Shown piece by piece: positions 1 through 64,000 of a DNA stretch of 64,000 nt. The notes beneath the pieces were generated by a model. It was not told where the DNA came from. It saw nothing but the letters and a program-made list of their open reading frames with translations, and searched no databases. The DNA is taken from positions 2,677,531 through 2,741,530 of the forward strand of contig NZ_CP121472.1 in assembly GCF_036208045.1 (NCBI RefSeq). Direction: 5' to 3'. Numbering within the stretch: position 1 is the first letter of the stretch; every line of letters starts with the position of its first letter. Source of the stretch: Thiorhodovibrio winogradskyi. GTDB lineage: Bacteria; Pseudomonadota; Gammaproteobacteria; Chromatiales; Chromatiaceae. A program made the translations under genes and the position numbers.

Positions 1-1
1 C

Positions 2-607
2 GTGGTGCCGGCGCTCGAGTCCGAACGTCAGGCACGAACACAACGCCGCGTCGAGCTGGCCCAAGGCGAGGCGGCGCGACTGGAACGCTTGCTGGCGGAG
101 ATTCTCGGCTACGCCGGCGAGCGTCCACCCGAGCGCCAGGAACTGGAGCCACTGACCTTCGCGCGCCAGCTCGAACCCGCGCTCGCGGCGCTGCCCAGCC
201 TCAAGGGCCGTCGGCTCCAGATCATCGAGACCGCGCCGCTCGCGCCCATCCTGGCCGATGCGGACATGCTGGCGCAGGCGCTGTTTAATCTGATCGACAA
301 TGCCGCCGAGGCCTCGGCTCCCGACGGCACCGTGACACTGACCTTGGGATTTACCCTGGGATCAACCCCGGAATCAACCCCGGAATCAGGGGACGAGCCG
401 CAGCGACCCTGTCTTGAAGTGCACAACGCCGGCGCGCCGATCCCGCCCGAAACCCTGGCTCGCGTCGGCACGCCCTTTTTCTCCACCAAGCACTCAGGCA
501 CGGGCTTGGGCGTGGCCTATGTGCAACGCGTGGCCGATGCCCATGGCTGGACCTTTGAGCTGACCTCGGACACGGATTCGGGCACCCAGGCGCGGTTGTG
601 GGTGTGA
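2..607 (+). CDS. Sensor histidine kinase, C-terminal part (cut by window edge)
   Basis: This is the carboxy-terminal end of a histidine kinase; the gene starts upstream of the window. The HATPase domain is visible: an N-box (NLIDNAAEA, about residue 95), an F-box-like segment (GTPFFSTK) and a G2 box (GTGLGVAYVQ) near the end. The G1 loop is weak (HNAGAPI instead of DxGxG). A short in-frame tandem (STPESTPES) sits in the variable loop between N and G1 boxes. No response regulator follows directly; the next gene is a peroxiredoxin-like gene 45 bases on. The sensed signal cannot be inferred because the input domains are missing. Confidence 0.85.
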   Translation: MVPALESERQARTQRRVELAQGEAARLERLLAEILGYAGERPPERQELEPLTFARQLEPALAALPSLKGRRLQIIETAPLAPILADADMLAQALFNLIDNAAEASAPDGTVTLTLGFTLGSTPESTPESGDEPQRPCLEVHNAGAPIPPETLARVGTPFFSTKHSGTGLGVAYVQRVADAHGWTFELTSDTDSGTQARLWV

Positions 608-651
608 GCCCATCGCCCATTCTAACCCACCACCACAAAGAGGAGCCCCCC

Positions 652-1494
652 ATGCGCCCATCATCCCGCGCGCCGGTCCCCACCATCACGCCAGACCTTG
701 CCTTGATCGATGACAGCTGGCCGGCACGGCAGCATTCGCGTTTCGCCCTGGCGCTCGCCATTACCATGGGCGCGGCAGCGGTGGGCGGCGCAACCGCCGC
801 CGACCCGCCGCGACTGCCCAGCTACCAGAGCGACTTGGATGCCTTTCAGGCCGAGCAGGCCAAGCACCCGCCACCCTTCACCGCTATCGAGCGTGACCAG
901 ATGGAAGCCGCCGCTGCCGCCCTGGCGGCCGCCATGCCCGAACCAGGACCGCAGGTTGGCGAGACCGCGCCGGACTTCCAACTGCCCAACGCCAGGGGCG
1001 AGATGGTGCGACTGACGCAACGCCTGCAAGAAGGTCCGGTCGTCCTGACCTTCTATCGCGGCGCCTGGTGTCCCTACTGCAATCTGCAATTGCGCGGACT
1101 CCACCAGAGCCTGCCGCACTTCGAGCGCTATCAGGCACAGCTCATCGCCATTACGCCCCAGCAACCGGATCAGTCCCTCGCGCAGGTCAAGGTGGACGGC
1201 TATCCCTTCGAAATTCTGAGCGACCTCAAGGATGACACCATGCAGGCCTACCGGCTGGCGTTCGAGGTGCCGGAGTCGCTGCGCGCGCTCTACCAAGAGC
1301 GACTCGGGCTGAATCTCGCCGAGTACAACGGCGAGGGACGCTTTATCCTGCCGGTGCCGGCCACCTTCGTGATCGACCAGGAAGGGGTTATCCGTTACGC
1401 GTTCGCCGAGACCGATTACCGCCAGCGCGCCGAGCCGGCGGACATTCTTGCCACATTGGCCAATCTTTCCGACGCACCAGTGGCGAAGCGCTGA
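652..1494 (+). CDS. Exported peroxiredoxin-like (AhpC/TSA family) protein
   Basis: A 280-residue thioredoxin-fold peroxidase-like protein. The AhpC/TSA domain covers about residues 95-270, with the peroxidatic site FYRGAWCPYCNLQL carrying a CPYC pair. An unusually long leader ends in a hydrophobic stretch (FALALAITMGAAAVGGATA), which suggests export, probably to the periplasm. I chose the ATG at 652 because an AAAGAGGAG ribosome site lies just upstream; an in-frame GTG start at 598 would overlap the kinase. The likely role is reduction of peroxides or disulfides outside the cytoplasm. Its stop codon overlaps the ECF-type promoter element of the next gene, so this gene ends exactly where the HvfA transcription unit begins. 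Confidence 0.85.
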   Translation: MRPSSRAPVPTITPDLALIDDSWPARQHSRFALALAITMGAAAVGGATAADPPRLPSYQSDLDAFQAEQAKHPPPFTAIERDQMEAAAAALAAAMPEPGPQVGETAPDFQLPNARGEMVRLTQRLQEGPVVLTFYRGAWCPYCNLQLRGLHQSLPHFERYQAQLIAITPQQPDQSLAQVKVDGYPFEILSDLKDDTMQAYRLAFEVPESLRALYQERLGLNLAEYNGEGRFILPVPATFVIDQEGVIRYAFAETDYRQRAEPADILATLANLSDAPVAKR

Positions 1495-1519
1495 AAGAAA
1501 TCCGGCCCTCGGGCGGTCT
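1492..1519 (+). promoter_or_regulatory. ECF-type promoter element, copy 1 (upstream of HvfA-like gene)
   Basis: TGAAAGA (1492-1498), 13 bases, then GGCGGTCT (1512-1519). The same two boxes with exactly 13 bases between them recur at four other sites in this window, mostly before HvfX, HvfB/HvfC and GMC genes. The element also folds as a weak hairpin (AAAGA/TCTTT base, CCG/CGG upper stem), so it could double as a terminator of the gene upstream. The distance to the HvfA start codon is about 105 bases. Confidence 0.6.
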
Positions 1520-1624
1520 TTACTGATGTGTGTCACTCAGAGCCGCGACACTGTTCGCCGAACCCGACCGACACGCAAGACGATTTTTCCACCATCAGGA
1601 TCCTTGTAGGATCAGGAGTTGACC

Positions 1625-1933
1625 ATGACGAAGCAGACAATGACCACACTCACCTGGGCCGGCGCGGCCCTGGTTGGCGGCCCGCTGACCCTGGGCAGTG
1701 CCCTGGCCGACAGCGGCAATCCCTTTCTCGCCCAACCGCTGAGCAGTGCTCATATCCAGCTGGCGCAAGCCGAGGGCAAATGCGGCGAGGGCAAATGCGG
1801 TGGTCAAGAAGGGACCGAGGCCAAGTGTGGCGCCGACAAGGAGAGCGAAGGCAAGTGCGGCGGCGGCGACAAAGGCGCCGAGGGCAAGGGTGAGGGCAAA
1901 TGCGGGGAGGGCAAATGCGGCGGGGGTAACTGA
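1625..1933 (+). CDS. hvfA: HvfA-type EGKCG-repeat precursor of a copper-binding RiPP
   Basis: A 102-residue exported low-complexity protein. It has a signal peptide (hydrophobic TWAGAALVGGPLTLGSALA), a spacer, then an array of five EGKCG motifs and one EAKCG, carrying all six cysteines of the protein. In Haemophilus and relatives such motifs are modified at Cys by an MNIO enzyme (HvfB, DUF692) with partner HvfC, giving a copper-binding peptide; related bufferins use the same chemistry. Neither maturase is adjacent here: HvfB/HvfC lie at 55.5-57.2 kb and HvfX at 47 kb, yet all share the promoter element found at 1492. ATG 1625 follows AGGAG at 1613-1617; the TTG at 1619 is too close to it. Modification is inferred. 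Confidence 0.85.
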   Translation: MTKQTMTTLTWAGAALVGGPLTLGSALADSGNPFLAQPLSSAHIQLAQAEGKCGEGKCGGQEGTEAKCGADKESEGKCGGGDKGAEGKGEGKCGEGKCGGGN

Positions 1934-1968
1934 CAAGGTGGTCTGATCGCCTAATCGCAAAAAAAGGG

Positions 1969-1986
1969 GGCGGCCCACGGGCCGCC
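1969..1986. terminator. Hairpin terminator after hvfA
   Basis: GGCGGCC / CACG loop / GGCCGCC forms a perfect 7-bp stem directly downstream of the HvfA-like gene. A run of seven A lies on its 5' side, so it would act best on the minus strand; on the plus strand the downstream side is ATTATCC, a weak U-tract. Confidence 0.45.
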
Positions 1987-2141
1987 ATTATCCTGTGTCA
2001 TGTGTGGATCATGTTTGGGCTCAGTCCCGGTCCCGACCCGCTGCCGATGTTCCTGCACGGCGCGCAGCAGCTTGGCCTGCAGCGCTAATGGAAGTCCAAA
2101 TCGCTCGGCTTTCGCTGCGTGAGTGGTTGTCGGGGGTGCTC

Positions 2142-3683
2142 ATGCTAAACTCCCAGGCGACAAAATTGGATGGCGAGATACACGACACCAAGCTTTTGCA
2201 GCCGATTCAATCACTCAGAAATGCTGTGCTGACCTTTGTGCTGCTGCCGCTGCTGGGGCTGTTGGTGGCGCTCGGCATGTTCGGGGTGCGGGAGTTGGAG
2301 AAGCAGATGCACCGACGCGTTCAGGACGATATCGAGCTGATTGCCCGCTCGATTCGTCTGCCCATTGCCGCAGCCATGGTGCGGGGCGATGTCGTGGCGG
2401 TGCGCGAGGCCCTGGACTCGGTGTTCCAGATCGATCAGGTATTTGGCGCCTATGTGTATGACCGCGCGGGTGAGCAAGTCGCCACCAGCGGACCCCGCAG
2501 TCCGCTGCTGGAGCGCCGGCGCGATGCGCGCGCCGTGACGGCGGAGGGCACCCAGGGTAGTGTCGAGGAAAGGCGCGGGCGCGAGGTGTTTTCCTTCTTT
2601 CTGCCGCTGTACGATCCCGCTGGCACTGTGGTCGGACTGCTGCAAGTCACCCGCGATCTGAGCCGTTTCGAAGCCTACCTGACGCGGCTGCGCTGGGTGG
2701 GCGGCACCCTAGTGCTGCTGGTGGCGGTGCTTTTTGTGCTGATTGTGCTGATCGGCCACCATCGCGCCATAGGGCGCCATGTGCGTGCGCTCACCGCCGC
2801 CATGGCGCCCATCGGCACCGGCGAGAGCGGTCTGCGCATACCGGTGCGCGGGCCGGTGGAGCTTAAGCAGCTCGGCGTCGGCATCAACGCCATGATTGAT
2901 CGCTGGGAGACCTCCGAGCGCAATCTGCGCGCTCAGCGCGAACGCGAAGCGCGGCTTGAGCGCGAGCTGCGCCAGTCCGAAAAGCTCGCTGCCGTCGGTC
3001 GTTTGGCCGCGGGGCTCGCGCATGAACTGGGCACGCCGCTTGGCAGTGTCGCCGGGCGAGCGCAACGCGCGTTGCGCGGGCTACCCGCGTCATCGCCGGC
3101 GCGCGCGGAGCTGGCCGCGCAGCGCGAGGAGCTGGATCGCATCTCGCGCATTGTGCGGGAACTGCTGGATTTTGCCCGCCGCAATCCGCTGCACCGGCGC
3201 GCGGTATTGCTGGGGCCGCTGATTGATGGCGTGGTGAGCCGCTGCACCCAGGCGGCACAGCGGCCAGTGGCGGTCGATGTGGCGTTGTCGCCCGAGCTGG
3301 CCGGGCAACGCCTGTATGCCGACCCGTTGCGACTGGAGCAGGCGCTCGGCAATCTGCTCGACAATGCCCTGAACGCCGCTCACGCCCGGGTGTTGATCAG
3401 CGCCGAGCTGGATGACGACGGACTGCGGCTGTGGGTGAGCGACGACGGGCCAGGCATTGCCGAGTCCGCGCGCGAGCGGTTGTTCGAGCCCTTTTTCACC
3501 ACCAAGCCAGTTGGCCAGGGCACCGGGCTTGGGCTGGCGGTGGCACGCGCAGCGATCGCCGAGCATGATGGGCACTTGTCGCTGGAGGCCGGGGGGCTGG
3601 GCGGCGCCTGTTTTCAAATCGCATTACCGCCTGTCATTGTGCATGGCGCACCAGAGGGCCGCGCAGCAGAGACTTCCGGATGA
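2142..3683 (+). CDS. Membrane sensor histidine kinase (ZraS/AtoS-like)
   Basis: A two-transmembrane sensor kinase paired with the NtrC-type regulator that follows. Visible in order: TM1 (FVLLPLLGLLVALGMFGV), a periplasmic sensor loop of about 150 residues, TM2 (LVLLVAVLFVLIVLIG), HAMP, a HisKA box with the phosphorylatable His in GLAHELGTPLGS, then N (NLLDNALNAA), G1 (DDGPGI), F (FEPFFTTK) and G2 (GTGLGLAVA) boxes. The start at 2142 follows GGGGGT; in-frame upstream starts (2088, 1995) have poorer ribosome sites. It overlaps the regulator gene by 4 bases, so the pair is translationally coupled. The ligand is unknown; the architecture resembles envelope or metal-stress sensors. Confidence 0.9.
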   Translation: MLNSQATKLDGEIHDTKLLQPIQSLRNAVLTFVLLPLLGLLVALGMFGVRELEKQMHRRVQDDIELIARSIRLPIAAAMVRGDVVAVREALDSVFQIDQVFGAYVYDRAGEQVATSGPRSPLLERRRDARAVTAEGTQGSVEERRGREVFSFFLPLYDPAGTVVGLLQVTRDLSRFEAYLTRLRWVGGTLVLLVAVLFVLIVLIGHHRAIGRHVRALTAAMAPIGTGESGLRIPVRGPVELKQLGVGINAMIDRWETSERNLRAQREREARLERELRQSEKLAAVGRLAAGLAHELGTPLGSVAGRAQRALRGLPASSPARAELAAQREELDRISRIVRELLDFARRNPLHRRAVLLGPLIDGVVSRCTQAAQRPVAVDVALSPELAGQRLYADPLRLEQALGNLLDNALNAAHARVLISAELDDDGLRLWVSDDGPGIAESARERLFEPFFTTKPVGQGTGLGLAVARAAIAEHDGHLSLEAGGLGGACFQIALPPVIVHGAPEGRAAETSG

Positions 3684-5083
3684 CAAACGCCGAGACAGCC
3701 GCCAACAACACCGGTCAGGTCGCCAGCATCCTGGTGGTCGAGGACGATCACGGCTACCGCCAACTGCTGATCGACGAGCTGGCGGACGCGGGCTATCGCG
3801 CGCTGGGCGTGGCCGATGCCGAGGCCGCTCGCGCCGTCCTGACGTCCGCGTCCTTTGCCCTGGTGCTGTGCGATCTGCGCCTGCCCGGCGCCGATGGCCT
3901 GGCGGTGTTGCAGGCCAGTCGCGCCTGTCGACCCCAGCCCGGGTTCATCATGGTGACCGGCTTTGGCACCATCGACCAAGCCGTCGCGGCGCTCAAGGCC
4001 GGGGCTGACGACTTTCTCACCAAGCCATTGGATTTGGAACATCTGCGCCTGACGGTGGCGCGGGTGCTCGATCGGCGCCAATTACAGGTGGAAGTGGCGC
4101 GCTATCGGGAGCTGCTGGGGGCGCGGGACTTCCACGGCATGCTCGGCAAAAGTCCCGCCATGCTGAAGCTCTTTGAGCTGATCCGCCGCATCGCGCCGTC
4201 GCACAGCAGCGTGCTCATCACCGGCGAGTCCGGCACCGGAAAGGAACTGGTTGCGCGCGCCCTGCATCAAGAGAGTACGCGCGCCGAGGCGCCTTTCGTG
4301 GCGCTCAATTGCGCCGGCATTCCCGAAACCCTGCTGGAATCCGAATTGTTCGGCCATGCCGCCGGCGCCTTCAGCGGCGCGCGCGCGGGGCGGCGCGGGC
4401 TGTTTTTGGAAGCCGACGGCGGCACGCTGTTTCTCGATGAAATCGCCGAGATGCCACCGGCCATGCAGACCAAACTGCTGCGCCTGCTGCAAGACGGCCA
4501 AGTGCGCCCGGTCGGCGCCAATCAGGAAATCGCCGCCGATGTGCGCATTCTCGCCGCCACCCACCAGAACCCGAGCGAGCGTATTGCCGCTGGCGAGCTA
4601 CGCCAGGATCTGTTCTACCGGCTGGAGACCTTTCGCCTGCATGTCCCGCCGCTGCGCGAACGCGGCGAGGACATCGCTCATCTCTTGCGCCATTTCCTCG
4701 GCCTGCATGCGCGCGCCGGCACGGCGCCTGAGTTCGCGCCCGAGGCCTGGCGCGCGCTGCTCGACTACGCCTTTCCCGGCAATGTGCGCGAGCTGGGCAG
4801 TCTGGTCGAGCGCCTGGTCACCCTGGCCGCCGGCGCGCGGATTGAATTCCATGACCTGCCCGAGCGCGTGCGCCAGGCGTCACCGACCGCGGCGGATGCC
4901 ACATCGCCCGCGGCAGGCGCCCGAGAGGAAGACTGGCGCACCCTTGCCGAGGTCGAGGCCAGCCATATTCGCGCGGTACTCGACTGGACCGGCGGTAACA
5001 AGCAGCGGGCCGCGCGCATTCTGGGTATCGGGCGCAAGACGCTCTATCGCAAACTCGGTGAACGGGGTCCGGATGACCCGTAG
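3680..5083 (+). CDS. Sigma54-dependent NtrC-family response regulator
   Basis: 467 residues with three domains: a receiver (about 14-130; acidic pair VEDDH, phospho-Asp in LCDLRLPGADG, Lys in LTKPLD), an AAA+ sigma54 activation domain (Walker A GESGTGKE, Walker B GGTLFLDEI), and a Fis-type helix-turn-helix at the end (NKQRAARILGIGRKTLYRKL). The sigma54-contacting loop reads GAFSGA instead of the usual GAFTGA, a conservative T-to-S change that should still work. It is cotranscribed with the kinase upstream. A strong -24 half-site lies about 120 bases downstream (5202), before the DUF4168 gene, making the secreted DUF4168/BON genes its likely targets. Confidence 0.93.
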   Translation: MTNAETAANNTGQVASILVVEDDHGYRQLLIDELADAGYRALGVADAEAARAVLTSASFALVLCDLRLPGADGLAVLQASRACRPQPGFIMVTGFGTIDQAVAALKAGADDFLTKPLDLEHLRLTVARVLDRRQLQVEVARYRELLGARDFHGMLGKSPAMLKLFELIRRIAPSHSSVLITGESGTGKELVARALHQESTRAEAPFVALNCAGIPETLLESELFGHAAGAFSGARAGRRGLFLEADGGTLFLDEIAEMPPAMQTKLLRLLQDGQVRPVGANQEIAADVRILAATHQNPSERIAAGELRQDLFYRLETFRLHVPPLRERGEDIAHLLRHFLGLHARAGTAPEFAPEAWRALLDYAFPGNVRELGSLVERLVTLAAGARIEFHDLPERVRQASPTAADATSPAAGAREEDWRTLAEVEASHIRAVLDWTGGNKQRAARILGIGRKTLYRKLGERGPDDP

Positions 5084-5201
5084 CGGAATGCCCCATGTGT
5101 CGAAATGATCCGCTTTGGGCGCTGGATGGGACCGCCGGGGAGGCGGCAAAATTGATCCTAGTGGTCTGTTATAAAAAGACAAATCATGCCGTCTTGGCAG
5201 T

Positions 5202-5217
5202 TTGGCACGATCCCTGA
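5202..5217 (+). promoter_or_regulatory. Candidate sigma54 promoter upstream of DUF4168 gene
   Basis: TTGGCACG-ATCC-CTGA matches the sigma54 consensus TTGGCACG-N4-TTGC perfectly in the -24 box and at two of four bases in the -12 box, with correct spacing. It lies 49 bases before the DUF4168 start codon and just after an NtrC-type regulator gene. A TGCC-GTCTT-GGCA palindrome 5' of it could bind the activator. Confidence 0.45.
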
Positions 5218-5265
5218 TTGTCTTGGGGCACCTTTCGCCAAACTGACCTATAAGGAGGTCTTATC

Positions 5266-5685
5266 ATGACACTGACCAAAACCAATACCCTGACCGCCAC
5301 CGCTCTGCTCGCCGCCGGACTCCTGAGTGCCGGACCGGTGCTGGCGCAATCCATGGGGGGCGGAGGAGCAACCGGCGGCGGCCAACCCCAGGGCAGTTAC
5401 TCCTCGCAGGGCGCACAGCAAGTCGAGGTTGACGACGGGACCCTGGCGACCTTTGCCGAAGCCTTTCAGAATGTGCAGGAGCTCAATCAGGAGCTGACCG
5501 AGGAGATGTCCACGGCCAAATCCACCGAGGCCGCCCAGAGCATGCAGCAAGAGGCCCAGGAAGCCATGGTCAAGGCAGTCGAGAACAGCGGCATTTCCAT
5601 TGCTGACTACAACGAGATCGCTTCCGGCATGCGCTACGATCCGGTGCTCGCGGAGCGGGTGAAGGAAGCCGTCGGCGATCTTTAA
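5266..5685 (+). CDS. Secreted DUF4168 protein
   Basis: A 139-residue exported protein: a signal peptide (ATALLAAGLLSAGPVLAQ), a Gly/Gln-rich linker, then a helical DUF4168 domain (about 55-139) with the typical FAEAFQNVQELNQEL start and the end motif GISIADYNEIASGMRYDPVLAERV. The family has no established biochemical role; members are periplasmic or surface proteins. ATAAGGAGG lies just before the ATG. It follows an NtrC-type two-component system and a possible sigma54 promoter, and precedes a BON-domain protein, so an envelope-stress role is plausible but inferred. Confidence 0.85.
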   Translation: MTLTKTNTLTATALLAAGLLSAGPVLAQSMGGGGATGGGQPQGSYSSQGAQQVEVDDGTLATFAEAFQNVQELNQELTEEMSTAKSTEAAQSMQQEAQEAMVKAVENSGISIADYNEIASGMRYDPVLAERVKEAVGDL

Positions 5686-5698
5686 TGCCTTGAGCGCG

Positions 5699-5723
5699 GC
5701 GCGGCGTCAGCGTGACGCCGCGC
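5699..5723. terminator. Hairpin after DUF4168 gene
   Basis: GCGCGGCGTCA / GCG / TGACGCCGCGC is a perfect 11-bp stem 14 bases after the stop codon. It has no T-run, so it could be a Rho-assisted terminator or an mRNA-stabilising hairpin. Confidence 0.5.
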
Positions 5724-5780
5724 GTTCGCGGTCAAACCATTGGACACTGAAATCGACTGTCGTCTATCGAGGTAATCGCG

Positions 5781-6572
5781 GTGTTGCAAACCCTTGCTAC
5801 TCTGACCCTCTTCAGTCTCTCCGTTGTCACCGCCACTGCTGCCGAAACGCCCGATGTGCGCGCCGCGCAGGCGCAGATGTTAATGCGGATCAACCCCTTG
5901 CTCGACGGATACGAGATTCGGATCATTCCCTTCCCCAACAAGTGGCATCTGGAAGGCGCGGTCTCCAACGCCATTGAGGCCGACCTGGCGCGCGAATTGG
6001 CCGAGTTGATGGCGAGCGCTGATACAGAGATCGTCATGGAGCTCGAACTGGACGCACCCATGGCGGCAGCATCCGGCCAACTGATTGGCGAGCTGCGTGA
6101 TCGCACCACAAAGGCACGCCTGCGTCAGCGTCTGCGCTGGCAGACCCGCAATCAGCCGCTGGATGTGAAGATGGAGGTCGAAAAAGGCGTCGTGCGCTTG
6201 CACGGTCAGGTCGGCAACGCCGCGACCAAGGATCGGCTCGCCGCCATGGCCGCCAGCACCTTGGGGGTCGATGAAGTCTTCAACTACATCAGCGTCGACC
6301 CGGCGCTTATCCCCAAGGAGCGCGAAGCCGAGGAGCGCGCCAAGGCGGAAGAAAACGCGGATGACTGGATCGCGCCCCGCCTGCTGCGCCTATTGGCCTC
6401 GGACACCAGAGTCAATGCGCGCGCCATCGACATGGCGGTCGAAAGCGGGCGGGTTATTCTCAGCGGCTCGGTCAGCTCTGTGGCCGAGCGCAATGTCGCC
6501 GAGAGCCTGGCCGAGTACATACCAGGCGTGCGGGAGGTCGACTCGCACCTGGTGATTGAGCGCCAGCTTTGA
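5781..6572 (+). CDS. Exported BON-domain protein
   Basis: A 263-residue periplasmic protein with a GTG start after GAGG, and a signal peptide (LATLTLFSLSVVTATAA). Three BON-like repeats are visible: about 30-110 (degenerate), 115-175 (DVKMEVEKGVVRLHGQVGNAATKDRLAAMA) and 195-260 (ARAIDMAVESGRVILSGSVSSVAERNVAESLA). BON domains usually contact phospholipid or envelope surfaces and occur in osmotic-stress proteins such as OsmY. It sits 95 bases downstream of the DUF4168 gene in the same orientation but after a strong hairpin. Its exact role is unknown. Confidence 0.85.
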   Translation: MLQTLATLTLFSLSVVTATAAETPDVRAAQAQMLMRINPLLDGYEIRIIPFPNKWHLEGAVSNAIEADLARELAELMASADTEIVMELELDAPMAAASGQLIGELRDRTTKARLRQRLRWQTRNQPLDVKMEVEKGVVRLHGQVGNAATKDRLAAMAASTLGVDEVFNYISVDPALIPKEREAEERAKAEENADDWIAPRLLRLLASDTRVNARAIDMAVESGRVILSGSVSSVAERNVAESLAEYIPGVREVDSHLVIERQL

Positions 6573-6623
6573 AATGTTGTGAATGTTTGGCGTCATGATG
6601 CCAAGCGGTCGGCCAAGATCAAG

Positions 6624-7121
6624 TCATCTGAGTGTATCTTCTCCCATCAGTCGGCGGTCTCGATCAGCCAACCCATGCCCCAGACATTCCCCCAAGGCCG
6701 CGCGGCTGCGCTGGGCGAGAAACTCAGGTGATAATCGCCGTTGCGCAAACAGCAGATTCTGCTCGGCCGTGCGATCCAGATAGAGCAGATCCGCTGCTTC
6801 GGGCGCGAAGGGCCGGCGGCTGACACGGGCAATGCGCCCGAGGTTGACCCCGCGACCGTCATCAAGCAGCAGCAGATGCGGCGCCAGCCCGCGCGCCGGA
6901 TCGGGGCGCGGGAAGTCGATGACGCCGAGCAGTTCATAGGGCTGCCCACTGAGATGCACGCCAAGCTGCACCGGGCTCTCGATGAGTTCGACCAGATAGA
7001 TGGTCTCGCCGAGTGCCGCGCGCAGGCGTTCGACCTGTTGGTGATACGCAGGCGAGGGCCACAGGCCACTATCCTGCGGGTTCTCGCCGCTCGTATCGGG
7101 TTCGGGAGGTTCAGCGCGCAT
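6624..7121 (-). CDS. Conserved hypothetical protein at end of sulfur operon
   Basis: A 165-residue soluble protein that I do not recognise. It is rich in Leu, Arg and Glu, has no signal peptide or membrane segment, and includes the mixed segment YELLGVIDFPRPDPARGLAPHLLLLDDGRGVNLGRIARVSRRPF. It starts 11 bases after the cysteine desulfurase stop and is the last gene of the operon DsrE - PLP lyase - cysteine desulfurase. Position suggests an accessory sulfur-metabolism role, but nothing in the sequence proves it. Confidence 0.65.
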   Translation of the reverse strand: MRAEPPEPDTSGENPQDSGLWPSPAYHQQVERLRAALGETIYLVELIESPVQLGVHLSGQPYELLGVIDFPRPDPARGLAPHLLLLDDGRGVNLGRIARVSRRPFAPEAADLLYLDRTAEQNLLFAQRRLSPEFLAQRSRAALGECLGHGLADRDRRLMGEDTLR

Positions 7122-7132
7122 GGCGACCGCCT

Positions 7133-8284
7133 CTATTGGCCCGCCGTCACAGACTGCCGCCAGGCGTTGATCAGCACATCGGCGGCGCGCTCCAGTTCGG
7201 CATCGCTGGTTTCGGCGCCCAGGCTCAGACGCACCGTCGCGTGCGCCTGCTCGGGGGGGCGGCCCATGGCGGCGAGCACGCTGCTGACGGCATCGGCGCC
7301 GGCATGACAGGCCGCGCCCAGAGAGGCGGCGATCTCCGGAGCATCTGCCAGCAGGTCGTGCCCGGTGACGGCGGGAAAGGCCAGGCTCAGGGTGTTGGGC
7401 AGACGCGCCTCGGGATGGCCGTTGAGCACTAACCCAGGAATAGCCGCCTCAAGTGCCCGGTGCAGCCCATCGCGCTGGCGCTTAAGCCGCGCGCTCAGTG
7501 TTGGCAGGCGGGCTTGCGCCAGCGCGGCCGCCGCGCCCAGGGCGACGATGTAGGCGACATTCTCGGTGCCGGGGCGGAGGCCCTGCTCCTGACCGGCGCC
7601 GAACAGCAGGGGTTGCAGCGGGGCGCCGGCGCGACGGTAGAGTGCGCCGATGCCCTTGGGCGCGTGGAATTTATGCCCGGCCAGGGTGAGCAAATCGACA
7701 CCGAGGGCGTTGACATCAATCGGGATCTTGCCCGCTGATTGCGCTGCGTCGCAGTGAAAGAGCGCGCCGCTCTGGTGGGCGAGTGCCGCCAGTTCCCGAA
7801 TGGGTTGGATCGTACCGACCTCGTTGTTGGCGTGCATCACCGACACCAGCCGGGTATCCGGGCGCAGCGCGGCTTGGAGATCGGCGGGGTTGACCTGGCC
7901 ACTGGCATCGACCCGCAGCCAGCTCAGTGTCCAACCCTGGGTTTCCAGATAGTCAAGCGGCGCGCTCACCGCCGGATGCTCGACGGCGCTGGCGATCAGA
8001 TGCCGGCCGCGCCCGGTCTGCGCCAGCGCCCGCGCCGCGCCCAGCAGCGCTAGGTTGTTGGCCTCGGTGGCCGAGGCGGTGAAGAGGATGTTTTCGGGTT
8101 GCGCGCCAATCAGACTCGCCACCTGCGTGCGTGCCTGGTCAACCGCCGCGCGCGCGGCCCGCCCAAGCGGATGATCGCTGGCCGGATTGCCAAAGCCCGC
8201 GCCCAACCAGGGGAGCATGGCGTCGAGCACATCGGAGGCGACCGGGGTGGTGGCGTTGTGGTCGAGATAAATCAGTGCCGACAT
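7133..8284 (-). CDS. Cysteine desulfurase (NifS/IscS family)
   Basis: A PLP-dependent enzyme of 383 residues that would take sulfur from cysteine as a persulfide. Evidence: the N-terminal YLDHNATTPV motif, a cofactor His (HANNEVGTIQPI), the PLP lysine in LAGHKFHAPKGIGALY, and a C-terminal catalytic Cys loop (SLGAACHAGADAVSSVL). I start at 8284 (MSALIYLDHN), just after the stop of the upstream gene. It follows a Cys/Met-metabolism enzyme and a DsrE protein in one tight operon, so it probably feeds persulfide sulfur to DsrE-type carriers rather than to general Fe-S assembly; that is inference from context. Confidence 0.92.
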   Translation of the reverse strand: MSALIYLDHNATTPVASDVLDAMLPWLGAGFGNPASDHPLGRAARAAVDQARTQVASLIGAQPENILFTASATEANNLALLGAARALAQTGRGRHLIASAVEHPAVSAPLDYLETQGWTLSWLRVDASGQVNPADLQAALRPDTRLVSVMHANNEVGTIQPIRELAALAHQSGALFHCDAAQSAGKIPIDVNALGVDLLTLAGHKFHAPKGIGALYRRAGAPLQPLLFGAGQEQGLRPGTENVAYIVALGAAAALAQARLPTLSARLKRQRDGLHRALEAAIPGLVLNGHPEARLPNTLSLAFPAVTGHDLLADAPEIAASLGAACHAGADAVSSVLAAMGRPPEQAHATVRLSLGAETSDAELERAADVLINAWRQSVTAGQ

Positions 8285-8290
8285 GAGCAC

Positions 8291-9460
8291 TCAGCCCAAC
8301 GCCTGGTTCAGATCGGCGATCAGATCCTCGGGCTCTTCCAGTCCCACCGACAGGCGCAGCATGCTGTCGGTGATACCGCGTCGGGTGCGCTCGGCAGGCG
8401 GCAGGCCGTGGTGGGTGGTGGTGCAGGGTTGGGTGACCAGGCTTTCCACGCCGCCGAGCGAGGGCGCCAGGGCGAACAGGCGCAAGCGGTCGGCGACCTG
8501 ACTCGCCGCCGCGCCGTCGCCTTTGATCTCCAGCGTCAACATGCCGCCAAAGCCCTGCATCTGCCGCGCCGCCAGAGCGTGACCGGGATGCGCGGGCAGC
8601 CCGGGATAGCGCACCCGCGCCACTCGGGGATGCGCGGCCATGGCCTCGGCAATCCGCTGGGCGCTGGCGTTTTGGGTGCGCACCCGCGCGACCAGGGTGC
8701 GCAGGCTGCGGGCGAGCAGCGCGGCGGTCTCGGGCGCCGGGGTGGTGCCGAGATTCTTGCGCCAGGGCCAGACGGCCTCGATCAACGCCTTGGAACCCAT
8801 CAGGGCGCCGGCGGTCAGGTCGCTGTGGCCGCCGAGGTATTTGGTCGCGCTGTGCACGACCAGATCCGCGCCCAAGGCCAGCGGTTGCTGATTGACCGGC
8901 GAGGCGAAGGTGTTATCGACCACCAGCAAGGCGCCCTGGGCATGGGCGCGCGCGGCGATGGCGGCGATGTCGAACACCTCCAGCACCGGATTGCTGGGGG
9001 TTTCCAGAAACACCAGGCGGGCGCCGGCCGCCAGTGCCGCGTCGAGCTGATCCAACTCGTCGCCAAGCATCAACCGGGTGGGAATGCCAAGCGCCGGCAA
9101 CTGCTCGCCGATCAGCTCCAGGGTGCCGCCATAGGCATCGCCGATGCACACCACGCCCGCGCGCCCCAGGGCGAGAAAGACCGCCGCCTCGGCGGCCATG
9201 CCGGAGGCGAAGGCCAGCGCCGCCTCGGCGCCCTCGAGCGCGGCGAGCTTGGCCTCCAGTGACTGGATACTGGGATTGAGCCCATAGCGGGTGTAGAGAC
9301 TGCCGGTCGCGCGACCCTCGACCACGTCCAGTACCGCTTGAGTCGAGGGGAAGGCAAAGGTGGTGGTGTAAATCGGCGTGTGCGGGCTGCCATGGGCGTC
9401 GGCCAGTTCGCCGGCATGGACGCAGCGGGTGGCCAGTGCGGGGGTGGTGACATCGGTCAT
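8291..9460 (-). CDS. Cys/Met-metabolism PLP enzyme (cystathionine gamma-synthase/lyase type)
   Basis: 389 residues. The fold-type I PLP signature is complete: YTRYGLNPS near residue 58, the phosphate-binding SGMAA loop, and the Schiff-base lysine in VVHSATKYLGGHSDLTAGALMG. The family includes cystathionine gamma-synthase (MetB), lyases (MetC, MGL) and O-acetylhomoserine sulfhydrylase; sequence alone does not separate them. It lies between a DsrE gene and a cysteine desulfurase, consistent with cysteine or H2S metabolism. Its first 80 or so codons also occur as a truncated copy at 40969-41215, next to a second DsrE gene. Confidence 0.9.
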   Translation of the reverse strand: MTDVTTPALATRCVHAGELADAHGSPHTPIYTTTFAFPSTQAVLDVVEGRATGSLYTRYGLNPSIQSLEAKLAALEGAEAALAFASGMAAEAAVFLALGRAGVVCIGDAYGGTLELIGEQLPALGIPTRLMLGDELDQLDAALAAGARLVFLETPSNPVLEVFDIAAIAARAHAQGALLVVDNTFASPVNQQPLALGADLVVHSATKYLGGHSDLTAGALMGSKALIEAVWPWRKNLGTTPAPETAALLARSLRTLVARVRTQNASAQRIAEAMAAHPRVARVRYPGLPAHPGHALAARQMQGFGGMLTLEIKGDGAAASQVADRLRLFALAPSLGGVESLVTQPCTTTHHGLPPAERTRRGITDSMLRLSVGLEEPEDLIADLNQALG

Positions 9461-9547
9461 GGTGTGGGTTTCCTTTGGTGGCTGGTGGCTGGTGGCTGGT
9501 GGTTGGCGACTGATTTCTGATTGTGTTTTCCGTGAGCTGGACGCGCG

Positions 9548-9904
9548 TCAGAAGGTCAGCACCTTCTCGCTGTCGGCCACCCATTCGGCCAGCGCGGCCA
9601 TGGTCGAGGACTCGGCGCCCTCGAAGTAGGGATGGTTCTTGTAGATTCCGCAGCGCGCCATGCAGGTGCCGCACACCTGCACCGGCACGCCGCGCGCGAT
9701 CAAGTCCTTCAACATCTGGGATAAATCTTGATCATAGTGCTCAGGCGGCTTGCAGACATCCCGCGCCAGATCGACCGAGTCGTTCATCAGGAACAAGCGC
9801 ACGCTCTGGCCTTGATCCGTCAGGGTGCCGGCCAGACGCAGGGCGTTCCAGGTCACATCGGTGTTGTCGTAGGGTTCGCGGTTGAGAATGATGAGAATCG
9901 ACAT
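9548..9904 (-). CDS. DsrE-family sulfur-relay protein (copy 1)
   Basis: A 118-residue cytoplasmic DsrE/TusD-type protein (SILIILNREPYDNTDVTWNALRLA) with a Cys-rich loop VCGTCMARCGIY that could hold the reactive cysteine, plus DVCKPPEHY. Such proteins accept or pass persulfide sulfur. It is first in the operon with a Cys/Met PLP enzyme and a cysteine desulfurase. A near-identical copy at 41834-42190 differs at only a few residues, which shows module duplication. Confidence 0.85.
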   Translation of the reverse strand: MSILIILNREPYDNTDVTWNALRLAGTLTDQGQSVRLFLMNDSVDLARDVCKPPEHYDQDLSQMLKDLIARGVPVQVCGTCMARCGIYKNHPYFEGAESSTMAALAEWVADSEKVLTF

Positions 9905-9956
9905 TTTCGCTCCTGGTCTTTTCGTGTGTTAAGTGGTTTGGGTTGGTGGAGAACAC

Positions 9957-11229
<1,273 letters not shown>

Positions 11230-11230
11230 C

Positions 11231-12907
11231 TCAGACTCCGATCATGTCGCGATTGGCCGCGCCGGGCGGCACAATCGGATTCACCCGCTGTTGCGCGTCG
11301 ATGCGGCAGTGAATCAAACAGGGACCAGGCCGCGCGATGGCGTCGGCCAGCGCTTGATGCGGGTCCGGCGTCGTATCGAGATCGACGGCGGGCAGACCAC
11401 AGGCCTCGGCGAGCGCCACAAAATTGGGACTATGCGAGAACCGAGACGCGAAACAGCGCGCGCCATAGAACTGGGTCTGCTGTTGATGCACCAGCCCCAG
11501 TGCCGAATTGTTCATCAGGACGATCTTGAGATTGACGTCCTCTTGGACGGCAGTCACCAGCTCCTGGACATTCATCAACAGCGATCCGTCGCCGGTAAAA
11601 CAGACGACGGTATTGTCCGGCTCCGCCAAGGCCGCGCCAATGGCTGTCGGCAAGCCGAATCCCATGGTGCCGAGTCCGCCCGACGTCAGCCAACGACCGG
11701 GTTGGCGATGCGGATAGGCCTGTGCCGCCCACATCTGATGCTGGCCGACATCCGTCGCGATCAGGGCCTGCTCATCCAGACAGTCTCCAACCGCCCTCAC
11801 GAGTCCGTAATGGGTGCGCGGATCATCGGCGCCAGGTAGACGCAGCGGCCAGTCCGCTTTCAACTGGCGGACCCGCGCCAGCCAGGACGGACGCGCCGAC
11901 GACGCGAGCAGGGGCTGCCATTGTTGGAGAACGGCATCGGCTTCGCCGCTGATGGCGACATGGCTGGCGCGCAGCTTGTCGAGTTCGGCCGGATCGATAT
12001 CGATGTGGATCACCCGGGCATGGGGACAGAACTCCGCGAGCTTGCCGGTCGCGCGGTCATCGAAGCGCGCGCCGACGACGATCAATAGGTCGCTCTCGTC
12101 CATCGCCCTATTGGCGCAGGGGGCACCATGCATCCCGAGCATGCCGAGCCACAGCGGATGATCGACGGGCAGGACGCCAAGGGCGTGCAGGGTCGTCACC
12201 GTCGGTAAGCCACATCGCTCCAGGATCGCGCGTGCGACGGGAGCCGCGCCGGACTGAATCACGCCGCCACCCAGATAGAGGATCGGACGCTCGGCCTGGG
12301 CGACCAGCCGTGCCGCCTCCTGCAGTAATGACGCATCCACGGCGGGCGGAGCCGTGGCGATGCCCGGTTCCGGCCAGTGTTCGATCTCCACCGTCTCCAG
12401 CTGGACATCCCGCGGAATATCGATCAGCACGGGACCTGGCCGCCCGGATGCCGCGATCTGAAACGCCTGCGGCAGGATGTGCACGAGCTCCGCCGCCGAC
12501 CTGACCAGATAGTTGTGTTTCGTGATCGGGAGACTCAGGCCGTAGGTGTCGACCTCCTGAAACGCATCCGTGCCGATCAATGCGTAGGCCACCTGTCCGG
12601 TGATCGCCACCACCGGAATGGAGTCGAGCTTGGCATCGGCGATGGCCGTCAGCAGATTGGTCGCTCCGGGGCCGGACGTCGCAAAGCACACGGCGGGCTG
12701 CCGGCTGGCGCGTGCTAGCCCTTGAGCAATGAATCCGGCGCCCTGCTCGGTGCGCGTCAGCACATGTCGGATTCTGAGCGAGCTGGACAAGGCATCGTAC
12801 AAAGGCAGGTTGGCGCTGCCTGGAATACCGGCGATCACGCGAACGCCTTGCCGTTCAAGCAGGCGAATCACAAGCTGGGCGCCGGTCAATCTCTCCACAT
12901 TGGACAC
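11231..12907 (-). CDS. ilvB: Acetolactate synthase, large catalytic subunit
   Basis: 558 residues of a ThDP-dependent enzyme that condenses pyruvate (with pyruvate or 2-oxobutyrate) in branched-chain amino acid synthesis. Visible: the N-terminal ThDP glutamate region (VLTRTEQGAGFIAQGLARAS), GPGATNLLTAIADAKLDSIPVVAITGQV, the FAD-binding middle domain, and the ThDP-Mg motif GDGSLLMNVQELVTAVQEDVNLKIVLMNN. It heads an operon with ilvN and trxB. Confidence 0.95.
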   Translation of the reverse strand: MSNVERLTGAQLVIRLLERQGVRVIAGIPGSANLPLYDALSSSLRIRHVLTRTEQGAGFIAQGLARASRQPAVCFATSGPGATNLLTAIADAKLDSIPVVAITGQVAYALIGTDAFQEVDTYGLSLPITKHNYLVRSAAELVHILPQAFQIAASGRPGPVLIDIPRDVQLETVEIEHWPEPGIATAPPAVDASLLQEAARLVAQAERPILYLGGGVIQSGAAPVARAILERCGLPTVTTLHALGVLPVDHPLWLGMLGMHGAPCANRAMDESDLLIVVGARFDDRATGKLAEFCPHARVIHIDIDPAELDKLRASHVAISGEADAVLQQWQPLLASSARPSWLARVRQLKADWPLRLPGADDPRTHYGLVRAVGDCLDEQALIATDVGQHQMWAAQAYPHRQPGRWLTSGGLGTMGFGLPTAIGAALAEPDNTVVCFTGDGSLLMNVQELVTAVQEDVNLKIVLMNNSALGLVHQQQTQFYGARCFASRFSHSPNFVALAEACGLPAVDLDTTPDPHQALADAIARPGPCLIHCRIDAQQRVNPIVPPGAANRDMIGV

Positions 12908-12928
12908 GCGATTCTCCTCAGGGACCGA

Positions 12929-13606
12929 TCAATGCGTCGGGTTGGTCGACGAATCGACCGTTAAGCCGTGGGCGAGCCATTCGCTGACACCGTCGTCGAT
13001 GCGGGCGGCGCGAAAGCCCCGCGCCCGCAGGAGTCCAACGGCCTGCTCCGACATCAGACAGAAGGGGCCACGGCAATAGGCGACGATGGGCTTATCCGAC
13101 GGCAAGGCGTCTAGCTGGTGTTCCAGCTCATCGAGCGGCATGGACCGCGCGAAGGGTAGATGGGCGCTGCGATACTCGCTCTCCGGGCGCACATCGAGCA
13201 CCAGGACGTCTCCTCGGCGAGCCTGCTCGAGCAGCGTCTCGCGGGAGATACCGGTCAGCTGCGCCTCGGCATCGACAAGCTGTTCCAGGGCCAGGCGCAG
13301 CTCGACGAGATGACTCTCGGCAACATCGCGCAGCGTGGCGAGCAAGGCGCCGACATCGGCGCCACTCGCGCGATAGACCATGAAGCGCCCCTCGCGCCGG
13401 ACCTCAACGAGCCGCGCCTCCCGCAGCGCTCGCAGATGGGCACTGACCAGCTTGACGTCGCCGCCCGACTCGCTGGTCAAGGTCTCCACGGTCTTCTCGC
13501 CCTGTGCGAGCAGCTCCAGCAGCTCCAGCCGTTTCGGGCTCGACAGCGCTTTGCCGATCCGCGCGACTTGCTCGTAGAGCAGATCTTTGAGTTGTCGTTC
13601 TTTCAT
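12929..13606 (-). CDS. ArsR-family regulator fused to a rhodanese domain (copy 1, divergent)
   Basis: 225 residues: a winged helix of the ArsR family (about 8-95; LSSPKRLELLELLAQGEKTVETLTSESGGDVKLVSAHLRALREARLV) fused to a rhodanese domain (about 125-215) with active-site loop CRGPFC. ArsR-rhodanese proteins sense reactive sulfur species, probably by persulfidation of the rhodanese Cys, and then release DNA. This copy is clearly different from the two near-identical ones at 16380 and 42312. An 18-base palindrome overlaps its own start codon (13606), suggesting autorepression. It lies just upstream of ilvB but is not obviously related to it. Confidence 0.88.
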   Translation of the reverse strand: MKERQLKDLLYEQVARIGKALSSPKRLELLELLAQGEKTVETLTSESGGDVKLVSAHLRALREARLVEVRREGRFMVYRASGADVGALLATLRDVAESHLVELRLALEQLVDAEAQLTGISRETLLEQARRGDVLVLDVRPESEYRSAHLPFARSMPLDELEHQLDALPSDKPIVAYCRGPFCLMSEQAVGLLRARGFRAARIDDGVSEWLAHGLTVDSSTNPTH

Positions 13607-13623
13607 TCGTTTAATCTAACGAA
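13606..13623 (-). promoter_or_regulatory. Palindromic operator at ArsR-rhodanese start
   Basis: TTCGTT-TAATCT-AACGAA, a perfect 6-bp inverted repeat with 6-base spacer that starts on the first base of the initiation codon. The position fits autorepression by the ArsR-type protein encoded downstream. It differs from the TCAACY-N4-RGTTGA palindromes elsewhere, matching the divergence of this regulator. Confidence 0.5.
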
Positions 13624-13674
13624 AGTGAGACTGTATGGCAAGCGCCGAGTGCAGGCGTTATGCTTGCCTTGCGA

Positions 13675-14589
13675 TCATCTGTTGTCTCCGGTGCTCGCCT
13701 GGGTGCTCATCTCAACGCTACCCGGAGCCTCAGACGCATCAGGCGCATCGGCCCATTGCCGGCGATTGATCGCATACTCGGTCACTTGGCCAACGAAAGG
13801 CAGCAGCAACATGCCGTCGAGCCGGTCGACGCGCCGGGGCTCGCGATGCTGGCGGATGCCGATGGTCATGCCCTGCTGGCCGGCACGCGGCTGGGCGCGG
13901 TAGGTGCCGAGCAGCCAGTCCCACCAGGAGAGGTTGAAGCCAAAGTTGGAGTTGGTCTCGTCGTCCTCGATCGAGTGATGCACGCGGTGCATGTCCGGGG
14001 TCACGACCAGCCAGCGCAAGGGGCGGTCGATCCAGGCCGGTAGCGCGATGTTGGCGTGGTTGAACATCGCCATCGCATTGAGGATGACCTCGAACAGGAT
14101 CACCGCGACCAGCGGCGGCCCGAGCGCGGCGATCACGGCGAACTTGATCAGCATCGACAGGATGATCTCGAGCGGATGGAAGCGCGCGCCGGTGGTCAGG
14201 TCGAAGTCGAGATCGGCATGGTGGACCCGATGCAGCCGCCACAGCGCCGGCACCGCATGGAAGAGCACATGCTGCACCCAGATGGCGAAGTCGAGCACCA
14301 GCAGCGCGACCAGCACCTCGGCCCAAAACGGCCAGTCCAGCGCATTGAGCAGCCCCCAGCCGGCACTGTTGACGTACAGCGCCATACCGACTGCGGCGGC
14401 CGGAAACAGAAGCCGCAGCAGAACCGTGTTCAACACCACCAAGCCAATGTTGCTGCTCCAGCGCTGCAAGCGGGTCAGCATCCGCGTGCGCGAGGGCGCG
14501 ATGACCTCCCAGGTCGCCATCAGCGCGAACACACCGAGGAAGAAGCCGAGGCGGATCATCGCCTCGTGGGTTTGGATGAAACTGTCCAT
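13675..14589 (-). CDS. Sterol desaturase / fatty acid hydroxylase family membrane protein
   Basis: 304 residues with several membrane helices (LGFFLGVFALMATWEV, VLVALLVLDFAIWVQHVLFH, LIKFAVIAALGPPLVAVILF). The di-iron His clusters of the family are present: HVLFH, HRVHH and a late HRVHHS. Members hydroxylate or desaturate lipid chains; the substrate here cannot be told. It is transcribed away from the TVP38/DsrE operon. Confidence 0.88.
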   Translation of the reverse strand: MDSFIQTHEAMIRLGFFLGVFALMATWEVIAPSRTRMLTRLQRWSSNIGLVVLNTVLLRLLFPAAAVGMALYVNSAGWGLLNALDWPFWAEVLVALLVLDFAIWVQHVLFHAVPALWRLHRVHHADLDFDLTTGARFHPLEIILSMLIKFAVIAALGPPLVAVILFEVILNAMAMFNHANIALPAWIDRPLRWLVVTPDMHRVHHSIEDDETNSNFGFNLSWWDWLLGTYRAQPRAGQQGMTIGIRQHREPRRVDRLDGMLLLPFVGQVTEYAINRRQWADAPDASEAPGSVEMSTQASTGDNR

Positions 14590-14676
14590 CGTGTCGTGTC
14601 TCCTCCGCCTTGTGGTCAGCAGGGATTAGAGCCCTGGTTGATGAGGGAAGAAGCTTGACAGATCGCAATCCTTTGA

Positions 14677-14692
14677 TCAACCATTAGGTTGA
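14677..14692 (+). promoter_or_regulatory. TCAACY-N4-RGTTGA operator upstream of TVP38/DsrE operon
   Basis: TCAACC-ATTA-GGTTGA is a perfect inverted repeat 38 bases before the TVP38 start. The matching palindrome (core TCAACT-GATT-AGTTGA) at 42278 lies between a DsrE gene and an ArsR-rhodanese gene, so both are probably bound by the ArsR-rhodanese type found at 16380 and 42312. Confidence 0.55.
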
Positions 14693-14729
14693 ACGTCTCG
14701 ATCTTTTCACGCATCCACCGGAGGCCGCC

Positions 14730-15485
14730 ATGCATCGCACGCTGCTCCGCGCCCTAGGCGTCCTGCTGCTCGTCGGCGCGGTGGCGACCGCCCTGCTCTA
14801 CCGCGATCGGCTCGACGTCGCGGCACTGGAGGCTTGGGTCAGCGGCGCTGGTGCCGCGGCACCGCTGATCTTCATCGGACTCTATGCGCTGGCGACGGTG
14901 CTGTTCCTGCCCGGCGCGGTGCTGACGCTGGCCGGTGGCGCCCTGTTCGGCCCGCTCTGGGGCACGCTCTACAACCTGATCGGGGCCACGCTCGGCGCCG
15001 GCTTGGCGTTTCTGATTGCGCGCCATCTCGCCGGCGACTGGGTCCAGGCGCGCGCCAAGGGCCTTAGTGCGCGGCTGATCCAGGGCGTCGAGGCCGAGGG
15101 CTGGCGCTTCGTCGCCTTCACCCGGCTGGTGCCGCTGTTTCCGTTCAACCTGCTCAACTACGCCTTGGGTCTGACGCGCATCCGCCTTCTGCCCTATCTG
15201 TTGGCGACCCTGGTGTTCATGCTGCCGGGGGCGCTGGCCTATACCTACCTGGGCTTCGTCGGTCGCGAGGCGATGGCCGGCAGCGAGGGGCTGATCCGCA
15301 ATGGCTTGATCGCGCTGGCGTTGCTGGCTGCGGTGGCCTTCCTGCCGCGGCTGATCACGCGCTTGCGTCAGCGACCGATGCTGCCGGTCGCGGACTTGAA
15401 TCGCTGCCTCGACGCCGAGGAAGAACAGCTCCAACAGGAAACGATCACCCACCACCCACCCACCACCAACGGAGCTATACAATGA
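14730..15485 (+). CDS. TVP38/TMEM64 (VTT-domain) membrane protein
   Basis: 251 residues, 5-6 membrane helices, with the VTT signature FLPGAVLTLAGGALFGPLWGTLYNLIGATLGAGLAFLIAR and the later FTRLVPLFPFNLLNYALGLT. The family is DedA-related; its transport function is unsettled. The gene overlaps the DsrE-like gene that follows by 4 bases, so they form one unit, and a palindrome at 14677 suggests sulfur-responsive control. Confidence 0.88.
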   Translation: MHRTLLRALGVLLLVGAVATALLYRDRLDVAALEAWVSGAGAAAPLIFIGLYALATVLFLPGAVLTLAGGALFGPLWGTLYNLIGATLGAGLAFLIARHLAGDWVQARAKGLSARLIQGVEAEGWRFVAFTRLVPLFPFNLLNYALGLTRIRLLPYLLATLVFMLPGALAYTYLGFVGREAMAGSEGLIRNGLIALALLAAVAFLPRLITRLRQRPMLPVADLNRCLDAEEEQLQQETITHHPPTTNGAIQ

Positions 15486-15985
15486 AAAAAACCGCCCTTT
15501 CGTTCTTACCGATCCTGCTCATGCTGTCGGCACTGGTACCAGGCACCGCGCTGGCCGAGAAACCGAGCGACGCGCAGGCCCTCGCCGGCGTCACCGCCGG
15601 CAAGGTCGCCTGGGACATCAACATGGGGAATCCGCGCGCACTGCTGGTCAATCTGCGCGTGATCGACGAAACCTATGAGGATCTCAAGCGCCAGGGGGTC
15701 GAGCCCGACATGATCTTCACCTTCCGCGGTCCTTCGACGCGCCTGGTCAGCACGGAGCGCACCGATGTGCCGCTGGACGAGGAAGCCGTCTACGACGAGA
15801 TCGCCCAGCAGATCAAGGCATTGCTGGCCAAGCCGAAGGTGCGCATGGAGGTCTGCTCGATCGCGACCCGCCTCGCCGGCATCGACAAGGAGACGCTGCT
15901 GCCGGGCCTTGAGGTCGTCGGCAATACCTTCGTCTCGCAGATCGGCTATCAGGCCAAAGGCTACGCGAGCATCCCGATCATGTAA
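15482..15985 (+). CDS. Periplasmic DsrE-like protein (copy 1)
   Basis: 167 residues: a signal peptide (LSFLPILLMLSALVPGTALA) and a DsrE/DsrF-fold domain (WDINMGNPRALLVNLRVIDETYEDLKRQGVEPDMIFTFRGPS). One conserved Cys lies in KVRMEVCSIATRL, a candidate sulfur-binding site. Translationally coupled to TVP38. A homologue at 41244-41762 has the same layout (MEACSIAARL), so this is a recurrent part of the sulfur modules here. An exported DsrE could hold sulfane sulfur in the periplasm; that is inference. Confidence 0.85.
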   Translation: MKKTALSFLPILLMLSALVPGTALAEKPSDAQALAGVTAGKVAWDINMGNPRALLVNLRVIDETYEDLKRQGVEPDMIFTFRGPSTRLVSTERTDVPLDEEAVYDEIAQQIKALLAKPKVRMEVCSIATRLAGIDKETLLPGLEVVGNTFVSQIGYQAKGYASIPIM

Positions 15986-16003
15986 GCGACTCAAAGTGCG
16001 AGT

Positions 16004-16032
16004 CGGCCCGTCCTGAGCCGTTGGACGGGCCG
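16004..16032. terminator. Hairpin after TVP38/DsrE operon
   Basis: CGGCCCGTC / 11-base loop / GACGGGCCG forms a perfect 9-bp stem 19 bases after the stop codon. No T-run follows. Confidence 0.5.
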
Positions 16033-16057
16033 CTCCGATCAGTCAGTATGGGAGCAC

Positions 16058-16258
16058 TCAGCCGTCCCGGCCCCGCACCCAGACCAGGCGCCCGAGCTTG
16101 GCCAGCACCAGCCGCCCCTCGCACCAACGAAAGATCGCCGGCAGAGGCGCCTGTGCAGCGGGGAAGCGCGCGCGAAACTGATCGCGATGCAGGAACTCGC
16201 ACCGCGCGCTCACGGACTCAATGTCGCCGTGCAGCAGAGGCGAGAGGGTATCAAGCAT
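16058..16258 (-). CDS. Small hypothetical protein
   Basis: A 66-residue reading frame (LHRDQFRARFPAAQAPLPAIFRWCEGRLVLAKLGRLVWV) with no recognisable domain and a weak ribosome site (TTAAGG). It fills an otherwise empty space between two plus-strand genes. Codon use is GC3-rich as in real genes, but it could be spurious. Confidence 0.35.
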   Translation of the reverse strand: MLDTLSPLLHGDIESVSARCEFLHRDQFRARFPAAQAPLPAIFRWCEGRLVLAKLGRLVWVRGRDG

Positions 16259-16379
16259 GGTGCCTTAAGGGAAAACAAGGTCACAAATCTCGCTGATGGA
16301 GTGAAAAGACGCATTGACCAAGCTCAGCCCTTCCAACTGCCGACTTGAAACCTCACCCTTGCAAATTTGAAACTTCCCC

Positions 16380-17093
16380 ATGTCCACTCCCAAACAAAGC
16401 CTCTTTGAGCAACTCGCCAGCGTCGCCCGCGCCCTCGGTAGCGCGGCGCGGCTGGAGTTGCTGGACTATCTCGCCCAGGGCGAGCGCCCTGTCGATGAAC
16501 TGGCGCGCCTCTCGGGGCTGAGTGTCGCCAACACCTCCAAGCACTTGCAGCAACTCAAGGCCGCCGGGCTGGCGCAGGCGCGGCGCGATGGTCAGCATGT
16601 GCGCTATGGGCTGGCCGACGACCAGGTGCTCGCGGCTGTGGCGGCCTTGCGCGGCCTGGCTGAATGCCGTCACCGCGCCGTGGGTGAGTTGCTCGACAGC
16701 TACCTGCGCGCGCGCGACGCTCTGGAGCCGCTGCCGGCGGCGGATTTGCTGGAGCGGGTGCGCGACGGTCTGGTCACCGTCATCGACGTGCGCCCGGCCG
16801 AGGAGTATGCCCAAGGCCATGTGCCGGGCGCGCTCAATGTGCCGCTTGATGCCTTGGAACAGCGCCTCGGCGAACTGCCGCCCGAGCGCGCCATCGTCGC
16901 CTACTGTCGCGGCCCCTGGTGCGTGCTCTCCTTCGAGGCGGTCGCCCGCCTGCGCCAGGCCGGGTTCAACGCCCAGCGGCTGGAGAACGGTCTGCCGGAA
17001 TGGCGTCAGGCGGGGTGGCCGGTGGAGAGGTCCACTCCTCCAGCAACACATAGAGCGCCGGCAGCACCAGCAACACCAGCAGGGTCGCGCTGA
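16380..17093 (+). CDS. ArsR-rhodanese regulator (copy 2), 3' end replaced
   Basis: Nearly identical to the regulator at 42312 through about residue 215 (HTH LGSAARLELLDYLAQGE; rhodanese with CRGPWC), so the sensing and DNA-binding parts are intact. After GWPV the frame runs into antisense sequence of an RND pump, giving an unrelated 20-residue tail (ERSTPPATHRAPAAP). The normal end in the other copy is GWPVVKGEG. The gene probably still works. Unlike the 42312 copy it has no TCAACY palindrome upstream and no DsrE neighbour, so it looks like a transposed or recombined duplicate. Confidence 0.85.
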   Translation: MSTPKQSLFEQLASVARALGSAARLELLDYLAQGERPVDELARLSGLSVANTSKHLQQLKAAGLAQARRDGQHVRYGLADDQVLAAVAALRGLAECRHRAVGELLDSYLRARDALEPLPAADLLERVRDGLVTVIDVRPAEEYAQGHVPGALNVPLDALEQRLGELPPERAIVAYCRGPWCVLSFEAVARLRQAGFNAQRLENGLPEWRQAGWPVERSTPPATHRAPAAPATPAGSR

Positions 17094-19020
17094 GCAGCCC
17101 GAACACCACCGAGATCACCAGCGGTTTGATGGCATCGGCCTGGGTGCTGGTCTCGGCGAGCAAGGGCAGCAAGCCGGCGATGGTGGTCAGAGAGGAGATC
17201 AGAATGGCGCGCAGGCGCTGGCGGCTGGCCTGACCGGCGGCGGCGGCGGCGCTGAGGCCGCGCGCGCGATTGGCTTGGATGAACTGTATCAGCAAAATGG
17301 CGTTGTTAACCACGATCCCAGCCAGGGAGGCGGCGCCAATCAGCGATGGCATCGACAGATGGTAGCCCAGCAGCACATGACCCCAGATGGCGCCGAGGAA
17401 GGCCAGCGGGATGGTCAGCATCACCATCAGCGGCGCGGCATAGCCGCGAAACTGCAAGGACAGAATCACAAAGATGCCGAGCAGCCCGATCAGCAGCCCG
17501 CGCCGAATCGAGCCGCCGCTCGAAGCCGAGCGCGCCACCTGCCCCTCGAACTGGACCTGCACCTCGGGATGCCGGGCCTGAAAGTCCTCCAACCAGCGCG
17601 CCTTGAGATCGGCCACAATGGCCTGACCGCTGGCCTGCCGCGCATCGACCTCGGCCTGCACGGTCACCGTGCGCTGGCCGTCGACGCGGGTGATGCGCGC
17701 CCAATCGCGTTGCTCGCGCACCGTCGCCACCGCCGCCAGGGGCACGCGCGCGCCGTTGGCCAATTGAATGGTCTGTTGCGCCAGATCCGCCCGACTGTCG
17801 CGATCCGCCGCTGTCTGGCGCACCAGAATCTCGATCTCCCAGGCGCCGATGCGCTGGCTGGCGGCGATCTCGCCGAGCCAGGCGGCGCGCAACTGCGCGG
17901 CGATGCCCTCGGCGGTCAACCCCAGGCCGTGCGCGCCTCGGCGGCGAGCAGATCGACCATCACGGTGGCCACCTGGGGGCCGGTTTCGCGCGCGCCCGGG
18001 TGCTGGTTGAACCGGGTCTGAATGGCCTCGACCAGGGGCGCGCCGCCGGGTTGCGCGGGGCTGAGTTCGGCATCGAGCTGGCGCATTGCCGCCTCGACCT
18101 GCGCGGCGACGGCCTGGGTGCGCGCCAGCGGCGTGCCCTGCGGAAACAGCAGGCGCGCTTCGAGCACATCGCCCTCGATGTCGGGCATGGCCTCGCTGCC
18201 GATATGCCCGCCGGCAAAATAGCCAAGCGAGCCGATCAGCACCAGCAGCACCGCGCCGAGTACCGCATGGCGGGCGCGAATGGCAGCGTCGGCCAGTCGC
18301 CCGATGCGCTCGCGCAGCGCGTCAAAACCGCGCTCGATCAGCCGCCGCGCACGCGCCCAGGCGCGCCTGTTCCTCCGCCACCCATTGCTGTAGGGCGGTG
18401 AACACCCGCAGTGCGTCATCGCCCAGCCCCTTGCTGACCTCCAGCACCAGGGCACGCTCGCCATTGAAGCGCAGTTGCTCCTCGGGGCGCTCGCCGACCT
18501 CGGTGATGCGCGCGATCTCGCCCAGGGTCAGCTCGCCGCCGGTCGGCGCGGCCACCACCACCAGCTCGGCCAGCGACTCGGGCGAACGGCGCTGATCGGT
18601 GAAGCGCAGCAGCAGATCGCGCTCCGCGCCTTCCAGCAGGCCGAGCGGCACATCGACACTCTGGCGCGCGATCAGGCTCGCCAGGCTCTGCGCGGTCAGC
18701 CCATGCTGGGCGAGCACATCGCGTTCAACTTCCACCTGCCACTGGCGTTGGGACAGACCCTTGATCGCCACCTCGGCCACCCCCGGCAGTCGCAGCAGGC
18801 GCGTCTCCAGCTGCCGGGCCAGGGTTTCGAGCTGCGCCAGCGGCACATCGCCGGCCAGCGCCACGGCGGCGACCAGATCGCGTTGATGCAGGGCGCTGAT
18901 CACCGGCGTCTCGGCGCGCGCCGGCCACTCGCGCAGGGCGCGCACCTCGGTGTCGATATCGGTGCGAAAGCGCAGCGGGTCGCCACCCGGGGCCATGGTG
19001 GCGGTGGCGCGGCATCGGCC
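17020..19020 (-). pseudogene. Decayed RND (AcrB/MMPL-type HAE) efflux pump
   Basis: Pieces of one RND transporter in three reading frames. From 5' to 3': porter region (FRTDIDTEVRALREWPARAE...LEVSKGLGDDALRVFTALQQWVAEEQARLG), then a second-half fragment (RLIERGFDALRERIGRL...HIGSEAMPDIEGDVLEARLLFPQGTPLART), then the C-terminal half (LTAEGIAAQLRAAW...SLIGAASLAGIVVNNAILLIQFI...VLPALYVLLEEW). Missing are the N-terminal ~100 residues, the whole first membrane bundle (about 230 residues at ~18360) and about 100 residues at ~17930. The 5' end is replaced by a promoter-like repeat (19024-19110), and the 3' end meets an ArsR-rhodanese gene. Confidence 0.88.
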
Positions 19021-19023
19021 TCA

Positions 19024-19110
19024 TGAAAGACCGGGGACGGCTCAATCAGCAGTGGCCGAACCCCCCGCATTGGACACCCTGGGCGGTCCGCAGGCCTTGA
19101 CTCACGTCAA
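19024..19110 (-). repeat. Dispersed promoter-bearing repeat, copy A
   Basis: Starts TGAAAGACCGGG and ends in the FNR/Dnr-like box TTGACTCACGTCAA. It matches 20819-20904 in order and spacing (73 versus 72 bases between the landmarks) and more weakly a partial copy at 29187-29250. Here it sits at the broken 5' end of the RND remnant. Confidence 0.6.
19097..19110. promoter_or_regulatory. FNR/Dnr-type box (TTGAC-TCAC-GTCAA)
   Basis: A perfect 5-bp inverted repeat of the CRP/FNR superfamily pattern TTGAY-N4-RTCAA. It is now upstream of a decayed RND gene, so probably displaced from a former target. Confidence 0.55.
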
Positions 19111-19202
19111 GTGGAGTTTGCTTCCTGCGTTGGTGCGCGGCAGTGCAAGGCGGCTGAGTTGTCAAAGCGGGTTAAACGAGGAGGAACCTGTGTTACCTCA
19201 TC

Positions 19203-20792
19203 TCAAGACAGACCGAGGACCATCCAGCCCGTTCCGGCACAGGCGAACACGACCAGCCAGGGCGGCAGGGTCCAGAACTGGAGGGCGACCAACGCCAGCA
19301 AGGCCAGGGCGAAATCCGCCGGACCCTCGACGGTGCTCCGCCACACCGGCTGATAGAGCGCCGCCAGCAGCAGTCCGACCACGGCGGCATTGATGCCGCT
19401 GAGCGCGGCGCGCAGACGACCATGGTGGCGCAATCGGTTCCAGAAGGGCAGCACCCCGGCCACCAGGAGGAAGGAGGGCGCAAAGATGGCCAGCAGGCCG
19501 AGCAGCCCGCCCAGACCTCCAGCCAGCCAGCCGCCATCGGTCCCAAACCGGGTGGCCCCCAGAAAGGCGCCAAAGGTGAACAGGGGGCCGGGCAGCGCCT
19601 GCGCCGCCCCATAACCGGCCAGAAAGCGCTCCGGATCGATCCAGCCTTGGGTGACGAATTCGGCTTGCAGCAGTGGCAGCACCACATGGCCGCCGCCGAA
19701 GACCAGGCTGCCGGCGCGATAGCTGGCGTCGATCAGCGTCAGCGCCTGAGTCGGCGCCAACACGGCAATCAGGGGCAGCCCAATCAGCAGGAGCGCGAAC
19801 AGCGCCAGCCAGGCCAGTCCAGCGACCGGACCGATGGGCGGCGGCGGTGCATCCGACTGGGCCGCCGGCGGCGTCGGTGCAAACAGGGCCGCGCCTATCA
19901 GGCCGGCAACCAGGAGCAGGACGACCTGCATCCAGGCGAACGGGATCAGCAGCACGCCACAGGCGGCGCCGGCCATCAGGGTCACGCGGGAGCGATCGGG
20001 ACAGAGGCTGCGTGCCATGCCCCAGACGGCCTGAGCGACCACGGCGACCGCCGCCAGCTTCAGTCCATGCAGGGCGCCCGCCGGGATGGCGTCACTCTGG
20101 TTCACGAGTCCCAGGGCGAGCAGGATCATGGCCAGGGCGGAGGGCAGCGTGAAGCCGACCCAGGCCGCCAGGGCGCCGGCATAACCGGCGCGGGTGAGCC
20201 CCAGGGCCATGCCGACCTGACTGCTGGCCGGACCGGGCAGGAACTGGCAGAGCGCCACCAGTTCCGCATAGCTTGCCTCGGAGAGCCAGCGTCGGCGTGT
20301 GACGAATTCAGCGCGGAAATAGCCCAGATGCGCGATGGGCCCGCCGAATGAGGTCAGGCCCAGGCGCAGGAAGACGAGAAAGATCGCGCCTGGATGACGG
20401 TCATCCGGGCGGGCTGGGGAAAAAAATAAAAGGTTCGGCGCCTGCCGCAACTTATCCAGCACATGCCGCAAGGCAATCACGGGATGACGCCAGAGCATAC
20501 GCGGCCCAGCATAGCGCATTACCGCACGCACCTGCTCGCGCCGCACCGCGCTGTAACAATGCACACTGCAGCGGTTACACGCCGGCTTGGCCTCCTGGAA
20601 GGGGCAGCTCGCCAGGCGCTGCTCGGCATAGACGCGCAGCCCCTCGCACGCGGCGCACAGGCCATGGCGGGCGCCGTGATGATCGCGACAGTAAAGCCCC
20701 AGCATGGCGGCGATGGCGCGCTGTTCATGGCCGATGCGCGGGCCGGGACCGTCGACGGCGCTGGACTGGCGTGAAAAAGGACGCTCGGACAT
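19203..20792 (-). CDS. Fusion: nitrous-oxide-stimulated (NOSP) domain plus chromate transporter ChrA
   Basis: 529 residues joining two families usually encoded separately. Residues about 15-110 are the Cys-rich NOSP domain (MLGLYCRDHHG, LCAACEGLRVYAEQRL, CPFQEAKPACNRCSVHCY, VMRYAGPRMLWRHP). From about 130 a full-length two-half CHR transporter follows, with FLRLGLTSFGGPIAHLGYFR, GPASSQVGMALG and the second-half GGGHVVLPLLQAEFV...GAAQALPGPLFTFGAFLG. The reading frame is open throughout. The start at 20792 follows GGAG. An FNR/Dnr-type box lies about 100 bases upstream, as expected for a nitrogen-oxide-induced gene. The linker (LDKLRQAPNLLFFSPARPDDRH) may mark a deletion fusion. Confidence 0.85.
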   Translation of the reverse strand: MSERPFSRQSSAVDGPGPRIGHEQRAIAAMLGLYCRDHHGARHGLCAACEGLRVYAEQRLASCPFQEAKPACNRCSVHCYSAVRREQVRAVMRYAGPRMLWRHPVIALRHVLDKLRQAPNLLFFSPARPDDRHPGAIFLVFLRLGLTSFGGPIAHLGYFRAEFVTRRRWLSEASYAELVALCQFLPGPASSQVGMALGLTRAGYAGALAAWVGFTLPSALAMILLALGLVNQSDAIPAGALHGLKLAAVAVVAQAVWGMARSLCPDRSRVTLMAGAACGVLLIPFAWMQVVLLLVAGLIGAALFAPTPPAAQSDAPPPPIGPVAGLAWLALFALLLIGLPLIAVLAPTQALTLIDASYRAGSLVFGGGHVVLPLLQAEFVTQGWIDPERFLAGYGAAQALPGPLFTFGAFLGATRFGTDGGWLAGGLGGLLGLLAIFAPSFLLVAGVLPFWNRLRHHGRLRAALSGINAAVVGLLLAALYQPVWRSTVEGPADFALALLALVALQFWTLPPWLVVFACAGTGWMVLGLS

Positions 20793-20818
20793 GGCTTCGC
20801 GCTCCAAAGGTCGCATCC

Positions 20819-20904
20819 TGAAAGACCGGGTTCGGCTCAATCGGCAGTCAGCCAAAACCCCTATTGAAGGCCCAGGGCGGCGCGCGAGCATTGACTCACG
20901 TCAA
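20819..20904 (-). repeat. Dispersed promoter-bearing repeat, copy B
   Basis: The 5' leader and promoter region of the NOSP-ChrA gene. It shares TGAAAGACCGGG...GGCTCAATC and the terminal TTGACTCACGTCAA with 19024-19110, and about 60 bases (CGGCAGTCAGCC to the box) with 29187-29250. Confidence 0.6.
20891..20904 (-). promoter_or_regulatory. FNR/Dnr-type box upstream of NOSP-ChrA
   Basis: TTGAC-TCAC-GTCAA, perfect 5-bp arms, about 100 bases before the NOSP-ChrA start codon. Matches the NO/oxygen-responsive FNR/Dnr site pattern seen at five other places here. Confidence 0.65.
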
Positions 20905-21098
20905 GCGGGGCCAGCAAAACAGGGAGCGAAATCCGCAGAGCAAGGCCCGCGGCAACTCAAGACGGCTGAGCGGTCGAACTGGGTTAGAGTTAGACTGACG
21001 GACCAGTGAATCCAGGCGTCAAGCCCGCCCAATCGATCCCGAGGCGCTACGCGGCAGCTCGCCCTATCACCAAATTGAGCACGTTCCTCTGATAGCCT

Positions 21099-21127
21099 TT
21101 GAATTCGTGCGGCACGAAAACTATACT
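21099..21127 (+). promoter_or_regulatory. Sigma70 promoter with internal palindrome for toxin-antitoxin pair
   Basis: TTGAAT (21099-21104), 17 bases, TATACT (21122-21127). The spacer holds a perfect palindrome TTCGTGC-G-GCACGAA (21104-21118), the expected place for autorepression by the antitoxin encoded 27 bases downstream. Confidence 0.7.
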
Positions 21128-21153
21128 ATCGTGCAAACCTATCGAGGATCGTC

Positions 21154-21438
21154 ATGATGGCAGTCACCGCACAGGTGCCCACGGTCAAGGTCGTGGGCGC
21201 TAATGGACAAATATCCTTGGGCAAGCAGCACGCCGGCCGCCACGTCTTGGTTGAAGAGCGTGAGCCAGGGGTTTGGATCGTGCGCACCGCCACGGTCATT
21301 CCCGACAATGAGCACTGGCTGCACGAGTCACCGGCAGCCGCTGATCTGCAAGCAGCCATGAACTGGTCGCTCAGTCACCCGGCGTCGGATAGCGACATTG
21401 ATGCCACGCTAACCCGGCTTGGTCATGACCAGACCTGA
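21154..21438 (+). CDS. Antitoxin (AbrB/SpoVT-like)
   Basis: A 94-residue protein with an N-terminal swapped-hairpin-like segment (VPTVKVVGANGQISLGKQHAGRHVLVEER), typical of AbrB/MazE-like antitoxins, and an acidic C-terminal tail (LSHPASDSDIDATLTRLG). It overlaps the toxin gene by 14 bases. A palindrome in the promoter suggests autoregulation. It neutralises the toxin that follows, by analogy with such pairs. Confidence 0.75.
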   Translation: MMAVTAQVPTVKVVGANGQISLGKQHAGRHVLVEEREPGVWIVRTATVIPDNEHWLHESPAAADLQAAMNWSLSHPASDSDIDATLTRLGHDQT

Positions 21439-21745
21439 GTCCAGTGTCAGGCTTGACCTGAATAATCCGGTCTTCCAAGACCAGCTGTTCGCATTGCAAA
21501 AGGCTGAGCGGCACGCAGCACTGAATACACTGAAGAAGATTCGCCAGCTCACCTGGCAACAGGTCTATCGAGACCAAGGGCTAAAGTGGGAGAAAATCAC
21601 CAGCATCAGGCCGCCTGCTGGGATCGATGCCCTCTACTCACTGCGGATCACGCAAGCGCGTCGGGCGACGGCGTATCGGGACGGCGAGTTTATGCGACTG
21701 CTCACCATTGCGCCTGACCATGATGCCGCCTATGGAAAGAAGTGA
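21425..21745 (+). CDS. Toxin of type II pair (RelE/ParE-like)
   Basis: A 106-residue basic protein that begins inside the antitoxin gene. The pattern FALQKAERHAALNTLKKIRQLTWQQVYRDQGLKWEKI and the later LYSLRITQARRATAYRDGEFMRLLTIAPDHDAAYGKK (Arg-rich strand, then HDxxY) fit a RelE-fold mRNA interferase-like toxin. ATG 21425 is preferred over the TTG 6 bases earlier. The exact target is unknown. Confidence 0.75.
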   Translation: MTRPESSVRLDLNNPVFQDQLFALQKAERHAALNTLKKIRQLTWQQVYRDQGLKWEKITSIRPPAGIDALYSLRITQARRATAYRDGEFMRLLTIAPDHDAAYGKK

Positions 21746-21751
21746 GATGCC

Positions 21752-22095
21752 CTAAGCTATCCACCCGGAGGATTTCTGGGGACGCCCGCGCGCAATGACA
21801 ATGCCGTATTCGGCCAACAACCCTCGGATCTGATTGACCAGTGCCGTGCGCTGGTCAATGACCATTGAGCGTATGCGGTGGGTACCCTGGATATCTTGCT
21901 GTTCAACCTTCTTGATGGAAACGAACAATTGACGCGGGCCCCTGTTCTGACTAGACGCGGCTTCGCAAATCGCCTCGGCATCGGCCGCGTCGTCGTTCTT
22001 GTTGGTTTTCACAAGGGGCTTCACATGCTGCGGGGCGATCAGCACCACTTCATGGCCGAACCCCTGGAAGGTGCGCGCCCAGGGCCTTGATCATA
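21752..22095 (-). pseudogene. IS110-family transposase remnant (DEDD domain fragment)
   Basis: A fragment with FGHEVVLIAPQHVKPLVKTNKNDDAADAEAICEA and VEQQDIQGTHRIRSMVIDQRTALVNQIRGLLAEYGIVI, the N-terminal DEDD RuvC-like domain of IS110 transposases. The first residues and the whole C-terminal Ser domain are missing. It marks the left side of the Wadjet island. Confidence 0.85.
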
Positions 22096-22253
22096 AATCG
22101 GGTTATTGGGGACAGGCCAAGATTATTCAGTAATTCAAGGCCAACTGGCGCCTGCCGGGCGTCAGTTAATGAAAAAGGGTGCTTCACTGTCAGGGACAGA
22201 CCGCATTTTTAGGCAGGACAGAAACAACGCATCATCTTAAGTCGGTGGACCAC

Positions 22254-22537
22254 ATGAAACCCAAGGTTTACCTCGAAACCTCGGTCGTCAGCTACCTGAC
22301 AGCCCGTCTAAGCAAGAATGTGATTGAAGCAGGTCATCAGCAAACCACCTGCCAATTTTGGGATAGGCGCAACGATTTTGCTCTTTTCGCATCGGAGCTT
22401 GTGCTTACGGAAGGAATTGCCGTCATATCGCCAACCCGGAAATCCAAGCCAAAATTTCCGAGAACTTCCAGCGTAAAGGTCTATTGTTGCCGTTTCTTTG
22501 TCCGCCAGAAGAGCTTATCGGAGGAGAAGATGAGTAA
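22254..22537 (+). pseudogene. PIN-domain toxin remnant and C-terminal scrap of a partner protein
   Basis: 22254-22400 encodes the start of a PIN-domain protein (MKPKVYLETSVVSYLTARLSKNVIEAGHQQ, with the first catalytic acid in LETSV), then breaks. 22433-22537 in another arrangement encodes NPEIQAKISENFQRKGLLLPFLCPPEELIGG, which resembles the C-terminus of the small proteins that often sit beside such PIN genes. Neither part is functional. The intergenic bases before it (22096-22253) hold only short mobile-element-like repeats. Confidence 0.6.
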
Positions 22538-22578
22538 GAACATTGTTCAAGCAGTTTCTCCGTGACGCAAGGATTCGC

Positions 22579-25500
22579 ATGCCTAGCCTAAACCGTATCA
22601 TCCTGATCAACACCCATCTCCATGGCGTCGTCGAACTGCTCGTCGATGGCCACACCAATATTTGCGGCACCAATGCCTCGGGTAAGACGACCTTGCAGCG
22701 CTTGGTGCCGGTTTTCTATGGCGAATATCCCAGCCGGGTGGTGCCATCGACCCGCGACAGTTTCGAGCGCTGGTATCTGCCGACCGAGCAGAGCTTTATC
22801 ATCTATGAATATCAGCGCATGGATGGACAGGCCTGTCAGGCTGTGCTGGCGGCGGCCGCGGACGGCAAGGGCGTCGCCTACCGACTGGTGCAGAAGGCAT
22901 TCGACCTGGCGGACTACACCCGCACCCGTCACGGCGACACGCTAAGCTGCTTTGGCATGGCGGAGTTCGGCCGGCGACTGAAGCAAGCGCAGGTGAGCGC
23001 GACCCGCTTGCTCAATACGCGCGAATACCGCGCGATCCTGCAAAATGACCGCGTTCAACTGGCTGCGGGCGCCAACAGTGGCGAGCTGCGCGCCTTCGCC
23101 CGCGAGTTTTCTCTGTGCGAGCCCGGTCAGACGTTGCGCCATATCGAGAAACTGACCCAAGCGGTGCACTCGCGCGAGGGCAAGATGGAAACCGTGCGTT
23201 CCATGATCGCCGCTATTTTGGAAGAGGACGGGGTCAGTCCGCCAACCTCCGGCCTCAAGCTCCAGCGGGTGGATGACTGGATGCGCGAAAGCCGGCTGAT
23301 TCAGGGATTCGACGCCATGCGCCCGACGTTCGAGCAACTCGAGCGCGAGCACCAGGAGTTGCTGGCTTGCGAACGGCGTCTGAGCGGGTTGCGGCTCGGC
23401 TATCGCAGCGATGAGCCGCGCCAGCAACGCCTGATTGAACAAAGCGAGGAGGCCATCGCGCACATGGACGCAGCGCTGCATCAGCTCGAAGAGCGGTGGA
23501 CGCAGCAGCGTGATGATATCAACCAGCAGCGTTCCGCCAGCCAGGGCGAGATCACCCGCGACGAGGGCGAGCTGGAGCAAATCGAACAGCACTACCAGCG
23601 CTTCCTGGAGGCCGACATCGAGCAGGCTAGGGCCGACCTGGAGCAGGTCGGCACTTGGCGCGAGGATCTGGAGAATCTGCGGGAACGGCTGCGTTTGCTC
23701 ACCGGTCAACATCAGGATGTGGAACTCGACTATCTGGAGCGCGGTCAGCGGATTAAGGATCAGCGCGAGCGCCAGCTCGACGCGCTGCGCGAGCAACAGA
23801 CGGTTTTGCAAGACCAAAGGACTGACCAGCTCGAACAGCAAACCGCCGAGTTCAGCGCCTTGCACCAACGCCAGCAGGCGGAAATGGAGACCGGACAGGA
23901 AGACTTCCGCGAGCGGGACATCCAGCTTGGCCTGGAGCGCCAACGCCTGGAGACCCAGATCGAGAGCGCCAGTTACACCGACGACGAGCGTCAGTCGCTC
24001 GCCATTTTTGCGCGACGCCGCGAGCAGGCGGAGACCGATGCCGACGCAGCCGATGCCGAGGTGCGCAGACTCGAAGGCAGGGAGCAGCAGCAACTGCGCC
24101 AGCGCGATGACGCCGATGCCGCTCTGCGCACCGCGCGGCGCCAGGTCGAGGTGCGCCAGCGCGAGCTGGACGCGGTGCAGCGTCTGCTTTTTCCCGGCCA
24201 GCACAGCCTGCTGGAATTTCTGCGCCGCGAGCAGCCCGATTGGGAGACGCGCCTGGGCAAGCTGATCGACCCCGCGCTGCTGCAACGCGCCGATCTTAAG
24301 CCGACGCTGGCCGAGTCGGCGCAGGATGCCGCCTTCGGCCTGCAATTGGACCTGGCGGCCATCGACACCCCGGAGCATGCGGCCTCCGAGCAGACCCTAC
24401 GCCAGCGCCTCCAATTGGCCGAGGATGCCAAGCAGGATGCCGACAATCAGCAACAGGCGGCAGAGCAGCAGCTTCGCGAGCACACCGGAGCCTTGGAGAC
24501 CTTGCAGCGCAAGCTGACAGTCGCACGCACCGAGCGAGACAATCGGCGCGACGACCTGCGCCGCATCCGCGAGGAGCATGCCACGGAGCAGAGCCGGATC
24601 AATGAGGCATTGAGCGAGCGCAAGCGCAAGGATCGTCAGGCGCTGACGGACCTGATGACGCGCATCCAGCAACTGGCGAGCGAGCGCGAGCAGTGGCGCG
24701 AGGAGATTCAGTCCCGACACCATGATGCCACGCAGGAGCGCAAGGCCCATTGGCAGCAAGTGATCGGGCGCATCGACAGCGAGCTCCAACGCCAGCGTGC
24801 CGCGATTGAGGAACGCAAGCAACAGGCCCAGAACGAACTCGACGCCTGCGAGCGCTGGTACCAGGGGGAATTGAAATCCCGTGGTGTCGATGAGCAGGCC
24901 ATCATGGCGTTAAAGCAGCAGATTCGCCAACTCGATGCGCGCATCGAGCGCGGCGAGCGGCGCCGCTCCGAGGTGCTGCGCTATGACGACTGGTATCAGC
25001 ACAGTTGGCTCAAGCGCAAACCGGCGCTCCAACAAGCACTCGATGACAACCGGCGGCGCGCCGCCGAATTGGACCAGGAACTCAAGGCGGCCACCAGCGC
25101 CTTCAAGACCGAACGCGCCCGACTGCACGCCGAGCGCGCCCAGACCAAGCAGCGCAAAGACGAGGCGCACGAGCAGCTCACGCGGCTCAAGGTCCTGCTG
25201 CGTCGCTTGGGCGAGCTGAAGCTGCCCGCTGACGGCGCCCCGCCCGAGGGCGCGCTTGATGAGCGTCTGCGCCAGGGCGAGAAGCAGCTGTACGTTCGTG
25301 AACAGGCGCTTGATGCGGTCAAGTCCTTTGTGGAGCATTTCGATACACTGATCGCCAGCAATGCCGGCTCCAGCCTCGCGGAATTCTGGGAGCGCAGTCG
25401 TGCCGACTGCATGCTGGTTGGCGAGCGCGACATCCCCGCGCTGGACCACCGCAAGTTGGTGCCGCACTTGGAGCAACTGCTCAAGGTTCTGCTGCCCCAA

Positions 25501-26307
25501 AGCCTGACCGCGCTGCGTGAGCAGGGCCGGCTGTTCGGCATCGACCTCAATAGCTATTATGACGTGCTGGCCGATATCGACCAGCGCATCGCCACGCAGA
25601 GCGCGCGCATCACGCGCGAGGTGGCCGAGGACCTCTCCCTCGACGGCGTGTCGGACTCGGCGGTGCGCATTCGCTCGCGCATCACCGAGCTGGAGTTCTG
25701 GCCCGAACTCAAGGCATTCATCCGCGCGTTCCGCGAATGGCGCGATGACGACTTCAGCGGCCTCCCCGACGAGGGCTACGTCAGCAGCATGCGTCGGGCG
25801 CTGGACATCATCGGCCGCTCGGCGCAGAGCGGCGGCGTCGCCGGACTGCTGGAGATCGAACTGCGGCTGCGTGAGGGGCAAAGTGACCTAGTCATTCGCA
25901 CCGACCGCCAGCTCAATGAATCATCCAGCCACGGCATGGCCTATATGATCCTGTGCAAGTTCCTGCTCGCCTTCACTCGGCTGCTGCGCGGTCGCGCGCC
26001 GGTCACCATCCACTGGCCGATCGATGAACTGGGCACCCTGCACAATCACAATGTGAAAAAGATCTTCGACGCCTGCGCCGCCAACGACATTCGCGTGCTC
26101 GGCGCCTTTCCCAACCCGGACTCGGAGATTCTCGGGCTTTTCGCCAACCGCTACATCGTCGACAAGCAGACCCGCCAACTCCAGACCGTCAAGCCTCGCA
26201 TCGACGCCATTGCCGCCAAGTTGCGCCAACGCAGCGCTGGCGACCAGGGAGAAGTGGCCTCCAGCTCGGTCCATGCAGCGGACGTTCATCCAGAGGAGGG
26301 CCGCTAG
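22579..26307 (+). CDS. jetC: Wadjet/MukB-like SMC ATPase (JetC)
   Basis: A 1242-residue SMC-like ATPase, the motor of a DNA-loop-extruding plasmid-restriction complex. N-terminal head: Walker A GTNASGKTT (residues 30-38). Then long coiled coils, very rich in Gln, Glu and Arg (about 240-560 and 590-990), broken by a hinge-like segment near 540-600. C-terminal head: ABC signature NESSSHGMAYMILCKFLLAF and Walker B VTIHWPIDELG, followed by a D-loop/His-switch region. I start at the ATG 22579 after AAGGA. The stop is directly followed by the next ATG. Gene order SMC-kite-kleisin-TOPRIM and size fit Wadjet/MksBEFG systems; the subtype is not assigned. Confidence 0.9.
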   Translation: MPSLNRIILINTHLHGVVELLVDGHTNICGTNASGKTTLQRLVPVFYGEYPSRVVPSTRDSFERWYLPTEQSFIIYEYQRMDGQACQAVLAAAADGKGVAYRLVQKAFDLADYTRTRHGDTLSCFGMAEFGRRLKQAQVSATRLLNTREYRAILQNDRVQLAAGANSGELRAFAREFSLCEPGQTLRHIEKLTQAVHSREGKMETVRSMIAAILEEDGVSPPTSGLKLQRVDDWMRESRLIQGFDAMRPTFEQLEREHQELLACERRLSGLRLGYRSDEPRQQRLIEQSEEAIAHMDAALHQLEERWTQQRDDINQQRSASQGEITRDEGELEQIEQHYQRFLEADIEQARADLEQVGTWREDLENLRERLRLLTGQHQDVELDYLERGQRIKDQRERQLDALREQQTVLQDQRTDQLEQQTAEFSALHQRQQAEMETGQEDFRERDIQLGLERQRLETQIESASYTDDERQSLAIFARRREQAETDADAADAEVRRLEGREQQQLRQRDDADAALRTARRQVEVRQRELDAVQRLLFPGQHSLLEFLRREQPDWETRLGKLIDPALLQRADLKPTLAESAQDAAFGLQLDLAAIDTPEHAASEQTLRQRLQLAEDAKQDADNQQQAAEQQLREHTGALETLQRKLTVARTERDNRRDDLRRIREEHATEQSRINEALSERKRKDRQALTDLMTRIQQLASEREQWREEIQSRHHDATQERKAHWQQVIGRIDSELQRQRAAIEERKQQAQNELDACERWYQGELKSRGVDEQAIMALKQQIRQLDARIERGERRRSEVLRYDDWYQHSWLKRKPALQQALDDNRRRAAELDQELKAATSAFKTERARLHAERAQTKQRKDEAHEQLTRLKVLLRRLGELKLPADGAPPEGALDERLRQGEKQLYVREQALDAVKSFVEHFDTLIASNAGSSLAEFWERSRADCMLVGERDIPALDHRKLVPHLEQLLKVLLPQSLTALREQGRLFGIDLNSYYDVLADIDQRIATQSARITREVAEDLSLDGVSDSAVRIRSRITELEFWPELKAFIRAFREWRDDDFSGLPDEGYVSSMRRALDIIGRSAQSGGVAGLLEIELRLREGQSDLVIRTDRQLNESSSHGMAYMILCKFLLAFTRLLRGRAPVTIHWPIDELGTLHNHNVKKIFDACAANDIRVLGAFPNPDSEILGLFANRYIVDKQTRQLQTVKPRIDAIAAKLRQRSAGDQGEVASSSVHAADVHPEEGR

Positions 26308-26949
26308 ATGCTATCGATCAAAGGCCATGTGATCGCGCGTCTGCTTCAGGGGGCGTTCATCTGTCGCACGACCGACGAGGACGGATGGCGTTTTCTGATG
26401 ACCCCCGGCAATCGCGAGGAGGTGGACGCCTACTTAAGCCAGCTCAACCGACAGGTCGCCACTGTCGGCGCCAGCGCCGACAGCGAGGTGTTCTTCTGCG
26501 GCTATCGCCAGTTTGACGACGACGAGCGCAAGGTGATCAGCCAGCAGTTTCGCGACATCTGCCAGGCGCTCACGCCGATGGCCGAATGGCTGGTGCTGGT
26601 GCAGGAGGCGGCGGCCCAGGACGCGCCGCTCACCGAGGGCGCGCCCTTGCGTCTGAATGAGCTACAGACCGTTATCGAGGACACCCCGGCGCTGCGCGAG
26701 CAACTGGCCCGCATCAGCCACTACCGGCTGTTTGGCTCCACCAGCCCGACAACCGATACCCAGCTCAAGCTGGTCTTCAAGCGATTGTGCGAGCTGGGTT
26801 ATCTGATTCGCCCCAACCCGGACAAACAGATTTATCTGGCCACCGGCAAGCTGGACTATCTCTATGAGGTGATCCGCTTCATTGATGAGGCCGAAGGGCT
26901 GGGCCTGGAGGCCCAGGCCGAACTCGCCAGCCAGGGCCAGTTGCTGTGA
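26308..26949 (+). CDS. jetB: Wadjet/MukE-like kite subunit (JetB)
   Basis: A 213-residue protein in the position and size range of MukE/JetB winged-helix (kite) subunits. The C-terminal half has winged-helix-like character (DTQLKLVFKRLCELGYLIRPNPDKQIYLATGKLDYLYEVIRFIDE). Its start codon abuts the jetC stop, and its stop overlaps the GTG start of the next gene. It should bind the kleisin and the SMC head. Assigned mainly from context. Confidence 0.8.
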   Translation: MLSIKGHVIARLLQGAFICRTTDEDGWRFLMTPGNREEVDAYLSQLNRQVATVGASADSEVFFCGYRQFDDDERKVISQQFRDICQALTPMAEWLVLVQEAAAQDAPLTEGAPLRLNELQTVIEDTPALREQLARISHYRLFGSTSPTTDTQLKLVFKRLCELGYLIRPNPDKQIYLATGKLDYLYEVIRFIDEAEGLGLEAQAELASQGQLL

Positions 26950-28166
26950 GCGGCACGCTGCGACAATCCGGGGTGCGCTTTTTGCGTCAGCTCGCACGCC
27001 AGGCCGGGCCGATCATGGATGCCTACCTGGCAGGCTCGGTGCCGGATGACGCGCTCGAACCTGGCGTGCAGGAGCGTCTGGTCAAGCACGGCATTCTCTA
27101 TCGCCCCGAGCCTGGCGCGGACCTGCACCTGCGCCGCGTTGTGCGCGCGCTGCTCGAAGAGGCGCTGCGCGATGAGCGCAATCGTCAGATTGATGCCAAC
27201 ACCGGCTCGGCGCTCGCCAGCTTCAAAACCTTGGCGGACCATTACAAAGAGGCCCGGCATCAGGGTGACTACGCCGCCGCCGAGGTCTATCTGGCCGATC
27301 TGAGAGAACACGTTTACGCTTTCGGTGAGACCCTACAACACAGCATCCGGGTGCTCTGGAGTCGCATCAACAATGAGTTCGGCTACGTCGGCACGCTCAC
27401 CGCCAAGATTCGCGAGAACGAGCTGGCGCAGTCGCAGGTCAGCGCGCTGCTCGGCGGGCTGGAGCTGGTTAGTTTCCAGGCGTTGGCCGAGACCGCCGGC
27501 GATCTTCGCGAACTGCGCCATCTGCTGGTCACCAACCTGCAACGCACACTCAGCGCCTGCATCCAGGAGCTGAGCATCGTGCAAGGGCGCCTGCTCGAAC
27601 AACTCGGCCGCTTTCGCGAGATTCGCGGGCGCACTCGGCTGCTCAAGGGTTGGCTGCTGCACATGGAGCAGCATCCGGACTATCAGGTCGGACCCCATGC
27701 CGGCGCCCGGTTGACGCCGCAGTTATTTAACCAGGCCCCGCCAGTGCTGGCACCCGCGAGCCTGAACATCCACGACGCCAGCCTGGAATCGGAGCTGCTG
27801 GCCCTGTTGGCGCCAATCCGCGCCCAGCAGACGCCAGCGCGCTCTGTCGTGTTCTTGGGCGATGCACCTGAGCTGACGCTGCACACACCAGACGCTTTTG
27901 AGGTCCGACCCAATCCGATACGCGCGGCGGTGGAGGCCTATTTCTGCCAGGTCATCGACAGCGGCCAGGCGATCTCCGCGCTCGACTACCATCGCCAGGA
28001 GACGCTGCCCTGGGACGCCGAAACCTGGCTGTATCAGGTGATTGGCGGCTACGATGGCCTGCCCGCGGCGCAGAAGCATCACTTCGAGCTGGACATGCAA
28101 GGTGAGCCGCATCCGCTCTTCAGCGGCAACTTCATGATTCACGATCTGCGGCTATGGCTAGCCTGA
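26946..28166 (+). CDS. jetA: Wadjet/MukF-like kleisin subunit (JetA)
   Basis: 406 residues, GTG start inside the previous stop codon. It is largely helical: an N-terminal winged-helix-like part (VKHGILYRPEPGADLHLRRVVRALLEEALRDE), a long helical middle (ETLQHSIRVLWSRINNEFGYVGTLTAKIRENELAQSQV) and a C-terminal wing-like domain. This suits a kleisin that closes the SMC ring. It overlaps jetD by 13 bases. Confidence 0.8.
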   Translation: MSGTLRQSGVRFLRQLARQAGPIMDAYLAGSVPDDALEPGVQERLVKHGILYRPEPGADLHLRRVVRALLEEALRDERNRQIDANTGSALASFKTLADHYKEARHQGDYAAAEVYLADLREHVYAFGETLQHSIRVLWSRINNEFGYVGTLTAKIRENELAQSQVSALLGGLELVSFQALAETAGDLRELRHLLVTNLQRTLSACIQELSIVQGRLLEQLGRFREIRGRTRLLKGWLLHMEQHPDYQVGPHAGARLTPQLFNQAPPVLAPASLNIHDASLESELLALLAPIRAQQTPARSVVFLGDAPELTLHTPDAFEVRPNPIRAAVEAYFCQVIDSGQAISALDYHRQETLPWDAETWLYQVIGGYDGLPAAQKHHFELDMQGEPHPLFSGNFMIHDLRLWLA

Positions 28167-28981
28167 GCAAACGGCACATGCAGGCAGTTCACCGCCTGCT
28201 GCGCGATGAACTCGACAGCGTCGCGCGCTCGCGGACCTGGGACGAGATTCAGCAAACTTTTGAGCTGGGCGAGCCGCGCGGCCGACGACTGCACTTCAGC
28301 AGCGCGCACCGCCACGAGTTGCGCGAACTGGCCCAGCGGGCTTGGGGCTTCGACCCGCTCGTCGGCGTGCCCGAGGGCGATCGCCGACAGGTCGCCGCCA
28401 GCGCGATTGATGAGAAGATCGCCCGTGAGCGACCGAATGATCGTTATGTGCTCGTCAAGGGCCAACTGCCAGCGTCACTGCCAAGGCTGACGCCCGAGAT
28501 GAGCCTGCGTATCCCGCTGACAGCGCTGCATCGCGACGCGATCAGCCAAGTCGTCGTGGTCGAGAATCTGGACAGCTTCGACGACTGGCACGCCTTTACC
28601 GCACCTGCCGAGCTAGCCGACTCTCTGGTGCTCTATCGCGGCCACGGCGGACTCGCACACGGTGCCTGCCAGTTACTCAGCATCCTGCCCGAGCAGATTT
28701 CCGTTGCGGTCTTCCCCGACTGGGACCCGGCCGGCCTGCGCATTGCTCATACCCTTCCCCGCGCTGACGCCTTGCTGTTGCCTGAGCTCGACCATCACTT
28801 GCTGGCAAAAGGCAACCGAGAACATTTCGCTCGCCAGCATCTGGCCGCTCAGTATCTTGACAATGCCGCGCTGGGCGAGTGGGAGACGGTTTGGGATACC
28901 ATGAAAGCGGCGCAAGTCAGCATCAAACAGCAGCACATGCTCGCCCTTGGAAGACCCTTGCGACGGGTTGCGCGGTATTGA
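28154..28981 (+). CDS. jetD: Wadjet nuclease subunit with TOPRIM domain (JetD)
   Basis: 275 residues. An N-terminal DNA-binding-like part precedes a TOPRIM domain carrying the catalytic acids: the first Glu in VVVVENLDSFDDWHAF and the DxD in VFPDWDPAGLRIA. In Wadjet the JetD subunit cleaves small circular DNA once the SMC complex has extruded it. At 275 residues it is shorter than the well-studied JetD proteins, mainly at the N-terminus. Translationally coupled to jetA, and last in the operon. Confidence 0.88.
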   Translation: MASLSKRHMQAVHRLLRDELDSVARSRTWDEIQQTFELGEPRGRRLHFSSAHRHELRELAQRAWGFDPLVGVPEGDRRQVAASAIDEKIARERPNDRYVLVKGQLPASLPRLTPEMSLRIPLTALHRDAISQVVVVENLDSFDDWHAFTAPAELADSLVLYRGHGGLAHGACQLLSILPEQISVAVFPDWDPAGLRIAHTLPRADALLLPELDHHLLAKGNREHFARQHLAAQYLDNAALGEWETVWDTMKAAQVSIKQQHMLALGRPLRRVARY

Positions 28982-29023
28982 TCCGAAGGCGCGAAGCCGA
29001 AGCAACTTCGGGAAAAGAAAAGG

Positions 29024-29070
29024 CTCAGAAAAGGGGCCAGGCTCAGAACGAAAAGGTGCCAGGCTCGATT
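29024..29070. repeat. Short direct repeats (REP/transposase-flank type)
   Basis: GAAAAGGGGCCAGGCTC and GAAAAGGTGCCAGGCTCG follow each other within 40 bases. GCCAGGCTC repeats are common beside REP-associated (Y1-type) transposase relics, but no transposase is present here. They lie just after the Wadjet operon. Confidence 0.4.
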
Positions 29071-29186
29071 TTTTCCAATGCCCAGGCCGGTCAGGATCAG
29101 CAGGGCGCGGATGTGCTGTTGTCCAAGTCTCGTCATTAATTGGCTCCTCGTGGGGTGGCGCGCCCGCGAGTCGCGAACGCCAGACG

Positions 29187-29250
29187 CGGCAGTCAGCCAA
29201 ACCTCCTAATTGAAGGCCCAGGGCGGCGCGCGAGCCATGACTGACGTTTT
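29187..29250 (-). repeat. Dispersed promoter-bearing repeat, copy C (partial, degenerate)
   Basis: Matches 20842-20904 (CGGCAGTCAGCC...GAAGGCCCAGGGCGGCGCGCGAG) but the FNR-type box is decayed to ATGACTGACGTTTT. No gene is near it on the minus strand. Confidence 0.5.
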
Positions 29251-29293
29251 TGTTCGAGGCGACCCCAGTGCGCTCGTTCATTTAACGACTTGG

Positions 29294-29660
29294 TGAGAGC
29301 AGGTCCGGGTTCTCGGGCTGCGCCAGGTCATTGGTCTCGGCGGTTTTTATCGCAATTTCGCTGTCATCGAGACTGGCGGCGAGCAGCCAGTCCTTCAGGT
29401 CCATCGCGTAGACCTCCGCAAGATCCTTGATCGGACTTCGCGAGTGTCCGTCGGGTATCTTGAATCAGTGCGCTTGCTCGGCGGCGAGTTGACGAACCTC
29501 GTCTGCGCTCAGGCCGGTGCAGGATGCGATGATCGCGAGGTCGATTGCGCAACTCGAAGCTCCACACGGCTTTGTTGGCGTACTTCGCCTGCTTAAATAG
29601 CGTGAAATTGAGCAGGTGAATGCCGATGACCGGCTTGATGGCGCGGTATCTTGTTAGCAT
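29294..29660 (-). pseudogene. Rpn/PD-(D/E)XK transposase-nuclease remnant
   Basis: Minus-strand fragments: KPVIGIHLLNFTLFKQAKYANKAVWSFELRNRP matches the conserved core of the Rpn family (recombination-promoting nuclease/putative transposase). The frame then breaks, and a C-terminal scrap (IKDLAEVYAMDLKDWLLAASLDDSEIAIKTAETND) runs to a stop at about 29294. Not functional. With the IS110 relic it brackets the Wadjet operon. Confidence 0.6.
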
Positions 29661-30164
29661 AGCAATGAAACCGCCGCACAGGGCGCTCCAGACCCGTCAC
29701 CCCATGTGACAACCGCTGTCGCAAGCGTCGAAAAACCGGCAACATAGAATGGAAAGTCGGTAACAGGACATGCCCTGGATGGCGGATCGAGAACCTGTCG
29801 ATCAGATCGCCAGATGCGCCGGACCTGTCGAATTTTTCGGGTGTTTTCGACAGGTTCATGGGCCGACGCGGGGCGTGTCGATAATTTCGCCACGGCTGTT
29901 GGCACTCTTGGTGCCGGGGACGCAGCGGATGCCGAGATCGGTTTTCCAACAGCATGAATGCCAGTTCCTGTTTCATTCCGCTGGCGCTCAGATGCGTCGC
30001 ATCGCCGGTTTTATCCGGAAAGCATATTCCATCAGTCATGACTGACAGTCTTGGTGAAACAAGGGGCGCAGGCAAGACTTGATCCGAGTCTAGGCGCCGC
30101 AGGCGCTGGCGCGCCAGGCTCTGTGCTGAGTCAGCCTTCAGCCACCCCACCAAGGAGTCCGCTC
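29661..30164. other. Non-coding interval between Rpn relic and CBS gene
   Basis: About 500 bases in which I see no credible gene. Frames on the minus strand are open but have no recognisable protein character. It probably holds decayed mobile DNA and the CBS-gene promoter. Confidence 0.5.
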
Positions 30165-30809
30165 ATGACCCCATCAATGCCCCTGGATCCGACTGTCCCG
30201 CCAACCGCCTTTGGCGCCGCTGGCGAGGCGTTGCCCGAGCTGGAACTCTCCGAGGAGGACATTCATGCCGCCATGCGCCATCTGTCGGGCTACATCGATA
30301 TTTCCACCAGCGACTTTCAGGCCATTTACCATCTTGCCCACACCCAAGCGATCGAGCGGCTGTTCGGTGGCCTGCGCGCCGGGCGCCTGATGCGCACCGG
30401 CATGGCCCCGCTCACCCCCGACCAATCCCTGGCCGATGCCGCGACGGCACTGGCGCGCCAGGGGCTGAAGGGCTTGCCGGTGGTGGATGCCGGCGGCGCG
30501 GTGCTCGGCATGCTGACCGAGACCGACTGCCTGCGCGAACTCGAGGCCGCGATCCTGCCCGAGCTGCTGGTGCGCCTGATCGAGGCGTCGGGCCAGATCA
30601 CCCATCGCTGTCATGAAACCCGCGTCGGCGCCGCCATGACAGCGCCGGCGGTGAGTGTCGATCCGTCCGCCGGCTTCGCCGCCATGATCGCGGCCTTCCA
30701 GCGCCATCCGGGACGCGGAATGCCGGTGGTGGATGCCGAGGGCAAATGGCTTGGCTTGCTGCTGCGCAAGGATTTTCTGGCGGCTTTTCGTCTGGGGGAG
30801 CAGTTATAG
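30165..30809 (+). CDS. Two-CBS-domain protein
   Basis: 214 residues. An N-terminal helical part (about 20-75) is followed by two CBS motifs: LTPDQSLADAATALARQGLKGLPVVDAGGAVLGMLTETDCLRELE and VSVDPSAGFAAMIAAFQRHPGRGMPVVDAEGKWLGLLLRKDFLAAF. CBS pairs bind adenine nucleotides and gate partner proteins. It converges on an HPP-family membrane gene 4 bases away; HPP and CBS domains are fused in some proteins, so the two may work together. The ATG follows AAGGAG. Confidence 0.88.
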   Translation: MTPSMPLDPTVPPTAFGAAGEALPELELSEEDIHAAMRHLSGYIDISTSDFQAIYHLAHTQAIERLFGGLRAGRLMRTGMAPLTPDQSLADAATALARQGLKGLPVVDAGGAVLGMLTETDCLRELEAAILPELLVRLIEASGQITHRCHETRVGAAMTAPAVSVDPSAGFAAMIAAFQRHPGRGMPVVDAEGKWLGLLLRKDFLAAFRLGEQL

Positions 30810-30813
30810 CGGA

Positions 30814-31455
30814 CTAGATCCAAGTCTCCGGATAGCGCCGCCCCGCCGGAAGGTTGTTCACCACCACCCCCACCAGCAGCAGGATCAGCGGTCCCAGGGT
30901 GGCGGGGATCAGGCAATAGATGAAGCCCAGCGCATGGATTTGCTCCGATCCAATCACCGCGATCAGCGCGGTCGCGCCACCCGGCGGGTGCAGGGTGCGG
31001 GTGGCGTGCATCAGCGCAATGGCCGTGGCCACCGCCAGGCCGGCCGCCAGTTCGGGCCAGGGGGCGAGCAGTTGCCAGGCGGCCACGCCCACGGCCGCCG
31101 AGACCAGATGACCGCCGATCAGATTGCGCGGCTGCGCCAGCGGGCTGCGCGGCGCGCCATAGACCAGCACCGCCGAGGCGCCCAGCGAGCCGATCAGCAG
31201 AATGAGATCGGCATCCGCGAACCAGAACTGATGCAGCCAGGCCACGGCGCCGATGCCGAGCAGGCTGCCGATCCAGGACCAGAGGATTTCGCTCCAACTC
31301 ACGCGCGGCGGCGAGCCGCGGGTGGAGCCGCGCATCTTGGCGAAATAGGCGCCCAGTCCACGCAGCAGGCGTTGTCCTGTCGCGGCGGCTGAGCCTGGGT
31401 TGCGCCGCGCGGCGCTGCGGGCATCCTCCGGACCCTTGGGTCGATGGGTGTTCAT
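30814..31455 (-). CDS. HPP-family membrane protein
   Basis: 213 residues, four or more membrane helices, with the family signature TRTLHPPGGATALIAVIG that gives HPP its name, and GSLGASAVLVYGAPRSPLAQPRNLIGGHLVSA. Some plant and cyanobacterial HPP proteins transport nitrite; that function is possible here given the NO-related neighbours, but unproven. An FNR/Dnr-type box lies 62 bases upstream (31517-31530), shared with the divergent hemerythrin gene. Confidence 0.88.
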   Translation of the reverse strand: MNTHRPKGPEDARSAARRNPGSAAATGQRLLRGLGAYFAKMRGSTRGSPPRVSWSEILWSWIGSLLGIGAVAWLHQFWFADADLILLIGSLGASAVLVYGAPRSPLAQPRNLIGGHLVSAAVGVAAWQLLAPWPELAAGLAVATAIALMHATRTLHPPGGATALIAVIGSEQIHALGFIYCLIPATLGPLILLLVGVVVNNLPAGRRYPETWI

Positions 31456-31516
31456 GGCGAAGTCTCTAAGGGGTTGACCTGGCCGCCTACCCTGCGCCAG
31501 CCACGGCGCTGCATCC

Positions 31517-31530
31517 TTGATGCAGGTCAA
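31517..31530. promoter_or_regulatory. FNR/Dnr-type box (TTGAT-GCAG-GTCAA)
   Basis: One-mismatch palindrome of the TTGAY-N4-GTCAA type, 62 bases upstream of the HPP gene on the minus strand. Confidence 0.55.
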
Positions 31531-31575
31531 GCCGCCATGGTGTCAACTCCCCAACCTTGTCCTTGACCTTGCCGC

Positions 31576-31589
31576 TTGACTTAAGTCAA
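31576..31589. promoter_or_regulatory. FNR/Dnr-type box (TTGAC-TTAA-GTCAA)
   Basis: A perfect 14-base palindrome 91 bases upstream of the hemerythrin gene. Best FNR/Dnr-type site in the window. Confidence 0.7.
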
Positions 31590-31680
31590 GGGCAAGCCTT
31601 CCTTTCCGGCTAAGACACTGCCCCGGGCCATCCCGAGTCCGCTGTCCTGTTTCACCTTCACCCGGTCGAGGCACATTCTC

Positions 31681-32112
31681 ATGTCCCAGCCCTTTGTCAT
31701 CACATTGACCGCCGATCATCGCCGCTGCGATCAACTGCTCGCCCAGGTCGAGACCGCCATCCAGGCCGCAGATTGTCCGCTGGCCAGCGGCGCGACCGAG
31801 GCCTTTTGCACTGCGACCGAGGGGCACTTCCGGTTCGAGGAAGAGACGCTGTTTCCGCCGCTCGAAGCCGTCATGCCTGGCGCCACCGGCCCGACAGCGG
31901 TGATGCGCCAGGAGCATCAGCTCATCCGCGGGCTGATGGGCGATCTGCGCACGGCGGTCGCGGCCCAGGACTGCGATGACAGCCTCGGCGTGATCAGCAC
32001 CCTGCACATGGTCTTGCAGCAGCACAACATCAAGGAAGAAGGCGTGCTCTACCCGGCCGCCGACCGCAATCTGGCCGACCGCGTCGAGCAGTTGCTGGCC
32101 AGCCTGGCCTGA
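31681..32112 (+). CDS. Hemerythrin-like HHE protein
   Basis: 143 residues, a four-helix di-iron domain with all expected ligands in order: ADHRRCD, EGHFRFEEETLFPPLE, RQEHQLIRGL and QQHNIKEEGVLYP. Such proteins bind O2 or NO or repair iron centres under nitrosative stress (YtfE-like). It begins a run of NO-associated genes (DUF2249, NnrS-like) behind a perfect FNR/Dnr-type box. Probable role: NO detoxification or sensing. Confidence 0.9.
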   Translation: MSQPFVITLTADHRRCDQLLAQVETAIQAADCPLASGATEAFCTATEGHFRFEEETLFPPLEAVMPGATGPTAVMRQEHQLIRGLMGDLRTAVAAQDCDDSLGVISTLHMVLQQHNIKEEGVLYPAADRNLADRVEQLLASLA

Positions 32113-32137
32113 GCGATTAAACCTCGGAACAAAGGTC

Positions 32138-32497
32138 ATGCATCGCGCCGAAGACGACAAGCCGTTAGAAATGTATGAGAAACAGGCCGGTGCAACGCCC
32201 GACGACTCCCTTCCTGGCTCGCCTCTCGCCCCTTACCCCTCGCCCCTCAATACCCGTTATCTCGATGTCTCGACCCTACCGCCGCCCGAGCCGCTGGAGC
32301 AAACCCTGGACGCGCTCGGGCGGCTGAAAACCGGCGAGCGGCTGATTGTGCATCATCGCCGCCAGCCCTATCCGCTCTATGACCTGCTCAAGCGGCTGGG
32401 GTATCGCTGGGAGGCCAGTGGCACGGAGGGCGGCTGGCGCATCCTGATCGAAGCCGACCCGGCGGCCGCGGACCCGCTGGCGCGGCCACTGCTATGA
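32138..32497 (+). CDS. DUF2249 protein
   Basis: 119 residues. The C-terminal ~80 form a TusA-like DUF2249 domain (YLDVSTLPPPEPLEQTLDALGRLKTGERLIVHHRRQPYPLYDLLKRLGYRWEA). DUF2249 genes commonly accompany hemerythrin, NnrS and NO-reductase genes. Its stop overlaps the next start by 4 bases, so it is coupled to the NnrS-like gene. The biochemical role is unknown. The first 40 residues are low-complexity and the true start could be later. Confidence 0.85.
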   Translation: MHRAEDDKPLEMYEKQAGATPDDSLPGSPLAPYPSPLNTRYLDVSTLPPPEPLEQTLDALGRLKTGERLIVHHRRQPYPLYDLLKRLGYRWEASGTEGGWRILIEADPAAADPLARPLL

Positions 32498-33798
32498 TTG
32501 CCACCGCCGGCTTGAGCCTGGAGCAGGCGCCGCCGCTTGATCTGCCGCGGCGGTTGTTCCTCACTGCGCCGCTCTTTGCCATCGCCGCCGCGCTGCTGCT
32601 GTTTGACCAGACCGAGGCCATCCTGGCGACGCGCTGGAGTCCGGCGGCCCTGGCCGCGACCCATCTGCTGACGGTCGGTTTTCTCGGATCCGTCATGTCC
32701 GGGGCACTGTTGCAGATGCTGCCAGTGGTGGCCGGCGCGCCGGTGCCGAGGGTGCGTCTTCTGGGCACCGCGATTCACGCGCTGCTGACCCTGGGCGCCC
32801 TGGGCTTGGCGCTGGGGTTTTTGCACCGCTGGTCGCTGGCGCTCGGTCTGGGCGCACTCTGTGCCGCACTGGGCTTTGGCCTGCTGGCGGTTGGGGCGCT
32901 CGTGGCTTTGGGGAGGAAACGCCTTTACCCCGTCGAGCCCTTCACCTGGCCACCGCTCGCGCTGCTCATCACCCTGGTACTCGGCCTGCTGCTCACAGCG
33001 GCGGTCCTCGGCTGGCTGCCGTTGCCGAATCGGCTGGCCTGGGTGGACTGGCATGCCCGCTGGTGGCTGTTTGGCTGGGTCGGACTGCTGATTGTCAGCG
33101 TGAGTCTGGCGGTGGTGCCGCTGTTTTATGTCACCTCGGCGTATCCGCGTGCCTTGGGGTCGCTCGGGGCGCCAGTGCTGTTTGTGCTGCTGTGTCTGGC
33201 CGGGCCTTGGGGGCATTCGCCGCTGCTCGATTGGGCACTAGCCGGGGGCTTTGCCCTGTTTGCGCTGATCAGCCTGCGCCTGCTGGCACAGCGCGCGCGC
33301 CCGCGACCGGACGCAACGCTGTGGCACTGATGGGCCGCGCTGGCGACCCTGCTGATCGCGCTGCCCGCCTGGCTGCTCGGTGCGCCGATCTCCTGGCTCG
33401 GGCTGTGGTTGCTGGCCGGGGTGTGCATCGGCCTGCCGAGCGGCATGCTGCTGAAAATCGTTCCCTTTTTGTGCTGGTTTCATTTACAGTCGCGTCAGCT
33501 CAGCCTGGGGCGCTTGGAGATCCGAGTGCCGCACATGCACCGGTTGCTGCCGGAGCGCCTGGCCCGCGCCCAGGCCTTCACCCAGCTCGCGGCGCTGGCC
33601 TGGCTGCTCGGCGCCGGGTTGCTGATCGGCCTGGCGCCCGGTCTGGCGGCCTGGTTCACGCGCGCCGCCGCCGTGGCGCTCGCTCTGGCCCAGCTCGGGC
33701 TGCTGGGGCTGCTCGGCCAGGCCCTCTGGCGCTATCGCCAGGTCGCGCGCCAATCACGGGCCGAAGACCCATCCCTGGTCACCAGCCATCAACCATAA
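32494..33798 (+). pseudogene. Polytopic NnrS/haem-copper-oxidase-like membrane protein with in-frame TGA
   Basis: One reading frame encodes about 434 residues of an 11-12-helix membrane protein, interrupted by a single TGA at 33328-33330. Before it: LAATHLLTVGFLGSVMSGALLQMLPVVAGAPVPRV, typical of membrane proteins that accompany NO-reductase genes. After it the same frame continues at once (WAALATLLIALPAWLLGAPISWLGLW...LKIVPFLCWFHLQSRQL) and ends normally. The context LWH-TGA-WAALA suggests TGG to TGA. Either a recent nonsense mutation or a sequence error; the first 278 residues would be made otherwise. Confidence 0.8.
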
Positions 33799-33889
33799 CA
33801 TCCTCAAACCATTGCGCTCGCGGAGACCTTCCCAATGTCCAACCCAACAATCATCACCAAGGCGGCAGCGGCAACGCCGCCACCGGCCC

Positions 33890-34052
33890 GTTCCGCGGCG
33901 TCGCCGCGCGGCTGCTGCAGCAGAACGCCGCCGCCTCCGAGCAACTCGCCGCCACCTCCGAGCAACTGAGCGCCCAGGCGCAGCAGTTGCAGGAGTCCAT
34001 GGGCTTTTTCAAACTCGTCAAGGGTGACGAGCGGTCCGTCCGGCGCGAATAG
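33890..34052 (+). pseudogene. Chemoreceptor (MCP) C-terminal tail fragment
   Basis: Encodes LLQQNAAASEQLAATSEQLSAQAQQLQESMGFFKLV, the characteristic last helix of a methyl-accepting chemotaxis protein, with no receptor body. Its upstream part is absent; only an unrelated short start-like sequence (33834) lies before it. Confidence 0.75.
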
Positions 34053-34143
34053 CCTGCATCAGCAACCCAGAGTCCAGTCAGCGTCCAGTCAGAGTCCAGT
34101 ACACTCGCGCCCCGCCACGCCTCAACAATCAGAAACAAGCAAG

Positions 34144-34869
34144 ATGTCCCCGTCCCCTCGCCCGTCAACCACCGCCGTCCCGCTCACCCGTCTTTTTGGG
34201 GGGATCGGCGCGCGACTGCTGCTGCTCGCCGGGATTCCCACCCTGTTGTTGCTGCTGCTGGCCGGCTTCACTCTCAACACCCAGCATCAACAGGCCGTCG
34301 AACTCGGGCGCATCGCCTTTGCTACTTAGAGTGTACTCACCGGGGAGTTCCAAGCCGCCTTCGCCGAGGCTTAATCCCAACTACGCGGCCTGGAGCGGCT
34401 GCGCGGTCAGGTCGATGCCAAGAGTCAGGACGCCACCGAGGCACTCGGCGCCTACACCGCCATGGTCTCGGCGCTGCTCGGGGCGCCCGCTCAACTACCC
34501 AAGATCAGCTCCCAGCCCAGCATCACCCGCACCGCCCAAGCCTATGTTGACCTGCTCCAGGCCAAGGAACGCGCCGGGCGCGAGCGCGCGCTGCTTCGCG
34601 GTGGTGGCCGATGAGGTGCGCACGCTGGCCAGTCGCACCCAAAGCTCCACCGAGGAGATTCAGGGCAAGATCGAGCGCCTGCAAGGCAGCGCCGCGCGTG
34701 CCGTGGCGGTGATGATTCGGTGGCCGAGGAGATTAACCGCAACCTGCAAAACATCAGCCACTCGGTCAACACCACCGCCGACGGCGCCAATGAGCTGGCC
34801 AGCGCCAGCGGCGAGTTGGCGAGCGTGGCGGCGGGCTTGGAGGAGACGGTAAGGGGGTTTAAGGTGTAA
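34144..34869 (+). pseudogene. NIT-domain (nitrate/nitrite-sensing) chemoreceptor, decayed
   Basis: N-terminal membrane segment (LLLLAGIPTLLLLLLAGFTL) and a NIT-like periplasmic domain (GLERLRGQVDAKSQDATEALGAYTAMVSALLGAPAQ...YVDLLQAKERAGRERALL), interrupted by TAG at 34327 and TAA at 34372. A deletion then joins directly to the signalling tip (FAVVADEVRTLASRTQSSTEEIQGKIERLQGSAARAVAVM), followed by a frameshift to the end (AEEINRNLQNISHSVNTTADGANELASASGELA). Second membrane helix and HAMP are gone. It probably once steered toward or away from nitrogen oxides, fitting its NO-gene neighbours. Confidence 0.8.
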
Positions 34870-34885
34870 GGATCCGCCACCCCGC

Positions 34886-34899
34886 TTGACCTAAGTCAA
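34886..34899. promoter_or_regulatory. FNR/Dnr-type box (TTGAC-CTAA-GTCAA)
   Basis: Perfect 5-bp arms. Lies upstream of a norB 3' fragment, so it may be the leftover promoter of a deleted norB copy. Confidence 0.6.
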
Positions 34900-34982
34900 G
34901 GCCACCCGGCACTCCCAACCCCAGACTGCATCCAGGGATGCGATGCGCCAGCGGCCATCTTGTCCTTCCACACATCCATTCC

Positions 34983-35291
34983 TCTCAAGCCTTCTGGGGG
35001 CTGAACATTGGCTTGGCTCTGATGATTCTGCTCAGTCTGCTGCCGGGGGGCGTGCTACGACTGTGGGATGTCCTGGAGAACGGGTACTGGCATGCCCGCT
35101 CGCTCAGTTACACGGCCACGCCGCTCGCCCGCCATGTCGAATGGCTGCGAATCTGGGGCGATTCGATCTTCATCCTGTTCGGCGTGGTGCCGCTGGTCAT
35201 CGGACTCCTGTTGGCCTATCGCGATCTGTGGCGTCGCCAGGCCCTTGGCGCTGACTCAACCCGGCCGGCCATCGGGTCGCACACGCCATAG
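34983..35291 (+). pseudogene. norB 3'-end fragment (duplicate)
   Basis: Encodes only the last ~95 residues of a quinol-type NO reductase (FWGLNIGLALMILLSLLPGGVLRLWDVLENGYWHARSLSYTATPLARHVEWLRIWGDSIFILFG). It is about 95% identical to 39402-39662 at the end of the main norB copy. Nothing of the rest of the gene is present, although an FNR-type box lies about 90 bases upstream. Confidence 0.85.
34991..35251 (+). repeat. 261-bp direct repeat, left copy (norB 3' end)
   Basis: Starts CTTCTGGGGGCTGAACATTGG and ends GGCCCTTGGCGC. The right copy is 39402-39662 in the same orientation; about 95% identical by eye. Together they bracket NnrS, DUF433 and the main norB. Confidence 0.85.
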
Positions 35292-36428
35292 CATGGGGGC
35301 ATGCACCCAGAGAAAGAGTCCGAAGGCCAGCATCCAGCAAAGGCCGCCGGCTGTCAGCCAGGTCTGATAGCCGGCGGGGGCAAGCAGGGGCGCGAGTCCG
35401 CGCAGCACCGCCGCGAGATTGATGAGGACGAAGGCAAGCAGCGTCAGCGGCGCCGCTTGCATCGGTCGACCCGTGTGTCCCACCGCCACCCGCGCCATCA
35501 TGCCCAGCGTCACTACGCCGATTGCACCCACCGTCAGGCTGTGCAGGGCCGCGCGCGGCCTCATGTCGGTAAAGGCCGGCAGCCCGTCGAGGATCAGCCC
35601 AAGCGCGAGCCAGAGCAGGCCAAGGTAGAGCACGGTCAGCATGGGCGTGATCCAGATCCGCCGGTCGTGCCAGCCGATCAGCCGCGCCAGTTGCAGCACC
35701 CCCAGGGTCAGCGCCAGAGCGCCCGCGACTGGCCCGAGCGGCTGGAGGAGATCGACGATCAACAAGCCGGCGGCCAGGCTGAAAACCACTCGCTCCAAGA
35801 GCGGAAACATCCGGGGTTGCGCATTGGCGAGGGCGCTTGTGATGAAGAAGGGCATGACCCGCCCGGAGACCAGCAGCAGCACCAGCACGATCAGATCGAG
35901 CATCAGGCGATGACCGCGCGTGGCACCGCCAACCAGCAGGCCGAGCGCATCCAGATGGACCATCGCGCCAGCGGCCGTCATCCCGGCGAAGATGAGCAAA
36001 AAGATCCGGTTGACCGGATTGGGACCCTGCCAGAGCGGGCGCCAGAGTGCGAGCGCCAATGCCGGAAAAAAGGCCAGATCGACCAGAACAACCAACAACG
36101 GCGGCAGCCCGAGCCAGGGCGCGAGCCGCCCGGCCAGCCAGATGCCAACCAGCGCGGCCAGCCGAGCACCGGTCGCGGTCGGCATCCCGGTCCAGTTGCG
36201 CACGGCGGTGAGCAGAAAGCCGGCGATCACCGCCGCGAGATATCCAAACAGCATCTCGTGCGCGTGCCAGAGGGTGCCGGCGAGATGGCCCGGCTGGGGC
36301 CAGCGACCGCTCAGGATCGCCAACCAGACAGCGACGGAGAGAATCGCCGACAGACCGGCGGCAATAAAGAAGGGACGGAACCCGAGCGCGAGAACGGGGG
36401 CGGCGTTGAGGCGAGCGGTGAGGGTCAT
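35256..36428 (-). CDS. nnrS: NnrS family membrane protein
   Basis: 390 residues, 12 predicted helices, a haem- and copper-containing membrane protein that protects against nitrosative stress. Family signatures: VLALGFRPFFIAAGLSAILSVAVWLA, GTLWHAHEMLFGYLAAVIAGFLLTAVRNWTG, and late His-bearing RPRAALHSLTVGAIGVVTLGMMARVAVGHTGRP. An FNR/Dnr-type box lies 71 bases upstream (36499). Its 3' end overlaps the end of the norB fragment on the other strand. Intact, unlike most NO genes around it. Confidence 0.93.
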   Translation of the reverse strand: MTLTARLNAAPVLALGFRPFFIAAGLSAILSVAVWLAILSGRWPQPGHLAGTLWHAHEMLFGYLAAVIAGFLLTAVRNWTGMPTATGARLAALVGIWLAGRLAPWLGLPPLLVVLVDLAFFPALALALWRPLWQGPNPVNRIFLLIFAGMTAAGAMVHLDALGLLVGGATRGHRLMLDLIVLVLLLVSGRVMPFFITSALANAQPRMFPLLERVVFSLAAGLLIVDLLQPLGPVAGALALTLGVLQLARLIGWHDRRIWITPMLTVLYLGLLWLALGLILDGLPAFTDMRPRAALHSLTVGAIGVVTLGMMARVAVGHTGRPMQAAPLTLLAFVLINLAAVLRGLAPLLAPAGYQTWLTAGGLCWMLAFGLFLWVHAPMLWRVRPDGRPG

Positions 36429-36498
36429 GCGAATCCAGGCCGGTTGGCGGTTGCAGCGAAGCTTGAGTGCAGGCTAGCGACCGTGCTGTCTGCGGGCC

Positions 36499-36512
36499 TT
36501 GATGCCGGTCAA
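36499..36512 (-). promoter_or_regulatory. FNR/Dnr-type box upstream of nnrS
   Basis: TTGAT-GCCG-GTCAA, 71 bases before the NnrS start codon. NnrS genes are classic targets of NO-sensing CRP/FNR-family regulators. Confidence 0.65.
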
Positions 36513-36532
36513 GTAGCGGGCGGCGTTATGAC

Positions 36533-36781
36533 TCATGGCTGGCCTGCATGGAAACGCTGACGGCGATCATCCTCTTCGCGCTCTTCAAGACGCCAGGCGG
36601 CATAGGCCAGCGCGGCATCCAGATCCGCCGGCTCCAGGTCGGGATAAGCCTCCAGGATGCGCTCCCGGCTAACGCCATCGGCCATCAAACCGAGGACTGT
36701 TCCCACTGTGACTCTAAGACCTCGGAGGCAGGGCTTGCCGCCCATCACCGCCGGATTCAAGGTGATTCGATCAATGTCCAT
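36533..36781 (-). CDS. DUF433 protein (antitoxin-like)
   Basis: 82 residues. The DUF433 signature is complete: DRITLNPAVMGGKPCLRGLRVTVGTVLGLMADGVSRERILEAYPDLEPADLDAALAYAAW. DUF433 is a winged-helix antitoxin usually followed by a Mut7-C/PIN-like toxin gene (DUF5615). No such toxin follows here, so it is an orphan. The start at 36781 is the conserved family start. Confidence 0.88.
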   Translation of the reverse strand: MDIDRITLNPAVMGGKPCLRGLRVTVGTVLGLMADGVSRERILEAYPDLEPADLDAALAYAAWRLEEREEDDRRQRFHAGQP

Positions 36782-36846
36782 GGTGATCCTCAAGACCCGG
36801 TTCGCGAAAAGGTCGTGTTGTGAATGCTTGCATGGCAAAGCTTAAA

Positions 36847-37400
36847 TCATTGTTTTTCAGAAGTCTGCCGGAAACGATGCATAAATTTTCTCCACGCATC
36901 GCGCTGCGACTGTCGGATAAAGGTCCATTTCACCTCCAGCACGATCCTGTCCAGTGCGCAGATGAGATCCACCTCGCCGGCACGGGCATCGGATTCGTCC
37001 ACGGGATGCCAGTTCAATACGACGCGGAATCCACGAGTTTCGAAGAGCCGACCGAGTTGATCCTCGATTCGCCGCGTTTCGAGCCTGGCGTCACCGCGTC
37101 GCGCACCGATCCGTCGGAGATTGTTGATGGCGGCCGTGCTGTTGTTTTGCAGACCGAAAATCCAGGGCAACTCGATCAGCAGTTGACCCAGTTTCAGGAT
37201 CGGACGCTCGAACAATTTCGGATCAAGCCCCGGCGCTGCTTGTCGGAGCCGCGCGGCCAGCATCACCCAGTCGCTCGTCCAGAAGTCGAGGATGGCCGCC
37301 GCCATGGTGCACTGCCGCGTGGCGACTCTTTGCTGACGGTCCAGCCGATGATGTTCTTGATCTTCGCCTTGCGGTCAGACCAAGTGAGTGGAAAGCGGTT
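36847..37400 (-). pseudogene. C-terminal fragment of a PD-(D/E)XK-like nuclease protein, frameshifted
   Basis: The 3' frame encodes ARLRQAAPGLDPKLFERPILKLGQLLIELPWIFG...RFRQTSEKQ with a nuclease-like core GEVDLICALDRIVLEVKWTF (Asp, then Glu-x-Lys). Upstream, another frame (SDRKAKIKNIIGWTVSKESPRGSAPW) continues the same protein, broken near a GGCGGCGGCC run at about 37300. The N-terminal part is absent. Original function unknown. Confidence 0.55.
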
Positions 37401-37736
37401 CTGAAGCCCATCCCTGAGTCCCTACAGGGCCAAACGGCTCAGTGCCGATGCCCAATGTCCTGTCTCGTTGCTAAACCACGTCCAGGATGGAATGCGTCAT
37501 TCGTGGAGAAATACCATTGCAACTCAATGCCTGCCAGTGCGATAGCGCACATAGACACAGAATTCGCTGTATGTGCGTTAGCGAACAGATGGCAATGGCT
37601 GTTTCGATCAGTCTGTCAGTGAATTGCGATTTGACGAAAGCACACGCGGCGACTGAGGCCAAGGTCTGTGTTTGGCCAGGGCGTCCGCTGAGTCTAGAAA
37701 CGGTATTCGACGGCGGTTTAGAGGAGGAAACTGACG
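37401..37736. other. Non-coding interval upstream of norB
   Basis: No gene seen. It contains an inverted repeat (GCACATA...TATGTGC with inner CAG/CTG, about 37548-37577) and the leader of norB ending in GAGGAGGAA. A clean FNR/Dnr box is not visible here, unlike before the other NO genes. Confidence 0.5.
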
Positions 37737-39714
37737 ATGTCCGATCCAACGACTACACCGACCGAGTCGCTTTCGGCGTGGTGGCCGCGGTCACTGATGA
37801 TCGTGATGATCGTCGGCTTTTCCGCCTTGATCCTGCTGTCATTGAAAACCTATGAGAACGCGCCGCCAATCCCGGCGCGGGCGGTCGCACCCAACGGCAC
37901 GGTTGTCTTCACCGCCGCCGATGTCACCGCCGGTCAGCAGGTCTTTCTCAAATACGGCTTGATGGATAACGGAACCATCTGGGGCCACGGGGGCATGCTG
38001 GGGCCGGACTTCTCGGCGCAGACGCTGCACGGCCTCGCCCTGCATCATGCCGAGCATCTCGCACAGACCCGTTTCCAGACCGCCTATGACGAATTGGGCA
38101 CGGTTGATCGGGCCAGCATCGATGGCTCAGGTCGCCGCTGAATTCAAGCGCAACGGCTATGACCCGGACACCGAAACCTTAAGCCTGCCGGTCGATGGCC
38201 AGGCGGCATTCGACGCCCAGGTCGCCGCCTGGACCGCCTACTTCCAGAACCCCGCCGACAACGGCGGACTCGCCCACGGCGCGGTGCGCGATCCCACCGA
38301 GCTGCGCCAGCTCACCGCCTTTTTTCAGTTGGACGGCCTGGGCGGCGGCGGCACATCGACCCGACACCAAGCATTCCTATACCAACAACTTTCCCTTCGA
38401 CCCGCTGGCCGGCAATCATCCGACCTCCGGCGCGCTCTTGTGGAGCGCCATCAGCCTGATATTTCTGCTCGGCGGCATCGCGATCGTGCTGCTGGCATTC
38501 GGAAAATTCTCCTACCTCGGCTGGCATGGGGACGACAGGCCCCCTCCCCCCAAGCTGCCGGCGATCACGCCGATCGCCATCACGCCGGCCCAGTCGGCGA
38601 CGCTCAAATTCATGGTCATCGCCGGCCTGCTCTTTCTCGCGCAGGTGCTGATCGGCGGTGGCATCGCGCACTATCGCGCCGAGCCGGAGAGTTTTTACGG
38701 CTTCGACCTGTCAACCCTTTGGCCGAGCAACCTGTTGCGCATCTGGCATCTGCAACTGGCGATCTTCTGGGTCGCCACGGCCTATGTGGGCGGCGCGCTG
38801 TTCGTGGCATCGACCCTCGGCGGCAACGACCCGCCGCACCAGCGTCCGCTGATCGACAAGCTCTATCTGGGCGCTGGTCGTGGTGGCCGTCGGCAACCTG
38901 CTCGGTCAGTGGACTGGCATCAATGACCTGCTCGGCGGTTTGTGGTTCTGGCTTGGCAATCAGGGCTGGGAATATCTGGAGATCGGGCGTTTCTGGCAGG
39001 TGCTGCTGGCGGCGGGCCTGTTCTTCTGGTTCTGGCTGCTGCTGCGCGCGGTGAAACCAGCGCGGGCCAATCCCGAGCTGCGCACCTTTGTCAACTTCTT
39101 CCTGATCGCGGCCTTCGCGATTCCGTTTTTCTATCTTCCGGCGTTCTTTTTTGGCAGCACGACCCATTTTTCGGTCGTCGATATGTGGCGGTTCTGGCTG
39201 GTCCATCTCTGGGTCGAGGGCTTTTTCGAGTTCTTCGTGACCGTGATCGTCGCGGTCATCTCCTATCAGCTCGGTCTGGTGCGGCGCATCACGGCGATCC
39301 GGGTCATTTATCTCGACGCCATTCTCTACTTCGGCGGTGGCCTGATCGGCACCCACCAGCGCGGCGCGCTGGCCCCTGGTCCAAGGCTGTCTGACAATGA
39401 GCTTCTGGGGGCTGAACATTGGCTTGGCCCTGATGATTCTGCTCAGCCTGCTGCCGGGGAGCGTGCTGCAACTGTGGGATGTCCTGGAGAACGGGTACTG
39501 GCATGCCCGCTCGCTCAGTTACACGGCCACGCCGCTCGCCCGCCATGTCGAATGGCTGCGAATCTGGGGCGATTCGATCTTCATCCTGTTCGGTGTGCTG
39601 CCGCTCGTCATCGGGCTTCTGTTGGCCTATCGCGATCTGTGGCGTCGCCAGGCCCTTGGCGCCGATGCCGCTAACAATGCCGTGAAGATTGATCGCTCAA
39701 TGCTCAGAGAGTGA
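37737..39714 (+). pseudogene. norB: Quinol-dependent nitric oxide reductase, broken
   Basis: A qNor-type NO reductase spread over several frames. Segments in order: MSDPTTTPTESLSAWWPRSL...VFLKYGLMDNGTIWGHGGMLGPDFSAQTLH; then VAAEFKRNGYDPDTETLSL...DPTELRQLTAFF; then SWTAWAAAAHRPDTKHSYTNNFPFDPLAGNHPTSGALLWSAISL; then VGNLLGQWTGINDLLGG...YLDAILYFGGGLIGT; then the 3' end SFWGLNIGLALM. The first three breaks are each explained by one extra base in or beside a short run (about 38127, 38325 and 38873). The fourth is a deletion at ~39350 of roughly 130 residues that contained key metal ligands. The last part is duplicated at 34991. Confidence 0.9.
39402..39662 (+). repeat. 261-bp direct repeat, right copy (norB 3' end)
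   Basis: Same orientation and about 95% identity with 34991-35251. It starts exactly at the deletion junction inside norB. Confidence 0.85.
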
Positions 39715-39755
39715 CACACACCACATCCACCACGCATCCAGTGGGGGACGAGCAC

Positions 39756-41039
39756 ATGCGGCCATGGCGCTGTCGCCCTGTAAGGGCCGGTGCGCGGGCG
39801 CTCTTGCTCGCCGTCCTGTGCTGTGGATTGATCGCCCCGGTCGTGGCGCAGGAATCGCCCGACGAAGAAGACGCGCCGCGGAAACTCATCACCCCCACCA
39901 AGGAAGAACTTTCCCCGGTCGCCGCCAAGGTGGACGTCGCACCCGTCGCGCAGGACGAACAAATCCGCCGGCGACTTCAGACCGTGCTGAACGCGACCGA
40001 CTGGTTTACCGACCCGCAGGTCAGGGTCGAGGAAGGCGTCGTCTTTCTCAATGGTCAGGTGGAGTCCGATGAGCTGAAACAATGGGCGGGCGATCTCGCG
40101 CGCAATACTCAGGACGTCGTCGCCGTTGCCAACCGACTGGAAGTACCGGAACCCTCGGTCTGGGATTTTCGCCAGGCCTCCAGCGGACTCTCCGCACTCT
40201 GGCGCGACTTCATCCGCGCCATGCCGTTCGTGCTGTTCGGACTGCTGATCCTGGCGCTGTCGGTGGGGACGGCGCTGTTGGCGGCAAGGGTCGTGCGCAT
40301 CCTGCTCCGCCACAGAATTCAGACAAAACTGTTGCAAACAGTGATCGCGCGGGCGGCCGGCGGACTCGTTGTCCTCTCCGGCGTCTATTTGATTCTGCGG
40401 GTCTCGGGCCTGACGCAACTGGCCTTGACGCTGGTCGGCGGTACCGGCCTGATCGGCCTAATCCTGGGTATCGCCTTTCGCGACATCACCGAGAACTTTC
40501 TGTCCAGCATCTTCCTGAGCATCCAGCAGCCGTTCGAGACCGGCGACCTGGTCGAAATCTCCGGCGTGACCGGGTATGTGCAGCAGCTCAACATGCGCAC
40601 CACCATCTTGATGACCCTCGATGGCAATCTTGCGCAGATCCCGAACGCCACCGTCTACAAGACCATCGTCAGCAACTTCACGACGAGCCCCAACCGGCGC
40701 ATGGACTTCATAGTCGGCATCGGTTATGAAGATTCGATCGCCGACGCCCAGGTGATTGCACGAAAAGTGCTGGCGGACCACCCAGCCGTCTTGAAGGATC
40801 CGGAGCCCTCGGTGTTGGCGGACAGCCTCGGCAGCGCAACAGTGAATCTGCGCCTGTACTTTTGGCTCAACGGGCGCGAGCACAGCTGGCTGAAGGTGCG
40901 GTCTTCGGTCATCCGGCTGGTGAAGCGCGCCTTTCAGAGTCATGGCGTCTCGATGCCCGACGAGGCCCGCGCCGCCTCGGCGCCCTCGAGCGCGGCGAGC
41001 TTGGCCTCCAGTGACTGGATGCTGGGATTCAGCCCATAG
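39756..41039 (+). CDS. MscS-family mechanosensitive channel with N-terminal BON domain; 3' end replaced
   Basis: 427 residues: a signal peptide (ALLLAVLCCGLIAPVVAQ), a periplasmic BON domain (about 65-125; IRRRLQTVLNATDWFTDPQVRVEEGVVFLNGQVES), three membrane helices with the pore helix LVGGTGLIGLILGIAFRDITENFLSSIFLSIQQPFETGD, and the MscS beta and alpha/beta domains (GYVQQLNMRTTILMTLDGNLAQIPNATVYK). The last ~22 residues (AASAPSSAASLASSDWMLGFSP) are antisense of a metB-like gene, so the natural tail was replaced by a recombination junction near 40970. The channel core is intact. I prefer ATG 39756 to the GTG at 39711, which overlaps norB. Confidence 0.88.
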   Translation: MRPWRCRPVRAGARALLLAVLCCGLIAPVVAQESPDEEDAPRKLITPTKEELSPVAAKVDVAPVAQDEQIRRRLQTVLNATDWFTDPQVRVEEGVVFLNGQVESDELKQWAGDLARNTQDVVAVANRLEVPEPSVWDFRQASSGLSALWRDFIRAMPFVLFGLLILALSVGTALLAARVVRILLRHRIQTKLLQTVIARAAGGLVVLSGVYLILRVSGLTQLALTLVGGTGLIGLILGIAFRDITENFLSSIFLSIQQPFETGDLVEISGVTGYVQQLNMRTTILMTLDGNLAQIPNATVYKTIVSNFTTSPNRRMDFIVGIGYEDSIADAQVIARKVLADHPAVLKDPEPSVLADSLGSATVNLRLYFWLNGREHSWLKVRSSVIRLVKRAFQSHGVSMPDEARAASAPSSAASLASSDWMLGFSP

Positions 41040-41215
41040 CGGGTGTAGAGACTGCCGGTGGCGCGACCCTCGACCACATCCAGCACCGCTTGGGTCGAGG
41101 GGAAGGCAAAGGTGGTGGTGGTGTAAATCGGCGTGTGCGGGCTGCCATGGGCGTCCTTCAGTTCGCCGGCATGGACGCAGCGGGTGGCCAGTGCGGGAGT
41201 GGTGGTAGCGGTCAT
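40969..41215 (-). pseudogene. Truncated Cys/Met-metabolism PLP enzyme (5' end only)
   Basis: Encodes the first ~82 residues (TPALATRCVHAGELKDAHGSPHTPIYTTTTFAFPSTQ...YTRYGLNPSIQSLEAKLAALEGAEAA) of a protein almost identical to the intact one at 8291-9460, then stops matching where the MscS gene begins. It lacks the whole catalytic domain. It preserves the gene order of the sulfur module and dates the duplication. Confidence 0.9.
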
Positions 41216-41243
41216 CGCGAATCTCCGGTGAGGGTGACAGAGT

Positions 41244-41762
41244 TTAGAAGATCGGGATGGTGGCGTAGCCTTGGGCCTGATAGCCGATCTGGGAGACGAA
41301 GGTGTTGCCAACCGGCACAATGCCGGGCAGCAGACTTTGGGTATCCACCTTGAGCAGACGCGCGGCGATGGAGCAGGCTTCCATGCGCACGCCCGGCTTG
41401 GCTTGCAGCGCATTGATCTGGGCGGCGATGGCGGCGTAGTGCTCTTCCTGATCCAGGGGCACATCCATTTGATCGGTCGTGATCAGCGCCAGCGCTGGGC
41501 CGCGAAAGGTAAAGACCATCTCCGGCTTCACCCCCTGCCGCTGCAAGTCCGCGTAGGTTTCGTCCATCACCTTGAGATAGAGCGCCAGCTTGGCCGGGTC
41601 GCCCAGGTTGATATCCCAGGCGACGCGACCGAGGTCGACACCGCGCAGCGCCTCGGTGTCATCGGGCTTGTCGGCGAGCGCCAGGCCAGGCAGGGCGAGG
41701 CAGGCGATGGCGAGCAGGAGAAACGCGGGGAAAGCGGCGAGCTTGCGGTGAGTGGATGTCAT
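41244..41762 (-). CDS. Periplasmic DsrE-like protein (copy 2)
   Basis: 172 residues, homologous to the gene at 15482: a signal peptide (AAFPAFLLLAIACLALPGLALA), WDINLGDPAKLALYLKVMDETYADLQRQGVKPEMVFTFRGPAL, and the single conserved Cys in VRMEACSIAARLL. It lies between the truncated PLP enzyme and a cytoplasmic DsrE gene, a position with no counterpart in the 9 kb module. A periplasmic sulfane-sulfur binding role is inferred. Confidence 0.85.
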   Translation of the reverse strand: MTSTHRKLAAFPAFLLLAIACLALPGLALADKPDDTEALRGVDLGRVAWDINLGDPAKLALYLKVMDETYADLQRQGVKPEMVFTFRGPALALITTDQMDVPLDQEEHYAAIAAQINALQAKPGVRMEACSIAARLLKVDTQSLLPGIVPVGNTFVSQIGYQAQGYATIPIF

Positions 41763-41833
41763 GATGGCGGTTTCCTTTGGTGGTTGGTGGGGAAATCGAT
41801 TTTTTCTTATTCGGTTGGGAATGGGATGCGCGG

Positions 41834-42190
41834 CTAAAAGGTGAGCACTTTCTCGCTCTCGGCTACCCACTCGGCCAGCGCGGCCATGGTCGAGGACTCG
41901 GCGCCCTCGAAGTAGGGGTGGTTTTTGTAAATCCCGCACCGGGCCATGCAGGTGCCGCACACCTGCACCGGCACACCACGCGCGATCAGATTCTTCATCA
42001 TCTGGGATAAATCCTGATCATAGTGCGCAGGCGGCTTGCAGACATCGCGCGCCAGATCGACCGAGTCGTTCATCAGAAACAGGCGCACGCCCTGACCTTG
42101 ATCCGTCAGGGTACCGGCCAGACGCAGGGCGTTCCAGGTCACGTCGGTGTTATCGTAGGGTTCGCGGTTGAGGATCATCAGGATGCTCAT
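41834..42190 (-). CDS. DsrE-family sulfur-relay protein (copy 2)
   Basis: 118 residues, almost identical to the protein at 9548 (same VCGTCMARCGIYKNHPYFEGAESSTMAALAEWVA; a handful of substitutions). Divergent from the ArsR-rhodanese gene at 42312, with the palindrome TTCAACT-GATT-AGTTGAA between them. This arrangement, an ArsR-rhodanese repressor controlling a DsrE gene, suggests induction by sulfide, polysulfide or other reactive sulfur. Confidence 0.87.
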   Translation of the reverse strand: MSILMILNREPYDNTDVTWNALRLAGTLTDQGQGVRLFLMNDSVDLARDVCKPPAHYDQDLSQMMKNLIARGVPVQVCGTCMARCGIYKNHPYFEGAESSTMAALAEWVAESEKVLTF

Positions 42191-42277
42191 TGCGTTGCTG
42201 GCTCCATCAAGTGTTTGGGTCAGTGGGGATGGGATCCGGGTGCAGTCCGCTGGATACTGACAGATCAACCGACAGCT

Positions 42278-42295
42278 TTCAACTGATTAGTTGAA
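42278..42295. promoter_or_regulatory. Palindromic operator between DsrE and ArsR-rhodanese genes
   Basis: TTCAACT-GATT-AGTTGAA, a perfect 7-bp inverted repeat in the divergent control region. The core matches the palindrome at 14677, defining TCAACY-N4-RGTTGA. Confidence 0.65.
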
Positions 42296-42311
42296 TCAAA
42301 CCAGATACCCC

Positions 42312-42974
42312 ATGTCCACCCCCAAGCAAAGCCTCTTCGAGCAACTCGCCGTCATCGCCCGCGCCCTCGGCAGCGCGGCGCGGCTGGAGCTGCTGGACTA
42401 TCTCGCCCAAGGCGAGCGCAGTGTCGATGCGTTGGCGCGCCTCTCGGGGCTGAGTGTTGCCAACACCTCCAAGCATTTACAGCAGCTCAAGGCCGCCGGG
42501 CTGGTACAGGCGCGGCGCGACGGTCAGCATGTGCGCTATGGACTGGCGGATGACCAGGTGTTGGATGCCGTCGCCGCCTTGCGCGGCCTGGCCAAAACCC
42601 GTCACCGCGCTGTGGGTGAGTTGCTCGACAGCTATTTGCGCACCCGCGATGATCTGGAGCCGCTGCCGGCGGTGGATTTGCTGGAGCGGGCGCGCGCGGG
42701 GCTGGTCACCGTCATCGACGTGCGCCCGGCCGAGGAGTATGCCCAAGGCCATGTGCCGGGCGCGCTCAATGTCCCGCTTGAGGCGCTGGAGGATCATCTG
42801 GCCGCCCTGCCGCCCGAGCGCGATATCGTCGCCTACTGTCGCGGCCCCTGGTGCGTGCTCTCCTTCGAGGCCGTCGCCCGCTTGCGCCAGGCCGGGTTCA
42901 ACGCCCAGCGGCTGGAAAACGGCCTGCCGGAATGGCGTCAGGCGGGGTGGCCAGTGGTGAAGGGTGAAGGGTGA
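42312..42974 (+). CDS. ArsR-rhodanese regulator (copy 3, intact)
   Basis: 220 residues: an ArsR winged helix (LGSAARLELLDYLAQGERSVDALARLSGLSVANTSKHLQQLKAAGLV) and a rhodanese domain (VTVIDVRPAEEYAQGHVPGALNVPLEALEDHL) with active-site loop CRGPWC. Divergently placed from two DsrE genes, which it probably represses, together with itself, through the palindrome at 42278. Nearly identical to the 3'-altered copy at 16380 and clearly different from the one at 12929. Confidence 0.92.
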   Translation: MSTPKQSLFEQLAVIARALGSAARLELLDYLAQGERSVDALARLSGLSVANTSKHLQQLKAAGLVQARRDGQHVRYGLADDQVLDAVAALRGLAKTRHRAVGELLDSYLRTRDDLEPLPAVDLLERARAGLVTVIDVRPAEEYAQGHVPGALNVPLEALEDHLAALPPERDIVAYCRGPWCVLSFEAVARLRQAGFNAQRLENGLPEWRQAGWPVVKGEG

Positions 42975-43021
42975 TCCAGATCGGGCAAGTGTGGCGTGTG
43001 GCGGTGCTCACTGAGTTTGAT

Positions 43022-44527
43022 CTAGGACGGTGAATCGGACTCGGTCATCCCTGTTTTTCCCGACCAGCGCAGCCGGTATTTTTCGATCTTCCGATCCAGC
43101 GCCGGGCGGGAAATGCCGAGGATCTCGCAGGCACGGCCTTTGTGGCCATGGGTGAAGTCCAGCACCCGCTGGACATGCTCGGCTTCCAGCTCGGCCAGTG
43201 ATTTCAGCGCCACGGATTTAGCCGCCACGGATTCCGGCAGTCGCTGTGGCGTATCCGCGCCTATATCCAATCCGGCATCCAAACCGGCACCCAATCCAGC
43301 ATGCGACCTCGCCCCCGACCGGACCAGGCCGCGATCATCCGCCCGTCCCGTCGGCGCAGGCCAATCAAACATTTCCGCCGTGATGAGCCCATGGCGGGCG
43401 CGCAGCATGGCCTGGGTGAGCATATTCTCAAGCTCGCGCACATTGCCGGGCCAGTCATGGCCCAGCAGCGCGGCGCGCGCATCCTCGGCCAATGGCACCC
43501 GTGGGCGTTGCAGCCGCGTGGCCAGGCGCTCCAGTAGCCCCTCGGCCAACAGCGGAATATCCTCGCGCCGTTCGCGCAAGGGCGGCACCTGGATGCGCAC
43601 CACTTCGAGACGATACAGCAAATCCTCGCGAAAGCACCCGGCGGCCGCCTTGGCACGCAGATCGCGGTTGGTGGCGGCGATCAGGCGGGCATTGGTGGCG
43701 ATGGACGAGCTACCGCCGACGCGCTCGAACACCCGTTCCTGCAGGGCGCGCAACAACTTGGCCTGCAGCGCCGGCGCCAGTTCGCCGATTTCATCGAGAA
43801 ACAGGGTGCCGTCCTGTGCCTGCTCAAACTTGCCGACCTTGCGCGTGGTGGCGCCGGTGAAGGCGCCCTTCTCATGCCCGAACAGCTCGCTTTCCAACAA
43901 GGTATCGACAATGGCGGCGCAGTTGACGGCGACGAAGGGACCGTCGCGCCCGCTGTGTTGGTGGATCAGACGCGCCACCACCTCCTTGCCGGTGCGGGAC
44001 TCGCCGCTGATCAGCACCGACACACCGCTGCGCGCGCACAGGCCGATACCCTTGCTGACCTCCAGCATGGCCGGGCTGCGGCCGATCAGATCCCGAGCTA
44101 GCCCTGGTGGCGACGCTTCAGCCACGGAACCCGGCTCGGCGGCTTGTGCCTCTCGCGCCTGGGCGCGCTGGCGCAGCAGCCGCTCGACTGTCTCGGTCAG
44201 CGCCGCCGCGCGCACGGGTTTATGCACAAAGTCCGCCGCGCCGCGTTGAATAGCGTCGATGGCCAGCTCCAGATCATGCTGGGCGGTCATCATCAGGATA
44301 GGACGCTCGGCATCCACCGCCAGCAGCGCCTCGATCAGCTCGCTGCCCTTGGCATCCGGCAGGCATTGATCGAGCAGAATGAGATAACAGGGCTGGGAGC
44401 GCGCCAGTGCCAGTCCCTCCTGTCCGTTGGCGGCGCCCAGCACCGCGTAGCCCGCTTCCTCGAAATGCAGGCGGAGCATTTCATGCAGCGCGGGGTCGTC
44501 CTCGATCAGCAGCAGGCGGTTGGGCAT
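43022..44527 (-). CDS. Sigma54-dependent response regulator (orphan in window)
   Basis: 501 residues: a receiver (about 4-118; IEDDP, phospho-Asp in ILLDQCLPDAKG, VHKPVRA), an AAA+ domain (ELFGHEKGAFTGA loop, Walker B DGTLFLDEIGEL, Arg finger region REDLLYRLEVVRIQVPPLRERREDIP) and a Fis HTH (HKGRACEILGISRPALDRKIEKYRL). Walker A reads GESRTGKE, with Arg in place of the usual Gly. Between the AAA+ and HTH parts lies a Gly/Asp-rich tandem (GLGAGLDAGLDIG). No kinase gene is adjacent, so its partner is elsewhere. Confidence 0.9.
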   Translation of the reverse strand: MPNRLLLIEDDPALHEMLRLHFEEAGYAVLGAANGQEGLALARSQPCYLILLDQCLPDAKGSELIEALLAVDAERPILMMTAQHDLELAIDAIQRGAADFVHKPVRAAALTETVERLLRQRAQAREAQAAEPGSVAEASPPGLARDLIGRSPAMLEVSKGIGLCARSGVSVLISGESRTGKEVVARLIHQHSGRDGPFVAVNCAAIVDTLLESELFGHEKGAFTGATTRKVGKFEQAQDGTLFLDEIGELAPALQAKLLRALQERVFERVGGSSSIATNARLIAATNRDLRAKAAAGCFREDLLYRLEVVRIQVPPLRERREDIPLLAEGLLERLATRLQRPRVPLAEDARAALLGHDWPGNVRELENMLTQAMLRARHGLITAEMFDWPAPTGRADDRGLVRSGARSHAGLGAGLDAGLDIGADTPQRLPESVAAKSVALKSLAELEAEHVQRVLDFTHGHKGRACEILGISRPALDRKIEKYRLRWSGKTGMTESDSPS

Positions 44528-44537
44528 TGCGTGGTCA

Positions 44538-45173
44538 TTACCAGCGCAACAGCCATGGACCCATCAGCGCGCCTAGGCCGCCGGCCAGGGCGATGCCCAG
44601 ACTGTACCAGAGGGCCACGAAAGCCGCCGAGAGTTCGATGCACGACAGGGCATAGGCCATGGCGCCGACGGCCCCGGCCAGCAGCCCGGCCGCCAAACCA
44701 GCCGCGCGTGCTTGGGTCGGAGCCAGACCGCGCAGCGCCCAGAGCGCGCCGGCCAGGGTGGGCAGGGACAACAGGAGCACATTGACCGGACAGTGCGCCC
44801 AGGAGTGCCCCAGCAACGCGGCCAGGCGCTCGGAGGCGGGCGCGGCCAGCAACGTCGTCAGCCCGAGCAGAGCCATCAGGATGACAACGGCGACGATACT
44901 GATCACAGGCCCGCCGGTGCGCGCCACCGGTCGCGCCAGTCGCGTGGTGAGCCAGAGCGCGCCGCTGGCCAGTCCGCCGGCATAGGCGAGCTTGATCCAG
45001 GGGGCCGGCTCGGCCCACAGGCTGGCCGGGATCGGGCCGAGCAGCACCAGGGTCGCGGCGATGCTGGCCAGCCATCCAAAGGGCACGACCGCGCCGATGC
45101 GCCGGGCCGGGAGCGCACGCGGCGCGGGACCGGCCTCGGTGGCGAGCAGATCGATTAAGTGGCTGGTTTTCAT
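44538..45173 (-). CDS. nrsF: NrsF-type anti-sigma membrane protein (DUF1109)
   Basis: 211 residues, six membrane helices (WLASIAATLVLLGPIPASLW, VISIVAVVILMALLGLTTLLAA, VNVLLLSLPTLAGALWALRGLAP and others). The DUF1109 hallmarks are two cysteines in HCPVNVLLLS and SCIELSAAF. In Caulobacter, NrsF holds the ECF factor SigF inactive and releases it on chromate, cadmium or oxidative stress through its cysteines. It overlaps sigF by 4 bases. Confidence 0.9.
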   Translation of the reverse strand: MKTSHLIDLLATEAGPAPRALPARRIGAVVPFGWLASIAATLVLLGPIPASLWAEPAPWIKLAYAGGLASGALWLTTRLARPVARTGGPVISIVAVVILMALLGLTTLLAAPASERLAALLGHSWAHCPVNVLLLSLPTLAGALWALRGLAPTQARAAGLAAGLLAGAVGAMAYALSCIELSAAFVALWYSLGIALAGGLGALMGPWLLRW

Positions 45174-45751
45174 GGGGTCTTCCTCACAAGATTCGAGAGT
45201 CGTTTCAGTCCGCGGTGCACCCGCACCTTGAGTGCCGCGACCGAGATGCCGCTGCGAAGGGAGGCCTCGTCCAGGGTCAAGCCCTCCAGCTTGGTCAGGG
45301 TGATCGCCTCGCGCTGGGCTTGCGGCAGCCTGCCAAGCAGGGTTGCCAGATCGCGCTGCACGGGGAATTCCTCCTCGACGGTTGTCAGCGTCCCTTCGGG
45401 GAGATCATCCAACCCCAGATGACGCGCGTCGCGGCGACCGCGCCGGCGCCACAGGTCAATCAGCTTATGCCGGGCGATGGCGAGCATCCAGCGGCTGACC
45501 GGCACCTTGGGATCGTAGGTGCCGCGTTGCAGGTGAATCGCCAGCAGCGTCTCCTGGAGCAAATCCTCGACCTCGTCCGGCAGCCCTTGCAGGCACCGGC
45601 GAAACCAGCCGCGCAGGCGCTTGGCGATCTGCTCCAGCGCTTGCCGATAAGCGGCCTCATCGCCGGCTTGCCCGCGATCCCACAACGGCCGCAGGGCGGC
45701 TTCGAAGGCATCGAGCGCATTGGCGGGGCTGTCGGCTGGGTGCTTGGGCAT
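45170..45751 (-). CDS. sigF: ECF sigma factor (SigF type)
   Basis: 193 residues: region 2 (DEVEDLLQETLLAIHLQRGTYDPKVPVSRWMLAIARHKLIDLWRRRGRR) and region 4 (LPQAQREAITLTKLEGLTLDEASLRSGISVAALKVRVHRGLKRL). Coupled to nrsF. I start at 45751 (MPKHPADS) because a promoter of the SigF type, GTAACC-N16-CGAC, spans 45769-45794 on the minus strand and would put transcription start near 45761. This indicates autoregulation. A matching divergent promoter drives the secreted protein and DoxX genes. Confidence 0.92.
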   Translation of the reverse strand: MPKHPADSPANALDAFEAALRPLWDRGQAGDEAAYRQALEQIAKRLRGWFRRCLQGLPDEVEDLLQETLLAIHLQRGTYDPKVPVSRWMLAIARHKLIDLWRRRGRRDARHLGLDDLPEGTLTTVEEEFPVQRDLATLLGRLPQAQREAITLTKLEGLTLDEASLRSGISVAALKVRVHRGLKRLSNLVRKTP

Positions 45752-45768
45752 GTCTTTCGATGAAGGAA

Positions 45769-45794
45769 GTCGTTGGCGCGCCATCAAAGGTTAC
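45769..45794 (-). promoter_or_regulatory. SigF-type promoter for sigF-nrsF
   Basis: On the minus strand: GTAACC (45794-45789), 16 bases, CGAC (45772-45769). Agrees with the GTAACC-N16-CGAA type promoter known for Caulobacter SigF, and with the second copy 44 bases away on the other strand. Confidence 0.65.
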
Positions 45795-45837
45795 AAGGCG
45801 CGCGACAAGCGGTGGACATCTTTTTTCGACCCGCCCT

Positions 45838-45863
45838 GTAACCCTTCGCGCTCTGCCAGCGAC
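45838..45863 (+). promoter_or_regulatory. SigF-type promoter for secreted-protein/DoxX genes
   Basis: GTAACC (45838-45843), 16 bases, CGAC (45860-45863). Same boxes and spacing as the sigF promoter; about 90 bases before the small secreted-protein gene. Confidence 0.65.
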
Positions 45864-45955
45864 TCGGTTAGTGAGGGCGCGATGCCGAGGCGGATCATCC
45901 GCGACCGCGGCACGCGACCCGACATCTGATCAACCAAAGAACGCTGGAGTTTCTC

Positions 45956-46243
45956 ATGAACAAAATCCTCATCACCACCGCCGCTGTCATGCTCACCACC
46001 TCCGTGCAGGCCGCCGACAGCCTGCGACAGTTCACCCGTGGCAATCCGGACAGTGACCACCACGTCGGGTTCTTCCAGACCACGGCGCCGGCCTCCTCCG
46101 GTAGCGCAACGGCTTTGGATCACTATCAAGGCCTCGCCCAGGGCAACCCGGATTTGCTGAGCCTTGGCCAGGGTCGCTCGCCAACGCATGAACGCCCGGA
46201 CATTTACGGGGTTTTCGGCGGCAGTCCTGATCTGGCCTATTGA
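45956..46243 (+). CDS. Small secreted protein with GNPD repeats
   Basis: A 95-residue exported protein (signal peptide ILITTAAVMLTTSVQAA). The mature part carries three related motifs (RGNPDSD, QGNPDLLS, GGSPDLA) and no cysteine. I do not recognise a named family. It is the first gene behind a SigF-type promoter, so it is expected to be a main stress-induced product, followed by a strong hairpin and DoxX. It lacks the Cys motifs of a bufferin precursor. Confidence 0.75.
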   Translation: MNKILITTAAVMLTTSVQAADSLRQFTRGNPDSDHHVGFFQTTAPASSGSATALDHYQGLAQGNPDLLSLGQGRSPTHERPDIYGVFGGSPDLAY

Positions 46244-46289
46244 TCGGATCATTGATCTCATCGCAAGGCAACTTCAGACCCGTATCACT

Positions 46290-46322
46290 CTTCATCGGGC
46301 GGTCGCGCGCCGCCCGATGAAG
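46290..46322. terminator. Strong hairpin between secreted protein and DoxX genes
   Basis: CTTCATCGGGCGG / TCGCGCG / CCGCCCGATGAAG is a perfect 13-bp stem. With no T-run it may be a partial terminator that lowers DoxX expression relative to the secreted protein. Confidence 0.6.
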
Positions 46323-46378
46323 GGCGGGCTTAACAGATCGCACTGAATACCCATTTTATCCGACCCAAGGAGATCATC

Positions 46379-46816
46379 ATGGCAACAACTCTCTCGACAA
46401 CTTCCAACTTAACACCCGCGCTGCGATTCGCGGACTTGGCGCCACATGCTCATTGGTTGCTGCGAATCGGCTTCGCCTCGGTGTTTCTGTTTCATGGTAT
46501 CGGCAAGCTGATGGCGCCGACGCAATTTGCCGACATGATGGGACTGGCTTTGCCGGTTGCACTTGCCGTTGCCGTCGCTGAGGTAGCCGGTGGTCTGGGA
46601 CTGCTCGCCGGCGCCATTCTGCGCCGGGATTGGATCACACGCCTGGGTGCGCTGGCGACGGTTCCGGTGCTCATCGGCGCCATTTCGATGGTGCACTGGG
46701 GCCAGTGGAGCTTTGTGGCTACTGCAAGCCATCCCATGGGAGGGATGGAGTTTCAGGTCAGCTTGCTGTTGATGGCGCTCTATTTTGTTGTTCGCGGCAA
46801 CACCGATGCACGCTGA
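46379..46816 (+). CDS. DoxX-family membrane protein
   Basis: 145 residues, four helices, DoxX signature LLRIGFASVFLFHGIGKLMAPTQFADMMGLALPVALAVAVAEVAGGLGLLAGAI and a His-containing later helix (SMVHWGQWSF). DoxX proteins are recurrent in MNIO/bufferin operons, where their job (perhaps quinone-linked redox) is not settled. It lies downstream of the SigF-type promoter. The ATG follows AAGGAG. Confidence 0.88.
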   Translation: MATTLSTTSNLTPALRFADLAPHAHWLLRIGFASVFLFHGIGKLMAPTQFADMMGLALPVALAVAVAEVAGGLGLLAGAILRRDWITRLGALATVPVLIGAISMVHWGQWSFVATASHPMGGMEFQVSLLLMALYFVVRGNTDAR

Positions 46817-47084
46817 TCGGTCAGGCTGACCAGGACTGACCAAGCCTGTTGGCACAGTGTCTTGACTTGCCTTTCTCCCCAGGCGGGCCCCTTCAGGGCT
46901 CACCTTCGATCAATCTGATCATTTCTCCGCCAGATGATTATGCGTGCGTGGGTTTTGCAGTCCGCCAGTCTGATCAGCACGCTGATCCCTCGGCGCTCGC
47001 GTGCCAGACCGAGGCGGAATACGACATCGTCAAGACGCATTCGAGCCCGCGCCCCTCGCCCCTTCTTCTCTCATATCCGTTCCC

Positions 47085-47672
47085 CTAGCGCCGCGCGATC
47101 CAGAAATCCAGGCTCAGATAGCGCCCGGCGCCGATGAAGAAGAGCACCAGCAGCATGATGAAATAAGTGGCGGCAAACTCAATGCCGTTGTTCAGCACCA
47201 CCAAGCTGCCGTTCTCGGTCAGCCACTGATAATGGCCGTGCTCGCGCAGGATGTCCTTGGCCCGATCCAGCCGTTCAATCGCGCCGATGGTGCGCTCGGT
47301 GGCGAACATTGAGCCGCTGCCTTCGGCGATGGCCAGCCAGCCGTTTTGCCAGTGCACGGTGACGGCGGCGACCATCATGGTCACCATCAGCGGCGCCGAG
47401 ATCCAGCGCACGCCAAGGCCGATGACCAGCAGGATGGCGCCCAAGGTCTCGGTCCCGGAGGCGAGGAAAGCCATGACGGTTGGAAAGGGCATGCCCAGCC
47501 CCCAGTCCGGGTTGCCGAACCAGGCCACGGTATCCTCGAAGTTGGCGAACTTCTTGGTGCCGGCCATCCAGAAGACGGGTGCGAGGTACAGGCGCAAGGC
47601 CAGCGGGCCGAGAAAATCGAGCGCGCGGGTGGTATCGAGCAGGTCTTGCAGGCGTCGGGCCATGGTCAGCAT
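47085..47672 (-). CDS. hvfX: HvfX-type DoxX protein of copper-RiPP systems
   Basis: 195 residues, four main helices. It has the longer DoxX form linked to HvfA/B/C systems: LALRLYLAPVFWMAGTKKFANFEDTVAWFGNPDWGLGMPFPTVMAFLASGTETLGAILLVIGLGVRWISAPLMVTMMVAAVTVHWQNGWLAIA, then an extra-membrane insert (ATERTIGAIERLDRAKDILREHGHYQWLTENG) and LNNGIEFAATYFIMLLVLFF. No hvfA, hvfB or hvfC is adjacent, but its upstream region carries the shared element (CGAAAGA-N13-GCCGGTCT). An accessory maturation or membrane redox role is inferred from family context. Confidence 0.85.
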   Translation of the reverse strand: MLTMARRLQDLLDTTRALDFLGPLALRLYLAPVFWMAGTKKFANFEDTVAWFGNPDWGLGMPFPTVMAFLASGTETLGAILLVIGLGVRWISAPLMVTMMVAAVTVHWQNGWLAIAEGSGSMFATERTIGAIERLDRAKDILREHGHYQWLTENGSLVVLNNGIEFAATYFIMLLVLFFIGAGRYLSLDFWIARR

Positions 47673-47724
47673 GAGGACTCTCCCTTAGATGTTTGGGTGA
47701 TCACTTTGTTTTGTTAATCTGGGA

Positions 47725-47752
47725 AGACCGGCTCGGACGGCTGTTTCTTTCG
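47725..47752 (-). promoter_or_regulatory. ECF-type promoter element, copy 2 (upstream of hvfX)
   Basis: On the minus strand: CGAAAGA (47752-47746), 13 bases, GCCGGTCT (47732-47725). Two bases differ from the other copies; the spacer is the same. Back to back with copy 3. Confidence 0.55.
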
Positions 47753-47768
47753 ACGGACTGAATCCAGC

Positions 47769-47796
47769 TGAAAGATTCCGCGGATGCTGGCGGTCT
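47769..47796 (+). promoter_or_regulatory. ECF-type promoter element, copy 3 (upstream of GMC operon)
   Basis: TGAAAGA (47769-47775), 13 bases, GGCGGTCT (47789-47796), 51 bases before the subunit-3-like gene. Similarity to copy 5 extends downstream (TTTG...AAGCCT...CAA.CCGC). Confidence 0.6.
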
Positions 47797-47846
47797 TTGT
47801 CCGCAAGCCTGGTCAACCGCAAGCGCCCAAAAAGAGAGGCCACCCC

Positions 47847-48479
47847 ATGATTCGACGGGCTCCACCCACGGAGTCATTGGCTCCAGTCGCGGCCACCCGC
47901 GCGGAACTACACGCCTGGCACAATGCGCTCCTCGACCGCCGCGCCTTTCTCGCCCGCTGCGCTGGGGTGACGGTCGCCGGGCTGTTTGCGCCAATGCTGG
48001 CTGAAGCCACGATTGCGGAAGCCGATCAACCCGCTAAAACACTGAGCGAAAATGAGCGCATGATGCTGATCGACGCCGTGCAGCAGCATCTGTTCCCCTC
48101 CGAATCCGAAGCCCCCGGCGCGCGCGAGATCAACGCCCTGCCCTTCCTGCGCTTCGTGCTGAAAGATGCCAAGACCGACCCCGACGAGCCGGCCTTCATC
48201 CTGAATGGCGCCGGCTGGTTGGAGGACCTGAGCCAGCAACGCACCAGCCAGTCCTTCCTCGCGCTCGATAGCGCCGCGCGCGAGTCGCTGTTGCGCGAGA
48301 CCGCCGCCAGCGAGGCCGGCGAGAATTGGCTGTCCACCCTGCTGCTGTATCTGATGGAAGCCCTGCTGACCGACCCAGCCTATGGCGGCAATCCTGACGG
48401 CATTGGCTGGCGCTGGTTGGAGCATATCCCCGGCTATCCGCGCCCGGATGCCGCGACCATCTACCCGAGGCTGCCGTGA
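47847..48479 (+). CDS. Gluconate 2-dehydrogenase subunit 3 family protein (Tat-exported)
   Basis: 210 residues. The N-terminus carries a twin-arginine signal (LLDRRAFLARCAGVTVAGLFAPM). The mature part fits the subunit-3 family: LSENERMMLIDAVQQHLFPSESEAPGAREINALPFLRFVL and a late LLTDPAYGGNPDGIGWRWLEHIPGYPRP. Such small subunits carry a GMC oxidoreductase partner across the membrane. It overlaps the GMC gene by 4 bases and lies behind copy 3 of the ECF-type element. Confidence 0.9.
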   Translation: MIRRAPPTESLAPVAATRAELHAWHNALLDRRAFLARCAGVTVAGLFAPMLAEATIAEADQPAKTLSENERMMLIDAVQQHLFPSESEAPGAREINALPFLRFVLKDAKTDPDEPAFILNGAGWLEDLSQQRTSQSFLALDSAARESLLRETAASEAGENWLSTLLLYLMEALLTDPAYGGNPDGIGWRWLEHIPGYPRPDAATIYPRLP

Positions 48480-50179
48480 TGACCGCAAGCAACACCGACA
48501 CCGATTGCGATGTCTGCATCGTCGGCAGCGGCGCCGGCGGCGCGCCCGTGGCCTGGCGGCTAGCCAAGGCCGGTCAATCCGTCATCGTACTGGAGAAAGG
48601 CCCCTGGCTGACAGACCAGCACTTTCGCAAGGATGAACTGGCCTGCTGCCGGCGTGCGGTCTACACCCCCGAGAAGCGCCTGGAGCCCCATGTGGTCGAG
48701 GATCGCGATGCCGATGGCGCCTGGGTGGCCAAGTCCACCGCCGAGTCCGGCTGGGATTTCTGGAACGGCAACCTGGTCGGCGGTTCCAGCAATCTGATGA
48801 GCGGCTTTTTTCATCGGCTCAAGCCGGTGGATTTTCGCCAACTCGACGAACTTGGCCCAATCGCGGGCGCCAACCGTGCCAACTGGCCGATCAGCTATGA
48901 CGATTTGGAACCCTATTACGACCAGGTTGAGCCTTTGGTCGGCATTTCTGGCGCCTTGGCCAAGCATCCAAACATCGAACCGCGCTCCAGCGCCGATTTT
49001 CCCTATCCACCGACACTGGAACATCCGGTGTCGGCCTGGATCGACGAGGCCTGCGAACGCCTCGGCTATCACGCGCTGCGGGTGCCGCGCGCCATTCTCT
49101 CGCGCGGGGCGCTGGGGCGGCGTGCCTGCGAGTACTCCGGTTATTGCGGCAGCTTTGGTTGTTCGAGCGGCGCCAAGGGTGGTGCGCGCGCGGCCTGGCT
49201 GACCCCGGCGCTGGCCACCGGACGCTGCGCGATCCGCCCGCGCGCCCAGGTGCTGCGGTTGTTGAGTGATGCGCGGGGCCGGGTGACCACCGCCGAATAC
49301 GCCGATGCCGAGGGCAAGGTCCGACAAATCACTGCCAAGCGTTTTGTGGTGGCTTGCCAGGCGGTGGAGACCAGCCGCCTGTTGCTCAACTCCCCGGGGC
49401 CGAAGTTTCCCCAGGGTCTGGCCAACAACTCCGGTCAGGTCGGGCGCAACCTGCTGTTCTCCGCTGGCGGCTCCGGCTCGGGCGATTTGGAGTACGCCGC
49501 CCTGGGCGCGGAGCGCGCGGCGGCACTCAAGACCATGGGACCCTTCGTCAATCGCGCCCTGGATGACTGGTATCTAATCGAGGACAAGGGCTTCGCGGGC
49601 GCGGGGAACGAGCGCCGGCACAAAGGCGGCATTGTCGAGTTCCTGCTCGCCCATCCCAATCCCACCGGTCTGGCCAACCGTGCCAAGTGGCGCGACGGCG
49701 AGTTGGTCTGGGGCTTGCCACTGAAGCGCCGCTTGGAACAGTGGTTTCGCACCGACCGCACCCTGCGTTTCGAGGTGTTCTGCGACTGGCTGCCAACCGA
49801 TGATTGCTTCGTCAGCCTGGACCCCAAGGTCAAAGACCGCTGGGGTCAACCGGTGGCGCGCATCCGCATCGGCCATCACCCCCATGATCTGCAAGTCGGG
49901 CGCTATCTGGCCGACAAAGCCGAGCGGGTCCTGAAGGAACTGGGCGCGGCGCGGGTGCGCTCCAGCATTAGCGGCGCCCCGCCGCCCAATCTGATGGCCG
50001 GCGGCTGCCGCTTCGGGACTGATCCCAAGACCTCGGTGCTGGACGCCGACTGTCGCGCCCATGAGGTCGAGAATCTCTTCGTCACCGACGGCAGCTTCAT
50101 GCCCACCGGCGGCAGCGTGCCCTATACCTGGACCATCTATGCCAATGCGCTGCGGGTGGCGGAGGGGATGTTGGGATGA
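48476..50179 (+). CDS. GMC-family FAD oxidoreductase
   Basis: 567 residues. FAD-binding N-terminus DCDVCIVGSGAGGAPVAWRLAKAGQSVIVLEKG, then the GMC layout with NLVGGSSNLMSGFF and C-terminal GGCRFGTDPKTSVLDADCRAHEVENLFVTDGSFMPTGGSVPYTWTIYANALRVAEG. It would oxidise a polyol, sugar acid or similar alcohol and pass electrons on. It has no signal of its own and is probably exported with the Tat-bearing small subunit. No cytochrome c subunit follows; a DUF2721 membrane protein does. The substrate is unknown. Confidence 0.92.
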   Translation: MMTASNTDTDCDVCIVGSGAGGAPVAWRLAKAGQSVIVLEKGPWLTDQHFRKDELACCRRAVYTPEKRLEPHVVEDRDADGAWVAKSTAESGWDFWNGNLVGGSSNLMSGFFHRLKPVDFRQLDELGPIAGANRANWPISYDDLEPYYDQVEPLVGISGALAKHPNIEPRSSADFPYPPTLEHPVSAWIDEACERLGYHALRVPRAILSRGALGRRACEYSGYCGSFGCSSGAKGGARAAWLTPALATGRCAIRPRAQVLRLLSDARGRVTTAEYADAEGKVRQITAKRFVVACQAVETSRLLLNSPGPKFPQGLANNSGQVGRNLLFSAGGSGSGDLEYAALGAERAAALKTMGPFVNRALDDWYLIEDKGFAGAGNERRHKGGIVEFLLAHPNPTGLANRAKWRDGELVWGLPLKRRLEQWFRTDRTLRFEVFCDWLPTDDCFVSLDPKVKDRWGQPVARIRIGHHPHDLQVGRYLADKAERVLKELGAARVRSSISGAPPPNLMAGGCRFGTDPKTSVLDADCRAHEVENLFVTDGSFMPTGGSVPYTWTIYANALRVAEGMLG

Positions 50180-50667
50180 GCGAGATCGACACGGGCATGA
50201 TGGCCCACAGTATTCAACTGGCGGTGGCGCCGGTGTTCCTGCTGACCGGCATCGGCGCCTTGCTCGGGGTCATGGCCGGGCGCATCGCGCGCGTCATTGA
50301 TCGCTCACGCAAGGTCGAAGCCCTGCTGGCATCGACGATCGCTGAAACCGACCCTGCGCGAACGCGAGCGGCGACGGAAATGCGCCGACTCCAGCAGCGC
50401 GCACGCCTGATCAGCTTGGCCATCGGGTTCTGCACCCTGGCGGCGCTGCTCGTGGTGTTCGTGATCGCGGTGCTGTTTCTAGGCGCCTTCTGGCAGTTGG
50501 AGGCGTCGCTGACCGTGGCCGGGCTGTTCATCGCCGCCATGGGCAGCCTGACACTGGCGCTGGTGCTCTTTCTGCGCGAAGTCATGATCGCCACGGCGGA
50601 TCTTTGTTTCGGGCGCGGTCTTGACCGGCGCCCTGAGCGGACATCGGCCCCTCCGCCCGGTGGGTAA
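50176..50667 (+). CDS. DUF2721 membrane protein
   Basis: 163 residues, three helices (IQLAVAPVFLLTGIGALLGVMAGRIARVIDRSR, ISLAIGFCTLAALLVVFVIAVLFLGAF, LTVAGLFIAAMGSLTLALVLFLREV). These match DUF2721, a family of unknown function. Its start overlaps the GMC stop by 4 bases, so it belongs to the same operon, where it might anchor the dehydrogenase or be unrelated. Confidence 0.88.
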   Translation: MSEIDTGMMAHSIQLAVAPVFLLTGIGALLGVMAGRIARVIDRSRKVEALLASTIAETDPARTRAATEMRRLQQRARLISLAIGFCTLAALLVVFVIAVLFLGAFWQLEASLTVAGLFIAAMGSLTLALVLFLREVMIATADLCFGRGLDRRPERTSAPPPGG

Positions 50668-50693
50668 TCGTACCCGCGCGTGATCTGCAAGCT

Positions 50694-50871
50694 TCAATCC
50701 CCACCCGTGCGATAGCGCAGCGCGCGGCTTCGATGCGCCGAACTGCTGGCGAAACTGGCGGCAGCCCCCGCACATCATCAGATGAAATCGCGGCGCCAGG
50801 CGTTCGCGCCTGGACAGGGGGCGGTCGAGATCCTCTGACATCAAACGGGTGGCGTGTCGGCAATTCATCAT
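50694..50871 (-). pseudogene. zf-HC2-type anti-sigma factor, decayed
   Basis: Encodes MMNCRHATRLMSEDLDRPLSRRERLAPRFHLMMCGGCRQFRQQF, a zinc-finger (C-H-C-C) anti-sigma N-terminus of the kind that follows ECF sigma genes. The short C-terminal part (RRIEAARCAIARVG / SRALRYRTGGD) is in another frame, so it is broken near residue 45. It follows an ECF sigma remnant. Confidence 0.65.
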
Positions 50872-50891
50872 GGACGGGGTTCCTCGGCCTC

Positions 50892-51081
50892 TTAACGGAT
50901 AAACCAGGTGTCTTCCAGACACAAGCGCAGGCCCATGCGGGCGCGATGCAGGATGACCCAGCCCCCAACTGGGACATCGGCAGCTCGCGCTGGCGGATGC
51001 GCAAGGCATCAAAGATTTTGCGCTTGAGAATGGAAAACACCCAGGTCTTGAGACTGGCGCGTTTCAGGTCTTGTGGATCTA
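50892..51081 (-). pseudogene. ECF sigma factor remnant
   Basis: Encodes part of sigma region 2 (DPQDLKRASLKTWVFSILKRKIFDALRIRQRELP), and in another frame the normal C-terminal end (ILHRARMGLRLCLEDTWFIR, stop). Region 4 and the N-terminus are missing, so it is an internally deleted gene. Followed by its zinc-finger anti-sigma relic. It is downstream of the operon controlled by the TGAAAGA element and might be the lost cognate sigma. Confidence 0.7.
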
Positions 51082-51129
51082 ACGTTCAGGTGATATTTTC
51101 AAGCTCCCTTCCAACAACGGAGACTGCTA

Positions 51130-51357
51130 ATGTCATCGAATCTCTTGCTCCATCTCGACCAGCCGCTCGACCAGGCGGGGCAACACAGCCTGCGGCAGTC
51201 CATCGCCGCGCGCTTTGACGTGTCATCGGCGGATGCGCATGCCTCCCATCGCTCCCACCTGCTGTTCGTTCCCCTGCGGCTGAACCAGGTCATGCCACAT
51301 CAGGTGGTGGACTTTGTCCGCGCCCAAGGCTACCCGGCCCGGATCGTCGATCTGTGA
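51130..51357 (+). CDS. Small HMA-like protein without metal motif
   Basis: A 75-residue protein with a ferredoxin-like beta-alpha-beta pattern (LLLHLDQPLDQAGQHSLRQSIAARFDVSSADAHASHRSHLLFVPLRLNQVMPHQVVDFVRAQGYPARIVDL), reminiscent of heavy-metal-associated domains but lacking the CxxC metal site. It overlaps the MerR-type gene by 4 bases, so it is probably part of that metal- or stress-responsive unit. Confidence 0.7.
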   Translation: MSSNLLLHLDQPLDQAGQHSLRQSIAARFDVSSADAHASHRSHLLFVPLRLNQVMPHQVVDFVRAQGYPARIVDL

Positions 51358-51839
51358 GCCGCAAGATCGGGGCGATCGCGGCGCGGCTGGGCGCCACGGT
51401 GCGCACCCTGCGCTTCTACGAGGAACAGGGCCTGGTGAACCCACGCCGCACCCCGGGTGGCACCAGGCTCTACAGCGCCGAGGACGAGGCGCGCTTTGCC
51501 GCCTTGTTGGCCTTCTCGCGCCTGGGGTTTTCCCTCAAGGCCCTGGCCGGGTTGGCCGGCATCCGAGCAGACAGCACGACCGGGGAGGAAGCGAGCACCC
51601 GGGTGCGCGCGCAACTCGAGGCCATGCTGACGGAGCTGAAGGAACAGGCCCGCGCCATCGCCCGCCAGCAGGCGGATCTCAAGCAGGCGCTGGATTGGGT
51701 CCGGCGCTGCCAGGGATGCACCAAGCCACCGGTGCGGACGGTCTGCGCCGGGTGTGAACGCGCGCGCGGTTGGGAGACCAGCGAGACCCTACGCATTGTT
51801 TGGGATGAGGCGAGCCATGACGAATCCGCAATACCCTGA
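51354..51839 (+). CDS. MerR-family transcriptional regulator
   Basis: 161 residues, GTG start within the previous stop. An N-terminal MerR winged helix (IGAIAARLGATVRTLRFYEEQGLVNPRRTPGGTRLYSAEDEARFAALLAFSRLGFSLKAL), a coiled coil (about 75-115), and a C-terminal Cys cluster (CQGCTKPPVRTVCAGC) likely to bind metal or a redox ligand. It regulates this small cluster and perhaps the aldehyde dehydrogenase downstream. The inducer is not known. Confidence 0.88.
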   Translation: MSRKIGAIAARLGATVRTLRFYEEQGLVNPRRTPGGTRLYSAEDEARFAALLAFSRLGFSLKALAGLAGIRADSTTGEEASTRVRAQLEAMLTELKEQARAIARQQADLKQALDWVRRCQGCTKPPVRTVCAGCERARGWETSETLRIVWDEASHDESAIP

Positions 51840-52548
51840 TCTTCACATCCCTAACGTCCAAATGGATGTCCAACTGCGGGTCTGCTATCGCCAGGAATGG
51901 CAAGACGGCTTCGGCGCCCGTGGCTGGAAACTCGCGAATGCCCTGCATGACCCTGAGATCATTGCTTCGACACCCGCCACCGGCGAGCGCATCCCGACCT
52001 CGGTCTTGGTGCATGACATCCTCGATCATGCCCTCTGCGGCTTGCCGGCGAGCGGGCATCGCGCCGAGGCCGTGGCGCTGATGCAACTGGCCGCGCGCAC
52101 CCGGGCCGATCCGCGCCCGGACTTCGCCCAAATGGTCGATGAAGATCTGCTGCGGGGGCGCGTCAATGGTGAGTCAGCACGCTCCTTTCTGCCGGACGAT
52201 CTGCTCGACGCCTTGCCCGATGCCGCGGGAGTGGCCGACGAGCGCTTGCTCGCGATGCTGGTGCGCACCCTTGACCAGTCAACCCTGCGCACGCGCCTGA
52301 TCGCGCATTTCTTCACCCTCGGTCAGGCGGGCGCCGCGCAAGCAATGGCCCATTATCGCGCACGGGGGCTGGATACCGAGCGGCGCGGCGCCCTGGGGCT
52401 GGCACTGCAACAGGTGTTCGAGCAGGCGGATCGCTGGGTGGTGGAACAACACCTGGACATGGCGGAGGGGAGCGTGCGATTCACCGCCGATCAGCTCTGG
52501 TTCAAGCTCGAACACCCCAAGTCCAGGGTAGCGCGCGGGACATACTAA
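51817..52548 (+). CDS. Conserved hypothetical protein
   Basis: 243 residues, overlapping the MerR gene by 23 bases. I do not recognise the family. Features: EWQDGFGARGWKLANALHDPEI, a His/Asp-rich segment VLVHDILDHALCGLPASGHRAEAVALMQLAART that could bind metal, and a helical C-terminus. No signal or membrane segment. Probably in one operon with the MerR regulator. Confidence 0.75.
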   Translation: MTNPQYPDLHIPNVQMDVQLRVCYRQEWQDGFGARGWKLANALHDPEIIASTPATGERIPTSVLVHDILDHALCGLPASGHRAEAVALMQLAARTRADPRPDFAQMVDEDLLRGRVNGESARSFLPDDLLDALPDAAGVADERLLAMLVRTLDQSTLRTRLIAHFFTLGQAGAAQAMAHYRARGLDTERRGALGLALQQVFEQADRWVVEQHLDMAEGSVRFTADQLWFKLEHPKSRVARGTY

Positions 52549-52698
52549 GACATTGCGGCACTGCCGATCAGGCGCCACCGTTGCCGGGCGGAGGACGCGC
52601 TCGCGATTCCTGATCCCCAACGGAACCGACCCCTGTCATTGCAGGGAATCGGCGCGCATACCACCCCAGCCGTCACAGGACCATTCGGAGACGCCCTC

Positions 52699-54144
52699 AT
52701 GACTGAGCCCCATTTTGAACATCGCATCGCCGCAGCCGTGGTCCCAGTCGGACGGCTGCTGGTGCGCAACCCCTTCGACCTGACCCCCATCGCCACCGTG
52801 AATCAGGTGGATCAGGCGGGCGTGGAGCAGGCGTTGGCCATCGCCCAGAGGCTGTTTCGGGATCGCGCCGGCTGGTTGCCCGCGCACCAGCGCATCGCCA
52901 TCCTGCGCCGAGCGGCCGAGCTGATGGAAGAACGCGCCGAGGCGCTGGCCCTGGAAGCGGCACGCGAGGGCGGCAAGCCATTGCAGGACTCCCGGGTCGA
53001 GGTGGCGCGCGCCATCGACGGGCTGCGTAACTGCGCCGAACTCCCGCGCAGCGCCGGCGGACGCGAAATCCCCATGGGCGCGACCGCCGCCTCGGAGGGG
53101 CGCCTGGCCTTCACCACCCACGAGCCTATCGGCCCGGTGGTCGCCATCAGTGCCTTCAACCATCCGCTGAACCTGGCCGTGCATCAGGTTGGGCCGGCGG
53201 TGGCCGCCGGCTGTCCGGTGGTGATCAAACCGGCCGAAGACACCCCGCTGTCCTGTCTGCGGCTGATCGACCTGCTGCGCGAGGCCGGCCTTCCCGCCGG
53301 CTGGGCGCAAGCCCTGATGACCGACAGCCTCGCCACCGCCGAGGCCCTGGCCACCGATCCGCGCGTGGCCTTCTTCTCCTTCATCGGCAGTGCCCGGGTG
53401 GGTTGGCACTTGCGCTCACGGCTCGCTCCCGGCACCCGCTGCGCCCTGGAGCATGGCGGCGCGGCGCCGGTGATCGTCGACCGCGATGTCGATCTGGATC
53501 GCATTGTTCCCCTGATCGCCAAGGGCGGTTTCTACCATGCCGGGCAGGTTTGTGTGTCGGTGCAGCGGGTCTATGCCGACCCCGAGATCGCTGTCCCTCT
53601 GGCGCGGGCGCTGGCCGCCGCCGGCGCGGCCATGCCGGTGGGCGATCCAAGCGCCGAGACCACCGCCATCGGCCCGCTGATCCGACCGGCGGAGACCGAG
53701 CGCGTGCATGCCTGGGTGCAAGAGGCCATCGCCGCCGGCGCCGAGTTGATCGGCGGCGGTCAGACGCTGTCCGCGACCTGTTACGCACCCACGGTATTGC
53801 TCGATCCGCCCGAGGATGCGCGCGTCAGCACCCAGGAGATTTTTGGCCCGGTGATCCTCGTCTACCGCTGCGCGAATCGCCAGGACGCCATCCGCCGCGC
53901 CAATGCCCTGCCGTTCGCCTTTCAGGCGGCGGTGTTCAGCCAGAATCTGGACTTCGCGCTGCACACCGCGCGGCAGCTCGACGCCGCTGCCGTGATGGTC
54001 AATGATCACACCGCCTTTCGTGTCGATTGGATGCCCTTTGCCGGACTGCGCCAGTCCGGGCTAGGCACCGGCGGCATTCCCTACAGCTATCGCGACATGC
54101 AGGTCGAAAAGCTGCTGGTGCTGCGCGATGATGGTCGCGGGTGA
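52699..54144 (+). CDS. Aldehyde dehydrogenase
   Basis: 481 residues of the NAD(P)-dependent ALDH superfamily. Visible: FNHPLNLAVHQVGPAVAAGCPVVIKPAEDTPLSCLRL (cofactor site), FIGSARVGWHLR, general base Glu in CALEHGGAAPVIV, and nucleophile Cys in FYHAGQVCVSVQRVY. It oxidises an unidentified aldehyde to the acid, possibly a product of stress or of the GMC dehydrogenase. The ATG follows GGAG. Confidence 0.93.
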   Translation: MTEPHFEHRIAAAVVPVGRLLVRNPFDLTPIATVNQVDQAGVEQALAIAQRLFRDRAGWLPAHQRIAILRRAAELMEERAEALALEAAREGGKPLQDSRVEVARAIDGLRNCAELPRSAGGREIPMGATAASEGRLAFTTHEPIGPVVAISAFNHPLNLAVHQVGPAVAAGCPVVIKPAEDTPLSCLRLIDLLREAGLPAGWAQALMTDSLATAEALATDPRVAFFSFIGSARVGWHLRSRLAPGTRCALEHGGAAPVIVDRDVDLDRIVPLIAKGGFYHAGQVCVSVQRVYADPEIAVPLARALAAAGAAMPVGDPSAETTAIGPLIRPAETERVHAWVQEAIAAGAELIGGGQTLSATCYAPTVLLDPPEDARVSTQEIFGPVILVYRCANRQDAIRRANALPFAFQAAVFSQNLDFALHTARQLDAAAVMVNDHTAFRVDWMPFAGLRQSGLGTGGIPYSYRDMQVEKLLVLRDDGRG

Positions 54145-54261
54145 CGGGCCGAGGTCATGGCGGAGGTGATACCAGTGCCTGATCATCGACCATCGAAAGA
54201 GTCGCTGTTCGCCGAATCTTGTCACGCATGGAATTTCTTAACCACAACCGGAGCGTCTTCA

Positions 54262-54753
54262 ATGCCCAACACAACCGCGCAACTGACCCGACAGGCACTG
54301 CTTGTTCTGCTGCTGATGCTGGCTGTTGTGCCAGCCGCCTTCGCCGCTGAACCCTCCGCCGCTGAACAGGGCTTGGCGCAACGCACCAGCCCCTATTCGG
54401 TCCCGGAGACTCTCGACCGACTCGAAGCCCTGTTGCAGGAGAAAGGCGTCATCGTCTTTGCCCGCATTGATCACAGCGCCGGCGCCCAGGAGGCCGGACT
54501 CGAACTCCCGCCCATGCAGCTGCTGATCTTCGGCCACCCCAAGGCCGGCACACCGCTGATGCGGGCCGTGCCCAGCAGTGGTCTGGATCTGCCGCTGAAG
54601 GTGCTGGTGTGGGAGGACGCCGACGGACAGACGCAGGTGATCTGGAACACCCCGGATTACCTGATTGAGCGCCACGGCCTGGATGCGTCCTATCGCAAGA
54701 ACCTGGCCGCCGTCGAGGGACTGATCAACGCGGCGCTTCAGCCAGCGCCCTGA
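54262..54753 (+). CDS. Exported DUF302 protein
   Basis: 163 residues: a signal peptide (ALLVLLLMLAVVPAAFA) and a DUF302 domain (YSVPETLDRLEALLQEKGVIVFARIDHSAGAQEAGLELPPMQLLIFGHPKAGTPLMRAVPSSGLDLPLKVLVWEDADGQTQVIWNTPDYLIERHGL). The family is widespread with no agreed function. It follows the aldehyde dehydrogenase in the same direction. Confidence 0.88.
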   Translation: MPNTTAQLTRQALLVLLLMLAVVPAAFAAEPSAAEQGLAQRTSPYSVPETLDRLEALLQEKGVIVFARIDHSAGAQEAGLELPPMQLLIFGHPKAGTPLMRAVPSSGLDLPLKVLVWEDADGQTQVIWNTPDYLIERHGLDASYRKNLAAVEGLINAALQPAP

Positions 54754-54879
54754 GGCAACGGCGAGTCCGTGCGCGGATGGCCAGCGCGGCTGTCCGCCCG
54801 GTCTCGCGGCCAGGCATCCAAGTCTCGACTGCCGCCGGTGCCGAGCCAGCGGTGCGTGGTTCATGTCGGGCGCTCCGGG

Positions 54880-55550
54880 TCAGCGCTCATCATTCAGATC
54901 ATCACGGGTGCGCCGAAAGCGCAGATGCGCGATGTCGGGCGGGAAGAACATGGCCCAGTTCCATTCCAGGTAGACACGGATCTTGCGCGCCAGGGTCGGG
55001 ATATAGAGCAGGTAGAACCCGCGCCAGAGCAGCCAGGGAATGAATCCGGAGATGTTGACCCCCTGGATGCGCGCCACCGCGCGGTTGTGACCAATGGCTG
55101 TCATCAGCCCCTTGGGCCGATATCCAAAGGCCTGGGTGGCCTCCCGGCGCGCGACCCGGGCGATATTGGCCGCCAGTTGCGGACCCTGATGCAACGCGAA
55201 CTGCGCCGTGGGCGGACAACTCGCCCCATCGGTGCGGCGATTAGGCACCGCGGCACAGTCGCCGATGGCCCAGACGCCGGCCAAGCCCGGCACTGACATA
55301 TCGGAGGCGACTCGCAGCCGCCCGCGCACCTTCTCGACCGGCAGCGCCTCGATCAGCGGATGCGTGCGACTGCCAATGGTGCAGACAAGGGTCCCGGCCT
55401 CGATGCGCCGTCCATCCTTGAGGGTAATCCCGCAGGCATCGACGCCGTGCGCCGGCATGTCGAGCAACACCTCCACACCGCCATGCCGGGGACCAGGATG
55501 CGCGGGGCCTGGTCACGATGGTCTTGTGGCGCGTGCATTCGTTTAGGCAT
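54880..55550 (-). pseudogene. Type II NADH dehydrogenase-like gene with large internal deletion
   Basis: Starts [20 protein letters not shown], the usual beginning before the first Rossmann fold, then jumps directly and out of frame to the second half (VEVLLDMPAHGVDACGITLKDGRRIEAGTLVCTIGSRTHPLIEALPVE...VPGLAGVWAIGDCAAVPN) and a normal C-terminus (FIPWLLWRGFYLLYIPTLARKIRVYLEWNWAMFFPPDIAHL). About 170-200 residues, including both nucleotide folds, are gone at ~55485. It overlaps the end of the HvfC gene, so it was the third gene of that operon. Confidence 0.85.
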
Positions 55551-56352
55551 GCATCCCTCCCGTGCGCGCGGTTCCGAGCAGAATCTGGCGCTCGCGCAAA
55601 TCGGTCAGCAGACTGTCACCGGCGGCGAGCAGTTGATCAGGCCGCGCGAGCCCCAATTCCTCGCCGATCATGACCAGCACCTGCCGGCCACTGCGGTGAT
55701 GTCCCTCGCGCAGCAATTCCAGCAGGCGTGCCGTGACGGCGTTGACCTGCAGGAAGGCGACCCGCTCCCGGCGGTCGCGGTAAGCGACCAGATGGGTCGG
55801 TTCCCGAGGCGGGGTGCGGGGCGGATCGGCGGGATCGATGGCATGCACCGCGAACCGATAGGTCAAACTCCAGGCTAGCGGTGAGACCACGGGCGCGCCT
55901 TGCAGCAGATCCCCATTGGGATCGGCCAGCGCCGGCCCGGCATCCAGCTCGCTGAACAGCAGCGCGGTCTCGACCCATTCGTAATGGGCCAGTTCGAACA
56001 GATACGGCGGATCGTCAGGCACATCCGCTCGGCTCGTGCTGAGATAGGCCAGCCACTCCTGCCCGATCTCCGGAAACAGTGGCGTGCTCGCGCGATGTTC
56101 GCGCAGAAAACCGCGCACCAGCGCCTGCCAGCGGATCGAGCCGAGACAGGCGTGCAGGACCGGGAACCCTTGCCCGAGCAGCGAGGAGAGGTTGTTGAAC
56201 ACCAGTTCACGGTAGATGCGCAGGCGCCGGGCCTCAATGCCCGGCGGCGGGGCTTGGCCGTCGGGATCGCGCAGATGCGCGGCCAAGGTCCGTTGCACCT
56301 GCATGAAGTCCGGCTCGGCGCCGGCGTGGCTTTGATAAGCGGAATCAGGCAT
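55543..56352 (-). CDS. hvfC: HvfC-type maturation partner (DUF2063)
   Basis: 269 residues. The DUF2063 N-terminal domain (about 15-110: [15 protein letters not shown]...[30 protein letters not shown]...[23 protein letters not shown]) and a C-terminal domain ([19 protein letters not shown]...[18 protein letters not shown]). In bufferin, Hvf and related pathways this protein presents the precursor peptide to the MNIO enzyme. Its start lies within the end of hvfB (8-base overlap), so the two are made together. No precursor gene is in this operon; the only candidate in the window is the EGKCG protein at 1625. Confidence 0.9.
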
Positions 56353-57220
56353 GCGCGTATCCCCCAGTCATGGCCGCGACCTGGCCAGGCGGTATGCCAG
56401 CACGCGCCTGACAGGCGCTGATTTGGCGAACCTCGGCGGTCAGGGTCGCGAGCGGCGGGAGATTGAAGTCGCGCTCGAGCAAGGTCGGGAAGACACCAAA
56501 GCGCGCATAGGCCTCCTCGAGCAACGCCCAGACGGGCGCGATGACATCGGCGCCATGGGTGTCGATCCGCAGATCGGGCGCCTCCTCGTAGTGACCGGCG
56601 ATATGGCCGTAGGCGATGCGCCGCGCGGGCAGTCCAGCGAGGAAACCCGCCGGGTCATACCCATGATTGATGCCGTTGACAAAGACATTGTTGACATCGA
56701 GCAGCAGGTCGCAATCGGCTTCCTCGAGCACGGCTGTGATGAAGTCAAGCTCGCTCATCGTCTGCCCGGGCGCGGCGTAGTAAGAGACGTTCTCCAGCGC
56801 GATACGCCGCTCCAGGATGTCCTGCACCTGGCGCACGCGCGCCGCGACATGGCGCACCGCCTCCGGGGTGAAGGGAATCGGCAGCAGATCGTAGAGGTGA
56901 CCATCGTCGCTGCAATAGCTTAGGTGCTCGCTATAAAGATCAATCCGATGGCGGTCGAGAAAGACCTTTAGCCGGCGCAGAAACGCGGTATCCAATGGCT
57001 CCGGTCCGCCAATCGACAACGACAGGCCGTGGCAGACAAAGGGCGTGCGCTCGGTCATACTCGCCAACCAGCGCCCCCAGCGCCCGCCGACGCCCATCCA
57101 GTTCTCCGGCGCGATTTCCCAGAAATCGATCTCCGGCGGCGTTTGATCGAGGACATCACCCATGAAGGCGCGCCTGAGACCGAGGCCAGCACCGGTGATC
57201 GGATCGTATGGATCGTTCAT
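56345..57220 (-). CDS. hvfB: HvfB-type MNIO enzyme (DUF692, multinuclear iron oxygenase)
   Basis: 291 residues of TIM-barrel type. The multinuclear iron ligands of the family can be read off: [73 protein letters not shown] and TLLERDF. MNIO enzymes oxidise cysteine in RiPP precursors to thiooxazole or oxazolone/thioamide groups that bind copper. The ATG 57220 follows GGAG; an in-frame ATG 39 bases earlier is less likely. The leader contains copy 4 of the ECF-type element and no small Cys-rich gene, so the enzyme must act on a distant precursor. Confidence 0.92.
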
Positions 57221-57382
57221 GACGGACTCCGCGTGGTTCAGATTCCTGAGCGCTGTCGCCAAAGTCATTGGCAACGCAGGGCTCTTGGCCGGACACTTTT
57301 GTCTCACCTACTGGCCCTCTCACCTGCTGGCTGGCTGGCCAGCCAGATGAATAGGCGCCCCCCGGCTGCGTCTCCCTGTCAG

Positions 57383-57410
57383 AGACCGCCAGACCCTCAC
57401 GGATCTTTCA
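57383..57410 (-). promoter_or_regulatory. ECF-type promoter element, copy 4 (upstream of hvfB-hvfC)
   Basis: On the minus strand: TGAAAGA (57410-57404), 13 bases, GGCGGTCT (57390-57383). Predicted leader of about 150 bases to hvfB, containing a CTGGCTGGCCAGCCAG palindrome. Confidence 0.6.
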
Positions 57411-57566
57411 CCCTGCCGCCAAAACATCCCACCCTTGGGCTATGAAAGACATCCGCCAGATCCCGGGTCTTCCAGAGAGCTCAGTGCAAAGCGATCCAAA
57501 GCGCTCGGCCCCATCATTGGGTCGTACCGATGCCGTTGGAGCACAACCTTGAGGGATCGAACGCCT

Positions 57567-58955
57567 ATGAATCCGCACGCACGACAGGCCGCCTGGCGGC
57601 TACTGGAGTCCTCGGTGGTGACCTACCAGGGCCAGCCGGTCGGCACCGTGGCGGCGCAAGATACGGACATCGCGGCGCTGAATTATGATCAGGTCTTCAC
57701 CCGCGATTTCGCCATCTCGGCCTTTGCCTTCCTGCTCGACGGGCGCGCGGAGATAGTGCGCAACTTCTTGCACACGGCCGTGCGCCTGCAAAGCCAGGAG
57801 CGTCAGCTCGACTGCTTCAAACCCGGCAAGGGGCTGATGCCGGCCAGCTTTAAGGTGAGCTGCGCAGGGAATCGGGAGACGCTGATCGGCGATTTCGGCG
57901 AGCACGCCATCGCCCGTGTGGCACCGGTCGACTCGGGCTTCTGGTGGTTGCTGATCCTGCAAAGCTATGTGCGCGCCACCGGAGACTGGGCCTTTGCCCA
58001 CCGGCAGGACCTGCAACAGGCGCCGCGGCTGATTCTGGATCTGTGCCTGACCAGCCGCTTCGACATGTTCCCCACCATGCTGGTGCCGGACGGCTCCTTC
58101 ATGATCGACCGGCGCATGGGGGTGTATGGCTATCCGCTCGACATCCAGGCGCAGTTCTTCGCCGCCTTGTGCGCCGCCTCCGAGCTGCTTGATGACAGCG
58201 ATGCCGCCAGCGCCGCCTATCGGCCGGTGCTCGATGAGCGCCTGTCCCACCTGGCCCATCATGTACGCACCTACTACTGGCTGGATCTCCCCCGGCTGGG
58301 CCAGATCTATCGCTATGGGGTGGAGGAATACGGGCCGACCTCCATCAACAAGTTCAACATCTACCCGGACACCATTCCCGACTGGCTGATGGACTGGCTG
58401 CCGGAACGCGGCGGCTATCTGGTCGGCAATCTGGGGCCGGGCCGACTGGATTATCGCTGGTTCGGCCAGGGCAATCTGCTCGCTTGCGCCGCCGGGCTGG
58501 CCAGTCCGGACCAGACCGGCGCCATCATGCAGTTGTTGGTGGATCGCCAGGAAGATCTGATCGGAGCGATGCCGGCCAAGCTCTGCTTCCCCGCCCTGGC
58601 CGATCAGGACTGGCGCATCCTCACCGGTTGCGACCCCAAGAACCGCCCCTGGTCCTATCACAACGGCGGGCACTGGCCGATGCTGCTGTGGCTGCTGACC
58701 CTGGTGAGCCTGCAAACCGGCGCCGAGGACCTGGCCGAGCGCGCCCTGCACACCGCCGAGCGACGTCTGCTGCAGGATGACTGGCCGGAATACTACGACG
58801 GGCGCCGGGGTCGATTGGTGGGCCAGCAGGCGCGGCGGCAACAGACCTGGAGCGCGGCGGGGTATCTGGTGGCCTGCCAACTGCTGGAACAACCCGAGCG
58901 CGCGGCGCTGTTGCGCATGGGGCGCGCGATCTCTGGGCGCGGCTGTGTCAGCTGA
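57567..58955 (+). CDS. Neutral/alkaline invertase (GH100)
   Basis: 462 residues of an (alpha/alpha)6-barrel glycosidase that hydrolyses sucrose. GH100 hallmarks: LNYDQVFTRDFAISAFAFLLDGRAEIVRNFL, GFWWLLILQSYVRATGD, the catalytic Asp region MGVYGYPLDIQAQFFAA, and the late PWSYHNGGHWPMLLWLLTLVSLQTG...WPEYYDGRRGRLVGQQARRQQTWSAAGYLVA with the catalytic Glu. Cytoplasmic (no signal). Sucrose turnover suits an organism that uses sucrose as an osmolyte. It starts after GAGGGA and is transcribed away from hvfB. Confidence 0.92.
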   Translation: MNPHARQAAWRLLESSVVTYQGQPVGTVAAQDTDIAALNYDQVFTRDFAISAFAFLLDGRAEIVRNFLHTAVRLQSQERQLDCFKPGKGLMPASFKVSCAGNRETLIGDFGEHAIARVAPVDSGFWWLLILQSYVRATGDWAFAHRQDLQQAPRLILDLCLTSRFDMFPTMLVPDGSFMIDRRMGVYGYPLDIQAQFFAALCAASELLDDSDAASAAYRPVLDERLSHLAHHVRTYYWLDLPRLGQIYRYGVEEYGPTSINKFNIYPDTIPDWLMDWLPERGGYLVGNLGPGRLDYRWFGQGNLLACAAGLASPDQTGAIMQLLVDRQEDLIGAMPAKLCFPALADQDWRILTGCDPKNRPWSYHNGGHWPMLLWLLTLVSLQTGAEDLAERALHTAERRLLQDDWPEYYDGRRGRLVGQQARRQQTWSAAGYLVACQLLEQPERAALLRMGRAISGRGCVS

Positions 58956-59025
58956 GGATGCGACTCAGGGACTCCGGTTGCCAAGGCTTGCGCGACAGCG
59001 GTGCCCAGCGGGATTGTCATCGCCC

Positions 59026-59053
59026 TGAAAGATTCTCCCGCCCACGGCGGTCT
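59026..59053 (+). promoter_or_regulatory. ECF-type promoter element, copy 5
   Basis: TGAAAGA (59026-59032), 13 bases, GGCGGTCT (59046-59053), 45 bases before a small zinc-finger gene. CCGCC-CAC-GGCGG between and over the boxes can form a hairpin, so a terminator role for the invertase gene is an alternative. Confidence 0.5.
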
Positions 59054-59097
59054 TTGCAGCTAAGCCTCCCCAAACCGCCACCCGAGGGCCTGCGCGC

Positions 59098-59340
59098 GTG
59101 AACTGCCGATCCTTCCGTCGTCATCTGCTGATCGATCCCCGGCATCTCGATGCAAGCTTGCGCGACCATGCCGCTCGCTGCTCGTTCTGCGCGCAAGCCC
59201 TGGAGCGCGCGCTGGCGTTCGAGCGCCGGTTGGCGGATGCCGTGCAACAGGAGTATGGACAGGTCGCCGGCGGCGAGCGCCTTGACGGTGCTGATCACGA
59301 CCCGGGTCACAACCCGAGTCACGACCAGAGATCCGTTTGA
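59098..59340 (+). CDS. Short zinc-finger-like protein (N-terminus of DUF3379 type)
   Basis: 80 residues, GTG start. NCRSFRRHLLIDPRHLDASLRDHAARCSFCAQALERALAFERRLADAV resembles the start of DUF3379 proteins, which carry a CHCC anti-sigma-like zinc finger and usually follow an ECF sigma gene. Here the rest of the family (a membrane helix and C-terminal part) is missing and the tail is a short Asp/His/Pro repeat (DHDPGHNPSHD). Either a truncated relic or a minimal anti-sigma. It is preceded by ECF-type element copy 5. Confidence 0.55.
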   Translation: MNCRSFRRHLLIDPRHLDASLRDHAARCSFCAQALERALAFERRLADAVQQEYGQVAGGERLDGADHDPGHNPSHDQRSV

Positions 59341-59419
59341 GCGCTCTCCGCTATTCACTGGCGCGACTGACGCTGGCCAGGATCTTATCGAGGTGACCAG
59401 CAAAGGCCTTGCGATCACT

Positions 59420-59809
59420 TTAACTCAAGGCCGGAGGCCCACCGGTGTTGATGCCGCTGGCTCGGAGTGTCTCCATGAAGTCGCGGACATTTAGTCGCGC
59501 ACGGATGTTCTCGCTGGTGAACAACTCGCCACGATGACTCAGTACCTGGCCGCCCTGGTCGATGACGGCGGCGGCCAGGGGGATATCGCTGGTGATCACC
59601 AGATCGCCGGCTGCGATCTTGTCGAGAATGGCTTGATCGGCAACATCGAAACCGGATCGCACGCGCAGGCTTTTGATGAAGCGCGACGGCGGGGTTGGCA
59701 GTGCCTGATTCGCCACCAAGGTGAGAGGAATCCGGCAGCGCTCGGCGGCGCGGAACAAAATGTCCTTGATCACCTGCGGGCAGGCGTCGGCATCGACCCA
59801 GATGTGCAT
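59420..59809 (-). CDS. YaiI/YqxD family (DUF188) protein
   Basis: 129 residues, start at the conserved [24 protein letters not shown]. The second motif is [36 protein letters not shown]-like nuclease fold without assigned function. It lies just downstream of dinB on the same strand. Confidence 0.9.
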
Positions 59810-59834
59810 CGTTTTGGCTACTCCGTAAACAGCG

Positions 59835-61028
59835 TCAGTTACCCTGATGATGGAGACCGATCCCGCGCTGAATGGCCTCGGCACCAAAGCGGTGGCGGAT
59901 GGCGTCGAGCGTCTCCGTTAAGCCATTGTCCGCGGGATTGCGCCCGGTCTCGGCGGTCTCAAACAGATCAAGCTGCTGGCCGGTGGTGGGTTGCGACCAG
60001 CCGGAGAGTCCCAGGCCGATTAGCCGCACGGGCCGGCCAGTCCAGGTGGCTTCGCTCGCGAGCAGTGACCAGGCGACCTGATACAGGTCCTGCTCATCCG
60101 CTGTCGGCACCCGCAGTGAGCGCGAGCGCGTATGGGTCTCGAAGGGATAGAAACAGACCTTCAGGGTGACCACCCTACCCAGGCGCCCGGTCTGGCGCGC
60201 GGTCCAGGCGACCTCGCGCGCGGCCCAATGGAGGGTCTCCGCGAGTTGCTTCGGGTCCGTGACATCCTCGGGGAAGGTCCTCTCCTTGGAGATCGACAAG
60301 CGCTCCCGATCCGGGTAGAGCCGGTCATCGGCAATGCCCCGCGCCTGATAATAAAACTGGGTGCCGGCCCGCGCGCCGCAGTGCTGGCGCAGGGTCTCGA
60401 GCGACAGCTCGCGCAAATCGCCGACGGTTTTGACCCCAAGCCGGGCCAGGCGCGGGGCTGTTTTCACGCCCATGCCGCGCAGGACGTTGAAGGGCATGGG
60501 GGCGAGAAAGTCCGCTACTTGCTCCTCTAGCACCACCGTCAAGCCATCCGGTTTGTGATAGTCGGAAGCCAGCTTGGCGATGAGCCGGTTGGGGCCGATG
60601 CCGACCGAGGCGGTCAATCCGACGGCTTGGCGGATGCTGCCCTTGACCTGTTCGCCGATGACCCGGGGTGGCCCGAACAGGGCGGTGAGCCCGGAGACGT
60701 CGAGATAGGCTTCGTCGATCGAGACGCGTTCGATCCGGGGTGAGATGGTCGCAAGCACGGCCATGATCTGCGCGGAGACTTGGGCATAGTGCGCCACGCG
60801 CGGGCGGACATAGACCGTTTCCGGCGGCAAGCGGCGCGCGGCCTGGGTGATCGGCATCGCGGAATGCACGCCGAAGCGGCGCGCTTCGTAGGAGCAGGTC
60901 GCGACCACGCCGCGACCTCCGGGCTGGGCGCCGACCACCAGCGGACGACCGCGCCATTCGGGGTGATCGCGCTGCTCGATGGCCGCGAAGAAGGCATCGA
61001 GGTCGACATGCAGAATCAAACGTGGCAT
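59835..61028 (-). CDS. dinB: DNA polymerase IV
   Basis: 397 residues, Y-family translesion polymerase. Catalytic motifs: [14 protein letters not shown] and [13 protein letters not shown]-binding helix-hairpin-helix [27 protein letters not shown]; little-finger domain [14 protein letters not shown]-terminal clamp-binding motif QQLDLF lies about 40 residues from the end. Usually SOS-induced; no LexA box is evident upstream. Confidence 0.96.
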
Positions 61029-61077
61029 CGCGCTGGTTGGGTGGCGGCTGATCGACTTGATTCAGTGGCTCGGGGCC

Positions 61078-62037
61078 TCAGTAGCTCTGGCGAGATCGAT
61101 GTCCATCCACGGCGGCCGCGAACGCACCCGCCTCGCGCAACAGACGGTCGGCGTCTTCGAGCTGGGCCAGATGGTCCATCGGCAAGGCGCCCAGTCCGCG
61201 CGCGGCGCCCCACAGGCCGCCGGCCATGGCGCCGATGGTGTCGACATCGCCGCCGACGTGGCGGGTGAAGTCGAGCAGATCGATGAAGGGCTCGGACAGA
61301 TGACGCAGTGCAATGTAGACGGCGGTTGGACAAGAGTCGGCGGCGGTGATCGCGTGGCCAAGTTGGCGGGCGACGGTCTTGTGCGCGATGGGCTTGTCGT
61401 GGCTCAACCACTGCGCGGCCAGCGAGAGCTTGGCGGCAACAGCCGGCGTCCAATCCTGTGCCTGGAAGTCCGTCCAGAAGGCTGTTGGGCTGAGGCCGCG
61501 AAACAGCATACCCGCCACCAAGGCGATCAGCACCGCGCCTTCCTGGCCCTGCGGGTGCGCGTGCGTGATCGCGGCACTGGACCGAGCAGCTTGGATGATC
61601 GCGTCCTTGCCCTGAGCGGCGAAGAACAGTCCAATCGGCACCGCGCGCATCGCCGCGCCATTGCCGAAGGAGCCCTGCGCATAGACGGCGCGGCAGGCCA
61701 CAGTCCAATGGTGACCGCGCCGGATGCGCTTGAGGATCTTGGCCGCACCGGGACCATAGCCGCGCGACCAGCGATAGGAGCATGCGAAACGCCGTGCCAG
61801 ATCGTCTTGGTCGACGCGGCCAAGCTCGGCCAGGGAGGCGGCGACATTAAAGGTCATCTGGGTGTCGTCGGTCCAGCGTCGGCGACCCTGACGGGTGCCA
61901 ATCACGCGCCACAGCAGTCCTTCGAGTGGTCCGCCTTCGTGGGGCGCGCCCCAGGCATCGGCCAGGGCCACGCCGAGCAAGGCGCCCTGGATGCGATCGA
62001 GCGGATCGGATGGCGGTGTTGGGGCTTGGTTAGGCAT
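61078..62037 (-). CDS. ADP-ribosylglycohydrolase family protein
   Basis: 319 residues, all-alpha DraG/ADPRH fold. Metal-binding signatures: IQGALLGVALADAWGAPHEG, RRWTDDTQMTFNVAASL, GSFGNGAAMRAVPIGLFF and the late HVGGDVDTIGAMAGGLWGAARG. It removes ADP-ribose from proteins or nucleic acids. No DraT or other ADP-ribosyltransferase lies near, so this is not obviously the nitrogenase regulator. Confidence 0.92.
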   Translation of the reverse strand: MPNQAPTPPSDPLDRIQGALLGVALADAWGAPHEGGPLEGLLWRVIGTRQGRRRWTDDTQMTFNVAASLAELGRVDQDDLARRFACSYRWSRGYGPGAAKILKRIRRGHHWTVACRAVYAQGSFGNGAAMRAVPIGLFFAAQGKDAIIQAARSSAAITHAHPQGQEGAVLIALVAGMLFRGLSPTAFWTDFQAQDWTPAVAAKLSLAAQWLSHDKPIAHKTVARQLGHAITAADSCPTAVYIALRHLSEPFIDLLDFTRHVGGDVDTIGAMAGGLWGAARGLGALPMDHLAQLEDADRLLREAGAFAAAVDGHRSRQSY

Positions 62038-62069
62038 TATCGGAAGCCTGATCCCCCAGGACTCTCTGG

Positions 62070-62885
62070 TCAAGTCGCGGCAGATTTTGGGCCTGGTGGT
62101 CCATGCACCAGGCGCGGATCCGCGATCAAGCCTTCGAGCGGGTCGATTGTGGACATGGACCAGGACCTCGTGGCTTCTGGCGCGATGGGCTGACCAACAT
62201 CATCCGCCCACTGCCTCCAGGCCCAGGCGGCCTGGATGGCGCAGAGCAAGGCATCCAGGCTATCGCCGCTGGGATCATCGGCCAGGCTGGCCGGGGCTTC
62301 AATCGTCAGACCATAGTCCGCGCGGGTGGCGCCGTCCAGGATCGCCGCCAGCAGTTCGCGGCGCGCTTGTTCCCGCGCGGGGCTCTGTTTCTTGGGATCA
62401 TCCTGCTTGTAGGATCGGCGTCCGATCAACGCGCGCGCGAGCAAGCCGGGATAGGCTTCGACGCACAGGCGCCCGGGGTCGCCGGCATGGATGCCGGGGA
62501 TCGTCACGCCGGCGCGCAGCAACCGGGGAGCACCCTCGAAGAACATCAGTCCGACCGGGGTGCCATGGAGCTTCTGCGGGCTGATGGCGCCGGCGGCGCG
62601 ATCGGTGGCGCGCCGATGTTCCTTGTCCCCAGCGGGCCGCTGGGCGCGGTAGGCGTCGAGCGCCTGGCGAAAGCCCGCGCGTCCCAGGGCTTCGGCGTGA
62701 CGCACGTAGCCGGACCAGGTCATGGGCCAGCCGATGTTGGCGAGAAAGGTGCGCGACTGGCCGAAGGGAAAATCCAGGCCGGCGATCCAGGGGCCGGGTT
62801 GGTTCAGGAAGGACTCAAAGGAGGCGAAATCGCTCCAGCACGCGAGCGAGCCGGCAACGAGTCGATCGCCTTGCAGCCGACATGG
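62070..62885 (-). CDS. DUF429 protein, N-terminus altered
   Basis: About 270 residues read in one frame: LQGDRLVAGSLACWSDFASFESFLNQPGPWIAGLDFPFGQSRTFLANIGWPMTWSGYVRHAEALG and later SPQKLHGTPVGLMFFEGAPRLLRAGVTIPGIHAGDPGRLCVEAYPGLLARALIG. This fits the DUF429 family (RNase H-like fold, unknown function). The normal first residues (GVDFSSAP-type) are absent; upstream sequence instead belongs to a DUF427 protein in another frame. Possibly still translated from the internal ATG at 62723, but more likely inactive. Confidence 0.65.
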   Translation of the reverse strand, partial: PCRLQGDRLVAGSLACWSDFASFESFLNQPGPWIAGLDFPFGQSRTFLANIGWPMTWSGYVRHAEALGRAGFRQALDAYRAQRPAGDKEHRRATDRAAGAISPQKLHGTPVGLMFFEGAPRLLRAGVTIPGIHAGDPGRLCVEAYPGLLARALIGRRSYKQDDPKKQSPAREQARRELLAAILDGATRADYGLTIEAPASLADDPSGDSLDALLCAIQAAWAWRQWADDVGQPIAPEATRSWSMSTIDPLEGLIADPRLVHGPPGPKSAAT

Positions 62886-63121
62886 CAGATCGGCGGGCTG
62901 CCGGTTTCCAGGGCGCGGAGGGCGGATTCGGTGGTGGCGATGCGGCTCTCACCGGCATGGATGGTGATGAGCCGGTCATCAGAACGGTAGGTTGGCGGAC
63001 GGGGGTAATTCCAGACGGACTCCTGGCCAGGTCCGGGAACCTGCGCGAAGGGCGGGCGTTGCTGGCCGCGATAGTGCCAGGCGTCGCGGGCGGCTTGTAA
63101 ACCGGATCGAGTGTCGGGCAT
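62886..63121 (-). pseudogene. DUF427 protein, 5' part only
   Basis: Starts MPDTRSGLQAARDAWHYRGQQRP and continues VWNYPRPPTYRSDDRLITIHAGESRIATTESALRALETGSPP, the first half of a DUF427 domain (normally VWDYPRPP...ADTRRALRVLETSHPP). It then runs into the DUF429 gene out of frame, so the rest is deleted. Confidence 0.65.
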
Positions 63122-63201
63122 GCTGGGCGGCCTCGGCTTTGACAGATTGGCTTCTGTGTGCAGACATAGGGCGTTTTCGGCAATGAGCAAGAAGGTGCGC
63201 G

Positions 63202-63660
63202 ATGACGAAACCCGAAACACCGCTGCTAGCCGCGGACATCATCATCGAGCTCAATGACCGGCCAGGCCGGCCCATCGTGCTGATTGAACGGCGCTATCCG
63301 CCACTGGGTTGGGCGATTCCCGGCGGTTTTGTCGACGTCGGGGAGCGCATCGAAGCCGCCGCCATGCGCGAGGCGCGGGAGGAAACGGCCTTGCGGGTGA
63401 AGTTGCGCGCACTCCTGGGGCTTTACTCCGATCCAGCGCGCGATCCGCGAGGCCATACGGTCAGCGCGGTTTGCGTGGCGGAGGCCACCGGAGAGCCCCG
63501 AGCGCAGGATGATGCCCGTCACTTGGCGATTTTCGCGCCAGAGGCGCTGCCCGAACCTCTCGCGTTCGATCATGCGCGGATTCTCGATCATTTCCGGCGC
63601 TACCGCGAGACGGGCCTGATCACCCCGTTGTGGTCGCCGGATTCCCTGGACAACGTCTGA
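63202..63660 (+). CDS. NUDIX hydrolase
   Basis: 152 residues with a complete Nudix box GGFVDVGERIEAAAMREAREETAL inside a typical fold (IVLIERRYPPLGWAIPGGF). It hydrolyses a nucleoside diphosphate derivative, perhaps ADP-ribose or an oxidised nucleotide. Short spacing (20 bases) to the next gene suggests an operon. Confidence 0.93.
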   Translation: MTKPETPLLAADIIIELNDRPGRPIVLIERRYPPLGWAIPGGFVDVGERIEAAAMREAREETALRVKLRALLGLYSDPARDPRGHTVSAVCVAEATGEPRAQDDARHLAIFAPEALPEPLAFDHARILDHFRRYRETGLITPLWSPDSLDNV

Positions 63661-63680
63661 GCCTCGCTCACGCCGTCATC

Positions 63681-64000
63681 ATGCCCACCCTGTTTTCCAT
63701 TATCGAATCCCCCGGTCATCCGCGACTCGACGGTCTCTATCAGCGCCTTGGCATCGAGCAGGTGAAGCTCAGCTCCCAGCGCAAGGCCCTGCAGAAGACC
63801 TCACCCGACTGGGTGGTGGCGGAGTTCTTCTATGGCTTCGGCAACAACTACGCCGGAGCCAATGTCTGCAATCTGGACGTCTTGCTCGCCACATTGCGCA
63901 AGCAGGTGCCAAACGCGCGGGTGATTGTGCTGGTCACCAAGGATCAGGCCGGGTATGTTCCCTTGCTGGCGGAGCGCTTTCCGCTGCATGCGGTTCTGAC
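63681..64000 (+). CDS. Conserved hypothetical protein (cut by window edge)
   Basis: The first 106 residues of an open frame (LFSIIESPGHPRLDGLYQRLGIEQVKLSSQRKALQKTSPDWVVAEFFYGFGNNYAGANVCNLDVLLATLRKQVPNARVIVLVTKDQAGYVPLLAERF). No signal or membrane helix. I do not recognise a named family; it continues beyond the window. Confidence 0.75.
   Translation, partial: MPTLFSIIESPGHPRLDGLYQRLGIEQVKLSSQRKALQKTSPDWVVAEFFYGFGNNYAGANVCNLDVLLATLRKQVPNARVIVLVTKDQAGYVPLLAERFPLHAVL

Follow-up and report, generated by a model that had tools for sequence, protein, structure and literature searches.

Copper-peptide genes scattered over 55 kb in Thiorhodovibrio winogradskyi and probably joined in one regulon by a shared ECF-type promoter element

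In genome mining for RiPPs, a precursor is usually paired with an adjacent maturase. Clusters of the HvfABC/captophorin type (oxazolin, fontiphorin), as described in the accessible text of PMC13097082 and PMC12452194, combine an EGKCG precursor, the MNIO HvfB, its DUF2063 partner HvfC and a DoxX protein. Both separation of the precursor and ECF control of unlinked operons have already been published: orphan bufferin precursors are encoded at a distance from MNIO genes, and it has been suggested that an enzyme encoded elsewhere modifies them (PMC12452194, accessible text), and in the Caulobacter sigma-F/NrsF system one ECF sigma factor co-controls several unlinked DUF2282–DUF692–DUF2063–DoxX operons, the control of these bufferin-type operons acting at GTAACC-N16-CGAA (PMC3511200, accessible text). 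The genes of Thiorhodovibrio winogradskyi resemble the HvfABC/captophorin clusters in content, but are split over 55 kb, with a copy of one promoter-like element at each piece and a second operon elsewhere in the genome. ECF-type control of several unlinked MNIO units would be shared with Caulobacter; the motif differs (TGAAANA-N15-[CG]GGTCT here), and the Caulobacter precursors, as far as that source describes them, are DUF2282 proteins whose maturases lie in operons with them, whereas the precursor here is of the EGKCG type and lies apart from the maturase pair. Orphan bufferin precursors share this separation, but the accessible text of PMC12452194 describes no shared promoter element. Literature searches for MNIO together with a sigma factor and promoter motif, for DUF692 in Chromatiaceae and for DUF3379 found nothing.

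In the 64,000-nt stretch that we analysed (the window), hvfA, hvfX and hvfC–hvfB (55543–57220) occupy three separate places over 55 kb, not one operon (Table 1). HvfA matched NF050137, the NCBIfam HvfA-type domain with the repeated KCGExKCG motif (30.1 bits; cut-off, 19.5), and stayed below the cut-off of 95 for the full-length HvfA equivalog NF050188 (33.9 bits), as did the precursor of the second operon (47.1 bits). HvfB retained eight short motifs, picked by eye and recall. About 53 kb separate hvfA from hvfB, unlike the HvfABC operon with its precursor adjacent to hvfB; by a motif test of our own, a precursor was present in 70 of 80 related HvfB loci. The scattered HvfA/HvfB/HvfC/HvfX set of the original prediction was thus borne out, with NCBIfam cut-offs reached and the genes far apart.

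Table 1 Features of the window and two elements outside it (C1 positions)
Feature	Position	Strand	Remarks
PAS histidine kinase, 3′ part	2..607	+	gene start outside window, behind element at C1:2676509
Peroxiredoxin (AhpC/TSA)	598..1494	+	downstream of PAS histidine kinase, codirectional
Element TGAAAGA-N13-GGCGGTCT before hvfA	1492..1519	+	overlaps peroxiredoxin stop codon
hvfA precursor	1625..1933	+	102 aa; signal-peptide-like start (by eye); 6 Cys, 5 EGKC + 1 EAKC
NrsF anti-sigma-F	44538..45173	-	
SigF-type ECF sigma factor	45170..45787	-	ATG probably at 45751
Sigma-F-type site GTAACC-N16-CGAC before sigF	45769..45794	-	
Sigma-F-type site GTAACC-N16-CGAC before divergent small-protein/DoxX unit	45838..45863	+	
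Small protein	45956..46243	+	signal-peptide-like start (by eye)
Second DoxX protein	46379..46816	+	not HvfX: 16.5 bits, cut-off 80
hvfX (DoxX family)	47085..47672	-	NF050144 equivalog, 243.8 bits, cut-off 80
Variant element CGAAAGA-N13-GCCGGTCT before hvfX	47725..47752	-	
Element before Glc2DH3–GMC unit	47769..47796	+	
Gluconate 2-dehydrogenase subunit 3-like (Glc2DH3)	47847..48479	+	
GMC oxidoreductase	48476..50179	+	
NDH-2-like gene, C-terminal half	54880..55476	-	
hvfC, DUF2063/RRE partner	55543..56352	-	NF050145 equivalog, 280.5 bits, cut-off 142
hvfB, MNIO maturase	56345..57220	-	NF003818 equivalog, 439.6 bits, cut-off 360
Element before hvfB	57383..57410	-	perfect match
Weaker element before GH100 invertase	57443..57470	+	2 mismatches
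Element before ZAS-like ORF	59026..59053	+	
Putative mini anti-sigma (ZAS-like ORF)	59098..59340	+	80 aa, GTG start, HxxxCxxC
Element before PAS histidine kinase–peroxiredoxin unit	C1:2676509		just outside window
Duplicate element	C1:4617178		in duplicated block

The original prediction had placed a TGAAAGA or CGAAAGA element with a 13-base spacer before all three hvf units, and this pattern matched exactly at five window positions (forward at 1492, 47769 and 59026; reverse at 47725 and 57383). The genome-wide count was decisive in confirming it: across 5.48 Mb, TGAAAGA-N13-GGCGGTCT occurred six times perfectly and zero times with exactly one mismatch, and the reversed control gave zero; five of the perfect sites lie inside 61 kb and the sixth in a duplicated block. 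Given 0.007–0.009 (about 0.01) perfect sites expected by chance, the Poisson P is about 1e-16 to 1e-15, a value that is overstated because the motif was chosen after some of the sites had been seen. A window-only search allowing up to three mismatches was noisy (11 sites; shuffles averaged 6.0, and 3 of 100 reached 11). Two perfect matches were listed in all for the 145 other genomes of a family sample of 146. An ORF lies downstream of each of the six perfect elements and likewise behind the hvfX variant. Sites overlooked by the original prediction are those at 47769, 59026, C1:2676509 and C1:4617178 and the weaker one at 57443.

The element upstream of the window hvfA also has the form TGAAANA-N15-[CG]GGTCT that marks the proposed regulon of the candidate ECF sigma factor ECF-B in relatives, and a like element precedes hvfA in Halochromatium, Lamprobacter and Thiocapsa-like genomes, which makes it conserved regulation. 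In a first scan, 8 of 70 hvfA loci reached at least 17 bits, each with one such site per locus, and all eight came from Halochromatium, Lamprobacter, Thiohalocapsa or one gammaproteobacterial MAG. A second scan, with a matrix trained partly on sites from the genomes scored, placed 10 of 24 hvfA loci at 20 bits or more, six of them from five genomes outside the training set (G142, G081, G127, G138 and G102). The split recurs in Thiocapsa-like genomes: HvfB and precursors lie apart in G138, G102 and G023. In G138 and G102 the element is found at three of the four orphan precursors, and HvfB and the HvfX unit there have degenerate sites resembling it in front of them. Related genomes, in which the original prediction had proposed to look for the same split and the same element, hold both a split and a like element. 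Counting against this picture, G028 and G076, of the same genus, have neither the element (zero sites and one with a single mismatch) nor the split system, and the element is also missing in G023, despite its split, and at one of the orphan precursors in G138.

Presence of an ECF-B gene went with presence of the element. Among 16 genomes (from 18, less G018, in which no precursor was found, and G047, at a contig edge; the host genome was also excluded), eight had both, six had neither and one was discordant in each direction (Fisher P = 0.009, uncorrected for kinship). G138 was scored element-positive although one of its two precursors carries the element, and G107 (12.8 bits) was scored negative; G118, with the element and no ECF-B gene, is 89% complete. 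In the seven genomes scored as lacking ECF-B, sigma matches were sorted by size, RpoD- and RpoS-sized ones were set aside, and the 18 sigma stretches read best matched RpoE, RpoH or FliA. L256, in G031, holds a different ECF class. In several relatives, an ECF sigma gene is found next to the element; in G066 and G098 a short DUF3379-like ORF, divergent from the sigma gene, follows the element, in contrast to a Catenovulum plasmid (L279), in which an ECF gene (protein 44% identical to an ECF-B protein) is followed by a DUF3379 gene. In the relatives, the most likely reader of the element is an ECF sigma factor dedicated to it, with a DUF3379-like protein as its anti-sigma.

In the reading that we consider probable, the operon of one HvfA/HvfB/HvfC/HvfX system has been broken up in the window, and promoter copies keep its pieces in one regulon. 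Each of the three pieces would stand behind a copy of the ECF-type promoter; as this promoter is common to this branch of the family and precedes intact hvfABC operons there, the pieces would stay in one regulon. Stress would then switch on the regulon, co-inducing the units, cytoplasmic HvfB–HvfC would turn the HvfA cysteines into thiooxazoles by oxidation, and the modified peptide would be exported and bind copper. Such a split, with its Thiocapsa-like parallels, suggests how a common promoter element could serve to pair orphan precursors with enzymes, and it offers a class of regulator that can be tested for copper peptides of the EGKCG type.

Maturation of the window HvfA in trans by the window HvfBC is plausible and has parallels in the Thiocapsa-like genomes. 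The original prediction depended on there being no other precursor beside another hvfB, but the genome has one: a second hvfA–hvfB–hvfC operon (about C1:3136800–3139038), 0.4 Mb away and without the element, has its precursor directly before hvfB–hvfC, so the window precursor may be matured by either HvfBC pair. In the HvfB tree, the second HvfB groups with G028, G076 and G004 (100/98), and the window HvfB with Halochromatium/Lamprobacter copies (89/95) on a long branch (0.63). The NDH-2-like gene, 441–459 aa in relatives L133, L135, L136 and L253 and immediately 3′ of hvfC in L136 and L253, is half missing after the window hvfC; together with the long branch this makes decay of the locus possible. 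That the window set is decaying, its hvfBC a leftover and its hvfA dependent on HvfBC of the second operon for maturation, would also suit L235 and L240, in which orphan precursors are followed by an apparent hvfB remnant (by eye); we regard it as rather improbable, as the scores of the window HvfB, HvfC and HvfX satisfy the cut-offs of their families, HvfB keeps its eight motifs and a perfect element precedes hvfB. The HvfA leader aligned at 26/44 with G066 but at 16/47 with the near relative G136, which makes this alignment unreliable.

What reads the element in the host is a separate matter. No ECF-B gene was present among 7 Sigma70_r2 and 14 Sigma70_r4_2 matches in the host genome, each of which was read; tblastn with ECF-B queries, covering fourteen 20-kb stretches (280 kb) as well as the window, L012 and L013, returned SigF only (E = 2.6e-4 to 0.003; the rest, at least 0.13), and over the own-genome loci RpoE and SigF, with no ECF-B. 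The search for a plasmid with a close ECF-B gave a best plasmid match of 46.7%. The sigma–element correlation is therefore broken for the host genome (table with the host added: 8, 2, 1 and 6; P = 0.015, uncorrected for kinship). RpoE and two SigF copies are the only ECF sigma factors found there, and the own promoter of neither type resembles the element. RpoE was dropped as a reader given the GAACTT-type site before rpoE (by pattern and eye), and sigma-F as the obvious reader given that its own sites are of the GTAACC type. SigF (45170; near-identical copy at C1:4615 kb) might still read the element as a known sigma-F bufferin regulon with altered promoters: it is one of just two ECF types found in the genome, two element sites lie within ~2 kb of each copy, and in the published case MNIO operons that are not linked are under sigma-F control (PMC3511200, accessible text). 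We think this unlikely, because a divergent GTAACC-N16-CGAC pair stands at both SigF copies, the element bears no resemblance to GTAACC, and an equivalent pair lies beside sigF in G076 (same genus) and G023, two genomes in which the element is missing before hvfA. Within the window, the interval from sigF to the divergent small-protein/DoxX unit was the only place with GTAACC-N15-17-CGA[AC], and GTAACC-N16-CGAA preceded no MNIO or precursor gene. The original prediction is supported as regards a shared element that is conserved regulation, and weakened in its appeal to the published ECF control. Nor do we find it likely that the element binds a transcription factor (for example, a response regulator) and is no promoter. 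The histidine kinase and NtrC-type regulator next to hvfA, the NtrC-type genes adjoining orphan precursors in L234 and L239 and the lack of a matching ECF sigma in the host genome would fit such a site; a directional element with its spacer fixed at 13 and a core that is non-palindromic in several relatives, and the sigma genes beside it there, argue for a promoter. A palindromic operator was dropped, given that the AAAGA/TCTTT symmetry is missing in some relatives. It is highly improbable that the shared elements arose by chance or are intergenic GC hairpins resembling terminators: short GC stems could form in some spacers (by eye), but six genome-wide sites contrast with about 0.01 expected, two element pairs lie between divergent genes and the element is positioned before hvfA in relatives.

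More tentatively, an undescribed cascade can be imagined for the EGKCG copper-peptide genes of purple sulfur bacteria, in which an NtrC-type regulator with sigma-54 would drive an ECF sigma factor; this factor would act at the element in front of hvfA, hvfB and hvfX and of the gene for its DUF3379-like anti-sigma. The host regulon might have outlived its sigma factor and be read by another, the pathway being held together by the element alone. No match to our own sigma-54 promoter pattern was found in the window. The ZAS-like ORF resembles the DUF3379 N-terminus (1.5e-4; 21.6 bits, below the cut-off of 33.2) and fell below the reporting limit of a DUF3379 search of the own genome, which gave one match, itself below the family cut-off, in a second copy of the 59–61 kb segment; no element was found in that copy. 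The G142 homologue of the small protein beside sigF lies behind a TGAAA element, next to an ECF-B gene.

The genome of Thiorhodovibrio winogradskyi is a single contig (C1) of 5.48 Mb, of which the window covers C1:2677531–2741530, and the four parts named in the original prediction, HvfA, HvfX, HvfC and HvfB, proved to be real genes at the positions predicted for them (start of HvfB placed at MNDPYDP). By HvfB, Halochromatium and Lamprobacter are the nearest named relatives, consistent with a place in or near the Chromatiaceae. The predicted sharing of one promoter-like element among these scattered genes was also borne out: genome-wide, TGAAAGA-N13-GGCGGTCT has six perfect matches against approximately 0.007–0.009 expected by chance; no site with one mismatch exists, and the reversed control gave no match. 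A looser pattern (≤1 mismatch) gave 10 sites genome-wide versus 3 in the reversed control, and a loose search of the window (≤3 mismatches) was noisy (11 matches versus a shuffle mean of 6.0). Five perfect sites lie within C1:2676509–2736583 and the sixth (C1:4617178) inside a near-identical copy of the SigF–NrsF, DoxX and GMC block. They stand before a PAS kinase–peroxiredoxin unit, hvfA, Glc2DH3–GMC, hvfB, a ZAS-like ORF (putative mini anti-sigma) and a second GMC unit. In addition, a variant of the element lies upstream of hvfX (with another before the hvfX-like start region of the duplicate block), and a weaker site precedes GH100. Most likely, a common putative ECF-type promoter keeps the dispersed hvf genes in step, its activity being predicted.

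Features of the window discussed in the text
Feature	Position	Strand	Remark
HvfA-type precursor	1625–1933		six Cys
Histidine kinase and NtrC-type regulator	1995–5083		adjoin hvfA
Second NtrC-type regulator	43022–44527		adjoins nrsF; homologue adjoins orphan precursors in loci L234 and L239
SigF–NrsF pair	44538–45787
SigF–NrsF, small protein, DoxX, hvfX region, Glc2DH3–GMC	44538–50179		second copy in L013 (C1:4610000–4625000)
HvfX	47085–47672
Remnant of another ECF sigma gene	50895–51064	−	71–82% identical in short pieces to ECF of same-genus genome G076 (L258, 6023–6649)
NDH-2-like gene	54880–55476	−	C-terminal half only; longer in relatives
HvfC	55543–56352
HvfB	56345–57220
ZAS ORF	59098–59340	+

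In the duplicate block (C1:4.61–4.62 Mb), SigF is 99.5% identical to the window copy and hvfX was seen by eye as a start region and remnant only. The ZAS-like ORF and its neighbours (59–61 kb), which we take to be YaiI-like and DNA polymerase IV-like, have a second copy 46 kb off (L102, C1:2782 kb), in which no element was found.

HvfB–HvfC-type pairs convert EGKCG cysteines to 5-thiooxazoles, and copper is bound by a product, according to PMC13097082. The hvf parts of the window fit this scheme; HvfB and HvfC would modify the EGKCG cysteines, and the product may bind copper. Another precursor beside another hvfB, which the original prediction had named as evidence against it, does exist: MNIO and DUF2063 genes each occur twice in the genome, and the other pair (matches at C1:3137298–3138480) has an EGKCG precursor directly upstream. 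The split of the window genes stands despite this second operon, and either HvfB–HvfC pair may mature the window precursor. No element was found in a search of the second operon locus (matrix score −3.5).

Within a family sample of 146 genomes, 79 matched the strict element pattern at ≤1 mismatch, mostly once or twice each, which is background; perfect sites in the other 145 genomes totalled two (G058 and G129). Genome G081 has five one-mismatch sites within 29 kb of one contig, in a stretch with homologues of the PAS kinase, NDH-2-like gene, Lactamase_B_2 gene and kinase at 1995. One of these sites (L133, G081:C39, 5181) lies approximately 0.4 kb before a more distantly related MNIO gene (G081:C39:13616–14437) that is 39% identical to HvfB. 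The strict pattern was found in none of the best 80 of 547 confirmed related HvfB loci, 70 of which have an EGKCG-type precursor (motif test). A matrix scan of these 70 identified eight with a TGAAA[GCT]A-N13-NN[CG]GGTCTYTA-like site of at least 17 bits before hvfA—in Halochromatium (L015, L018, L022), Lamprobacter (L016, L017, L023), Thiohalocapsa (L021) and a MAG (L024)—and mostly no convincing site in the other 62. When 24 hvfA loci were scanned in a further round, 10 scored at least 20 bits, those of G107, G131 and G132 scored 10–15 bits and eleven fell below this range, among them the second operon of this genome, G028, G076, G023, G015 and one of the two G138 precursors. Because this matrix was built partly from sites of the scored relatives, G142, G081, G127, G138 and G102 provide more independent support.

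Split systems occur elsewhere. Six of 30 HvfB loci with flanks lack an adjacent precursor (window, G138, G023, G102, G018 and G047, whose HvfB lies 107 bases from a contig end). Precursors are 23 kb and 1.7 Mb from HvfB in G138, on the opposite side of the chromosome in G023 and on other contigs in G102. The element precedes all but one of the four G138 and G102 precursors, and degenerate element-like sites (by pattern and eye; one spacer of 12 bases) precede their HvfB and HvfX-containing unit. Among 38 HvfB proteins placed in a tree, the window copy clusters with those of Halochromatium/Lamprobacter (support 89/95, just under the level that the tool stars). The Thiocapsa copies make up a separate group (99/93); in its sister (97/89), the precursor is adjacent. 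With split copies in two tree groups and the Thiocapsa sister unsplit, the genes probably came apart on two or more occasions. In L235 and L240, an orphan precursor followed by an hvfB-like remnant was seen by eye.

A candidate controller is an ECF sigma class, here ECF-B, which a sigma-70 region 2 search across 18 relatives detected in ten (G066, G098, G136, G015, G138, G102, G142, G081, G127 and G018). Presence or absence of ECF-B matches that of an element before hvfA in 14 genomes out of the 16 compared (P 0.009, uncorrected for kinship), and the ECF-B gene lies between HvfX and HvfB in G138 and G102. In G066 and G098, an element divergent to ECF-B is directed at an 85–120-aa homologue of the ZAS ORF (N-terminus in G066 DUF3379-like, 2.6e-7, 30.6 bits, below the cut-off of 33.2); in G142, and by eye in G127, it is directed at a homologue of the window small protein at 45956. 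A Catenovulum plasmid pairs an ECF gene (product 44% identical to ECF-B) with a following DUF3379 gene. ECF-B was not found in the window's genome among seven region-2 matches (named by eye as RpoD, RpoS, RpoE, RpoH, FliA and two SigF) and 14 region-4 matches, in a search that we judge sensitive given the ten relatives. TGGCAY-N5-TGCW, a sigma-54-like motif, lies just upstream of the ECF gene in six of nine ECF-B loci scanned and was not matched in L233, L238 and L260. Inverted repeats upstream of ECF-B genes were noted by eye only, so an NtrC step before ECF-B is a guess.

Sigma-F is a less likely candidate for the ECF control that the original prediction cites from other bacteria. According to PMC3511200, Caulobacter sigma-F controls unlinked DUF692 (MNIO) operons, which supports this, but it reads GTAACC-N16-CGAA, and sigF here has its own sites: a divergent GTAACC-N16-CGAC pair between sigF and the small protein–DoxX unit in both block copies. 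Equivalent pairs lie beside sigF in G076 and G023. As the pattern alone is unspecific genome-wide (11 matches versus 51 in the reversed control), the weight of these sites comes from their paired position, which argues that sigma-F owns sites separate from the TGAAA element. The same source covers ECF control of unlinked MNIO operons, and PMC12452194 describes orphan precursors with possible maturation from another locus, as well as sigma and NrsF genes in Buf1 clusters and their absence from Buf2; the present case is thus a variation on a known theme. Literature searches of partial coverage found nothing joining MNIO, a sigma factor and a promoter motif, nor on DUF692 in Chromatiaceae or DUF3379.

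In G076, the divergent sigF-side unit is followed by peroxiredoxin and GH100 genes in the same direction, with no TGAAA element found at that locus, whereas in the window genome these genes stand behind the element or its weak form. Some sigma-F-adjacent genes of G076 thus stand behind the TGAAA element here, which suggests regulon rewiring. At L259 of G076 (3108–8223), GH100, peroxiredoxin, DoxX and small protein genes lie in series behind a GTAACC sigma-F-type site.
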